Positions 1 through 40,297 of a stretch of DNA of 40,297 nt are shown one piece after another. Under the pieces are notes generated by a model. It worked only from the letters and a program-made list of their open reading frames with translations. It had not been told where the DNA came from and did not search any database. The position numbers were made by a program, and so were the translations under genes. Numbering within the stretch: position 1 is the stretch's first letter; every line of letters begins with the position of its first letter. The stretch comes from Comamonadaceae bacterium (GTDB lineage: Bacteria > Pseudomonadota > Gammaproteobacteria > Burkholderiales > Burkholderiaceae_C): positions 1 to 40,297 of the forward strand of contig CANCJD010000003.1 in the NCBI GenBank assembly GCA_947378275.1, written 5' to 3'.

Positions 1-1
1 G

Positions 2-1393
2 CTGCTCGCCAGCGTCAACCTGCACGGCATCCAGACCAGTGGCAACTGCATCCGCAACATCACCAGCGACGAGCGCGCAGGCATTGCCACCGACGAGGCG
101 GTGGACCCCCGGCCCTACGCCGAAGTGCTGCGCCAGTGGAGCACGCTGCACCCCGAGTTCGCCTACCTGCCGCGCAAGTTCAAGATTGCGATTACCGGCT
201 CGGTGGAAGACCGCGCGGCCATTGCCTGGCACGACGTGGGTCTGCGCGTGCTGCGCAACGCCGCAGGCGAAGTGGGCTTTCAGGTTCTGGTGGGCGGCGG
301 CATGGGCCGCACGCCGGTGATTGCCTCTGAGGCACGGGCCTTTTTGCCCTGGGACCAGATCATCAATTATTTAGAGGCCGTGGTGCGCGTCTACAACGGC
401 TGGGGCCGCCGCGACAATATGTACAAGGCGCGCATCAAGATTTTGGTAAAGGCCGAAGGCCAGCGCTACTTTGACGAGGTGGAGGCCGAATACCAGCGCA
501 TCCTGGCCGACGGCGCCAAGCACACCATTCCGCAAGCCGAACTCGACCGCGTCAGCGCCTGCTTTGTGGCGCCCACCGTGGACGCCGTGTCCGTGGCCGC
601 CCAAAGCGCCGCCGAGCACGCACTCAGCGCCCTGGCGCAATCCACGCCCGAATTTGGCCGCTGGCTAGCGCAAAACGTGGCAGGCCATAAAAACCCGGGC
701 CTGCGGGCAGTGACGCTGTCTTTCAAACGCCTGGGCCAGGCGCCGGGCGACGCCACCGCCGACCAGTTGCGCACCAGCGCGGCGCTGGCCGACCAGTTTT
801 CGGCCGGTGAAGTGCGCGTCAACCACGACCAGAACCTGGTTTTGCCTTGGGTGCGCGTGGACCAACTGATTGACCTGTGGCACGCCGCCAAAGCCGCCGG
901 CCTGGCACGCGCCAATATCCACCTGCTCAGCGACATGATCGCCTGCCCCGGTGGCGACTACTGCGCGCTTGCCAACGCCCGCTCGCTGCCACTGGCCGCC
1001 GCCATTACCGAGCGCTACCAAGACCTCGACGAATTGTTTGACCTGGGCGAGATTGACCTGCACATCAGCGGCTGCATCAATTCCTGCGGCCACCACCACA
1101 GCGGCCACATCGGCATTTTGGGCGTGGACAAGGACGGCCAGGAGTGGTATCAGGTCACGCTAGGCGGCTCGGATGGGTCGGATTTGAGCGGCCCGGCGCG
1201 TGCGGGCAAGGTGGTGGGACCTTCGTTTGCCGCGGCGGAAGTGGTGGACGTGATTGAGGCCGTGCTCGACGTCTACAAAGACCAGCGCGACGCGGGTGAA
1301 AACTTCATTGACACGCTGCAGCGCCTGGGGCCAGACGCTTTCAAGGCCGCTGCCAACGGCGCGCGCTTTGCCACGGCCCGTGTCGCTGCCTGA
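2..1393 (+). CDS. cysI: Assimilatory nitrite/sulfite reductase hemoprotein (5' truncated by window edge)
   Basis: Only the last 463 residues are present. The reading frame is open from base 2 and family members are about 550-570 residues, so roughly 100 N-terminal residues lie upstream. The family reduces sulfite to sulfide (or nitrite to ammonia) with six electrons, using coupled siroheme and a [4Fe-4S] cluster. The cluster/siroheme cysteines are visible as CPGGDYC (C-x5-C) and, about 45 residues later, SGCINSC (C-x3-C). A TSGNCIRN segment near the visible start matches the first sulfite/nitrite reductase repeat. The downstream neighbours DUF934, cysH, cysD and cysN make sulfite the likely substrate. 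No flavoprotein subunit (CysJ) is seen, so ferredoxin may be the donor; that is inference. Confidence 0.9.
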   Translation: MLASVNLHGIQTSGNCIRNITSDERAGIATDEAVDPRPYAEVLRQWSTLHPEFAYLPRKFKIAITGSVEDRAAIAWHDVGLRVLRNAAGEVGFQVLVGGGMGRTPVIASEARAFLPWDQIINYLEAVVRVYNGWGRRDNMYKARIKILVKAEGQRYFDEVEAEYQRILADGAKHTIPQAELDRVSACFVAPTVDAVSVAAQSAAEHALSALAQSTPEFGRWLAQNVAGHKNPGLRAVTLSFKRLGQAPGDATADQLRTSAALADQFSAGEVRVNHDQNLVLPWVRVDQLIDLWHAAKAAGLARANIHLLSDMIACPGGDYCALANARSLPLAAAITERYQDLDELFDLGEIDLHISGCINSCGHHHSGHIGILGVDKDGQEWYQVTLGGSDGSDLSGPARAGKVVGPSFAAAEVVDVIEAVLDVYKDQRDAGENFIDTLQRLGPDAFKAAANGARFATARVAA

Positions 1394-1426
1394 GCGCCTA
1401 CAACCTCTTACTAGGACACGCACCCC

Positions 1427-1807
1427 ATGGCACTGACCCTGATTACCCCTTCCAACCTGCCCGAGGCAGACACGCAAGCCAGCACGCTGGCCCTGGCCAA
1501 TGACACCGATGCGCAAACCATAGAGATCGATGGCCTGGCGCAAATCGTGTTGAACTTTCCCAAGTTCAGCGATGGCCGCGCCTTTAGCCAGGCCTATGTG
1601 CTGCGCCGCCGGGGCTTTGCCGGCGACATTCGGGCCCACGGCGATGTACTGATTGACCAACTGCTGCAAATGCAGCGCAGCGGTTTTAGCAGCGCCGTGC
1701 TGCGCGCCGACCAGGACGCCGCCCACGGACAAAAGCTGCTGGGCCACTACAGCAGCTTCTACCAAGGCGACGCTTTGGGCGCGCCACGGTTCCAGCAAGC
1801 GACCTAA
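1427..1807 (+). CDS. DUF934 family protein of the sulfate-assimilation operon
   Basis: This 126-residue soluble protein carries the DUF934 core, including FPKFSDGRAFSQAYVLRRRG and, later, DQLLQMQRSGF. It has no cysteine pair, signal peptide or membrane segment. The function is not established. In many beta- and alphaproteobacteria the family sits directly after the nitrite/sulfite reductase, as here (33 nt gap), so it is probably an accessory factor for sulfite reduction. The first 30 residues are less typical, but the ATG at 1427 has an AGGA about 12 nt upstream and no better start is apparent. Confidence 0.8.
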   Translation: MALTLITPSNLPEADTQASTLALANDTDAQTIEIDGLAQIVLNFPKFSDGRAFSQAYVLRRRGFAGDIRAHGDVLIDQLLQMQRSGFSSAVLRADQDAAHGQKLLGHYSSFYQGDALGAPRFQQAT

Positions 1808-1818
1808 AAACACACCAA

Positions 1819-1847
1819 CCCGAGTTTTTCGGGGCATTTTTTGCCCT
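1819..1847 (+). terminator. Weak hairpin with T-run between DUF934 gene and cysH
   Basis: CCCGA (1819-1823) can pair with TCGGG (1829-1833), followed by GCATTTTTT. A competing pairing joins GGGCA to TGCCC across the T-run. The stem is only five base pairs. It could be a partial intra-operon terminator or a processing site. Confidence 0.25.
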
Positions 1848-1899
1848 GCTTGGCGCTAGCTTTGTCCAAATTCTCCCCAACACCCTCTTTATTGCGCCC

Positions 1900-2640
1900 A
1901 TGCTGACTCCCAACCGCACCACCAGCCCCTCCAGCGCCTTGGCCCGCAACGCTGACGCCAGCGCCGACTTTGCGCACAAACTGGCGCGCACACGCGCGCT
2001 GCTGCAACAAGCCGCCGCCGAGTTCAGCCCGGCCACGCAGGCGTCCAGCCTGGGCGCCGAAGACGTGGTTATCACCCACCTGATCAACGCCTTGCAGCTC
2101 GATATTCCTGTTTTTGTGCTGGAAACGGGCGCCTTGCACAGCGAAACGCTGGCGCTGCTGGAGCGCACGCAGGCCCATTCGCGCGCGCCGGTGCGGGTGT
2201 TTCGCCCGGACCACGCGTCGGTGATTGCCTTTGTGCGCAACGAGGGGCAAGACGCCATTTTCAAAAGCATGGCGCAGCGAAAAGCCTGCTGCGACATCCG
2301 CAAAATGGAGCCGCTCTCACGCGCGCTGCAAGGCCAGCGCGCCTGGATTACCGGTCTGCGCCGCGAACAATCCAACGCCCGGGCCGAAGTGCCCGTGCTG
2401 GACACAAGCAACGCCGCGCTTGCCAAGTTCAACCCCCTGGCCGATTGGACTTGGGGTGATGTGTGGCACTACATCGCCGAGCACAAGGTGGACTACAACC
2501 CGCTGCACGACCAGTTTTTCCCCAGCGTGGGCTGCGCGCCCTGCACCCGGGCCGTGTCCCTGGGCGAAGACTTTCGCGCCGGGCGCTGGTGGTGGGAGCA
2601 AGAAACCGCCAAAGAGTGCGGCCTGCACGTCAAAGCCTGA
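1900..2640 (+). CDS. cysH: Adenylylsulfate (APS) reductase, CysH family
   Basis: This 246-residue PP-loop family reductase converts activated sulfate to sulfite using thioredoxin or glutaredoxin. Visible features are SSLGAEDVV near residue 50, C130-C131, WITGLRREQS around 149-158, C212-x2-C215 and the catalytic C240 in the C-terminal ECGLH. The CC...CxxC set ligates a [4Fe-4S] cluster and marks APS-reducing enzymes; PAPS-only enzymes lack it. APS is therefore the predicted substrate, which fits the absence of an APS kinase domain here. The ATG at 1900 has a poor ribosome-binding site, so the start is less certain than the rest. Confidence 0.93.
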   Translation: MLTPNRTTSPSSALARNADASADFAHKLARTRALLQQAAAEFSPATQASSLGAEDVVITHLINALQLDIPVFVLETGALHSETLALLERTQAHSRAPVRVFRPDHASVIAFVRNEGQDAIFKSMAQRKACCDIRKMEPLSRALQGQRAWITGLRREQSNARAEVPVLDTSNAALAKFNPLADWTWGDVWHYIAEHKVDYNPLHDQFFPSVGCAPCTRAVSLGEDFRAGRWWWEQETAKECGLHVKA

Positions 2641-2675
2641 GCCGCACCCCCCATTTTCCTAAAGTGAGCCCCACC

Positions 2676-3608
2676 ATGAACGCAACTACCGCCCCCGAAC
2701 TGCTGGCCCGCGTCAGCAACCAGCACCTTGACGCCCTGGAGGAAGAAACCATCTTCATCCTGCGCGAGGTGGCCGCCACCTTTGAGCGCCCCACCTTGCT
2801 GTTCTCGGGCGGCAAAGACTCGCTGGTGATGCTGCGCTGCGCAGAAAAAGCCTTCGGCGCCGGGCGCCTGCCTTTTCCGCTGTTGATGATAGACACTGGC
2901 CACAACTTCTCAGAAGTGACCGATTTCCGCGACCTGCGCGCTAAAGAACTGGGCGCAGAGCTGATCGTGCGCAGCGTGGAAGACTCCATGGCCCGTGGCA
3001 CGGTGCGCCTGGCGCACCCGGGTGAGAGCCGCAATGTGCACCAGTCGGTCACGCTGTTGGAGGCCATTGACGAGTTCCGCTTTGACGCCCTGATTGGCGG
3101 CGCCCGGCGCGACGAGGAAAAAGCCCGCGCCAAAGAGCGCATCTTCAGCCACCGCGACAGCTTTGGCCAGTGGCAACCCAAGGCCCAGCGCCCCGAGCTG
3201 TGGACGCTGTTCAACACCCGCTTGCAGCCGGGCGAGCACTTTCGGGTGTTCCCCATTTCCAACTGGACCGAGCTCGATGTGTGGCAATACATCGAGCGCG
3301 AGCAAATCGCCCTACCCTCGCTCTATTACACCCACCAGCGCGCGGTGGTCGAACGAAAAGGCCTGCTCGTGCCGGTAACGCCGCTGACCCCAGCGCTGGC
3401 CGAAGAACAGGTGCAACTGCGCGACGTGCGCTTTCGCACCGTGGGCGACATCACCTGCACCTGCCCGGTGGCCAGCCTGGCCGCCAGCGCGGCAGAAATC
3501 GTGATCGAGACGCTCAACGCCGACGTGAGCGAACGCGGCGCCACCCGCATGGACGACAAAACGTCCGAAGCCTCCATGGAAAAACGCAAGAAAGACGGGT
3601 ACTTCTAA
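2676..3608 (+). CDS. cysD: Sulfate adenylyltransferase subunit 2 (CysD)
   Basis: This 310-residue protein is the catalytic small subunit of ATP sulfurylase, which makes APS from ATP and sulfate. The PP-loop SGGKDS lies at residues 44-49, and family segments such as IDTGHNFSEVTDFRD and IGGARRDEEKARAKER follow. The length is normal for the family (about 300). The open frame extends upstream to 2463, but the ATG at 2676 gives the correct N-terminus (MNATTAPELL). It starts 35 nt after cysH, and its TAA overlaps the cysN ATG by one base, indicating translational coupling of the two subunits. Confidence 0.95.
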   Translation: MNATTAPELLARVSNQHLDALEEETIFILREVAATFERPTLLFSGGKDSLVMLRCAEKAFGAGRLPFPLLMIDTGHNFSEVTDFRDLRAKELGAELIVRSVEDSMARGTVRLAHPGESRNVHQSVTLLEAIDEFRFDALIGGARRDEEKARAKERIFSHRDSFGQWQPKAQRPELWTLFNTRLQPGEHFRVFPISNWTELDVWQYIEREQIALPSLYYTHQRAVVERKGLLVPVTPLTPALAEEQVQLRDVRFRTVGDITCTCPVASLAASAAEIVIETLNADVSERGATRMDDKTSEASMEKRKKDGYF

Positions 3609-4933
3609 TGACCACTATCGCTCCAATCCAAGCCGCTAGCAGCGCGGTTGCGCTCGACCGCCACGCGGCCCTGAAATTCATCACCTGCGGCTCGGTTGAC
3701 GACGGCAAAAGCACGCTGATTGGCCGCCTGCTGGTAGACAGCCGCTCGGTGCTGCAAGACCAACTCGAGAACGTGTCCAAAAGCGGCGCGGCCGATCTGG
3801 CGCTGTTTACCGACGGCCTGTCCGCCGAGCGCGAGCAAGGCATCACCATTGACGTGGCCTACCGCTACTTCAACACCGCACAGCGCAAATTCATCATCGG
3901 CGACGCGCCAGGCCACGAGCAGTACACCCGCAACATGGTCACCGCCGCCAGCAGCGCCGACGCCGCTGTGGTGCTGGTGGACGCCACCAAATTGAATTGG
4001 AAGGACGTGGGCGAAGTCACGCTCCTGCCCCAAACCCGGCGCCATGCGCTCCTGCTCAAGCTCTTGCGCGTACCCAGCATCGTGTTTGCGGTCAACAAGC
4101 TCGACGCCCTGGAAAATCCGGCGCTGCCCGGCAACGCCACCGAAGGCTTCACCCGCATCCGCGAGGCGCTGGAAAGCTTTGCCGCGCAAGCCGGCATTGC
4201 GGTGGCCGCCACCATCCCGATCTCGGCCCTGCAAGGCCACAACGTGGTGACCGCAACACCGGGCTGGTGCGGCTACCAGGGCGCAAGCCTGCTGCGGCTG
4301 CTTGAACAATTGCCAGTTACTCCAGCAGAACTGGCCTTGCCGCTGGCTTTCCCGGTGCAATGGGTCGAGAAATTTTCCGGCTCCAGCGACACAAGCCAAG
4401 GCCGTCGGGTGTTTTGGGGCCGCCTGGCCACCGGGCACGCGCAGGTGGGCCAAAGTGTCACCGTGTTCCCCAGCGGCAAGACCGCCACGATTGCACAGGT
4501 CCTCAACCACGTACGCCAGCCTGAGAGGGTGAGCGCCAACCACAGCGCTGGCATCGTGCTCGACCGCGAGCTTGATGTCTCGCGCGGCGACTGGCTGCTG
4601 GCCGACACCGCCGTCCTGGCGCCACGCCAAACCATCAGCGGCACCGTGGCCTGGATGGACGACGCACCCTTGGTGGTGGGCCGCAGCTATTGGGCGCTGC
4701 ACGGTCACCGCTGGATCAAAGCCAAAGTACTGCGCATCAACCACCGCCTGGACGTCAACACCCTGGCGCAAACCGACGCCACCGAGCTCGAACCCAACGC
4801 CATTGGGCACATCACGCTGGGCCTGCAGCAGCCGATTGAAGCGCTGGGTTTTGACAAATCCCGCGTACTGGGCTCGCTCATTTTGGTGGACACAGCTAGC
4901 CACACCACGGCGGGGGCATTGTTGATCGAATAA
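3608..4933 (+). CDS. cysN: Sulfate adenylyltransferase subunit 1, GTPase (CysN)
   Basis: This 441-residue EF-Tu-like GTPase drives APS synthesis by CysD. The G1 motif GSVDDGKS is at residues 28-35, followed by REQGITID (switch), the G3 motif DAPGHEQY and the G4 motif NKLD. Beta-barrel domains II and III complete the protein. There is no C-terminal APS kinase domain (no second P-loop), so it is CysN and not a CysNC fusion; this agrees with an APS-reducing CysH. The open frame extends far upstream inside cysD, but the ATG at 3608 in the TAATG junction is the credible start. Confidence 0.95.
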
Positions 4934-4988
4934 ACTCGGAAGCTCCGCGCCTGCGGGCAGCCGTCCAATCTCACGCATCCAATCACCC

Positions 4989-5318
4989 ATGACCCATACC
5001 GTTACTGAAGCCTGCATCAAGTGCAAATACACCGATTGCGTGGACGTGTGTCCCGTGGACTGCTTCCGCGAAGGCCCCAACTTTCTGACGATTGACCCCG
5101 ACGAATGCATTGACTGCGCCGTCTGCATCCCCGAGTGCCCGGTCAACGCCATTTATGCCGAAGAAGACGTGCCCCACGACCAGCAGCACATGACCAAGCT
5201 CAACGCCGACCTGGCCAAACTGCCGACCTGGAAGAGCATCACCAAGCGCAAGGCGCCGCTGCCCGAAGCCGAAGAGTGGAAAGACAAGACCGGCAAACTG
5301 GCCGAATTGATCCGCTAA
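4989..5318 (+). CDS. fdxA: 7Fe ferredoxin FdxA ([3Fe-4S][4Fe-4S])
   Basis: This 109-residue electron carrier has cysteines at 9, 12, 17, 21, 25, 40, 43, 46 and 50. C9, C17 and C50 fit the [3Fe-4S] site, and C21, C40, C43 and C46 the [4Fe-4S] site, with the same spacing as Azotobacter-type ferredoxin I. The charged C-terminal tail is typical of the proteobacterial FdxA group. It lies 55 nt after cysN and 13 nt before a ferredoxin-NADP reductase, so the two are likely partners. Whether they feed the sulfite reductase upstream is inference. Confidence 0.92.
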
Positions 5319-5331
5319 AGGGTTTTTCACC

Positions 5332-6372
5332 TTGGACCGGTCCCAAACCCCTATTGAGACCGACGCGCTCATCATCGGCGCCGGACCGGTGGGACTGTTT
5401 CAGGTGTTTGAACTCGGCCTGCTGGGCGCGCAGGCCCATGTGGTGGATGCCTTACCTTTTGCCGGCGGCCAATGCATTGCGTTGTACGCCGATAAGCCGA
5501 TTTACGACATTCCGGCCGTCAAACGTTGCACCGGGCGCGAACTCACCGAGCGATTGCTGGATCAGGCCGCTCCTTTTAAGCCCACGTTTCACTTCAACCA
5601 GACCGTAGATGCGCTGGAGCGCCAGGACGACGGCGGCTACGCGCTACAGACCTCGGCTGGCATGCGCTTTGTGGCCAAGACCGTGTTCATTGCATCGGGA
5701 GTTGGCGCCTTTCAGCCCCGCAAATTGCACGTTGAAGGCCTGGACGCTTTTGAAGGAACGCAAGTGCACTACCGGCTGCTGCCCGATGCAGCGGTACACA
5801 AACAAGACGTAGTGGTGCTAGGCGGTGAAGACAGCGCGTTGGAAGCGGCGATAGCCCTTTGCGACTCAGCCGCGCAAAGCGTCACCCTGATCCACCGGCG
5901 CGATGTATTCCAAGCCGAAGCCGCCACCTTGGCCCAGGTCAAGGCGCTACGCGCTTCAGGCCGCTTGCGCTTTGTCGAAGGGCAAATTACCGGCCTGCGC
6001 AGCCAGACGCGGCTGCACGGCCTGGTTGTGACGGACAAGGACGGCCAACAAAGCACGGTGCCGCTGGACAGTTTGCTGGTATTTTTGGGCCTGTCGCCCA
6101 AACTCGGTCCGGTAGCGCAATGGAGCCTGGACATGGAGCGCAAACAGCTTTGCGTGGACACCGAAACCTTCGCCACCAGCGCGCCCGGCATCTTTGCCGT
6201 GGGCGACATCAACACCTATCCGGGCAAGAAAAAGCTGATTCTGTGCGGCTTCCATGAAGCGACCCTGGCCGCTTTTGCCGCTATGGAATTGATCACGCCG
6301 AACGAGCGGGTTCAACTGCAATACACCACCACCAGCAGCAAGCTGCACCGCGCCCTGGGCGTGGCGCAATAA
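5332..6372 (+). CDS. Ferredoxin-NADP+ reductase, thioredoxin-reductase-like
   Basis: This 346-residue FAD/NAD(P)H flavoprotein has the FAD Rossmann motif GAGPVG near residue 17 and [18 protein letters not shown] second nucleotide motif [10 protein letters not shown] follows, and the C-terminal FAD segment is [17 protein letters not shown]. It lacks the CxxC redox pair of thioredoxin reductase, as expected for the TrxR-like FNR group, which passes electrons between NADPH and ferredoxin. The start is a TTG at 5332 with AAAGGG upstream; there is no ATG before the FAD motif. It follows fdxA by 13 nt. Confidence 0.88.
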
Positions 6373-6467
6373 GCAGCTTATAGGTGCTAACTTTTAAGCA
6401 GCTCTAACCCGCGCGAACACTCCGCCGCATAACGCAAGCCGACGGCGCCAAAACTGGGGCGGAAGTT

Positions 6468-6476
6468 TGCTATACT
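6468..6476 (+). promoter_or_regulatory. Candidate extended -10 promoter for tRNA-Asn
   Basis: TG-C-TATACT is an extended -10 element about 80 nt upstream of the mature tRNA. No clear -35 lies 17 nt further up, which is tolerated by extended -10 promoters. The region 6373-6555 holds nothing else recognisable. Confidence 0.4.
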
Positions 6477-6555
6477 TGCGGGCTTGGGAGCATCAAAGCA
6501 GTTTGTATCAAACGACACAAAATGCAACGGTGCGTCAAACAAACACCATAGATAT

Positions 6556-6631
6556 TCCTCAATAGCTCAGTTGGTAGAGCGCCGGACTGTTAATCCGTAG
6601 GTCCCTGGTTCGAGCCCAGGTTGAGGAGCCA
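6556..6631 (+). tRNA. tRNA-Asn (GUU)
   Basis: This is a 76-nt cloverleaf with encoded CCA. The acceptor stem starts TCCTCAA and pairs with TTGAGGA; the D arm contains AGCTCAGTTGGTAGAGC. The anticodon loop CTGTTAA carries GTT, and the T arm has GGTTCGAGCCC. A Rho-independent terminator follows four bases later. Confidence 0.97.
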
Positions 6632-6634
6632 AAC

Positions 6635-6663
6635 AAAAAGCCCTTGCATGCAAGGGCTTTTTT
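6635..6663. terminator. Bidirectional intrinsic terminator between tRNA-Asn and pcaF
   Basis: A near-perfect palindrome pairs AAAAAGCCCTTG with CAAGGGCTTTTT around a CATG loop. It has a T-run on both strands, so it can end the + strand tRNA transcript and the – strand catabolic operon, whose last stop is at 6689. The same stem recurs at 32868-32900. Confidence 0.9.
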
Positions 6664-6688
6664 CATTTCGGCGAGGGCGCGTGCCCGT

Positions 6689-7891
6689 CTACACCCGCTC
6701 TAACACCAGCGCAATCCCCTGCCCCACACCAATGCACATGGTGCACAGCGCGTAGCGGCCACCGGTGGCGTGCAGGCGGTTGATGGCCGTGGTGGCAAGG
6801 CGGGCGCCAGAGGCACCCAGCGGGTGACCCAAGGCAATGGCACCGCCCCAGGCGTTGACGCGAGCGTCGTCGTCTTTCAATCCCAGCAAACGCAACACGG
6901 CCAGGCCTTGGGCGGCAAAGGCTTCGTTGAGCTCGATCACATCCATCTGCTCTAGCGTGAGCCCCGCCAGTGCCAGGACCTTGAGGGTGGCGGGCGCCGG
7001 ACCTATGCCCATGACGCGCGGCGCAACACCTGCAGTGGCCATGGCGACGACGCGCGCTTTGGGCGTGAGGCCATACTGGGCAACGTCGGCCGCGCCCGCA
7101 AGCAGCACGGCACAGGCGCCGTCGTTCACACCGGATGCATTGCCCGCTGTCACGCTGCCGTCGGGCCGCACCACGCCTTTGAGTTTGGCCAGAGCCTCCA
7201 GGCTGGTTTCGCGCGGATGCTCGTCGGTGTGGACCACGAGGGCGTCGCCCTTTTTCTGGGGAATGTGAACCGGCACAATTTCTCGGGCCAGGTGGCCGGC
7301 TTTTTGTGCAGCCACCGCGCGCAGTTGGCTGTTCATGGCCATCAGGTCCTGCGCTTCGCGCTCAATCTGGTAGTCCACCGCCACGTTTTCTGCGGTTTCG
7401 GGCATGGAGTCCACTCCGTACTTTTCTTTCATCAGCTTGTTCACAAAGCGCCAGCCGATGGTGGTGTCGTACACCGCATTGGCGCGGCTGAACGCGGTTT
7501 CGGCCTTGGGCATGACAAAAGGTGCGCGGCTCATGCTCTCTACGCCACCGGCAATCACTAGTCCCGCTTCGCCCGCCTTGATGGCACGCGCGCCGGTGCC
7601 AATGGCGTCCAAGCCCGATCCGCACAAGCGGTTGACGGTGGCACCCGACACCTCAATGGGCAGACCCGCCAGGAGTGCACTCATGCGCGCCACGTTACGG
7701 TTGTCTTCACCGGCCTGGTTGGCGCAGCCATAAATCACATCCGACACCGCGGTCCAGTCCACTTGGGGGTTGCGTGCCATGAGCGCTTTGATGGGAATAG
7801 CGCCCAAATCGTCGGTACGCACCGAACTCAAAGCGCCGCCATAGCGGCCAAAGGGTGTGCGAACGGCGTCGCAGATAAAAGCGTCGGTCAT
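6689..7891 (-). CDS. pcaF: 3-oxoadipyl-CoA thiolase
   Basis: This 400-residue thiolase cleaves 3-oxoadipyl-CoA to acetyl-CoA and succinyl-CoA, the last step of the beta-ketoadipate pathway. The nucleophilic cysteine is in NRLCGSGLDA (about residue 88), the catalytic histidine in GHPLGASGAR and the second cysteine in CTMCIGVGQG near the C-terminus. The N-terminus (DAFICDAVRTPFGRYGG) is PcaF/PaaJ-like. It is the last gene of the long – strand operon, 24 nt after the CoA-transferase B subunit, and this neighbourhood picks PcaF over a general acetyl-CoA acetyltransferase. Confidence 0.93.
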   Translation of the reverse strand: MTDAFICDAVRTPFGRYGGALSSVRTDDLGAIPIKALMARNPQVDWTAVSDVIYGCANQAGEDNRNVARMSALLAGLPIEVSGATVNRLCGSGLDAIGTGARAIKAGEAGLVIAGGVESMSRAPFVMPKAETAFSRANAVYDTTIGWRFVNKLMKEKYGVDSMPETAENVAVDYQIEREAQDLMAMNSQLRAVAAQKAGHLAREIVPVHIPQKKGDALVVHTDEHPRETSLEALAKLKGVVRPDGSVTAGNASGVNDGACAVLLAGAADVAQYGLTPKARVVAMATAGVAPRVMGIGPAPATLKVLALAGLTLEQMDVIELNEAFAAQGLAVLRLLGLKDDDARVNAWGGAIALGHPLGASGARLATTAINRLHATGGRYALCTMCIGVGQGIALVLERV

Positions 7892-7915
7892 AGTCTCGTC
7901 AATGGTGGGTAGGTT

Positions 7916-8560
7916 TCAGGCTTGCACGGGCAAACCAATAAGCGATTCAAGCTCCATGATAGACAGCCCATCGACCAGGTCGATCAGCTGCAGGCCGTGT
8001 GGCGTGCAGGCCAAAGTGGCCAGGTCCGAATAAATACGCTTGACACAGGCGATGCCGGTCAGGGGGTAGCTGCACTGGCTGACGACCTTACTCTTGCCGT
8101 CTTTGGTCAGCAAGTCCATCATCACCCAGGTTTGTTGGGCCCCGACCGCCAGGTCCATGGCGCCGCCCACTGCCGGAATCGCGTCAGGCTCGCCGGTGCT
8201 CCAGTTGGCAAGGTCACCCGTGGCCGAGACCTGAAACGCACCCAGTACGCTGATGTCGATGTGGCCGCCACGCATCATGGAAAAGCTGTCGGCATGGTGG
8301 AAATAACTGCCCCCTGCCAACAGGGTCACGGGTTGCTTGCCCGCATTGATCAAGTCAAAGTCCTCGTCGCCTGCGGCAGGCGCAGGGCCCATACCCAAGA
8401 TGCCGTTCTCGCTGTGCAGCACGACCTCCAAGTCCTTGGGCAAATAATTGGCCACCAGCGTGGGCTGGCCAATCCCGAGGTTGACATAGGCGCCGTCAAA
8501 AATGTCGTGTGCCACCCTTTGGGCCAGCACTTGTTTGGTACGTTTGGTGTAGTGGGCCAT
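7916..8560 (-). CDS. pcaJ: 3-oxoadipate CoA-transferase subunit B
   Basis: This 214-residue beta subunit of a family I CoA-transferase, with PcaI, moves CoA from succinyl-CoA to 3-oxoadipate. The catalytic glutamate lies in the SENG motif (HSENGILGMGP, about residues 50-60), and GGAMDLAVGAQ is also typical. The open frame runs 27 codons further upstream into pcaI, but the ATG at 8560 (MAHYTKRTK) gives the normal N-terminus and length. It starts 7 nt after the pcaI stop. Confidence 0.93.
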   Translation of the reverse strand: MAHYTKRTKQVLAQRVAHDIFDGAYVNLGIGQPTLVANYLPKDLEVVLHSENGILGMGPAPAAGDEDFDLINAGKQPVTLLAGGSYFHHADSFSMMRGGHIDISVLGAFQVSATGDLANWSTGEPDAIPAVGGAMDLAVGAQQTWVMMDLLTKDGKSKVVSQCSYPLTGIACVKRIYSDLATLACTPHGLQLIDLVDGLSIMELESLIGLPVQA

Positions 8561-8567
8561 GGCTGAT

Positions 8568-9290
8568 TTAAGCTGGTGTGGCGGCCTTGAATCCGCCTGC
8601 CTTGGTGGATACACGCTCGATCTGCACGATGTGTGAGACAAAGATACCCGGGGTGACCACGTGCTCCGGGTCCAGCACGCCGAGCTCTACGATGTCATGG
8701 ACCGTGGCAACGGTGTGCTTGGCAGCAGCAGCCATGACCGGGCCAAAGTTACGTGCGGCTTTTCTGTAGGTCAGATTTCCCCAACGGTCACCGGACTCCG
8801 CCTTGACCAAGGCCACATCGCCATGGATGGGAAACTCCAGCACATAGGATTTGCCGTTGATAACCCGGGTTTCTTTGGCACTGCCATCGGGGTTCAGGGC
8901 CAGCTGGGTGCCGAAGCCGGTGGGCGTGAAAAAAGCGCCAATACCAGCACCCGCAGCGCGCAAGCGCTCCGCAAGATTGCCCTGCGGCACCAGCTCAAGC
9001 TCAATCTGTTTGCTACGGTACAGCGCGTCGAACACATGGGAGTCCGCCTGCCGAGGAAAGCTGCATATGATTTTTCTCACACGCCGTGTATTGAGTAATG
9101 CCGCCAGCCCGGCGTCGCCATTGCCTGCGTTGTTGTTGACTACTGTGAGGTCGCGCGCACCATGCTCGATCAAGCCATCGATAAGCTCATTGGGAATGCC
9201 GGCAGTGCCAAAACCGCCGATGAGCACGGTGTCTCCATCCTTCACTCGCGCAAGCGCCTGCGCAATCGAATTGGCAACCTTGTTAATCAT
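8568..9290 (-). CDS. pcaI: 3-oxoadipate CoA-transferase subunit A
   Basis: This 240-residue alpha subunit has the CoA-transferase signature GGFGTAGIPNELIDGL at about residues 25-40, followed by VNNNAGNGDAGLAALL and the ESGDRWGNLTYRK segment. Succinyl-CoA:acetoacetate transferases of the same family look similar. The adjacent thiolase and hydroxyquinol dioxygenase favour 3-oxoadipate as the acceptor. Its ATG overlaps the 3' end of the dioxygenase gene by 8 nt, consistent with translational coupling. Confidence 0.92.
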   Translation of the reverse strand: MINKVANSIAQALARVKDGDTVLIGGFGTAGIPNELIDGLIEHGARDLTVVNNNAGNGDAGLAALLNTRRVRKIICSFPRQADSHVFDALYRSKQIELELVPQGNLAERLRAAGAGIGAFFTPTGFGTQLALNPDGSAKETRVINGKSYVLEFPIHGDVALVKAESGDRWGNLTYRKAARNFGPVMAAAAKHTVATVHDIVELGVLDPEHVVTPGIFVSHIVQIERVSTKAGGFKAATPA

Positions 9291-10116
9291 GGCTTTCGTT
9301 CAGTACAAAATCAAAATGAAGCTGGGTATTTCCGTCAGGCTGTTTGACCCAGTCGGCAATCAAGGATTCGCGAACTCCAAACACGGCGTCTGATTCCAGG
9401 TATTTGTCACCATTGCGAAAAACATGGGTAATCAGAGTCTCGAACCCCGGCGCCTTGATCATGAAATGCAAATGCGCGGGCCGCCAAGGGTGGCGCCCGG
9501 TCGCCCGCAGAAGCTCCCCCACCGGTCCGTCGGTAGGAATGGGGTAAGCCTCCGCAACAATGGTATTGAAGTGAAACCGGCCCTCGCTATCGGCCTGAAG
9601 TCTTGCGCGCGCTTGGAGTGCGTGCAACTCGGGTCGCTGCACGTCATAAAAACCTTCTTCATCGGCTTGCCAGACTTCCAACTGTGCATGGGCCACCGCC
9701 TGTCCATGGCTGCCGACCACCCGTCCTGACACCGTGCACGGCTGACCAGGTGCGCCCTGCGCCACATCGCCGCCCAAGGGCACAATGGGCGCATCTTCCA
9801 CAAAAAAGGGACCAAACACCGTGGCCTCAGTGCAGCCTGGCGGCTTCTGGTTGTTCATGGCCACGGTCAGCATGGACAGGCCCAACACGTCGCTAAGCAA
9901 AATAAATTCCTGGCGTTTGTCGTCGCACTTTTGCCCGGTGCGGGTGAGAAATTGAATCGCGTGCATCCACTCCTCCTCGCTCAACGTCACGTCGCGCGCA
10001 AAGTCGTGCAGATGGTGCACCAGGCTGGTCAGAATGGTTTTGAGCCGCGCATCGGGCATATCGCCCATGCGCTCCAACACGGCTTGAGTGATGGTGTTTT
10101 GGTCTACGTTTTTCAT
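9283..10116 (-). CDS. Hydroxyquinol 1,2-dioxygenase (intradiol, Fe(III))
   Basis: This 277-residue intradiol dioxygenase opens hydroxyquinol (1,2,4-trihydroxybenzene) to maleylacetate. The ligand set is Y157 (GFYDVQ), Y191 (AYPIPTDGPVG), H215 and H217 (RPAHLHF), the canonical 2-Tyr/2-His Fe(III) site. An N-terminal helical dimerisation domain (residues 1-95) precedes TEATVFGPFFVEDAP. The PIPTDGPVG loop and the pathway context favour hydroxyquinol over catechol; chlorocatechol is a less likely alternative. The gene overlaps the Dabb gene by four bases (ATGA) and pcaI by eight. It is the equivalent of pnpG in 4-nitrophenol clusters. Confidence 0.88.
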   Translation of the reverse strand: MKNVDQNTITQAVLERMGDMPDARLKTILTSLVHHLHDFARDVTLSEEEWMHAIQFLTRTGQKCDDKRQEFILLSDVLGLSMLTVAMNNQKPPGCTEATVFGPFFVEDAPIVPLGGDVAQGAPGQPCTVSGRVVGSHGQAVAHAQLEVWQADEEGFYDVQRPELHALQARARLQADSEGRFHFNTIVAEAYPIPTDGPVGELLRATGRHPWRPAHLHFMIKAPGFETLITHVFRNGDKYLESDAVFGVRESLIADWVKQPDGNTQLHFDFVLNESHD

Positions 10117-10439
10117 AAAGAGGAGCCCGTGTTGAGTTCAAAGTCGACTTGCTTGCGCTCCATTCTCATGGGGCCGACCAGACGCTTGATTTCCAGATGG
10201 GCGGGATGGTCGGCATAGGCCTCCAGCGCAGCCCGGTTTTCAAAGCGCATGGACAAGGCCAGATCCCAGGCGTCGGGGGCATCGACCACATTGACGCCAA
10301 CCTGCATGTCCAACACACCAGCGATGGTGCCACGTGTTGACTCAAACGCAGCGACTGCGGTACGCGCTTGCGACAGCCGTTCTTCAGCCGTGGTGCCATT
10401 CATGCGCCACATGACGATGTGAACGATCTGGCCGCTCAC
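10113..10439 (-). CDS. Dabb-fold (stress-responsive A/B barrel) small protein
   Basis: This 108-residue protein matches the Dabb/ferredoxin-like dimeric barrel family. It has IVHIVMWRM at the N-terminus, a central GVNVVDAPDAWDLALSMRFENR, and AYADHPAHLEIKRLVGPM near the end. The family includes small cyclases and isomerases as well as uncharacterised proteins. I choose the GTG at 10439 because it forms a GTGA overlap with the livM-type stop. The frame extends 27 codons further, but that part lies inside the permease gene. The 3' end overlaps the dioxygenase start as ATGA, so it is coupled on both sides. A role in hydroxyquinol or maleylacetate handling is inferred from position only. Confidence 0.75.
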   Translation of the reverse strand: MSGQIVHIVMWRMNGTTAEERLSQARTAVAAFESTRGTIAGVLDMQVGVNVVDAPDAWDLALSMRFENRAALEAYADHPAHLEIKRLVGPMRMERKQVDFELNTGSSL

Positions 10440-11455
10440 GCCGACGGCCCCGTTGTGAGCACCACGCGCCTTTGCGTGGGGAACAAGGACCAGCCCCAGC
10501 GCTGCTGCACATAGCCCCACAAGCCTTGCTTAAAGTAAATCGTGGTCAGGATCGCCAGCAAGCCCAGCCCCATCAAGTACCAGGAGCCGAAATCACTGAA
10601 AAACTTGCTGAGCAACCAAAACACCAGCGTTCCCACCAAGGGGCCTTCGATGCGACCCATGCCCCCAATCACCACCATGAAAATGGCAAACGCTGTCCAG
10701 TTGACACTGAACGCCGCGTCGGGGCTGATGCGCAGATTGCCGACAAAGTACAGCGCGCCAGCCAGCCCCGCGCCAAAGGCAGCCACCGCATAGACCGCCA
10801 ACTTCATAGAACCGACGGCAATGCCTTGGGACTCCGCGGCCACGGGGTTGTCGCGAATCGCCAGTAGCGCCAGTCCGCGCTTGCTTCGCAAAAACAGGTA
10901 CACCAACGTAATACTGGCCACCACGCACAGCAAGGCAATCCAATAGGTCCACGATTCGCGGCTTGCCTTGTCAATGCCGCGCAGCGCCGTGAGCGTGGTG
11001 CCCGCTCCTCCGCCCACCGCACTCAGGTTGGCAAAGCTCAATCGAAACACCTCGGCAATCACCCAGGTGCCAATGGCAAAGTAGCCGCCCTGCAAGCGAA
11101 ATGCAATCCGCGAGACCGGTATTGCCACCAAGCCCGCCACAAGGCCGCCAATCGCAATCGCAACAAAGGGGTTGACGCCCCAAAAATTGCCCAAGACCAG
11201 CATGGTGTAGGCACCCAAGCCAAAAAAGGCTTGCTGACCGATCGACACCATGCCCCCATAGCCGGCCAACAAGTTCCACATCAGGGCAAAAATAAAGTGA
11301 CAAGCAATCTCCACAAATTCATGCAACCAACTCGACTCTGCCCACAGCGGCAAGCTGGCCGCCGCGATGACGGCTACCAACGCAACTACCAACAAAACCC
11401 GTGTGTAAGCGTGGCCGCGTTCCACAGCAAACTGTTTTTCAATGATGGGGTTCAT
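10436..11455 (-). CDS. Liv-type ABC transporter permease (LivM family)
   Basis: This 339-residue inner-membrane permease has about eight to ten hydrophobic segments. The family segment MVSIGQQAFFGLGAYTM is at about residues 69-85 and the EAA-like coupling loop RSKRGLALLAIRDNPVAAES at about 190-209. It is one of two membrane subunits of the importer encoded with genes 11464-15039. LivM-family permeases serve branched-chain amino acids but also aromatic acids and phenolics. Placement inside an aromatic catabolic operon points to an aromatic substrate. Confidence 0.9.
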   Translation of the reverse strand: MNPIIEKQFAVERGHAYTRVLLVVALVAVIAAASLPLWAESSWLHEFVEIACHFIFALMWNLLAGYGGMVSIGQQAFFGLGAYTMLVLGNFWGVNPFVAIAIGGLVAGLVAIPVSRIAFRLQGGYFAIGTWVIAEVFRLSFANLSAVGGGAGTTLTALRGIDKASRESWTYWIALLCVVASITLVYLFLRSKRGLALLAIRDNPVAAESQGIAVGSMKLAVYAVAAFGAGLAGALYFVGNLRISPDAAFSVNWTAFAIFMVVIGGMGRIEGPLVGTLVFWLLSKFFSDFGSWYLMGLGLLAILTTIYFKQGLWGYVQQRWGWSLFPTQRRVVLTTGPSA

Positions 11456-11463
11456 AAGCAGCC

Positions 11464-12318
11464 TTAACGCGTTTTAGGGAACAGACCTTGGGGCTTGACG
11501 AGCAGCACGAACAAGAACATCAAGTGCCCGGCCCAGACGCCCCATCCCGGATCGAGTCGAAAACCCACCTGCTGCGTCACACCCAGCAACATGCTGCCAG
11601 CCAGGGTGCCCCAAAAACTGCCCATTCCACCCATGATCACCGCCTCAAAGGCAAACAGCAGCAACATCGGGCCGTCCGAGGGTGCCACCGTCGTTCGCAA
11701 GCCCTGCAAGACACCCGCCATGGCGATCAGCACAAAGGCCAGTGCGGTCGCCAGAGCATAAACATTTTGGGAGCGCAGTCCCATGAGCTCAGCGATCTCA
11801 GGGTCATCCGACACCGCACGAAAGGCACGACCTAGACGGGTGTTGGCAAACAGCCACTGCAAGCCCACGGTTGCAATGAGCGCAATGCACAAAATCAGGG
11901 TTGGTAAAACGCCCACCGACAGCGAGTCGCTCAGGGCGAGACTTTGAATATTGAGGCCGTTGGATTCAATGGATCGGGGGTCGGCAGAAAACGTTTCCAG
12001 CAAAGCGTTTTGAATCACGATGGACAGGCCAAAGGTCACGACCAGCGAGGGCACCGGGTCTTTTCCCAGCGTTTGGTTCAGTACATAGCGCTGGATGGCA
12101 TAACCAAGCAAGGCAGCAATCGGTAGCACCACAACATCCGCCACCCAAGGATTGAGACCCCAGCCGTTGAGGGCCAACGCGCCGAAGGCGCCCAAAATGA
12201 TGAAGTCGCCGTGTGCCGTGTTGGTCAAGCGCATGACGCCAAACATCAAGGACAGGCCCAGCGCAAACAAGGTGTAGAGCCCACCGAGTAATACGCCTTG
12301 TAGTAGCAATTCAAACAT
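11464..12318 (-). CDS. Liv-type ABC transporter permease (LivH family)
   Basis: This 284-residue integral membrane protein of the LivH family begins LLLQGVLLGGLYTLFALGLS. It has the typical NTAHGDFIILGAFGA segment at about residues 33-47 and the cytoplasmic coupling loop NTRLGRAFRAVSDDPEIAEL. It lies 8 nt upstream of the LivM-type gene and 15 nt downstream of the LivF-type ATPase gene in the same operon. It forms the heterodimeric channel with the LivM-type subunit. Confidence 0.9.
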   Translation of the reverse strand: MFELLLQGVLLGGLYTLFALGLSLMFGVMRLTNTAHGDFIILGAFGALALNGWGLNPWVADVVVLPIAALLGYAIQRYVLNQTLGKDPVPSLVVTFGLSIVIQNALLETFSADPRSIESNGLNIQSLALSDSLSVGVLPTLILCIALIATVGLQWLFANTRLGRAFRAVSDDPEIAELMGLRSQNVYALATALAFVLIAMAGVLQGLRTTVAPSDGPMLLLFAFEAVIMGGMGSFWGTLAGSMLLGVTQQVGFRLDPGWGVWAGHLMFLFVLLVKPQGLFPKTR

Positions 12319-12333
12319 ACTGAGATCTAGGAG

Positions 12334-13050
12334 TTAGAGGCCAAAATAGGCTTGCCGAATTTGCTCGCGCGTCAGGTCTGATGAATTACCTTGCAAGGAA
12401 ACACGGCCTTCTTGCAGGCAATATAGGCGCTGTGTCATGCGCTGCGCCAGGCTGACATCCTGCTCGACCAGCACCACGGCCATGCCCTCGGACGTAATTT
12501 CGGGCAGTGCGTTGTAAATTTCGCGAACCACAATAGGCGCCAAGCCAAGCGACAGCTCGTCACACAGCAGCAGCTCGGGGTTGCTCATCAAGGCGCGGCC
12601 GATGGCCACCATTTGCTGCTGGCCGCCCGACAAAGAGGTGCTGGGTTGGTTGCGCTTTTCTTGCAGGATGGGGAACAGCTTGAACAAGCGGTCCAGATTC
12701 CAAGGCCCAGTGCGACCGGACTCTTGGCCCATCAACAGGTTTTCTTGCACCGACAAAGAAGGGAATAAGCGCCTCCCTTCGGGCACCAACGCCAATCCCA
12801 TCCGTACGATTTCACTGGGCGCGCGCCCACCCACCGGCTGGCCTTTCCACTGAATCTGAGCGGATGGAACCTTAACGAGTCCAGTCAAGGCCTTCAACAA
12901 GGTGGACTTGCCTGCACCATTGGCACCAATGATGGCAATAGCTTCGCCCTTGCCGATTTCAAGGTCAATGCCAAACAAGGCTTGCGCATCGCCATAAAAC
13001 GCTTGCAGATTGCGGGTTTGGAGCAAGAGGTCCTTATTGGTGGATGCCAT
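12334..13050 (-). CDS. Liv-type ABC transporter ATPase (LivF family)
   Basis: This 238-residue cytoplasmic ATPase has Walker A GANGAGKST near residue 42, the full ABC signature LSGGQQQM, Walker B LLLCDELSLGLAP and the H-loop region VLVEQDVSLA. The C-terminus (REQIRQAYFGL) is LivF-like. It begins immediately after the LivG-type stop. With the LivG-type subunit it powers the importer. Confidence 0.92.
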   Translation of the reverse strand: MASTNKDLLLQTRNLQAFYGDAQALFGIDLEIGKGEAIAIIGANGAGKSTLLKALTGLVKVPSAQIQWKGQPVGGRAPSEIVRMGLALVPEGRRLFPSLSVQENLLMGQESGRTGPWNLDRLFKLFPILQEKRNQPSTSLSGGQQQMVAIGRALMSNPELLLCDELSLGLAPIVVREIYNALPEITSEGMAVVLVEQDVSLAQRMTQRLYCLQEGRVSLQGNSSDLTREQIRQAYFGL

Positions 13051-13776
13051 TCAAACCTCCAAGCCCATGTACACACGCTGAACTTCAGGGTCGTTCATCA
13101 CCTGCTGTGGCAAGCCGTGGGCCAGTTGCTGCCCGAAATTGATGACCAGCAGTCGATCGGCCACCGACAACAAGGCGTGAACCACGTGCTCGATCCAGAT
13201 CATGCTCACGCCACTGGCCTTGATGCGTTGCAACTCGGCCACCAGCTCTTGGGCTTCGTGCTCGGTCAGGCCTCCCGCGATTTCGTCAAGCAAGAGCACG
13301 CTGGGGCGCGTGGCCAATGCGCGCGCCAACTCCAGCCGCTTGCGGTTCAGCAAGGTGAGCGAGCCCGCGGCTTGGTTGGCAAATTTTTCCAGACCTGTTT
13401 GGCCCAGCACTTCTACGGCCGTGTTCCAGGCCTGCTTCTCAGTTTCTTGCGCGCCGAAGCAAGCGGCCGTCACCAAATTTTCAAATACCGACATGCCGCC
13501 AAACGGTTGCGGCACTTGGTAACTGCGACCAATGCCTAGACGACAGCGTTGGTGCGGTGCCAAGGCGGTGATATTTACGCCTTGGAACAGCACGCGACCT
13601 TGGTCTACGGCGACGTCGCCGGAGATCAGGTTGAACAAGGTGGTTTTGCCCGCTCCATTGGGCCCCAGGATTCCCAATGTTTCGCCTGCGTTGACGTAGA
13701 GCGAAATATTCTGGGTGACTTGCAAAGCCCCGTAGGACTTGCTTACCTGTTCCAAAGCCAGCAAGGGAGCGGACAC
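13051..13776 (-). CDS. Liv-type ABC transporter ATPase (LivG family) with non-canonical signature
   Basis: This 241-residue ATPase has Walker A GPNGAGKT near residue 38, the LivG-like RSYQVPQPFGGMSVFENL region, Walker B VLLLDEIAGGLTEHE and the switch histidine in MIWIEH. The ABC signature reads LTLLNRKRLELARAL, so the usual LSGGQ is degenerate; the LivF-type partner keeps a full one. It starts with GTG at 13776, preceded by AAGGA. The stop abuts the LivF-type ATG with no gap. Confidence 0.9.
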   Translation of the reverse strand: MSAPLLALEQVSKSYGALQVTQNISLYVNAGETLGILGPNGAGKTTLFNLISGDVAVDQGRVLFQGVNITALAPHQRCRLGIGRSYQVPQPFGGMSVFENLVTAACFGAQETEKQAWNTAVEVLGQTGLEKFANQAAGSLTLLNRKRLELARALATRPSVLLLDEIAGGLTEHEAQELVAELQRIKASGVSMIWIEHVVHALLSVADRLLVINFGQQLAHGLPQQVMNDPEVQRVYMGLEV

Positions 13777-13785
13777 TTTTCTTCC

Positions 13786-15039
13786 TTACATCAGCTTCAA
13801 TGTGCCGCCAACGGGGATTGATTTGGCGGTTTCATTGTTGACGATGGTCAGCTCGTAGCGGTGTTTCTGGCCCTTGTTCCATTGACCGAGCACCAGCGGT
13901 GTTTTGCTGACATTTTTGAAGGGGCCTTGGCCGCCCCAGGCCACATCACCCACCACGGTTTTCATTTTGGTGCCGGCCACAGCGTCGCGAACGTCGGTTG
14001 CTTTCAGGGACTTGCTGCGCTTCAAAGCGTCAGTGGCGACTTCGAACAAGGCATGGGCAAAACCAATGGGCTGGGTCCACTGCTTCTTGGTGCTGCTCTC
14101 GTACTGTTCAGCCAGCGCTTTGGCGCTTTGCTTGGTCAGGCTCGAAGCAAAGGGGTGCGACGGGCTCCACCACACTTCGGTGGACAGGCCTTCTCCCAAA
14201 TCGCCCAAGGCTTCGATCGCGCCTGGGAACAACAAGGCTTTGCCCAAGGTAATGACCTTGGGTTTGAAGCCCTGTTGCTTGGCTTGCGTGAGGAATGTTT
14301 TTGCATCCGGGGGAATCACCACACCGGTAACGATTTCCACGCCGTCTTTCTTGAACGCTGCAATTTGGGCCGAGAAATCTTGCGTACCGTTTTGGAAACG
14401 GCCTGGATCGGTCAGTGAGTAACCCATCGCAGACAGGGGTTTGGGGAAGCCAAGCTCCTTGTCGCCCCAGGCATTGCCGTCGCCGTCATTGGGGAACAGA
14501 CCGCCCACTTTCTTGTTGGTTTTGACCGACTGCCACCCGTTGGTGAAGTTGGCGATCACGTCCTCCAGGCCCCAGAAGATGTGGTACGTGAAGTTAAAGC
14601 CGGTAGCTGGATTGCCCTTACGGCCAAAGAACCAGGGCTGCCATGGCACGACGCTGGAAATGCAGGGCACTTCATTGAGTTCGCACACATCGCTGACGGG
14701 ATTGGCGGTCTCAGGCGTGCCTGCGGTCAACACGAGTGCGACTTTGTCTTTGAGCACCAGGTCACTGGCCACTTCGCCGGCGCGGTTGGGATTGGACTGG
14801 CTGTCTTTCAAAATGATCTGCACAGCGTGCTTTTTGCCACCGATGTCTATGCCGTCCTTGAAGGCGGCGGTCATTTGTTCAATGACCCATTTGTCCGCTT
14901 CACCGAAAGGTGCGAGTGGGCCGGTTTGGGGAGACACGTAGCCAATCTTGACCACGTCCGCAGCCCAAACCAAGGGGCTAACGCTGGACACGGCGGCAAT
15001 CGCCATACCTTGGGTAAATGTTCTACGGGAAAAGTTCAT
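13786..15039 (-). CDS. Periplasmic substrate-binding protein of Liv-type ABC importer
   Basis: This 417-residue type I periplasmic binding protein (LivK/aromatic-binding group) has an N-terminal signal of about 26 residues. It carries a twin-arginine-like SRRTFT and ends in VWA-AD, so export by Tat is possible. The mature protein starts VVKIGYVSPQTGPLAPFGEA, the usual opening of the family. A GGAG site precedes the ATG at 15039. It is the first importer gene of the operon and sits between maleylacetate reductase and the ATPases. The ligand cannot be read from sequence; hydroquinone, hydroxyquinol or an aromatic precursor is inferred from context. Confidence 0.9.
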   Translation of the reverse strand: MNFSRRTFTQGMAIAAVSSVSPLVWAADVVKIGYVSPQTGPLAPFGEADKWVIEQMTAAFKDGIDIGGKKHAVQIILKDSQSNPNRAGEVASDLVLKDKVALVLTAGTPETANPVSDVCELNEVPCISSVVPWQPWFFGRKGNPATGFNFTYHIFWGLEDVIANFTNGWQSVKTNKKVGGLFPNDGDGNAWGDKELGFPKPLSAMGYSLTDPGRFQNGTQDFSAQIAAFKKDGVEIVTGVVIPPDAKTFLTQAKQQGFKPKVITLGKALLFPGAIEALGDLGEGLSTEVWWSPSHPFASSLTKQSAKALAEQYESSTKKQWTQPIGFAHALFEVATDALKRSKSLKATDVRDAVAGTKMKTVVGDVAWGGQGPFKNVSKTPLVLGQWNKGQKHRYELTIVNNETAKSIPVGGTLKLM

Positions 15040-15080
15040 AGCAGTCTCCTAGTGGTTGGTGTGTAAAACGCGAGAAAAAA

Positions 15081-16148
15081 TCAATGCGGGCGACGCCCCT
15101 CAAATGCGTCTTGCAGCAAAGCCAGCAAGGGTTCACGCATCAAGGGTCGGGGATTGGGGTATTGGTTTTGCAGCGCAATTTCAAGCGCTTTGTGCAGATC
15201 CTGCTCTTGCAGACCCAGTTCCCTCAACGAAGTAGGTGCGCCGTTGCCATGCGCGAGGTCGTACACCGCCCGTGCGGCGGACACAGTGCTGTGCACACCC
15301 AGCGCAGATTGAATCCGCTGCATCGCCAGCGGCGCAGCGCTGGCGTTGTAGGCCAACGCATGGGGCAGCACGACAGTATGGGTTTGCGCATGGGGCAGAT
15401 TGAAGCTGCCGCCCAGCGTATGGCAGAGCTTGTGGTGCAAGGCCATGCCGACGTGTCCCAGCACACTTCCGCACAACCACGCGCCATACAGCGCATCGTG
15501 TCGCGCCTCGGGGACATGCGTCTGCTGTTTCAATCGGGGAATGGCGCGGCCCAGTGCTGCAATCCCTTCGGCCGCCATCAGGTCAATGATGGGGTTGCCA
15601 TCCACCGCGTAGAGGCCTTCGGCGGCATGGGCAATGGCGTTGATGGCGCTGGTGACACTCAAATCCACGGGCAGGCTGTAACTGAGCTCGGGGTCGTAAA
15701 TGACGGTGCGCGGCAATACACGCGCATCACGTCCTGTCTTTTTCAAACCGTTATCGGTGATGCCGTAAATCGGCGTCATTTCCGAGCCTGCGTAGGTCGT
15801 GGGAATTGCCAAAATCGGCAGACCCGACTCCAAGGCAATGGCTTTACCCAAGCCGGTGGTACTGCCGCCACCCACTGCGACAGCGCAGTCTGCGCCCAAA
15901 TCCTGCGCAAGTGCACGGGCTTGCTGCGCAGTCTCCAGGGGCACATGCATCACTGCGCGGTCAAAAATCCCCACTGATTTGTCGCCCAGCAGTTCACTCA
16001 CCCGCTGGGCCAGCCCATATTGCTCCGGGGTGCACAGTACCAAGGCACGGTTGCAGCCCATGGCGACAATTTCAGCGCTCAATTGCTGAAGACTGCCCGC
16101 TCCAAAGACGACCCTGCCGGGCAATGGAGAATGAACAAACGCACGCAT
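15081..16148 (-). CDS. pnpF: Maleylacetate reductase
   Basis: This 355-residue NAD(P)H-dependent reductase of the iron-type alcohol dehydrogenase fold converts maleylacetate to 3-oxoadipate. The nucleotide-binding GGGSTTGLGKA is at residues 93-103, followed by AIPTTYAGSEMTPIYG, AIAHAAEGLYA and the metal-site-like region GHVGMALHHKLCHTLGG. FVHSPLPGRVVFGAG at the N-terminus is characteristic of the family. The frame extends 31 codons upstream, but the ATG at 16148 gives the standard length. It starts 7 nt after the aldehyde dehydrogenase. Both ring-cleavage routes in this operon meet at its substrate. Confidence 0.93.
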   Translation of the reverse strand: MRAFVHSPLPGRVVFGAGSLQQLSAEIVAMGCNRALVLCTPEQYGLAQRVSELLGDKSVGIFDRAVMHVPLETAQQARALAQDLGADCAVAVGGGSTTGLGKAIALESGLPILAIPTTYAGSEMTPIYGITDNGLKKTGRDARVLPRTVIYDPELSYSLPVDLSVTSAINAIAHAAEGLYAVDGNPIIDLMAAEGIAALGRAIPRLKQQTHVPEARHDALYGAWLCGSVLGHVGMALHHKLCHTLGGSFNLPHAQTHTVVLPHALAYNASAAPLAMQRIQSALGVHSTVSAARAVYDLAHGNGAPTSLRELGLQEQDLHKALEIALQNQYPNPRPLMREPLLALLQDAFEGRRPH

Positions 16149-16155
16149 AAAAATA

Positions 16156-17667
16156 TCAAGGCCGGGCGTAGTGCGGCGCGATCTGCGCGTCGACATTGAC
16201 CCAAATGCTCTTGACCTGGGTGTACTCGCGCATGGCGTCAAAACCCATTTCGCGGCCGTAACCCGACATGCCCGAACCTCCGAAGGGCGAGCCCGGATTG
16301 ACCCGCTTGTAGCAGTTGATCCACACCATGCCGCTCTTCATGTCGCGGGCAAACTTGTGTGCGCGCTGCAAATTGTTGGTCCACAGGCCGCCGCCCAATC
16401 CGTACTCGGTGCTGTTGGCTATTTGCAAGGCCTCCTGGTCGTCTTTGAAGGTGAGAACCGTCACAAAAGGACCAAACACTTCTTCCTGGGCAATGCGGTC
16501 ACGCCAGCCGGATGCGCGAACAATGGTGGGCTCCACGTAGCAACCGTTGGCCAGATCACCTGTGGGTGCTTTACCGCCCGACAGTACCTCACCGCCCTGG
16601 CTGCGTGCGACCTCGACGTAGCTCAACACACGATCGCGGTGCTGCAGGCTGGTCAAAGGGCCCATCTCGGTATGGGGATCCAAGGGGTTGCCCAGCCGGA
16701 TGCTGCGGGCCAGCGGTATGAACTTTTCCAAGAAGGCGTCGGCAATTTTTTCGTGCAGGACCAAGCGCGAACCCGCAATGCAGGCTTGGCCTTGGTTGTG
16801 AAAAATCGCCCATGCCGCGCCGTTGACGGCAGCAAGCAAATTGGCGTCCTCAAACACAATATTGGCGCCCTTGCCGCCTAGCTCCAATTGCACCTTTTTG
16901 AGATTGCCTGCACTGGCTTGGACAATGCGGCGTCCCGTGGCGGTGCTGCCGGTGAACGCGATTTTAGAAATGCGGTCGTGCTCTGCAATCGCCTGGCCGG
17001 CCACCGTTCCCAGGCCTGGCAGGATGTTCACCACGCCCTCGGGCATGCCCGCCTCCGCCATCAACTCCGCAATTTTGAGTGAGGACAGTGGCGTGATTTC
17101 AGCCGGCTTCAGGACGATGCAATTGCCCGCCGCCAGGGCGGGTGCCATCTTCCAGCTGGTAAACATCAGCGGGAAATTCCATGGCACCACCTGTCCTACG
17201 ACGCCCACGGGTTCGCGCAAGGTGTAGTTCAGGAAGCCCACCTCCACCGGAATTTGCTCGCCCTGGAATTTGTCCGCCATGCCACCGAAGTAGCGGTAAG
17301 TAACTGCGGTGCGCGGCACGTCCAACATGCGCGAATCGCGAATCGGGTGCCCGGTGTCCAGGGACTCCAAGCGCGCCAATTCTTCGGCATTGCCTTCAAT
17401 CAAATCCGCCAGCTTGAGCAAAATGCGGCCCCGGTCCATGGCCGCCATGCGGCTCCATTTGGGCAAGGCTGCTTCGGCAGCCTGCACTGCCAATTCGACA
17501 TCGGCCGCGCCCGCCATGGCAACGTCCGCAATCCTGGAGTTGTCGTGCGGGTTCAAGGTGGGCATTGTTTCGCCCGATTGCGCATCAACAAACCGTCCGT
17601 TAATGAACAACTGGTGGCGAATCGGCGTGCGAAGCCCTGCCGCTTGCGCGATGTCAGCAAGATCCAT
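16156..17667 (-). CDS. pnpE: 4-hydroxymuconic semialdehyde dehydrogenase (aldehyde dehydrogenase family)
   Basis: This 503-residue NAD(P)-dependent aldehyde dehydrogenase has the oxyanion asparagine N164 (PWNF), general base E262 (LELGGKG) and nucleophile C296 (QGQACIAGSR). EEVFGPF and the C-terminal PFGGSGMSGYGRE segment are intact. Family sequence alone gives only a generic ALDH. The gene directly follows the hydroquinone dioxygenase subunits and precedes maleylacetate reductase, the same order as pnpCDEF. This assigns oxidation of 4-hydroxymuconic semialdehyde to maleylacetate. A ribosome site AGGGG precedes the ATG at 17667. Confidence 0.88.
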   Translation of the reverse strand: MDLADIAQAAGLRTPIRHQLFINGRFVDAQSGETMPTLNPHDNSRIADVAMAGAADVELAVQAAEAALPKWSRMAAMDRGRILLKLADLIEGNAEELARLESLDTGHPIRDSRMLDVPRTAVTYRYFGGMADKFQGEQIPVEVGFLNYTLREPVGVVGQVVPWNFPLMFTSWKMAPALAAGNCIVLKPAEITPLSSLKIAELMAEAGMPEGVVNILPGLGTVAGQAIAEHDRISKIAFTGSTATGRRIVQASAGNLKKVQLELGGKGANIVFEDANLLAAVNGAAWAIFHNQGQACIAGSRLVLHEKIADAFLEKFIPLARSIRLGNPLDPHTEMGPLTSLQHRDRVLSYVEVARSQGGEVLSGGKAPTGDLANGCYVEPTIVRASGWRDRIAQEEVFGPFVTVLTFKDDQEALQIANSTEYGLGGGLWTNNLQRAHKFARDMKSGMVWINCYKRVNPGSPFGGSGMSGYGREMGFDAMREYTQVKSIWVNVDAQIAPHYARP

Positions 17668-17738
17668 GGAAACCCCTGGCGCCCATCACGGACGCATGAA
17701 TTGAAAAAATGAAAGGCCCGTGGCCAAAGGCCGTGTGG

Positions 17739-18746
17739 TTAAAACCGAACCGGCACCTGGGGCGCGTCACCGTTTTGGATTTCGTACACCAGCTTGGGCG
17801 ACCCGTTCTCCCACACCAGCAACATGGAGCGTTTGGGGCTGAATCCCTGGTGGCGGCAGTAAGCAGGCATGGCGGCCATATCGCCCGCCTTCATGACCAC
17901 GCGTGCCAGCGGTTTTCCGGTATCGCGGTGGGCACAGTCCCAGCTGATTTCATCGCTCATCTGGAAGAACCATTCCACGCGATCGTTGGAGTGCATGATG
18001 GGCAAGATGTGCTCTTCGGTGGTGGGACACATAAAGCTGTACTTCACCACGCTGGTGAACGAAGGGTTCCAGGTCACCTGAGAGCGGCTTAGGAACGCAA
18101 ACAAGTTGAAGGCATGGACTTCATTTTCAAAACCAGGCTCGGGATGCAACTCGGGTTGGTCCTGCGGAACATCGGCAAAAGCGCGGTTGACCGGAGCGCC
18201 ACGGGCATCGGTGCGCATCGGCAAATCGCCTTGCAAGCCGACACAGCGTGTTGCCAATTCACGGGCACGGGTAATGGCGGCCTTGTTATTGCCCGTTTTG
18301 CGGCCGTAGGGGCTGCCGGTTTCTTGGGGTGCGGAGAAAGGATCGAAACTTGCGTTGGTCCAGTCGTCCAAAATTTCAAAGAAGGTGGCCGCGATTTGAT
18401 CGGTAGGGAAGTTTTCCAACAGATCCACACCCGCTGCCTTCAAGGTTTCGTTGAACGCACCGGCCTGTAGATCGACCGATTGGTAATGGTTCACGGTGCC
18501 AATCACTTCGTCAAAATTGACGCCGCCATAAAAGAATCCCCAGGCCACATCGCGCATCAGCGCGCGCAAGAAGTTGCCGATGTCCATGCTGTGCGACATG
18601 GGGCGGCCATCGCGCGTGCTCCATTCAATGTGCGCAAAGTATTCGTCCCGGCGGAAGCCGAAGGAACCTAATTTGAAATCGCGATATCCCATCACGGCGT
18701 GGGGTGCGGAGGCAATGATCTTGGCCATTTCTACAGGTGCGTTCAT
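17739..18746 (-). CDS. pnpD: Hydroquinone 1,2-dioxygenase large subunit
   Basis: This 335-residue protein matches the large subunit of the Fe(II) hydroquinone 1,2-dioxygenases (PnpD/HapD type), which cleave hydroquinone to 4-hydroxymuconic semialdehyde. H252-x-N254-x3-E258 (MHSNDRVEWFF) and H299 (YCRHQG) match, at a constant offset of four, the metal ligands I recall for PnpD (H256, N258, E262, H303). The gene follows the small subunit by 42 nt. The ATG at 18746 has GGAG 8 nt upstream; a TTG four codons earlier is a poorer start. It precedes pnpE by 71 nt, which hold a small GC hairpin and a T-rich run. Confidence 0.87.
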   Translation of the reverse strand: MNAPVEMAKIIASAPHAVMGYRDFKLGSFGFRRDEYFAHIEWSTRDGRPMSHSMDIGNFLRALMRDVAWGFFYGGVNFDEVIGTVNHYQSVDLQAGAFNETLKAAGVDLLENFPTDQIAATFFEILDDWTNASFDPFSAPQETGSPYGRKTGNNKAAITRARELATRCVGLQGDLPMRTDARGAPVNRAFADVPQDQPELHPEPGFENEVHAFNLFAFLSRSQVTWNPSFTSVVKYSFMCPTTEEHILPIMHSNDRVEWFFQMSDEISWDCAHRDTGKPLARVVMKAGDMAAMPAYCRHQGFSPKRSMLLVWENGSPKLVYEIQNGDAPQVPVRF

Positions 18747-18788
18747 AACGATCTCCAAATATTCAAAAAATTGTTGCGTCGCTCAAGG

Positions 18789-19295
18789 TCAGGCCATTTG
18801 GCAAATTTCTGACCACTTTTCCACCGACAGGTCGCCTTTGCAGGTTTGAAGCACAAGCACTGCTGGATGCGCGCTGCGGAATTGGTAGGCGGTGTTTTTG
18901 GGCAACATGCCCTGGTGCCCGCGCTTGAGCTTCATCCAACCCATTTTTTGACCCTGGGGCTCACCTTGCACCAAGACAGCACCGTTCTTTTCAGTGTCCG
19001 CCACGGTTTGGTGGGCATCAAGTTTGACGAGGTGAACTTCAACCTCGCCGTCCATGCTCAGCGCAAACTCGTCGTGCGCACAGGTGTACCAAGGCGATGC
19101 GCCTTCTGCACGCAGCACCTCGAGGACGTAAATTTGGTTCTGACCAAACACCACTTTTTCGTAGGGCTTGGACTTGCTCGCAGTCTCGAAACAATTGGAA
19201 AAAGCGTAATGCCGCACGTCGTCGTCGATCGGTTCGACACGGCCTTTTTCGAAATGCTTCAGGGAACCGAATTTGGTTTCGTAAGTCACGCTCAT
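18789..19295 (-). CDS. pnpC: Hydroquinone 1,2-dioxygenase small subunit
   Basis: This 168-residue cupin-like protein matches the small subunit of two-component hydroquinone dioxygenase (about 18 kDa). Typical segments are FGSLKHFEKGRVEPIDDD, DVRHYAFSNCFE, SPWYTCAHDEFALSMDGEVE and GHQGMLPKNTAYQF. It forms a heterotetramer with PnpD in characterised systems. The ATG at 19295 has AGGAG 8 nt upstream; the alternative GTG nine bases earlier overlaps that site. It is the first gene of the catabolic operon, 177 nt downstream of the LysR regulator gene. Confidence 0.87.
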   Translation of the reverse strand: MSVTYETKFGSLKHFEKGRVEPIDDDVRHYAFSNCFETASKSKPYEKVVFGQNQIYVLEVLRAEGASPWYTCAHDEFALSMDGEVEVHLVKLDAHQTVADTEKNGAVLVQGEPQGQKMGWMKLKRGHQGMLPKNTAYQFRSAHPAVLVLQTCKGDLSVEKWSEICQMA

Positions 19296-19405
19296 GGATC
19301 TCACTCCTGGGTTGAAAGTCCCGGCCGCTGCACTGTGATGGCAAGGAATGGACGCACTGTAGACGCGCTTTGAACCCGGCGCTAGGGGTTAAATTTGGAC
19401 TGATC

Positions 19406-19424
19406 TGTTCTATTAAATCGAACA
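19406..19424. promoter_or_regulatory. Candidate LysR-type operator (TTC-N9-GAA) in the operon promoter region
   Basis: TGTTC-N9-GAACA is a perfect 5-bp inverted repeat containing the T-N11-A core of LysR-type sites. It lies 111 nt upstream of the pnpC start. A second short palindrome (AGGGT-AA-ACCCT) is at 19431-19442. On the – strand TTTACC-N17-TAATAG could be -35/-10, which would place the box over the -10; this promoter is tentative. Confidence 0.5.
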
Positions 19425-19472
19425 ATAGTCAGGGTAAACCCTAAAAATCGCATGAATTCAACAGAAAAAGCC

Positions 19473-20420
19473 CTAAGCTCGGATGAGATTGGCAGGAAAA
19501 AGCGAACGCTCGATCAATACGCGATCCCACGGTGGCATGTCGGTAAATGCCTGGGTGATGTGCTCAATCAGCAGCCGCAATTTGTATTCTTGGCGGGAGG
19601 TGGCCGCAAACACCGCACAGAGTTGAAAGGACGTGAGTTGGTGCTCTGGCATCACCACCTCCAGGTCACCGCGCTGCAAGGCCTCAGACGCAACCAAGGT
19701 CGGCACACACACAATGCCAGCGTGCTCCAGAGCATATTCCCGCAACAGATGCACACTGTTGGTCAGCAGCGCAGCTCGCAAATACAAAGTGGCCTGCTCT
19801 CCTTTGTGGTGAAAGGTCCAGCGGTCGCGGGTGGGATAGCCGGAATACAAGCCCAACTTATGCCGGTGCAAATCGCGCGGGTCGTTCGGCCGGCCGTGCT
19901 TTTCAAGGTATTGGGGCGTTGCGCAAAAGACCCGTCGAACCGGAAAAAGTGGTTTGCTGACCACCTCGGTGGACTGCGCCGGGAAAATTTGCAAAGCGCA
20001 ATCCACCCCGGCTTTAACCGGGTCCACCACGGAGTCACTGACGATCAAATCTAAACGGATGTCTGGGTAGAGCAGCTGAAACTGGTGCAGCATGGATGCA
20101 AAATGGCCTAGCACCAGCCCGGTAAGCGCATGTACTCGCAGCGTGCCCGACGGCTTGCCACGTACATCGCGCATTTGATCGACGATGTCACCCGCCCTGG
20201 CGACCAAATCGGTGCAGTCGCTCAAATAGGCCTGACCGACCTCGCTAAGGCGAACCACCCGCGTGCTGCGGTGGAACAGCGGCGCCCCGACGTGTTCTTC
20301 CAACTGCTTGATACGCATCGTGACAACGGACCTTGCGATGCGGAACTGCCGGGCAGCCTCAGCGAAACTCTGAGTCTGGGCGACGCGCACAAAGGTCTCG
20401 ATGTTTTGCAGGAGGTCCAT
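19473..20420 (-). CDS. LysR-type transcriptional regulator of the hydroquinone operon
   Basis: This 315-residue LysR-family regulator has the N-terminal winged helix-turn-helix (FVRVAQTQSFAEAARQF and VVTMRIKQLEEHVGAPLF, residues 9-50) followed by a substrate-binding domain. The frame extends 24 codons upstream, but MDLLQNIETFVRV at the ATG 20420 is the normal LysR start. It is transcribed in the same direction as the catabolic genes it precedes, whereas many LysR regulators are divergent. It is the probable activator of the operon; the effector is unknown, and a pathway compound such as hydroquinone is plausible by analogy with PnpR. Confidence 0.88.
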   Translation of the reverse strand: MDLLQNIETFVRVAQTQSFAEAARQFRIARSVVTMRIKQLEEHVGAPLFHRSTRVVRLSEVGQAYLSDCTDLVARAGDIVDQMRDVRGKPSGTLRVHALTGLVLGHFASMLHQFQLLYPDIRLDLIVSDSVVDPVKAGVDCALQIFPAQSTEVVSKPLFPVRRVFCATPQYLEKHGRPNDPRDLHRHKLGLYSGYPTRDRWTFHHKGEQATLYLRAALLTNSVHLLREYALEHAGIVCVPTLVASEALQRGDLEVVMPEHQLTSFQLCAVFAATSRQEYKLRLLIEHITQAFTDMPPWDRVLIERSLFPANLIRA

Positions 20421-20471
20421 AAGGGCTTTTCTTGATGATTCATTGTAGGGTGCCCCTATGAAGTTTTTTCT

Positions 20472-20525
20472 CGGGGCTGAACCCCGGCGCAAGCCAACAG
20501 GCCTGCGCCGCGCGTAAAATCAATC
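20472..20525 (+). promoter_or_regulatory. Structured leader of guaC: two hairpins ahead of a terminator
   Basis: Hairpin 1 pairs CGGGG (20472-20476) with CCCCG (20482-20486). Hairpin 2 pairs CGGCGCA (20485-20491) with TGCGCCG (20504-20510), with an inner GCC/GGC stem and an AACA loop. Hairpins 1 and 2 share two bases. An intrinsic terminator follows, so the arrangement resembles an attenuator or riboswitch expression platform. No known riboswitch class is recognised. Confidence 0.45.
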
Positions 20526-20560
20526 ACCGGGCCCAAGCATTTGGCACCCGGTATTTTTTT
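20526..20560 (+). terminator. Intrinsic terminator in the leader of guaC
   Basis: ACCGGG (20526-20531) pairs with CCCGGT (20547-20552). Inside, CCAA pairs with TTGG around a GCAT loop, and ATTTTTTT follows. It points toward guaC and ends 54 nt before its ATG. No + strand gene lies upstream within 14 kb, so it does not obviously terminate a gene. Confidence 0.75.
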
Positions 20561-20614
20561 GCCGGTTCCAATCCAAGTGCCCCGAACTGATTCAACCTTT
20601 TGGAGCCTTGGGCC

Positions 20615-21592
20615 ATGGAAATTTTTGACTACGACAACATTCTTCTTCTGCCACGCAAGTGCCGCGTGGAAAGCCGCTCCGAGTGCGACGCCGGTGTAGA
20701 ACTCGGAGCGCGCCGCTTTCGCCTGCCGGTGGTACCGGCCAACATGAAAACCGTGGTGGACGAACCCATCTGCGTCTGGCTGGCGCAAAACGGCTACTTT
20801 TACGTCATGCACCGCTTTGACCTGGACAATGTGCGCTTCGCGCAGGACATGGTGGCCAAGGGCTTGTACGTCTCCATCTCGCTGGGCGTCAAAAAGGCAG
20901 ACTACGACACAGTAGACCAATTTGTGGCCCTGGGGCTGACGCCCGACTACATCACCATCGACATCGCCCATGGGCACGCCGACAGTGTGAAAAACATGAT
21001 CACCTGCCTGAAAGAAAAGCTGCCAGGCAGCTTCATCATCGCGGGCAACGTGGGCACGCCCGAGGCGGTGATTGACCTGGAAAACTGGGGCGCGGACGCC
21101 ACCAAGGTCGGCATTGGCCCGGGCAAGGTGTGCATTACCAAGCTCAAAACCGGCTTTGGCACCGGCGGCTGGCAGCTCAGCGCGCTCAAGTGGTGCGCGC
21201 GCGTGGCCACCAAGCCCATCATCGCCGACGGCGGCATCCGCGACCACGGCGACATTGCCAAAAGCATCCGTTTTGGCGCGTCCATGGTCATGATCGGCTC
21301 GCTGTTTGCCGGCCACGAAGAGTCGCCCGGCCAAACCGTCGAAGTGGATGGCAAGCTCTACAAAGAGTATTACGGATCGGCCAGCGACTTCAACAAGGGC
21401 GAATACAAGCACGTTGAAGGCAAGCGCATTCTGGAAGCCATCAAGGGCAAGCTGGCCGACACGCTGGTCGAGATGGAGCAAGACGTGCAAAGTTCGATCA
21501 GCTACTCGGGCGGCAAAAAGCTGATGGACATCCGCAAGGTCAACTACGTCACCTTGGGTGGCGACAACGCCGGCGAACATTTGCTGATGTAA
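20615..21592 (+). CDS. guaC: GMP reductase
   Basis: This 325-residue IMPDH/GMPR-family TIM barrel converts GMP to IMP with NADPH, recycling guanine nucleotides. The catalytic C173 lies in the loop [11 protein letters not shown]. The phosphate-binding [15 protein letters not shown] and [14 protein letters not shown] motifs are present. There is no CBS-domain insertion, which separates it from IMP dehydrogenase. The ATG at 20615 gives the normal N-terminus ([15 protein letters not shown]); a TTG five codons earlier is less likely. It is 9 nt upstream of the next gene and behind a structured leader. Confidence 0.95.
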
Positions 21593-21601
21593 GGACGCAC
21601 C

Positions 21602-22471
21602 ATGAAAGTCGCTGTTCTCGGCCTGGGCCTGATGGGCCTGCCCATGGCACGCCGCCTTTGCGTGGCGGGCCTGGAAGTCCACGTTTGGAACCGCACCGCT
21701 GCCAAAGCCGCGCCGCTGCTGGACCTGGGCGCCATCGCCCACGCCAGTGCGGCGCAAGCTATGGCCCACGCCGACCTGAGCATCACCATGCTCGAACACG
21801 GCGATGCGGTTGAGGCCGTGCTGCTAGATCCGATCAACTTGGTGGCCCTGCGCCGGGGCAGCCTGGTGGTGGACATGTCGTCGATTGCGCCTGCGCAAGC
21901 CCGTGCCCATGCGCAGGCCTTGCAGGCGGTAGGCGTGCGCTACCTGGACGCGCCGGTGTCCGGCGGCACCCTGGGCGCAGAGCAAGGAACGCTGGCCATC
22001 ATGGTCGGTGGCGCGCAAAGCGATTTGGATGAAGCGACGCAAGCGCTGGCCCATTTGGGCCGCGCCACGCTGGTCGGGCCCCACGGTTGCGGCCAACTGG
22101 CCAAACTGGCCAACCAGATGATTGTGGGCATCACCATAGGCGCAGTGGCCGAGGCCTTGCTGCTGTGCGACAAAGGCGGCGCCGACATGGCCAAGGTCAA
22201 AGAGGCAATCACCGGCGGCTTTGCCGACAGCCGCATTCTGCAAGTCCACGGCCAGCGCATGGTGGAGCGCGACTTTGCGCCACGCGGGCGCATGAGCGTG
22301 CAACTCAAAGACATGCGCAACGCCATGGCCACGGCGGGCGAACTCGGTTTTGACGCGCCGGTGACCGGCTTGCTGGAACAGCTTTACGCCGACGCAAACA
22401 AAAACGGCCTGTCCGGTTTGGATCAGGCCGCTTTGTTTGTAGAACTGGCCCGCCGCAACGGCATGGCCTGA
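21602..22471 (+). CDS. NAD(P)-dependent beta-hydroxyacid dehydrogenase (3-hydroxyisobutyrate dehydrogenase family)
   Basis: This 289-residue protein has the N-terminal Rossmann motif GLGLMGLPMA and the family signature DAPVSGGTLGAEQGTLAIMVGG (around residue 118). The catalytic lysine region GQLAKLANQMIVG is near residue 163. The family covers 3-hydroxyisobutyrate, tartronate semialdehyde and glyoxylate/succinic semialdehyde reductases, and the substrate cannot be fixed from sequence. It follows guaC by 9 nt, so the two are probably cotranscribed, but no shared pathway is evident. Confidence 0.88.
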   Translation: MKVAVLGLGLMGLPMARRLCVAGLEVHVWNRTAAKAAPLLDLGAIAHASAAQAMAHADLSITMLEHGDAVEAVLLDPINLVALRRGSLVVDMSSIAPAQARAHAQALQAVGVRYLDAPVSGGTLGAEQGTLAIMVGGAQSDLDEATQALAHLGRATLVGPHGCGQLAKLANQMIVGITIGAVAEALLLCDKGGADMAKVKEAITGGFADSRILQVHGQRMVERDFAPRGRMSVQLKDMRNAMATAGELGFDAPVTGLLEQLYADANKNGLSGLDQAALFVELARRNGMA

Positions 22472-22494
22472 ACTAACAACCCACTTACGCTGAC

Positions 22495-24423
22495 TTAGTC
22501 TGCGTTGCGCGTAGGACGCTTTTTAGCGTCACGGGGCACAAATACCTTGCCACCGTTGCCGGGTTTGGCAAAGCCGGTGGGCTTGCCAAAGGCAGGCTTG
22601 CGGGCCGCAAAGTCGCCACGCGGCGCACCGAAATCACCCCGGGGGGCAAAGTCTGCACGGGGTGCGTCGTTGCGAGGCGCAAAGTCACCACGGGGGGCGA
22701 AATCGCCACGCGGAGCAAAGTCACCACGGGGTGGGAAGTTGCCACGCGGAGCGGCGTTGCCGGGGTTGTGGCCCGAGTTGAAACGGTCGTTGAAACCGCC
22801 TTTGCGCTCGTAGCTAAAGCCTTCACGTGCAGCGCCGCTGAAATCGCGCGAATTGCCGCCGAAATCACGGTTACCGCCAGCCGGTGCGCGGTCGGCAAAG
22901 CCACCGCGGTTGCCGCCAAAGCCGCCTTCACGCGGGCCGCTGCTGAATTTGCGATCACGGTCGCCGCCGCCATTACGTCCACCAAAACCGGCGCTGGGGC
23001 GCGATTCAGGCATGCGTTGCTGCGGCTCCAGGCCGGGCACCACTTCAGCCTTGATGGGCTGGCGGGTATAGGCTTCGATGTCAAAAATCTTGCGGCGGTC
23101 GCGCATTTCGGCAAAGGTGATGGCCAAGCCGTCGCGTCCGGCGCGGCCCGTACGGCCAATGCGGTGGGTGTAATCCTCGGCCTTCATCGGCAAGCCGAAG
23201 TTAAACACGTGGGTGATAGTGGGCACGTCAATACCGCGTGCAGCCACGTCGGTGGCCACCAAAATTTGCACATGGCCTTGGCGCAGGGCCATGAGGCGGC
23301 GGTTGCGCAGGCCCTGGCTCAGGGCGCCGTGCAAGGCCACGGCGTCAAAGCCGTCTTGTTGCAAGTCGTTGGCCAAGCCGTCGCACTCGATTTGCGTACT
23401 GGCAAAAACGATGGCTTGGTTAATACCGGTGTCACGCAACCAGTGATCCAGCAGCTTGCGTTTGTGCTGGGCGTTGTCAGCCCAAAACAGCACTTGCTTG
23501 ATGTTGGCATGCTTTTCTTGCGGGCTGTCGATGGTGATGCGCTGGGGCTCGCGCATTACGCGGGCAGCGAGCTGCTGAATGCGTGGCGCAAACGTGGCGC
23601 TGAACATCATGGTTTGCTTGCGGTCAATCGTGAGCTGGTTGATCTCGGCCAGATCGTCCGAGAATCCCAGGTCCAGCATGCGGTCGGCTTCGTCCACCAC
23701 CAAAAACTGCACTTGGTCGAGCTTGATCTGCATCGAACGCTGCAAGTCCAGCAAACGGCCGGGCGTTGCAACCACCAGATTGGCGTTTTGCAGCTTGGCG
23801 ATTTGCAGTTGGTAAGGCATGCCACCGACGATGTTGGCAACGCGCAGACCACGGCAATGCTGCACCAGGTCAATCGCGTCGTGTGCAACTTGCTGTGCGA
23901 GTTCGCGGGTGGGGCAAACGATCAGGGCGCCGGGCGTGGGTGCCTTGAAGTTGCGGGGGTTGGTCGGGTCTTTGCGCTTGGAGCGCTTGGGAGCGGCTTC
24001 GCCTTTGGCAGCGGCTTCGGCCACGGCTTGCTCGTATTCCAGGCGCTCGGCTTCTTCGGCGTCGGCGGCTTGCTTGAGCAAGGTGTGCAACACCGGCAGC
24101 AAGAAGGCGGCAGTCTTGCCGCTTCCGGTCTGGCTGGAAACCATCAAGTCGATGTAGGTGGCGGTTTTTGCGCTCGCAGCAGCGGTGGGCAATGCCAGCG
24201 GAATCACCTTCATTTGCACGGCGGTGGGTTGGGTGTAACCCAAGTCTTTACAAGCCTGCACCAGCTCAGGGGCCAGGGCGAGTTCGACAAAGCCGTTAGG
24301 CGCTTCGGGCTCTTGCACTGCGTCCACGAGGACTTCGGCAGACGCCATTTCCACGTCAGTGGATGCGATGGAAAGGTTTTCAACAGGCGCGAATTCGCCC
24401 GTTACTTCAAAAGTATCAGTCAT
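22495..24423 (-). CDS. DEAD-box ATP-dependent RNA helicase (RhlE-like) with RGD-repeat tail
   Basis: This 642-residue helicase has Q motif PTAVQ, motif I SSQTGSGKT (residues 96-104), PTRELA, TPGRLLD, DEAD in VVDEADRM, SAT, and motif VI HRIGRTGRAGRDG. Two features stand out. A charged insert of about 45 residues between motifs I and Ia contains an acidic coiled segment then a basic KRSKRK patch. A long Gly/Arg/Asp/Phe-rich tail ends in RGDFAP repeats. Such tails bind RNA without sequence specificity, and this class acts in ribosome assembly or mRNA decay, often in the cold. The ATG at 24423 is preferred; an upstream GTG falls inside a leader hairpin. Confidence 0.92.
   Translation of the reverse strand: MTDTFEVTGEFAPVENLSIASTDVEMASAEVLVDAVQEPEAPNGFVELALAPELVQACKDLGYTQPTAVQMKVIPLALPTAAASAKTATYIDLMVSSQTGSGKTAAFLLPVLHTLLKQAADAEEAERLEYEQAVAEAAAKGEAAPKRSKRKDPTNPRNFKAPTPGALIVCPTRELAQQVAHDAIDLVQHCRGLRVANIVGGMPYQLQIAKLQNANLVVATPGRLLDLQRSMQIKLDQVQFLVVDEADRMLDLGFSDDLAEINQLTIDRKQTMMFSATFAPRIQQLAARVMREPQRITIDSPQEKHANIKQVLFWADNAQHKRKLLDHWLRDTGINQAIVFASTQIECDGLANDLQQDGFDAVALHGALSQGLRNRRLMALRQGHVQILVATDVAARGIDVPTITHVFNFGLPMKAEDYTHRIGRTGRAGRDGLAITFAEMRDRRKIFDIEAYTRQPIKAEVVPGLEPQQRMPESRPSAGFGGRNGGGDRDRKFSSGPREGGFGGNRGGFADRAPAGGNRDFGGNSRDFSGAAREGFSYERKGGFNDRFNSGHNPGNAAPRGNFPPRGDFAPRGDFAPRGDFAPRNDAPRADFAPRGDFGAPRGDFAARKPAFGKPTGFAKPGNGGKVFVPRDAKKRPTRNAD
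22603..22749 (-). repeat. 18-nt-based tandem repeat encoding RGDFAP units in the helicase tail
   Basis: The C-terminal tail has RGNFPP, three consecutive RGDFAP units, RNDAP, RADFAP, RGDFGAP and RGDFAA in a row. The DNA repeats in phase with codons, with drift between copies. Unit number could vary between strains by slippage. Confidence 0.8.
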
Positions 24424-24438
24424 TTTTTTCTCACACGC

Positions 24439-24557
24439 GAACGCCACCCGGTGGGTGGGCGTTCCGTCAATGGTTAAAAAACATCAACCATCAAACGGAA
24501 CCTGCTCTGACTCTGAAAAGAGTTCAATCAGCGCTGGGGGCCCATGTCGTGGGGCCC
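24439..24557 (-). promoter_or_regulatory. Hairpin-rich 5' leader of the DEAD-box helicase gene
   Basis: Three inverted repeats lie in the 250-nt gap between orn and the helicase. One is an 11-bp stem (GAACGCC-ACCC / GGGT-g-GGCGTTC, 24439-24464) only 15 nt before the ATG. The second is GACTCT/AGAGTT around a tetraloop (24509-24524). The third is GGGCCC/GGGCCC (24538-24557). A weak -10-like CATAAT sits near 24620 on the – strand. Long structured leaders are known for cold-induced helicase genes; regulation here is inference. Confidence 0.4.
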
Positions 24558-24673
24558 GGTGAATGAAGGGAGATGTACAAAATCGCTGTACGTACCTGAA
24601 CGTCGTTCCAGCGAAGCCTTCAATTATGGCACGTATTGGGGTAATTACCTAATTTTTGTGACAAATGTGAATT

Positions 24674-25240
24674 TCACAGCTTCAAAAAGTGGGTGCGGTA
24701 GTGCTCTAGCTCGTCAATCGACTCGTGTACGTCGGCCAGCGCCGTGTGGCGCTGCTGCTTCTTAAAAGACGCATACACCTCGGGCCGCCAACGCCGACTT
24801 AGCTCTTTGAGCGTGCTCACATCGAGATTGCGGTAGTGGAAAAACGCCTCAAGCTTGGGCATGTATTCCACAAGGAAGCGCCGGTCCTGGCCAATGGTGT
24901 TACCACACATGGGCGAGGCGCCCGCGGGCACAAAGCGCGCCAAAAACGCGAGCAACTCGGTTTGCGCCTGCGCTTCGGTGGTGGTCGAGGCGCGCACCTT
25001 GTCGATCAAGCCGCTTTTGCCGTGTGTGCCCTTGTTCCACGCGTCCATCTTGTCGAGCTGCGCATCGGACTGGTGAATCACGAACACCGGCCCTTCGGTG
25101 CGTGTTTCCAGGTTCGGGCCGGTGACGACTACAGCGATTTCTATGAGGCGGTCTTGTGTCGGGCTCAAACCGGTCATTTCGCAATCGAGCCAGACGAGGT
25201 TTTTATCGGATTTGGGTAAAGAGGGGGTGTTTTCAGACAT
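24674..25240 (-). CDS. orn: Oligoribonuclease
   Basis: This 188-residue DEDDh 3'-5' exonuclease degrades two- to five-nucleotide RNAs, including pGpG from cyclic-di-GMP turnover. Exo[10 protein letters not shown] gives D19 and E21; ExoII is [10 protein letters not shown]; Exo[17 protein letters not shown] carries the H and D. The length matches the family (about 180). It is divergent from the M48 protease gene, with only 34 nt between the two start codons. Confidence 0.96.
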
Positions 25241-25274
25241 GGGTGGATTGTCGCCGATGGCCTAAACTCGGAAG

Positions 25275-26561
25275 ATGCCCGAAGCCCTTGCCAATCCATC
25301 CAACTTGTTTACCTTTGTCTTTGCTGCGGCGCTGATTTGCAGCATGGCCCTTAAATTTTGGCTGGCGACGCGCCAGGTTCGCCACGTGGTGCAACACCGC
25401 AGCATGGTACCAACGGCATTTGCCAGCCGCATACCACTGGTGGCCCACCAAAAGGCGGCAGATTACACGGTAGCCAAAACCCGTTTTGGCATGCTGGAAC
25501 TGGCTTGGGGCGTCGCCGTGACCCTGGGTTGGACGCTCTTGGGCGGACTGAGCACTCTGAACGAATTTGTGGCGCAACACTGGGGCACGGGGCTGGTGTC
25601 GCAAGCCGCGCTGATGGGCCTTTTTATCGCCATCAACGCGGTGATCGACATGCCGTTTAGCCTCTACGGCACCTTTGTGATCGAAAAAGCCTTTGGCTTT
25701 AACAAAACCACGCCCGCGCTGTGGCTGCAAGACCTAGCCAAGTCCGTGGTGCTAGGGCTGCTGATTGGCGCACCGCTCTTGCTGCTGGTGCTGTGGCTCA
25801 TGGGCGCGGCGGGCCCAGCTTGGTGGCTTTGGACCTGGGCCGTGTGGATGGGTTTTAACGTGCTGGCCATGCTGGTCTACCCGACCTGGATTGCGCCCTG
25901 GTTCAACAAATTCCAACCGCTCGAAGACGCCACACTGGCGGCGCGGGTACAGGCGCTGATGCAGCGCTGCGGCTTTCGGGCCCAGGGCTTTTACGTGATG
26001 GATGGCAGCAAACGCAGTGCCCACGCCAACGCCTATTTCACCGGCTTTGGTGCGTCCAAGCGCGTGGTGTTTTACGACACCCTGCTCGCGCGCCTGAATG
26101 CAGATGAGGTGGACGCAGTGCTGGCCCACGAGCTGGGGCATTTCGCACACCGCCACATCCTCAAGCGCGTGCTGTCGCTCTTTGCGCTGAGCCTGTTGGG
26201 ATTTGCGCTCTTGGGCTGGCTGGGCACCCAAGTGTGGTTTTATACCGGGCTGGGCGTGCTGCCCAACCTGGGCGGCGCCAATGACGCGCTGGCCTTGCTC
26301 TTGTTCATGCTGGCTCTGCCGCCTTTCACCGCCTTTATCGGCCCGGTTTTTTCGTGGATTTCGCGCCGCCACGAGTTTGAGGCGGACGCCTATGCGGTGG
26401 AAAAATCCAGTGGTACGCATTTGTCGTCGGCGCTGCTCAAACTCTACGAGGACAACGCGGCCACGCTTACGCCCGACCCCTGGTACGTGCGTTTTTACTA
26501 CTCGCATCCCCCAGCTATGCAACGCCTGAGCCGGATGGCAAGCCAAGGCGGTGCAGTATGA
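25275..26561 (+). CDS. M48 family integral-membrane zinc metalloprotease (Ste24/CAAX protease 1-like)
   Basis: This 428-residue membrane protease has several hydrophobic helices in the first 200 residues and again around 300-360. The zinc site is HELGH at 285-289, with E369 in the HEFEAD segment as the third ligand. FNKFQPLED and GSKRSAHANAYFTGFG are typical of Ste24-type enzymes rather than HtpX. Bacteria do not prenylate CAAX proteins, so the role is presumably membrane or periplasmic protein quality control. The stop overlaps the next ATG (ATGA), coupling it to the pterin dehydratase. Confidence 0.92.
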   Translation: MPEALANPSNLFTFVFAAALICSMALKFWLATRQVRHVVQHRSMVPTAFASRIPLVAHQKAADYTVAKTRFGMLELAWGVAVTLGWTLLGGLSTLNEFVAQHWGTGLVSQAALMGLFIAINAVIDMPFSLYGTFVIEKAFGFNKTTPALWLQDLAKSVVLGLLIGAPLLLLVLWLMGAAGPAWWLWTWAVWMGFNVLAMLVYPTWIAPWFNKFQPLEDATLAARVQALMQRCGFRAQGFYVMDGSKRSAHANAYFTGFGASKRVVFYDTLLARLNADEVDAVLAHELGHFAHRHILKRVLSLFALSLLGFALLGWLGTQVWFYTGLGVLPNLGGANDALALLLFMLALPPFTAFIGPVFSWISRRHEFEADAYAVEKSSGTHLSSALLKLYEDNAATLTPDPWYVRFYYSHPPAMQRLSRMASQGGAV

Positions 26562-26908
26562 CGGCGGGCTCAACCCGCCCCGTGCGCAGCGCGCTGACGG
26601 CGCCACAAATTGTGGCCAAACTGGCGCAACTTCAAGGCTGGCGCCTGAGTGGTGACGGCGCTGATGTGGCCATTGAAAAAACTTACGCGTTCAAGAGCTA
26701 TTTGCAGACCATGGCCTTTGTGAACGCGGTTGCTTTTTTGTCAGAACAAAGCGATCACCATCCAGAGCTCTTGGTGGGCTACAAGACCTGCTGCGTGCGC
26801 TGGCGCACCCATGACGTGCGGGGTATCTCACACAGCGACTTTGAGTGCGCGCTCAAGGTGGATGCGCTCTTGGGTGGCGATTCCGCGACTGGGCCACACA
26901 TTGGCTGA
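26558..26908 (+). CDS. phhB: Pterin-4a-carbinolamine dehydratase
   Basis: This 116-residue enzyme dehydrates 4a-hydroxytetrahydropterin, recycling the cofactor of aromatic amino acid hydroxylases. The catalytic SDHHPEL (H67, H68) and the later W82-x2-H85 and SHSDFECA region match the family. The protein is of normal length. It overlaps the M48 gene by four bases at the start and probably the rsgA start by eight at the end. No phenylalanine hydroxylase is in the window. Confidence 0.9.
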   Translation: MTAGSTRPVRSALTAPQIVAKLAQLQGWRLSGDGADVAIEKTYAFKSYLQTMAFVNAVAFLSEQSDHHPELLVGYKTCCVRWRTHDVRGISHSDFECALKVDALLGGDSATGPHIG

Positions 26909-27851
26909 CGCCGCAGCGCTGCTCCCCGGTCTGGTGATTGCGGGCCACGGCCGCCACGTCTGGGTGGAAACGCCCGATGGGCGCAAAGTCATCTGCCACC
27001 CGCGCGGCAAAAAAAGCCAAACCGTGGTGGGCGACCGCGTGCTGTGGCAAAGCACGCAAGACGAAGGAACGATTGAAAAGGTCTTGCCCCGCAAAAACCT
27101 GCTTTACCGGCAAGACGAAATTCGCACCAAATCCTTTGCGTCCAATCTGGACCAGGTGGTCATTTTGCTGGGCGCCGAGCCCGAGTTTTCCGAGAGCCAA
27201 CTCGCACGGGCGCTGATTGCCGCAGAAGCCGAAAAAATCCGGCCGATCATCGTGCTCAACAAGCGCGACCTCACGCCCTTGTTTGACCGGTCGTGGCAAC
27301 GACTGGCGCCCTACCGCGCCATGGGTTACACCGTGCTGGCCACCGCCTTCAAACCACGCGCGCCCTCAGACGCTGGCGATGCGAACCCCGAACCCACCGA
27401 CAACGAGCAACTCGCATTGGCCTTGCAAGGCAAAACCAGCCTGATTCTGGGCCCCTCGGGCGCCGGCAAAAGCACGCTCATCAATCGCTGGGTGCCGCAA
27501 GCCCAGGTGCTGACGCAAGAAATCTCTACCGCGCTCAACTCTGGCAAACACACGACCACCAGCACCACCTTGTACTGGATGGACGCGGCCAAAACCACTG
27601 CGCTAATTGACTCTCCAGGATTTCAGGAATTTGGGCTGCACCACATCGCGCCCATGCAACTGGCGCAGCTCATGCCCGATATTGCCGCGCAAGCCACCGC
27701 CTGCAAGTTCTACAACTGCAGCCATTTGCACGAACCGGGTTGCGGGGTTTTGAATGCCGTCCAAGGCAAGACGGTGGATGTGGAAATCAGCCCCACGCGC
27801 TACAAGATCTACGGCGACTTGTTTGCCGAACTCTCGCAAACGCGCTACTAG
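26901..27851 (+). CDS. rsgA: Ribosome small-subunit-dependent GTPase A
   Basis: This circularly permuted GTPase helps late 30S maturation. It has an N-terminal OB-fold (GHGRHVWVE onward), the G4 motif NKRD at about 120-123, and the P-loop GPSGAGKST at about 184-192. DSPGFQEFG follows, then a C-terminal zinc knuckle CKFYNCSHLHEPGC. The order G4-G1-G3 is the family hallmark. The start is uncertain. A TTG at 26901 gives 316 residues; a GTG at 26874 gives 325. The open frame runs back to 26730, but that part is out-of-frame pterin dehydratase sequence. Confidence 0.9.
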   Translation: MADAAALLPGLVIAGHGRHVWVETPDGRKVICHPRGKKSQTVVGDRVLWQSTQDEGTIEKVLPRKNLLYRQDEIRTKSFASNLDQVVILLGAEPEFSESQLARALIAAEAEKIRPIIVLNKRDLTPLFDRSWQRLAPYRAMGYTVLATAFKPRAPSDAGDANPEPTDNEQLALALQGKTSLILGPSGAGKSTLINRWVPQAQVLTQEISTALNSGKHTTTSTTLYWMDAAKTTALIDSPGFQEFGLHHIAPMQLAQLMPDIAAQATACKFYNCSHLHEPGCGVLNAVQGKTVDVEISPTRYKIYGDLFAELSQTRY

Positions 27852-27878
27852 GGGCGGGCTAAAGCGCCCGGGTAGGGA

Positions 27879-28799
27879 CTAACCCAAAAGGCGCGCCAAC
27901 GACAGCAACGCCAAAATCACCATCCACATCACCACGGTGCGCCACACCAGACCCACCACGGCGCGCAGATGGGCGGTTTGCGCCAAGGGCGCGCCGCCCT
28001 GGAGGTCGTCGGGGGCGAGTTGCACATTCAAGGCGCCAGCGGTCGCAGCCAGCACGATGCCGTCGTTGTCTCCGGGGCGTACCAACTCATATTTGCGCCA
28101 ACGGTCAATCGCCTCCTCAAAGCTGCCCACAAAGGCAAAGCCAAGCGCGGTGATACGCGCCGGTATCCAGTCAATCAGGCTCCAGGCCTGCGTAACTGTG
28201 CGGCGCAAGGCCGAACTCAGCAGCAAACTGGAGGGTGACGGGGTGCGTTGAACCACCACCGAAAAATATTCCGCCAAGCGGTACATGACAGCGCCCGCAG
28301 GCCCGAGGCCAAAAGCCGACAACAAGGAATACCAGGCAAACACGCCAAACACATAGCGGTGGGCGCTGAGCACCGAGTGCGCAATTACCTGGCGAACGAT
28401 CTCGCTGCGCGGCAAGTCGCTGGCGTCAATGCGCATCCACTGCGCCAACAACTTGCGCGCCGTGTCCTCGTCGCCGTCATCCAGCGCGTCGCGGATGCCG
28501 GTGAAATGGTGGCTGAACTGCCGAAAACCCAGCGTCCAATACAGTACCGCAACGTTCCAGGCCAGCACCGCCAGCCAGCCCAAGGAAAACCACAGCGCCC
28601 AGTGCACCGCCGCACTCAGGACCACGGGCAAGAGCACCACTACAGACCAGGTTAGCCAGCCATGGCGAATTTCGCCGGTGTCCACATGGCGAACTACCCA
28701 AATCACCCAACTGCGCACCCGCCCATGAACCATGTTGACGGGTTTGAGCGGACGCGCCTGCTCAATCAAAAGGGCAAAGAGAATAGAGAGAAAGCTCAT
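27879..28799 (-). CDS. CobD/CbiB-family membrane protein
   Basis: This 306-residue protein has several hydrophobic segments and the CobD/CbiB/AmpE-like core. It includes LRRTVTQAWSLIDWIPARITALGFAFVGSFEEAI, here split by the motif SLIDWIPARITALGFAF, and a C-terminal membrane helix. The founding members make adenosylcobinamide phosphate, but no other cobalamin gene is nearby. This betaproteobacterial relative is usually annotated only by family. It converges on rsgA with 27 nt between. Confidence 0.75.
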   Translation of the reverse strand: MSFLSILFALLIEQARPLKPVNMVHGRVRSWVIWVVRHVDTGEIRHGWLTWSVVVLLPVVLSAAVHWALWFSLGWLAVLAWNVAVLYWTLGFRQFSHHFTGIRDALDDGDEDTARKLLAQWMRIDASDLPRSEIVRQVIAHSVLSAHRYVFGVFAWYSLLSAFGLGPAGAVMYRLAEYFSVVVQRTPSPSSLLLSSALRRTVTQAWSLIDWIPARITALGFAFVGSFEEAIDRWRKYELVRPGDNDGIVLAATAGALNVQLAPDDLQGGAPLAQTAHLRAVVGLVWRTVVMWMVILALLSLARLLG

Positions 28800-28849
28800 G
28801 GCCCTGCATCATAGCGACCACACACCAGAGAGCGCCCCAAGGCCCGACC

Positions 28850-29524
28850 TTAAAGCGACAGGAACTGGTAGAGATTGCGCAGCATACCTGCGGTGGCGCC
28901 CCAGATATAGCGTTCGTGCGGGCCATCTTGGTAGGGCATGGACAGCCAGTGACGCGGGCCCTGTGGCGTGGACCAATGGTGGCGCCGGTGGTGGGCAGGA
29001 TTCATCAAAAAGTCCAGCGGCACCTCAAAAATGGTTTCCACCTCAAAGGCGTTGGCCGCCAACACAAGGCCTGGGTCTAGCAGTGCAACCACCGGCGTCA
29101 CTACAAATCGGCTGCCCGTGGTGTAGTCGGGCAAGCTGCCAATCACCTGTACGAATTCGGCAGACAAGGCAACTTCTTCTTGCGCTTCGCGCAGCGCCGT
29201 GGCCACCGGCCCTGCGTCGTCGGCGTCGGCTTTGCCGCCGGGAAATGCCACTTGGCCTGAGTGGCTGGACAAATGCGCGGTTCTTTGTGTCAGCAGCACG
29301 GTGGGGCGTTCGCGCATCACCAGCCCGATCAACACCGAAGCCGGGGTCAGGCTTCGGTCTGACATGCGCGGCTCGTGACGAAACTCGGGAACCCAGTCGG
29401 CGGCCTGCGCAAAGCGGTGCACCAGCGCCTGCGGCGTCAGCCGTTCTTGCGCAACTGGCGGCAAACCAGACGCGTCCGGCTCAAACGGCACCGTGCGGGG
29501 ATCAAAATTTACCGGGAGTGTCAT
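28850..29524 (-). CDS. Nudix hydrolase, probable CoA pyrophosphatase (NudL type)
   Basis: This 224-residue protein has the CoA-hydrolase pattern LLTQRTAHLSSHSGQVAFPG (residues 77-96) running into a Nudix box, GGK...ALREAQEEV, at about 96-118. The NudL group cleaves CoA and its derivatives to phosphopantetheine and 3',5'-ADP. The Nudix box glutamate before the REAQEE helix is replaced by D/A-rich sequence (DADDAG), but the catalytic REAQEE is intact. It lies 50 nt upstream of the CobD-family gene on the same strand. Confidence 0.87.
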   Translation of the reverse strand: MTLPVNFDPRTVPFEPDASGLPPVAQERLTPQALVHRFAQAADWVPEFRHEPRMSDRSLTPASVLIGLVMRERPTVLLTQRTAHLSSHSGQVAFPGGKADADDAGPVATALREAQEEVALSAEFVQVIGSLPDYTTGSRFVVTPVVALLDPGLVLAANAFEVETIFEVPLDFLMNPAHHRRHHWSTPQGPRHWLSMPYQDGPHERYIWGATAGMLRNLYQFLSL

Positions 29525-29570
29525 TCAGGGTGGGCTCGCACTGAAATGCAATGGGGTATTTTGTGTGCGA

Positions 29571-29608
29571 AAAAAAACCGCCACAGCTTGCGCCAGGGCG
29601 GTTTTTGA
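29571..29608. terminator. Intrinsic terminator of the rpsP-rimM-trmD-rplS operon
   Basis: AAAAACCGCC (29573-29582) pairs perfectly with GGCGGTTTTT (29597-29606). On the – strand a run of seven T follows the stem, 15 nt past the rplS stop. Confidence 0.88.
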
Positions 29609-29623
29609 TAGCGCAAACTAGGT

Positions 29624-29995
29624 TTAGGCCGCAGTCTTCTTGGCAGGCAGCTTTTCCTTGATACGTGCGGACTTGCCGCTGCGGTCGCGCAAGTAATACA
29701 GCTTGGCACGGCGGACATCACCACGGCGCTTGACTTCAATGCCAGCGATCAGCGGGCTGTAGGTCTGGAACGTACGCTCCACGCCTTCGCCACTTGAGAT
29801 CTTGCGAACGATGAAGCCGCTGTTGAGGCCGCGGTTGCGCTTGGCAATCACAACGCCTTCGTAGGCCTGCACGCGTTTGCGCGTACCTTCAACGACGTTC
29901 ACGCTGACGATGACAGTGTCACCAGGAGCGAAATCGGGAATGGTTTTACCCAAGCGTGCGATTTCTTCTTGTTCCAGAATTTGGATGAGGTTCAT
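29624..29995 (-). CDS. rplS: 50S ribosomal protein L19
   Basis: This 123-residue ribosomal protein lies at the subunit interface. Segments [34 protein letters not shown] and [13 protein letters not shown]-like sequence identify it. The ATG at 29995 ([11 protein letters not shown]) is the standard start; the frame extends 16 codons upstream without support. It is the last gene of rpsP-rimM-trmD-rplS and 97 nt after trmD. Confidence 0.96.
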
Positions 29996-30092
29996 AGCTT
30001 CTTTCGTGATCTTGCGTGCGCCGGCGCCAACCATTGGCGCCATTTCTTCTGAGCAGAATCGCTTAGCGTCATTTGGCCAGGCAGAGGATCGG

Positions 30093-30851
30093 TTAGCCCG
30101 CCATTATAGCAATGCTGGCCAACAAGGCTTCATCCTGCGCCGTCAGCTTGCCCGCTGCGCGCGCCGCGGCTATTAAATCCGGACGGTGACGGGTGGTGAG
30201 CCGCAGCTGCTGATCCCGGCGCCAGCGCGCGATATGGGTGTGGTGCCCGGACAACAAAACTTCTGGCACGCCCTGCCCCGCCCACGCTTCGGGCCGGGTG
30301 TAATGCGGGCAGTCCAGCAGGCCATCGAGCGCCGGGTTGAAGCTGTCAAAGTGGTGGCTGTCGGCGTCTCCCAGCACGTCGGGCTGCAAGCGCGCCACGG
30401 CGTCGAGCAGCACCATGGCCGGTAGCTCGCCACCCGAGAGCACAAAGTCGCCGATGCTGATTTGCGCGTCTACATGGGTGTCAATAAAGCGCTGGTCCAC
30501 GCCTTCGTAACGACCGCAGATCAAAACGGCTCCGTCGCTATTGGCCCACTCCTGCACCAAGCTGTGGTCAAGTCGCTGACCGATAGGCGAAAAAAGCACT
30601 ACTTTGCCGCGGTGTCCGCGTTCGGTGGCAATGAGCTCGAGTGTCTTTTCCAGCGGCTCGGCCATCATCACCATGCCGGGACCGCCACCAAAAGGGCGGT
30701 CGTCCACGCGACGGTAGTTACCGCTGGCCACATCACGGGGGTTGAAAAGGTGCACATCCACCGCGCGCGAGCTGTAGGCGCGCCGGGTGATACCCGTAGT
30801 CAAAAACGGGGCGAAAAGTTCAGGAAACAGGGTAACCACGTCAAAGCGCAT
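30093..30851 (-). CDS. trmD: tRNA (guanine-37-N1)-methyltransferase
   Basis: This 252-residue SPOUT methyltransferase makes m1G37 and prevents +1 frameshifting. [11 protein letters not shown] is at 50-60, and the knot motifs GRYEGVDQR (113-121) and LSGGELPAM (138-146) bind S-adenosylmethionine. The ATG at 30851 ([13 protein letters not shown]) is the family start. It begins 11 nt after rimM. Confidence 0.97.
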
Positions 30852-30862
30852 GGCTTGATCGG

Positions 30863-31426
30863 TCAGTAATCGAGTTGCCAATCGACGCGAATGCGCCGCG
30901 CCTTCAGGTCCACCTCGTCAACAAAGGCGGAGACGAAGGGAATCATGCGTTCCTGCAGCTTGCCGTCTTGCATATAGTCCATCACCAGCACGGTTTGGGG
31001 GCCGGTGGACAGCAGCTCGCGCACCGTACCCATGGACTCCTCGGCGCGATTGAACACTTCCAGGCCGATCAGGTCAACCCAGTAGTACTCATCAGTGCTG
31101 GCGGTCGGGAAACTGGAGCGGGCAACAAAAATGCGCGCACCGCGCAAGGCCTCGGCGGCCGTGCGGTCGAGCACGTCGTGGGCGCAGGCCACCACGGTGT
31201 CAGAATGTTCTTTGGCTTCTTTGATGGCTAAACGTGCCACACCTTCAAAGGTTTTCAAACCCCGTTCAGTTGGCAAAAGAAACCAGCGTTTGGATGAAAA
31301 AAGTGCCTCCGGCTCGGGACTGAAGGAGATCACCTTAAACCAGCCCTTGACGCCCCAGGCGTCTGCAATTCTTCCTACTTCGATGGCGTCTGCTGGAAGT
31401 TCAGCAGCTTCGAGTCCGGCGATCAT
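30863..31426 (-). CDS. rimM: Ribosome maturation factor RimM
   Basis: This 187-residue 30S assembly factor has an N-terminal domain with VGRIADAWGVKGWFKV and a C-terminal PRC-barrel containing YYWVDLIGLEVFN. It ends with IPFVSAFVDEVDLKARRIRVDW. The ATG at 31426 is used; a TTG four codons earlier is possible. Position between rpsP and trmD confirms the call. Confidence 0.95.
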   Translation of the reverse strand: MIAGLEAAELPADAIEVGRIADAWGVKGWFKVISFSPEPEALFSSKRWFLLPTERGLKTFEGVARLAIKEAKEHSDTVVACAHDVLDRTAAEALRGARIFVARSSFPTASTDEYYWVDLIGLEVFNRAEESMGTVRELLSTGPQTVLVMDYMQDGKLQERMIPFVSAFVDEVDLKARRIRVDWQLDY

Positions 31427-31486
31427 GCGTTGGGGCAATAAAAAGGGCGCTCGGACGACGGTGTCGCCCTCACGCCCAATTTTGAC

Positions 31487-31750
31487 TTAGGCTGCTGGAG
31501 CAGCTGCGCTGTGGGCGGCTTGGTTGATCAAACGTTCCACGGTAGGAGACGCTTGGGCGCCGACGCCCTTCCAGTAGCTCAGGCGGTCCTGGGCGATGCG
31601 GATGCGCTCTTCATTGGCAGTGGCAATCGGGTTGTAAAAACCAATGCGCTCAATGAAGCGGCCATCGCGGCGGGTACGCTTGTCTGCAACGACAATGCTG
31701 AAAAACGGGCGGGCTTTAGCACCACCACGAGCGAGTCGAATGACGACCAT
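31487..31750 (-). CDS. rpsP: 30S ribosomal protein S16
   Basis: This 87-residue protein begins [20 protein letters not shown] and contains [10 protein letters not shown] and [14 protein letters not shown], all diagnostic of S16. It is the first gene of the operon rpsP-rimM-trmD-rplS, 60 nt before rimM. An Ala-rich tail follows the conserved core. Confidence 0.97.
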
Positions 31751-31767
31751 GATTGTTCCTTTGGGTG

Positions 31768-31855
31768 GCTGAAATTGATTTCAACCATAAAATTCAGAGT
31801 TGAGACACGCGACTGGCCACCCGGCCAGCGACACTCAGAATAGCCTTCCATTATA
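31768..31855 (-). promoter_or_regulatory. Promoter and hairpin-bearing leader of the rpsP operon
   Basis: A perfect -10 TATAAT lies on the – strand at 31855-31850; no good -35 is visible. The predicted leader of about 93 nt has CTGGCC/GGCCAG (31813-31828) and TGAAAT/ATTTCA (31770-31783), the latter 19 nt before the ATG. The opposite-strand GNAT start lies 16 nt away. Confidence 0.45.
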
Positions 31856-31870
31856 TCTTTTTCTCAAACC

Positions 31871-32404
31871 ATGCCCCTGATTCGCCCTAGCACCGACCTC
31901 GACCTGCCTGCAATCACGGCGATTTACCAACACCATGTGCTCACGGGCACCGGTACTTTTGAAATTACCCCCCCAACCTTGGACGAAATGCGCTCCCGCC
32001 GGGCCGATGTTTTGTCCAAAGGCCTGCCGTACCTTGTGCTAGAAAACGACGGAGATGTACTGGGTTTTAGCTATTGCAACTGGTTCAAACCGCGCCCCGC
32101 CTACCGTTTTTCGGCCGAAGACTCGATTTACCTCGATCCGCGGGCCGCGGGCATGGGCTGGGGACGGCTGCTGCTAGGGGAGTTGATGGCCAGCGCCCAA
32201 CGCGCGGGCATTCGTAAACTGATTGCCGTCATTGGGGACTCGCAGAACCACGCTTCCATTGGCCTGCACGGCGCTGTTGGATTTCAGCACGTGGGTGTTC
32301 TGAGCGACTGCGGCTGGAAATTTGAGCGTTGGCTGGATGTTGTGCTAATGGAATGTGCGATTGGTGCTGGCAGCAGCCTGCCTGCGCCACAATCGGCATT
32401 ATGA
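31871..32404 (+). CDS. GNAT family N-acetyltransferase (phosphinothricin acetyltransferase-like)
   Basis: This 177-residue protein begins MPLIRPSTDLDLPAITAIY and has the acetyl-CoA loop AAGMGWGRLLL near residue 96. KLIAVIGDSQNHASIGLHG follows, the usual pattern of the Pat/Bar-like group that acetylates small amines such as methionine sulfone or phosphinothricin. The substrate is not known. Its stop overlaps the next ATG (ATGA). Confidence 0.87.
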   Translation: MPLIRPSTDLDLPAITAIYQHHVLTGTGTFEITPPTLDEMRSRRADVLSKGLPYLVLENDGDVLGFSYCNWFKPRPAYRFSAEDSIYLDPRAAGMGWGRLLLGELMASAQRAGIRKLIAVIGDSQNHASIGLHGAVGFQHVGVLSDCGWKFERWLDVVLMECAIGAGSSLPAPQSAL

Positions 32405-32823
32405 AAAACAAAACTATTGCCGTCTGGGCTACCTTAGTCACCGGCCCCTTGGGTTTGCAGCGCGTTTACCTAACAGGCCGCTACGACGCTTGGGGCGGGC
32501 TTGCACTGCTGCCCACGCTGCTTGGCCTTTATGGCGTGCAGCGCGCGCGCAGCCTGGGACTGGACGACACGCTGAGTTGGGTGCTGATTCCGCTGTTTGG
32601 CTTTGTATTTGCCGCCTGCGCCATCACAGCGCTACGCTACGGCCTGATGGATGCACCCACTTGGAACCGCCGCTTCAACCCGGGCTCAGACGAAGAGACT
32701 AGCGCCGGACAGACCGGATGGTTGACCGTCATCGGCTTGGCAAGTTCTTTGTTTATCGGCGCCACGGTATTGATTTCAACGCTGGCATTCTGCTTTCAGC
32801 GGTATTTTGAATTTACCGCCTGA
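32401..32823 (+). CDS. Small TM2-like membrane protein
   Basis: This 140-residue protein has three or four hydrophobic segments. The first is followed by GPLGLQRVYLTGRYDAW, reminiscent of the TM2 domain; the last helix is near residues 110-130. A short polar stretch with GSDEETSAGQ lies between. The ATG at 32401 sits in the ATGA overlap with the acetyltransferase; the longer frame upstream is acetyltransferase sequence. Function unknown. Confidence 0.7.
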   Translation: MKNKTIAVWATLVTGPLGLQRVYLTGRYDAWGGLALLPTLLGLYGVQRARSLGLDDTLSWVLIPLFGFVFAACAITALRYGLMDAPTWNRRFNPGSDEETSAGQTGWLTVIGLASSLFIGATVLISTLAFCFQRYFEFTA

Positions 32824-32866
32824 ACCTTGTTTTTAAGAACTCGGGGGCGAGAGCCAAGACAGATAC

Positions 32867-32900
32867 AAAAAAGCCCTTGCGCGTATGCCAAGGGCTTTTT
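32867..32900. terminator. Bidirectional intrinsic terminator
   Basis: AAAAAGCCCTTG (32868-32879) pairs with CAAGGGCTTTTT (32889-32900) around a 9-nt loop. It separates the + strand TM2-like gene from the – strand desaturase. The 12-nt arms are identical to those at 6635-6662. Confidence 0.9.
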
Positions 32901-32944
32901 CTTGGAGGCTGCGCCCTTGTCGGGCGGGCCAGACCGGCAGCGCT

Positions 32945-34162
32945 TTAGGCCAGACGCGCGGCGCGCAGCTTGACCGAAAACTCACGCAGCGTGGCGATGC
33001 CACTGTCTTCTGCACGGTGGCACCAAGCAGCCAAGTCGGCAGTCAGCTGCTCGCGCGACACGGCGGTGTTGAGCCACAATTGGCGCAGCTCTTCACGCAT
33101 GGTGACCAACTTGTCCAGCACCGGAGACGCCACGCGTGCCAGCGCCAGTTCGGGGATGACCGAAGCTGGTACCTTTTCCGCGTCCCGGTGCGCCCATTGT
33201 TTGGCGGCCTTGATGACGGCGGAGTCCGCGCTGCGCGCTTTCATGGCTGCGAGCTCGGTATTGACAGTCAGCTGCATTTGCTTGGCGTAACCGGCCATGA
33301 TTTCATAGCGGTTGGCGATCAGGGCTTCCAGCGTTTTTTCATCGGCCACGGGGCGGATGTCGCCATAAGCGGCCTTGGGTGGCGTCTTTTTTACGCGGGC
33401 CAGACCGACCATTTGCATCAGGCTGATGTACATCCAGCCGATGTCAAACTCGTAGGGCTTTACCGACAACTTGGCCGAGGTGGGGTAGGTATGGTGGTTG
33501 TTGTGCAACTCTTCACCGGCAATCAGAATGCCCCAGGGCGAAATATTGGTGCTGGCGTCTGGCGCCTCAAAGTTGCGGTAACCCCAATAGTGCGCTGCGC
33601 CGTTGATGATGCCGGCCGCCATGATGGGGGTCCACGCCATTTGCACCGCCCAGACCGACAGGCCAGCTGCGCCAAACAGAAACAGGTTGACCACCAGCAT
33701 CAGACCCACGCCTTGCCAAGAAAAGCGGGTGTACAGATTGCGCTCGATCCAGTCGTCGGGCGTGCCGTGGCCGTAGCGGGCCATGGTTTCCTTGTTTTTG
33801 GACTCGGCACGGTACAACTCGGCGCCTTGCAATAGCACTGTGCGGATGCCGTAAACGTGGGGGCTGTGCGGATCGTCAGGCTGCTCGCACTTGGCGTGGT
33901 GCTTGCGATGGATAGACGCCCCCTCTTTGGTCACCTGACCAGTGGTCAACCACAGCCAGAAGCGAAAGAAATGCGAGGCGATGGGGTGCAGATCCAAGGA
34001 GCGGTGCGCTTGGTGGCGATGCAAAAACACCGTGACGCTGATCATGGTGATGTGGGTCACACCCAGCGTGAACAAAACAATCTGCCACCAGCTCCACGCC
34101 AGGGCTCCATGGGCCAACCACTCCAGAACCGCGTTAAACACGACCGAATCAGGCAACAACAT
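32945..34162 (-). CDS. Acyl-CoA (delta-9-type) fatty acid desaturase
   Basis: This 405-residue integral membrane di-iron desaturase has histidine boxes HRHQAH (48-53), HRKHH (85-89) and HNNHH (220-224). Hydrophobic segments lie at about 25-45, 65-75, 150-170 and 178-192. A C-terminal helical extension of about 130 residues follows the last box. Family members introduce a cis double bond into saturated acyl chains for membrane fluidity. It stands alone between two terminator-like elements. Confidence 0.9.
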   Translation of the reverse strand: MLLPDSVVFNAVLEWLAHGALAWSWWQIVLFTLGVTHITMISVTVFLHRHQAHRSLDLHPIASHFFRFWLWLTTGQVTKEGASIHRKHHAKCEQPDDPHSPHVYGIRTVLLQGAELYRAESKNKETMARYGHGTPDDWIERNLYTRFSWQGVGLMLVVNLFLFGAAGLSVWAVQMAWTPIMAAGIINGAAHYWGYRNFEAPDASTNISPWGILIAGEELHNNHHTYPTSAKLSVKPYEFDIGWMYISLMQMVGLARVKKTPPKAAYGDIRPVADEKTLEALIANRYEIMAGYAKQMQLTVNTELAAMKARSADSAVIKAAKQWAHRDAEKVPASVIPELALARVASPVLDKLVTMREELRQLWLNTAVSREQLTADLAAWCHRAEDSGIATLREFSVKLRAARLA

Positions 34163-34284
34163 AGGTATTGAGTCTCTTTATAGTGAAAGTAATAAAACCG
34201 GTCTTATCGAAGCTTCTGTCCGCCAGCGCACCCTTTGATGCCCAACATTGTAAAAGTCAGACGGGGTTTTGGCTATCAAATTTT

Positions 34285-34309
34285 GCGTTTTTGAGGCAAA
34301 ACGCCTCAA
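34285..34309. other. Two mutually exclusive hairpins upstream of the desaturase gene
   Basis: GCGTTTT (34285-34291) can pair with AAAACGC (34298-34304), or TTGAGGC (34291-34297) with GCCTCAA (34303-34309); both cannot form at once. It lies 16 nt past the rsmB-family stop and about 123 nt before the desaturase ATG, and no T-run follows on the – strand. It may be a terminator remnant or a leader switch. Confidence 0.4.
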
Positions 34310-34324
34310 CTTCGGGGAAGTTAG

Positions 34325-35596
34325 CTACTTCTTTTGCCAAACAGCAGCAAAAAAACCATCGGTTGCATGGCGCTGGGGCCACAGGCGCAAATACTGCTGG
34401 CCGCTTTCGCCGCCGGTGCACAGGCTCGCGGCGTCAGCCACCTTCAGGCCAGCAAGAACTTCGCCAGTCACCAAAGGTTCGAAGTCCGGGTTCGCCTCGG
34501 AAAACGCGGCGGCAATGGCTTCATTTTCTTGCGGCATGACGCTGCAGGTGGCGTACACCAAGCGCCCGCCAGACTTCAGCAAGCGCGAGGCGCTTTGCAA
34601 TATCGCCGCCTGCTTGACGGACATTTCGTCCACCGCCTGCTGGCTTTGGCGCCACTTCAGGTCCGGGTTGCGCCGCAGCGTGCCCAGGCCGGTACAGGGA
34701 GCGTCCACCAGCACGCGGTCAATTTTTCCGGACAAGCGCTTGACGCGGTCGTCGCGCTCATGGGCAATGGCCGCCGGGTGCACATTGGACAGGCCGCTGC
34801 GCGCCATGCGGGGTTTGAAAGAATCGAGCCGGTGCGCTGAGGTGTCAAACGCGTACAGGCGCCCGGTGCTGCGCATGGCCGCACCAATGGCCAGCGTCTT
34901 GCCACCCGCGCCCGCGCAAAAATCCACCACCATTTCGCCACGCTTGGCGTCAAGCAGCAGTGCGAGCAACTGCGAGCCCTCGTCTTGCACTTCAAAGTCA
35001 CCCCGCAAAAAGCCTTCGCTCTTGTTGAGCGCCGGTTTGCCGGCAATGCGCAAGCCCCAGGGCGAATAAGGCGTGGGAACGGCCTTGATACCGGCCCGGG
35101 CCAGCTCTTTTTGTACGTCAGCGCGCTTGGCCTTGAAGTCATTGACCCGCAAATCAAGCCCGGCGCCGCGGTTGAGTTGCTCCACCAGCGGCCAAAACTC
35201 ATCGCCCAACTGGTCTTTGAGCGGCTGCACCAACCACTCAGGCAGGTTGTGGCGATGGCGTTCCATCAGGTCAGCCGGAGTGACTTTTTCGCAGGCGTCG
35301 AGCCAGTTGGTTTCTTGCTCGGTCAGGGCGCTGCGCAAAAAGTCGCCGGGGCCGTAAAAGCCCAGAATCGCCAATCGCCGTTCTTTGGGGCCACTGCCCG
35401 AGGGGGCGAGGTGGTCAAACAGCAATTTTTTGCGCAACACGGTGTAAACCGTCTCTGCCAGCGTTGCGCGCTCGCGGGGGCCGAGGCCCCGGTGCTCACG
35501 GAAAAAACGGGAAACAATCGCGTCTGCGGGATGGTCAAATTTAAGTGTGAGCCGGACCAACTCGGCGCAGGCTTCTAATAGAGCTTTTGGATGCAT
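34325..35596 (-). CDS. RsmB/NOP-family 16S rRNA (cytosine-C5) methyltransferase
   Basis: This 423-residue protein has an N-terminal NusB-like helical part (residues 1-140) and a Rossmann methyltransferase domain. The AdoMet site is VVDFCAGAGGKTLAIG; motif IV is VDAPCTGLGTLRRNPD and motif VI TCSVMPQENE, giving the two catalytic cysteines. The product is m5C in rRNA; m5C967 is the RsmB site, but the exact target here is not certain. The ATG at 35596 (MHPKALLEACAEL) is chosen; one at 35614 is possible. It is divergent from the DUF1653 gene with 16 nt between. Confidence 0.88.
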   Translation of the reverse strand: MHPKALLEACAELVRLTLKFDHPADAIVSRFFREHRGLGPRERATLAETVYTVLRKKLLFDHLAPSGSGPKERRLAILGFYGPGDFLRSALTEQETNWLDACEKVTPADLMERHRHNLPEWLVQPLKDQLGDEFWPLVEQLNRGAGLDLRVNDFKAKRADVQKELARAGIKAVPTPYSPWGLRIAGKPALNKSEGFLRGDFEVQDEGSQLLALLLDAKRGEMVVDFCAGAGGKTLAIGAAMRSTGRLYAFDTSAHRLDSFKPRMARSGLSNVHPAAIAHERDDRVKRLSGKIDRVLVDAPCTGLGTLRRNPDLKWRQSQQAVDEMSVKQAAILQSASRLLKSGGRLVYATCSVMPQENEAIAAAFSEANPDFEPLVTGEVLAGLKVADAASLCTGGESGQQYLRLWPQRHATDGFFAAVWQKK

Positions 35597-35612
35597 AGAA
35601 GAGCATTGTCCC

Positions 35613-35864
35613 ATGAGCGAAGAAAACCTCCCCCCCTTGATCTGCACGCCACCCGGTTTGTACCGCCATTACAAGGGCGGGATGTACCGCGTTGAGGGCA
35701 CGGTGCGCCACAGCGAGAGCCTAGAACCCATGACGCTGTACCGCGCACTCTATGGCGAACAAGGCCTGTGGGTGCGCCCGGCGGCCATGTTTGGCGAGAC
35801 CGTTGACATTGACGGCAGGCTGCAACCCCGGTTCCAGAAAGTGGACGCCCTGCCCCAGGGCTGA
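35613..35864 (+). CDS. DUF1653 family protein
   Basis: This 83-residue protein has the DUF1653 pattern: PGLYRHYKGGMYRVEGTVRH, ESLEPMTLYRALYGEQG, and WVRPAAMFGE toward the end. The family is small and soluble, with no established function. The ATG at 35613 is 16 nt from the methyltransferase start on the other strand; an upstream in-frame ATG at 35547 lies inside that gene. Confidence 0.85.
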   Translation: MSEENLPPLICTPPGLYRHYKGGMYRVEGTVRHSESLEPMTLYRALYGEQGLWVRPAAMFGETVDIDGRLQPRFQKVDALPQG

Positions 35865-35881
35865 GGCGTTACTGCCCCGGT

Positions 35882-36502
35882 TTAAACGCGCGCTTGCGCC
35901 GCCAGCCAATTGCGAATGGCCCGCGGGTAGATGGTGTGTTCGGTGGCCAATACCCGCGCGGCCAGCGTCTGTTCGGTGTCGCCGGGCAAAACGGGCACCA
36001 CCGACTGCTCCAAAATCGCACCGGCATCGAGCTCAGCGCTGACCTGGTGCACCGTGGCACCGGCGTATTTACAGCCCGCGTCAATGGCGCGCTGGTGCGT
36101 GTGCAGACCGGTAAATGCGGGCAGCAGCGAGGGATGGATATTGAGCAATCGCCCTGTGTGCTGCGCCACAAAGCCCGGCGTCAGAATCCGCATGAAGCCA
36201 GCCAACACCACCAAGGCCGGGCGGTCTGGCTGGTCAAAACGGGCAACTGCGGCGGCAAGCGCCTGGTCAAAGTCCGTGCGACTGGCGTAGGCTTTGTGGT
36301 CCAGCACCTCGGTGGCAATACCCTGCTCGCGCGCAAAACGCAGGCCTCCGGCGTCTGCCTTGTTGCTGATGACGGCCGCCACCTGGGCGCCAAACTGCGT
36401 GGCCCAAGCCTCTTTTTGTGCAGCGCGCACGATGGCCGCCATATTGGAGCCGCCGCCCGAGATAAGAATGACGATGGGCTGGGACTGGGGCGTGTTTTGC
36501 AT
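35882..36502 (-). CDS. purN: Phosphoribosylglycinamide formyltransferase
   Basis: This 206-residue enzyme transfers formyl from 10-formyltetrahydrofolate to GAR, step 3 of purine synthesis. The phosphate loop ISGGGSNMAAI is near residue 14. The catalytic triad equivalent is N121 and H123 (NIHPSLLPAF) with D159 (SAELDAG). The length is typical. It converges on the DUF1653 gene. Confidence 0.96.
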   Translation of the reverse strand: MQNTPQSQPIVILISGGGSNMAAIVRAAQKEAWATQFGAQVAAVISNKADAGGLRFAREQGIATEVLDHKAYASRTDFDQALAAAVARFDQPDRPALVVLAGFMRILTPGFVAQHTGRLLNIHPSLLPAFTGLHTHQRAIDAGCKYAGATVHQVSAELDAGAILEQSVVPVLPGDTEQTLAARVLATEHTIYPRAIRNWLAAQARV

Positions 36503-36585
36503 AGAGACCGCATTATCGCAAGCGCCCTCCCCGTCCCTAAAAACCGCGGGGCACGAAAAAATGTCGCACGTCGGACAAATAAAAA

Positions 36586-36599
36586 AGAACGATCGTGCT
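36586..36599. promoter_or_regulatory. Candidate operator: AG-a-ACGATCGT-g-CT palindrome
   Basis: An inverted repeat with a perfect ACGATCGT core and outer AG/CT arms (one mismatched pair) lies 54 nt before the acyl-CoA dehydrogenase ATG. It sits in the 150-nt divergent region shared with purN. It resembles TetR-family operators of fatty acid genes; the cognate regulator is not in the window. Confidence 0.35.
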
Positions 36600-36652
36600 A
36601 AAAACGGTGCAGTTCACCTTGGACCTCAACCGTATTACTTGGAGCGCCCGCT

Positions 36653-37831
36653 ATGGATTTGGCATTCACCCCTGAAGAACAAAAATTTCGCGAAGAAATT
36701 CGTGGCTGGGTTCACGAAAACCTGCCCGCCGACATCTCGCAAAAAGTGCACAACGCGATTCATTTGACGCGCGAAGACATGCAGCGTTGGGGCAAGATTC
36801 TGGGCAAAAAGGGCTGGCTGGGCCACGCTTGGCCTAAGGCCTTTGGTGGCCCGGGCTGGACCGCCATTGAAAAACACCTGTTTGAAGAAGAGTGCGCCTT
36901 AGCAGGCGCCCCGCGCGTCGTACCCTTTGGCCCGGTGATGGTGGCACCCGTGATCATGGCCTTTGGCAACGCCGAGCAACAGCAGCGCTTTTTGCCTGGC
37001 ATTGCCAGCGGCGACGTGTGGTGGAGCCAGGGTTACAGCGAACCCGGCTCCGGCTCGGACCTGGCCTCAGTCAAAACCAAGGCCGAACGCGTGGGCGATA
37101 AATACATCGTCAACGGCCAAAAAACCTGGACCACGCTGGGACAGTACGGCGAATGGATTTTTTGCCTGGTGCGCACCAGCAACGAAGGCAAGCCCCAAAC
37201 CGGCATCAGCTTTTTGCTGATCGACATGAAGTCGCCCGGCGTCACCGTACGCCCCATCGTCTTGCTCGACGGCACGGCCGAAGTGAACGAAGTCTTCTTT
37301 GACAATGTGGAAGTGCCAGCCAACAACCTGATTGGCGAAGAAAACAAGGGCTGGAACTACGCCAAATACCTGTTGGCCCACGAGCGCACCAATATTGCCG
37401 ACGTGAACCGCGCCAAACGCGAGCTCGAGCGCCTCAAGCGCATTGCCAAGGCCGAAGGCGTGTTGGATGACAGCCGCTTCCGTGACGAAATCGCCAAACT
37501 CGAAGTGGACGTGATTGCCCTGGAAATGATGGTCTTGCGCGTGCTGGCTGGCGAAAAAGCGGGTAAGCAAACCATGGACATCGCCAGCTTGCTCAAAATT
37601 CGCGGCAGCGAGATTCAACAGCGCTACAGCGAACTGATGATGCTCGCCGCTGGCCCCTTTGCCCTGCCCCTGATCCGTGAGGCCATGGAGGCCGGCTGGC
37701 AAGGTGACTCGGTGGGCCACGCCCATTGCGCGCCCTTGGCGTCGACCTATTTCAATATGCGCAAGACCACGATTTACGGCGGCAGCAACGAAGTGCAGCG
37801 CAACATCGTTTCGCAATTCGTGCTCGGCTAA
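36653..37831 (+). CDS. Acyl-CoA dehydrogenase, pimeloyl-CoA dehydrogenase large-subunit type
   Basis: This 392-residue FAD acyl-CoA dehydrogenase has the ACAD signature GYSEPGSGSDLASVKT near residue 124 and the C-terminal YGGSNEVQRNIV. At the position of the catalytic glutamate of medium-chain enzymes (YEGT) it has glycine (YGGS, G376), as in the PimC-type group, so the base must come from elsewhere or from the partner. GGAG precedes the ATG. The gene is 44 nt upstream of a second ACAD gene, with which it likely forms a heteromer. The substrate is probably a dicarboxylyl- or medium-chain acyl-CoA. Confidence 0.87.
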   Translation: MDLAFTPEEQKFREEIRGWVHENLPADISQKVHNAIHLTREDMQRWGKILGKKGWLGHAWPKAFGGPGWTAIEKHLFEEECALAGAPRVVPFGPVMVAPVIMAFGNAEQQQRFLPGIASGDVWWSQGYSEPGSGSDLASVKTKAERVGDKYIVNGQKTWTTLGQYGEWIFCLVRTSNEGKPQTGISFLLIDMKSPGVTVRPIVLLDGTAEVNEVFFDNVEVPANNLIGEENKGWNYAKYLLAHERTNIADVNRAKRELERLKRIAKAEGVLDDSRFRDEIAKLEVDVIALEMMVLRVLAGEKAGKQTMDIASLLKIRGSEIQQRYSELMMLAAGPFALPLIREAMEAGWQGDSVGHAHCAPLASTYFNMRKTTIYGGSNEVQRNIVSQFVLG

Positions 37832-37875
37832 GCGCACCGCGCCTCCGACCGCAACCCCACATCAAGGACAAGACC

Positions 37876-38991
37876 ATGGATTTCGATTTTTCTGACGACC
37901 AAGAACAACTGCGCGACGCCGTGCGCAAATGGGTGGACAAGGGCTACAGCTTTGACCGCCGCCGCGCCACTGAGAAAGCCGGTGGCTTTGACCGCGCCGC
38001 CTGGAACGAACTGGCCGAACTCGGCCTGTGCGGCCTCTACATCCCTGAAGATGACGGCGGCCTGGGTATGGGCCCGGTTGAAGGGATGGTGGTGATGGAA
38101 GAGCTCGGGCGCGGCATCGTGCTCGAACCACTCAGCCAGGCACTCATCGCAGGCGCAGTCGTCGCCAACTACGCCGAAGCCACCACCAAAGCCGCTTGGT
38201 TGCCCCGTATCAGCAGCGGTGAAGCGATGGTAGTGTTGGCCTACCAAGAGCGCGGTGCGCGCTATGCGCTCGACGTCTGCAAAACCACGGCCACTGCCGT
38301 GGGTGGCTCCTACCAGTTGCAAGGCCAAAAAAGTTTGGTGGCGGCGGGCGACTTGGCCGACGCCTTTTTGGTAAGCGCCCAACTCGGCGGCAAGATCGCC
38401 TTGTTTTTGGTGGAGCGTGCCAGCAGTGGTGTGCGCTGCCAGGGCTACGGCACGCAAGATGGCAGCCGCGCTGCCGAGGTGCATTTCGACCACGCCAGCG
38501 CAACGCTGGTCACGCTGGACGGCCTAAGCGCGCTGGAGCACGCCGTGGACATCGGCATTGCCGCCACCTGCGCCGAAGCCGTGGGTGTAATGGACAAAGC
38601 CATGACGGTGACCGCCGAATACCTGATGACGCGCAAGCAGTTTGGCGCTGTGATTGGCAGCTTCCAGGCCCTGCGCCACCGCGCCGCCGACATGAAAATG
38701 CAATTGGAGTTGGCCCGTTCCATGAGCTACTACGCCAGCCTCAAACTCAACGCACCCGCACCAGAGCGCCGCGCGGCACTGGCCCGCGCCAAGTACCAAC
38801 TCGGCGCGTCCATGCGCTTTGTTGGCCAACAGGCGGTGCAATTGCACGGCGGCATTGGCGTGACCAACGAGTACATCGTGAGCCACTATTTCAAGAAACT
38901 CACCCAGATGGAAATGACCTTTGGTGACAGCTTGCACCACCTGGGTGAAGTGTCTGCGCGTATGGAGGAAAAGGCCGGCGTGTTTGCCTAA
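37876..38991 (+). CDS. Acyl-CoA dehydrogenase, pimeloyl-CoA dehydrogenase small-subunit type
   Basis: This 371-residue acyl-CoA dehydrogenase has an N-terminal helical domain (DFDFSDDQEQLRDAVRKW) and a divergent middle domain. The C-terminal FAD-binding domain contains RKQFGAVIGSFQALRHR and QLHGGIGVTNEYIVSHYFKK. The classical ACAD signature of its partner is absent (GGSYQLQGQKSLVA lies there instead), typical of PimD-like subunits. The ATG at 37876 is used; the open frame upstream overlaps the first ACAD gene. A terminator follows its stop. Confidence 0.87.
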   Translation: MDFDFSDDQEQLRDAVRKWVDKGYSFDRRRATEKAGGFDRAAWNELAELGLCGLYIPEDDGGLGMGPVEGMVVMEELGRGIVLEPLSQALIAGAVVANYAEATTKAAWLPRISSGEAMVVLAYQERGARYALDVCKTTATAVGGSYQLQGQKSLVAAGDLADAFLVSAQLGGKIALFLVERASSGVRCQGYGTQDGSRAAEVHFDHASATLVTLDGLSALEHAVDIGIAATCAEAVGVMDKAMTVTAEYLMTRKQFGAVIGSFQALRHRAADMKMQLELARSMSYYASLKLNAPAPERRAALARAKYQLGASMRFVGQQAVQLHGGIGVTNEYIVSHYFKKLTQMEMTFGDSLHHLGEVSARMEEKAGVFA

Positions 38992-39000
38992 AAGGCAAGG

Positions 39001-39023
39001 GGCGGTCGTGACCGACCGCCTTT
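39001..39023 (+). terminator. Hairpin after the acyl-CoA dehydrogenase pair
   Basis: GGCGGTC (39001-39007) pairs with GACCGCC (39014-39020), with only three T after it, so it is a weak terminator. A stronger one lies at 39059-39100. Confidence 0.5.
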
Positions 39024-39058
39024 GACGCCACACATAAGCAAGTGACGGCGCCAGAAAC

Positions 39059-39100
39059 CAAAAAACCTTTGCAAATCTTGCGATTTACAAAGGTTTTTTT
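39059..39100. terminator. Bidirectional terminator between the ACAD operon and tRNA-Ser
   Basis: AAAAAACCTTTG pairs with CAAAGGTTTTTT. The stem continues as AAATC/GATTT after one mismatch around a TTGC loop. T-runs occur on both strands. Confidence 0.9.
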
Positions 39101-39192
39101 GGCGGAAACGGAGGGATTCGAACCCTCGATGAGGCTCTACACCCCATACTCCCTTAGCAGGGGAGCACCTTCGGCCACTCGGTCACGTTTCC
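39100..39192 (-). tRNA. tRNA-Ser (GCU)
   Basis: This class II tRNA is 93 nt including encoded CCA. The 5' acceptor GGAAACG (39192-39186) pairs with CGTTTCC. The anticodon loop CTGCTAA carries GCT (39158-39156), the long variable arm follows, and the T arm has GGTTCGAATCC. It lies 22 nt downstream of lysC on the same strand, so it may be read from the lysC transcript. Confidence 0.96.
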
Positions 39193-39214
39193 AATGCAGG
39201 GATTATGTCACGGT

Positions 39215-40297
39215 TTAGGCCGCGTTTTGCACAGCGGCCTGGTCCAAATCAAAGGCTTTGTGCAACGCGCGCACGGCGAGCTCCATGTACTTCTCGTCGA
39301 TCACCACCGAAGTCTTGATCTCAGACGTTGAAATCATCTGGATGTTGATGCCCTCTTCGCTCAGCACGCCAAACATTTTGCTGGCAATGCCCACGTGGCT
39401 GCGCATGCCGATGCCCACGATGGACACCTTGCAGATCTTGGTATCGCCCACCACGTCATGCGCGCCCAGGCTGGGCAACACATTGGCACGCAGCAAGTCC
39501 ATGGCCTTTGCAAAGTCGCCGCGGTTGACGGTAAAGCTGAAGTCGGTCTTGCCGTCTTTGCTCAGGTTCTGGATGATGACGTCCACGTCAATATTGGCCT
39601 GGGCAATGGCGCCCAAAATTTGAAAAGCAATACCGGGGCGGTCGGGCACGCCCAGAACCGAAATCTTGGCCTCGTCGCGGTTAAAAGCAATGCCTGATAC
39701 GACGGCTTGTTCCATGTGTTCGTCTTCCTCAAAAGTAATCAATGTGCCCGATTGGGATTCAACAGCGATGTCAATGTCCCAAGGCGTAAAACTGCTCAAC
39801 ACGCGCAAGGGAACGCGGTATTTTCCGGCAAATTCGACCGAGCGGATCTGCAGCACTTTGGAGCCCATGGACGCCATTTCCAGCATCTCTTCAAAACTCA
39901 CGGTCTGCAGGCGCCGCGCCTCGGGCACGACGCGCGGGTCGGTGGTGTAGACGCCGTCCACGTCGGTGTAAATCAGGCACTCTTGCGCCTTCATGGCAGC
40001 CGCCACGGCCACTGCAGAAGTGTCTGAGCCGCCGCGCCCCAGGGTCGTGATGTTGCCCAGGGCGTCAGCGCCCTGGAAACCGGTGACGATGACGACTTTG
40101 CCAGCTTCCAGATCGGCGCGCACCTTGGTGTCGTCAATCGACTCGATGCGGGCTTTGGTGTGGGCACTGTCGGTGCGAATGGGCACTTGCCAGCCCGCGT
40201 AGCTGACAGATTGCAGGCCTTCGGCTTGCAGCGCAATGGCCAGCAAAGCGCTGGACGCCTGCTCGCCGGTGGACGCCAGCATGTCGAGCTCGCGCTC
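39215..40297 (-). CDS. lysC: Aspartate kinase (5' truncated by window edge)
   Basis: The C-terminal 360 residues are present, and about 60 N-terminal residues lie beyond the window. It phosphorylates aspartate, the first step to lysine, threonine and methionine. Visible kinase-domain motifs are LDMLASTGEQ, TTLGRGGSDTSAVAVA and YTDVDGVYTTDPR. Two C-terminal ACT domains follow, with SVLGVPDRPGIAFQILG and VSIVGIGMRSHVGIA, the sites of feedback inhibition. The length and the ACT pair fit the single LysC of Burkholderiales. Confidence 0.95.
   Translation of the reverse strand, partial: ERELDMLASTGEQASSALLAIALQAEGLQSVSYAGWQVPIRTDSAHTKARIESIDDTKVRADLEAGKVVIVTGFQGADALGNITTLGRGGSDTSAVAVAAAMKAQECLIYTDVDGVYTTDPRVVPEARRLQTVSFEEMLEMASMGSKVLQIRSVEFAGKYRVPLRVLSSFTPWDIDIAVESQSGTLITFEEDEHMEQAVVSGIAFNRDEAKISVLGVPDRPGIAFQILGAIAQANIDVDVIIQNLSKDGKTDFSFTVNRGDFAKAMDLLRANVLPSLGAHDVVGDTKICKVSIVGIGMRSHVGIASKMFGVLSEEGINIQMISTSEIKTSVVIDEKYMELAVRALHKAFDLDQAAVQNAA

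What the first reader, a model, noticed from the sequence alone, without database searches (positions are those of the whole stretch)
6689..20420. Self-contained hydroquinone/hydroxyquinol operon from uptake to central metabolism
Fourteen – strand genes with very small gaps or overlaps encode hydroquinone dioxygenase (two subunits), semialdehyde dehydrogenase, maleylacetate reductase, a five-part ABC importer, a Dabb protein, hydroxyquinol dioxygenase, 3-oxoadipate CoA-transferase and thiolase, behind a LysR regulator. In the 4-nitrophenol and 4-hydroxyacetophenone clusters I know, an importer and pcaIJF are not part of the same unit. Here one transcript could cover transport, ring cleavage and conversion to acetyl-CoA plus succinyl-CoA.
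Basis: partly seen in the sequence, partly recalled or inferred. Interest (0 to 1): 0.72.

Follow-up and report, generated by a model that had tools for sequence, protein, structure and literature searches.

The report
Hydroquinone-eating operon with own importer
A bacterium of the Comamonadaceae carries one compact gene unit that very probably takes in and fully breaks down hydroquinone-type ring compounds, and the pairing of the ring-breaking enzyme with a dedicated importer turns out to be widely kept among its relatives.

Summary
Fourteen minus-strand genes (19295 to 6689, largest gap 71 nt) encode HqdA/HqdB, a PnpE-type semialdehyde dehydrogenase, maleylacetate reductase (MAR), a five-part HAAT-type ABC importer, Dabb, hydroxyquinol dioxygenase and PcaI/J/F, behind a same-strand LysR gene (ATG at 20420). 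Protein families, solved relatives and metal-site residues support the assignments.

It is not unique. Importer genes follow hqdAB in 54 of 57 relative loci with enough sequence; MAR is recognised in 42 of 57. Importer plus hydroxyquinol dioxygenase plus pcaI within 20 kb is rarer (8 of 34 genomes). Three other families of the order repeat the theme.

I add a promoter: a GTT-N11-AAC operator (19423-19407), the motif footprinted for PnpM/PnpR at the Pseudomonas hydroquinone operon; an operator of this kind with a -10-like box at one fixed spacing occurs in 73 of 79 upstream regions. A hairpin terminator follows pcaF. Two same-genus genomes lack the operon at this tRNA-Asn site.

One inducible transcript is plausible but unproven. 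The importer's substrate is open: no gene in the unit makes hydroquinone; hydroquinone, an aromatic acid or a conjugate remain possible. Verdict: a new variant of a known pathway; ten searches of an open-licence library found no description.

The parts
19473..20420 (-). LysR-type regulator, probable activator of the operon
   Evidence: Pfam LysR_substrate and HTH_1; no NCBIfam LysR model over its cut-off among those shown; ATG at 20420; same position in most relative loci
19432..19441 (-). GGGTTTACCC element upstream of the operator
   Evidence: a GGG..CC element lies in front of the second operator form in 52 of 79 upstream regions
19406..19426 (-). LysR-type operator ATTGTTC-N9-GAACA, containing GTT-N11-AAC at 19423-19407
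   Evidence: same motif as the footprinted PnpM/PnpR site at pnpCDEFG (PMC5603801, passages)
19356..19361 (-). probable -10 box TACAGT of the operon promoter
   Evidence: TA.A.T at one fixed distance from the operator in 73 of 79 upstream regions; not reported by the plain consensus scan
18789..19295 (-). hqdA, hydroquinone 1,2-dioxygenase small subunit
   Evidence: 4zxa_A 2.6e-53, 5m21_A 1.3e-52; no Pfam match at 0.001
17739..18746 (-). hqdB, hydroquinone 1,2-dioxygenase large subunit
   Evidence: PnpCD_PnpD_N 1.1e-58; 4zxa_W 7.7e-130, aligned H256, N258, E262, H303 kept
16156..17667 (-). 4-hydroxymuconic (gamma-hydroxymuconic) semialdehyde dehydrogenase
   Evidence: 4go4 gamma-hydroxymuconic semialdehyde dehydrogenase 2.7e-235; unnamed 4o6r 6.6e-242; first betaine-aldehyde dehydrogenase 2.3e-139; no NCBIfam model over its cut-off among those shown
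15081..16148 (-). maleylacetate reductase
   Evidence: 3jzd 2.2e-143; maleylacetate reductases 3w5s 1.3e-105 and 3hl0 2.2e-105
13786..15039 (-). HAAT-type substrate-binding protein of the importer
   Evidence: Peripla_BP_6 2.6e-37
13051..13776 (-). importer ATPase, LivG type
   Evidence: ABC_tran, BCA_ABC_TP_C
12334..13050 (-). importer ATPase, LivF type
   Evidence: ABC_tran
11464..12318 (-). importer permease, LivH type
   Evidence: BPD_transp_2
10436..11455 (-). importer permease, LivM type
   Evidence: BPD_transp_2
10113..10439 (-). Dabb protein, role unknown
   Evidence: Dabb 1.6e-19; found in 10 relative loci, 8 of them beside a hydroxyquinol dioxygenase match, but 15 of 23 loci with that dioxygenase show no Dabb; alignment
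9283..10116 (-). hydroxyquinol 1,2-dioxygenase (intradiol)
   Evidence: 1tmx 3e-81, positions Y164, Y197, H221, H223 kept; first catechol dioxygenase 2.5e-35
8568..9290 (-). pcaI, 3-oxoadipate CoA-transferase subunit A
   Evidence: TIGR02429 358 bits, cut-off 128.5
7916..8560 (-). pcaJ, 3-oxoadipate CoA-transferase subunit B
   Evidence: TIGR02428 274.8 bits, cut-off 243.55
6689..7891 (-). pcaF, 3-oxoadipyl-CoA thiolase
   Evidence: TIGR02430 695.1 bits, cut-off 597
6635..6663 (.). hairpin with A/T-run flanks between pcaF and the convergent tRNA-Asn gene; probable two-way terminator
   Evidence: 12-pair stem, -16.9 kcal/mol, z -3.36 on the minus strand; -19.4 kcal/mol, z -3.93 on the plus strand; not listed by the pattern scan
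6556..6631 (+). tRNA-Asn(gtt), left neighbour of the variable site

Best explanation
This is a LysR-activated catabolic operon for hydroquinone-type rings. The regulator most likely binds the GTT-N11-AAC operator at 19423-19407 and, with an aromatic inducer, starts transcription near 19350; the message most likely runs to the hairpin at 6663-6635. The HAAT importer brings the ring substrate, or its immediate precursor, into the cell. HqdAB opens hydroquinone to 4-hydroxymuconic semialdehyde, the dehydrogenase makes maleylacetate, the reductase makes 3-oxoadipate, and PcaIJ and PcaF finish to acetyl-CoA and succinyl-CoA. Hydroxyquinol joins at maleylacetate through the intradiol dioxygenase. 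Shown here by computation: genes, spacing, family membership, conserved metal-site residues, conserved operator and -10 box, conserved importer pairing, absence at the same site in two relatives. Inferred: one transcript, transcription start, inducer, import substrate (hydroquinone itself about 0.4), role of Dabb. The reaction order is established pathway knowledge.
For: Family and sequence matches to solved proteins for the enzymes. HqdB keeps positions H256, N258, E262, H303 of 4zxa (that these bind iron is recalled). The intradiol enzyme keeps Y164, Y197, H221, H223 of 1tmx (ligand role recalled). Gaps of at most 71 nt, with three overlaps and one zero gap. Operator: TTC-N9-GAA in 42 of 79 upstream regions against 3.8 on average and 8 at most in 200 dinucleotide shuffles; 34 of 62 after dereplication. 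GTT-N11-AAC in 33 of 79, other spacings from 5 to 17 at most 8. Either of two operator forms in 74 of 79, with the -10-like box at one spacing in 73 of 79. The motif was footprinted for PnpM and PnpR at the hydroquinone operon of Pseudomonas WBC-3 (PMC5603801, passages). In P. putida DLL-E4 hydroquinone is the effector of the corresponding operon (PMC4871426, passages). Importer genes after hqdAB in 54 of 57 loci; in eleven other hqdB-positive genomes the SBP is found in 10 and lies on the hqdB contig within 5 kb in 8. Terminator-like sites inside the region no more than chance: 21 against 19.6.
Against: No gene in the unit is of a kind that makes hydroquinone or hydroxyquinol, and hydroquinone is uncharged and may cross membranes unaided, so an ABC importer for it would be unusual. 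Importer relatives at 56-58% identity sit in clusters without hqdAB: with two intradiol dioxygenases, MAR and an FAD monooxygenase in Rhizobium johnstonii, and with no aromatic-ring cleavage gene annotated in Pacificitalea. Some hqdAB units lack the importer: Massilia putida plasmid with hqdB 79% identical (29 kb), G359, L009, L018, L076, pPNP1. The SBP has only weak solved relatives by sequence (best 2.3e-11), and the fold match does not separate amino-acid from aromatic-acid binders. Fifteen of 57 loci show no MAR, so the route is not complete in every relative cluster. A weak hairpin lies between hqdB and aldh (-8.1 kcal/mol, z -0.96). The plain promoter scan did not report the proposed promoter. 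In Pseudomonas WBC-3 the main inducer is 4-nitrophenol, with hydroquinone a weak one. Kinship of this LysR to PnpM or PnpR was not tested. No expression data exist for this organism here.
Confidence: 0.72

Rival explanations
1. The importer carries an aromatic acid or a conjugate (hydroxybenzoate type, aryl sulfate), which enzymes encoded elsewhere turn into hydroquinone or hydroxyquinol; the operon is only the lower half.
For: Several solved HAAT proteins matched by fold bind hydroxybenzoates, coumarate, caffeate or vanillate (titles; weak sequence matches). In Rhizobium johnstonii the related importer sits beside an FAD-dependent monooxygenase. A sulfatase gene lies somewhere in 15 of 80 relative loci, which would fit a sulfate conjugate.
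Against: The window unit carries no such enzyme. The best FAD_binding_3 match in the held genome is a PobA-type 4-hydroxybenzoate 3-monooxygenase, which points to protocatechuate instead; the genome is only 70% complete. The importer stays with hqdAB while accessory genes change.
Confidence: 0.4
2. The true ring substrate is a substituted hydroquinone (methyl, methoxy, chloro), hydroquinone itself being a side substrate.
For: The hydroquinone dioxygenase of Sphingomonas TTNP3 also degrades chlorinated and several alkylated hydroquinones (PMC3222310, abstract start in the listing).
Against: The lower pathway to 3-oxoadipate and PcaIJF fits the unsubstituted skeleton; a methyl or methoxy group would probably need further enzymes that are not in the unit (inference).
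Confidence: 0.2
3. There is no single unit: hqdAB, the importer and pcaIJF have their own promoters, and pcaIJF serves other pathways.
For: pcaI lies within 20 kb downstream in only 14 of 34 relatives' genomes; in 7 it lies 22-45 kb downstream on the same contig and strand and in 13 it is not on the hqdB contig, so linkage to pcaIJF is loose. A weak hairpin follows hqdB.
Against: Gaps of at most 41 nt from mar to pcaF, no excess of internal terminator-like sites and only one promoter-like match on the operon strand inside it. The genome has a second, partial pcaF-like copy at 78% identity at a contig edge, so the operon copy need not serve other routes.
Confidence: 0.2
4. The unit is a tRNA-targeted genomic island.
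For: Similarity to two relatives without the operon breaks two bases after the tRNA-Asn gene (6633) and resumes at 20509.
Against: No integrase among the genes and no second copy of the last 22 bases up to 6633 in the window with up to 5 mismatches. In G004 the operon lies beside the same IMPDH/GMP-reductase-type gene but other genes follow pcaF and its tRNA-Asn lies on another contig.
Confidence: 0.1

Closest known systems
pnpCDEFG / pnpC1C2DECX1X2 hydroquinone operons of 4-nitrophenol degraders (Pseudomonas WBC-3, P. putida DLL-E4; the unit on pPNP1 of Pseudomonas sp. JS425)
   Same: Two-subunit hydroquinone dioxygenase, semialdehyde dehydrogenase, maleylacetate reductase, hydroxyquinol-type dioxygenase; LysR control through GTT-N11-AAC in WBC-3
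   Different: Five importer genes sit after MAR and pcaIJF is appended here; on pPNP1 YciI and Rieske genes follow the dioxygenase where the window has Dabb before it; no nitrophenol monooxygenase or benzoquinone reductase gene in the window unit
Cluster of Rhizobium johnstonii 3841 plasmid pRL12 with intradiol dioxygenases
   Same: LysR, intradiol dioxygenase, MAR and the same kind of importer in the order MAR-SBP-ATPase-ATPase-permease-permease
   Different: No hydroquinone dioxygenase, no semialdehyde dehydrogenase and no pcaIJF in the 21 kb seen; has an FAD monooxygenase and a second intradiol dioxygenase; SBP 56% identical
Lower hydroquinone pathway without upstream genes in Pusillimonas of a bisphenol A community (PMC6366072, passages)
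   Same: Converts hydroquinone onward but lacks the genes that make it from 4-hydroxyacetophenone, so it may live on a neighbour's hydroquinone
   Different: No importer for hydroquinone in the passages seen; gene order not compared here

Membership tests
Two-subunit (PnpCD/HapCD-type) hydroquinone 1,2-dioxygenase | Large subunit of the PnpCD family with the four aligned metal-site residues | tested here: met
   PF18191 1.1e-58; 4zxa 7.7e-130 and H256, N258, E262, H303 kept (ligand role recalled)
Two-subunit (PnpCD/HapCD-type) hydroquinone 1,2-dioxygenase | Small subunit encoded next to it | tested here: met
   4zxa_A 2.6e-53
Two-subunit (PnpCD/HapCD-type) hydroquinone 1,2-dioxygenase | Ring opening of hydroquinone | not testable with these tools
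   needs an enzyme assay
pnpCDEFG-type hydroquinone operon | Dioxygenase, semialdehyde dehydrogenase, MAR and hydroxyquinol dioxygenase in one direction | tested here: met
   in the window the importer genes and dabb lie between MAR and the hydroxyquinol dioxygenase
pnpCDEFG-type hydroquinone operon | LysR-type operator GTT-N11-AAC before the dioxygenase genes | tested here: met
   19423-19407; literature motif from passages; binding not shown
pnpCDEFG-type hydroquinone operon | Induction by 4-nitrophenol or hydroquinone | not testable with these tools
   no expression data
HAAT (branched-chain amino acid type) ABC importer | Two permeases, two ATPases, one type I binding protein | tested here: met
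Aromatic-acid HAAT importer | Binding of an aromatic ligand | tested here: inconclusive
   fold matches include aromatic-acid and amino-acid binders at similar Z; model mean pLDDT 70.8
Hydroxyquinol 1,2-dioxygenase | Closest to hydroxyquinol rather than catechol enzymes, iron-site residues kept | tested here: met
   1tmx 3e-81, first catechol enzyme 2.5e-35 (ligand role recalled)
3-Oxoadipate lower pathway (PcaIJF) | Scores over the curated cut-offs | tested here: met
   TIGR02428, TIGR02429, TIGR02430; the first two models also cover other 3-oxoacid CoA-transferases
tRNA-targeted integrative island | Integrase gene and a repeated tRNA 3' end | tested here: not met
   no such gene among the fourteen; no repeat in the window at up to 5 mismatches in 22 bases

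The most novel reading that the evidence does not exclude
The unit is a dedicated hydroquinone-scavenging system: an ABC importer for a neutral dihydroxybenzene, kept with hydroquinone dioxygenase across several families of the order, which lets bacteria that cannot make hydroquinone live on traces released by neighbours or by breakdown of humic matter.
Probability: 0.4. Interest if true: 0.55.

Novelty: new variant of a known kind. Interest (0 to 1): 0.42.

Why it matters
Hydroquinone is a toxic breakdown product of many natural and man-made aromatics. A conserved importer-plus-dioxygenase unit without genes for making hydroquinone would mean that many Comamonadaceae treat it as a food to be taken up, not only as an internal intermediate. 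The importer's ligand and the operator are directly testable, and the unit could be used to predict hydroquinone use in genomes whose annotation calls the enzyme something else.

Tried and rejected
A tRNA-targeted island was considered because similarity to two relatives breaks two bases after tRNA-Asn; rejected for want of an integrase and a repeat, and because G004 has other genes after pcaF.

Uniqueness of the gene set was tested and rejected. The opposite, that the complete set is universal, is also wrong: hydroxyquinol dioxygenase and pcaI both lie within 20 kb downstream in 9 of 34 genomes, 8 of them with the importer; and some hqdAB units have no importer.

Accessory genes in relatives were sought first with a loose frame list, which gave many spurious antisense frames in G+C-rich DNA and was dropped in favour of chosen gaps and Pfam.

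The structure model of the SBP did not settle the ligand. Ten paper searches listed no paper that, from title, abstract start or the passages I opened, describes an importer inside a hydroquinone dioxygenase operon; the library holds only open-licence papers, so the original hap-cluster papers were not seen, and most listed papers were not opened.
Full report
WHAT IS THERE. The window is contig C3 of an unnamed 2.2 Mb assembly, 70% complete. Its closest hqdB relatives (99%: L001, L002, L003, L058) lie in assemblies titled Comamonadaceae or beta proteobacterium. Between 6689 and 20420 lie lysR and fourteen co-directional genes. Four frame starts in the mechanical list are probably too long; the restated junctions range from an 8-nt overlap to a 71-nt gap.

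ENZYMES. HqdB matches the solved hydroquinone dioxygenase large subunits 4zxa (7.7e-130) and 5m21 (6e-123) and keeps H256, N258, E262 and H303 of 4zxa; that these bind iron is recalled. HqdA matches their small subunits. The dehydrogenase scores 2.7e-235 with gamma-hydroxymuconic semialdehyde dehydrogenase 4go4, against 2.3e-139 for the first betaine-aldehyde enzyme; an aldehyde dehydrogenase without closer name, 4o6r, scores slightly better than 4go4. MAR matches 3jzd, 3w5s and 3hl0. The intradiol enzyme is nearest to 1tmx, a hydroxyquinol dioxygenase. PcaF passes the curated cut-off, as do the CoA-transferase halves at subfamily level. By established pathway knowledge these form a closed route from hydroquinone or hydroxyquinol to acetyl-CoA and succinyl-CoA.

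DISTRIBUTION. The scan found 435 relatives of hqdB and kept 80. Of these 80 loci, 57 have at least 9 kb after hqdB. Importer genes (three or more of the five, over 50% identity) follow in 54 of 57: all five in 45, four in 8, three in 1. Six of these last nine end within about 300 bases of the last match; L040, L057 and L078 have more room, so there the LivM gene is displaced or missing. L009, L018 and L076 have none. MAR is found in 42 of 57; in 11 of the other 15 the dehydrogenase and SBP genes are less than 120 bases apart, so there is no room for it. In 34 whole genomes behind these loci (35 asked, L059 not held), pcaI lies within 20 kb downstream of hqdB on the same strand in 14, hydroxyquinol dioxygenase in 23, both in 9, of which L076 lacks the importer; in 7 more pcaI lies 22-45 kb downstream and in 13 it is not on the hqdB contig. 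pcaJ, pcaF and Dabb were not counted in these genomes. In an even sample of the order, 10 of 399 genomes have hqdB at 1e-40, the window's own included. The SBP was then sought in eleven genomes: the nine others of those ten plus G004 and G006. Ten of eleven have it; in eight it lies on the hqdB contig within 5 kb; in G004 and G006 it lies on another contig of a broken assembly; G359 has none at 1e-40. In L091, L092, L095 and L099, from three other families of the order, pcaI, pcaJ, MAR, the importer and pcaF share the unit with hqdB; in L091 the dehydrogenase was not matched.

Against a strict tie: on a Massilia putida plasmid hqdB is 79% identical but no importer gene matched in 29 kb, nor on pPNP1 (17 kb). 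Twenty plasmid records hold hqdB at 1e-40; of these, three (Variovorax paradoxus, Caballeronia SBC1 and SBC2) appear among the 20 SBP rows shown, out of 239 records with an SBP relative at 1e-60, and linkage was confirmed in two of them, L103 and L104; the others were not examined except the two named above. The importer kind also occurs without hydroquinone dioxygenase: on plasmid pRL12 of Rhizobium johnstonii with two intradiol dioxygenases, MAR and an FAD monooxygenase, and in Pacificitalea with other genes.

PROMOTER. In 79 regions upstream of hqdA (the window, L091 and 77 of the 80 loci: hqdA over 65% identical and enough sequence; close relatives included) TTC-N9-GAA occurs in 42; 200 dinucleotide shuffles gave 3.8 on average and 8 at most. 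After dereplication it is 34 of 62. GTT-N11-AAC occurs in 33 of 79 and no other spacing from 5 to 17 exceeds 8. After looking at sequences without the first form I wrote a second one, ATYG-N12-GAACA, found in 56 of 79; this form is post hoc (mononucleotide shuffles 0.09 on average). Either form: 74 of 79; not in L007, L052, L069, L076, L091. The -10-like TA.A.T at one fixed spacing was not used to choose the sequences and accompanies an operator in 73 of 79; for the second form the spacing scan gave 55 at 44 nt and at most 1 at 36-43 and 45-53. An upstream GGG..CC element goes with the second form in 52 of 79. The ten sequences aligned were picked from those with the motif. By hand, the window's operator centre lies about 65 nt before the start that the -10 box predicts, where LysR regulatory sites usually lie (PMC5603801, passages). 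That paper reports GTT-N11-AAC in the footprints of PnpM and PnpR at the hydroquinone operon, with 4-nitrophenol as the main and hydroquinone as a weak inducer. The plain promoter scan did not list this promoter (2 sites found against 4.9 by chance). A single window match to GTTC-N9-GAAC is not by itself significant (0.48 expected); the weight lies in conservation.

END AND SITE. A 12-pair hairpin with A/T runs separates pcaF from the convergent tRNA-Asn. In G024 (75% complete) and G035 (99% complete), same-genus genomes in which hqdB was not found, the flanking genes and the tRNA are present on one contig, but 13.9 kb are replaced by about 0.4 kb and 2.0 kb of other sequence; the alignments stop at 6633 and resume at 20509 in both. 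Three of 37 genomes of the genus have hqdB: G000, G004 and, at 59% identity, G006. Gain in the window's lineage and loss in others cannot be told apart here. G004 carries hqdAB and lysR beside the same IMPDH/GMP-reductase-type gene (Pfam) and, on a second contig that starts in the same reductase gene, the rest of the operon with other genes after pcaF.

SOURCE OF THE SUBSTRATE. The held genome's best FAD_binding_3 match is PobA-type, next to an amidohydrolase and a TRAP transporter gene; a second pcaF-like fragment at 78% identity lies at a contig edge. The genome is only 70% complete and was searched for this one family only, so absence of a hydroquinone-making enzyme is not claimed. Relatives carry varying further genes somewhere in the locus (at 35% identity or more): an FAD protein and a cytochrome c in 12 of 80 loci, a SnoaL-like protein in 22, a sulfatase in 15, a TctC-type binding protein in 27, an IclR regulator in 8. 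Changing additions around a steady hqdAB-importer core would fit different feeder reactions into one shared uptake and cleavage path; this is inference.

LITERATURE. Seen: passages of PMC5603801, PMC4871426, PMC3871574, PMC9420511, PMC11936349 and PMC6366072; listings only for the rest. None of the passages describes an importer in such an operon. PMC9420511 mentions a branched-chain-type ABC transporter beside an amidase in a Microbacterium assembly, and hydroquinone dioxygenase genes elsewhere, in Alicycliphilus, without linking the two. PMC6366072 reports a Pusillimonas with the lower hydroquinone route but without the genes that make hydroquinone from 4-hydroxyacetophenone.

VERDICT. A sound observation and a sensible pathway reading. 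The unit is a new variant of the known hydroquinone operon, with a widely kept importer and a shared operator motif, and not a one-off. The open question is what the importer carries.

Noticed in passing
L105 13442-15011, L106 7950-8969; also plasmid hits H8, H13, H15-H20: Public plasmid annotation calls hydroquinone dioxygenase subunits 'hydroxyquinol 1,2-dioxygenase', although they match hqdA/hqdB, whose window copy belongs to the PnpCD family; this hides the enzyme from name searches.
   Followed up: partly
L011, L015, L024, L031, L048, L052, L056, L059, L064, L065, L067, L070, L074, L077, L079: Fifteen of 57 loci keep hqdAB, the dehydrogenase and the importer but show no maleylacetate reductase match in the stretch held.
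   Followed up: partly
L055 11072-13684; FAD protein and cytochrome c also in 11 further loci: An FAD_binding_2 protein (twin-arginine-like start by eye), a cytochrome c and a SnoaL-like protein sit between hqdB and the dehydrogenase in L055; they might feed reduced or saturated precursors into the path.
   Followed up: partly
L028 17834-19435 and 14 further loci: A sulfatase gene in or near the cluster hints at aryl sulfates as a source of hydroquinone. In L008 a transposase gene on the opposite strand (Pfam DDE_Tnp_1) follows a sulfatase-like frame.
   Followed up: partly
L101 6978-17352: Rhizobium johnstonii pRL12 has an importer-MAR-intradiol dioxygenase-FAD monooxygenase cluster without hydroquinone dioxygenase, perhaps a hydroxyquinol or resorcinol-type route.
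   Followed up: no
window 6633-20509; L085, L086, L090: The stretch between tRNA-Asn and the IMPDH/GMP-reductase-type gene is variable in the genus: 0.4 kb in G024, 2.0 kb with an outer-membrane-like frame in G035, the operon here; in G004 an FAD-linked-oxidase-like frame follows the tRNA (both frame labels are by eye, not searched).
   Followed up: partly
window 10113-10439; L106 12547-12864: Dabb here and YciI in pPNP1 stand beside the hydroxyquinol-type dioxygenase; both are small proteins of the ferredoxin-like barrel kind (fold kinship recalled). Dabb was found in 10 of the loci searched, in 8 of them with a hydroxyquinol dioxygenase match beside it; 15 of 23 loci with that dioxygenase show no Dabb.
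   Followed up: partly
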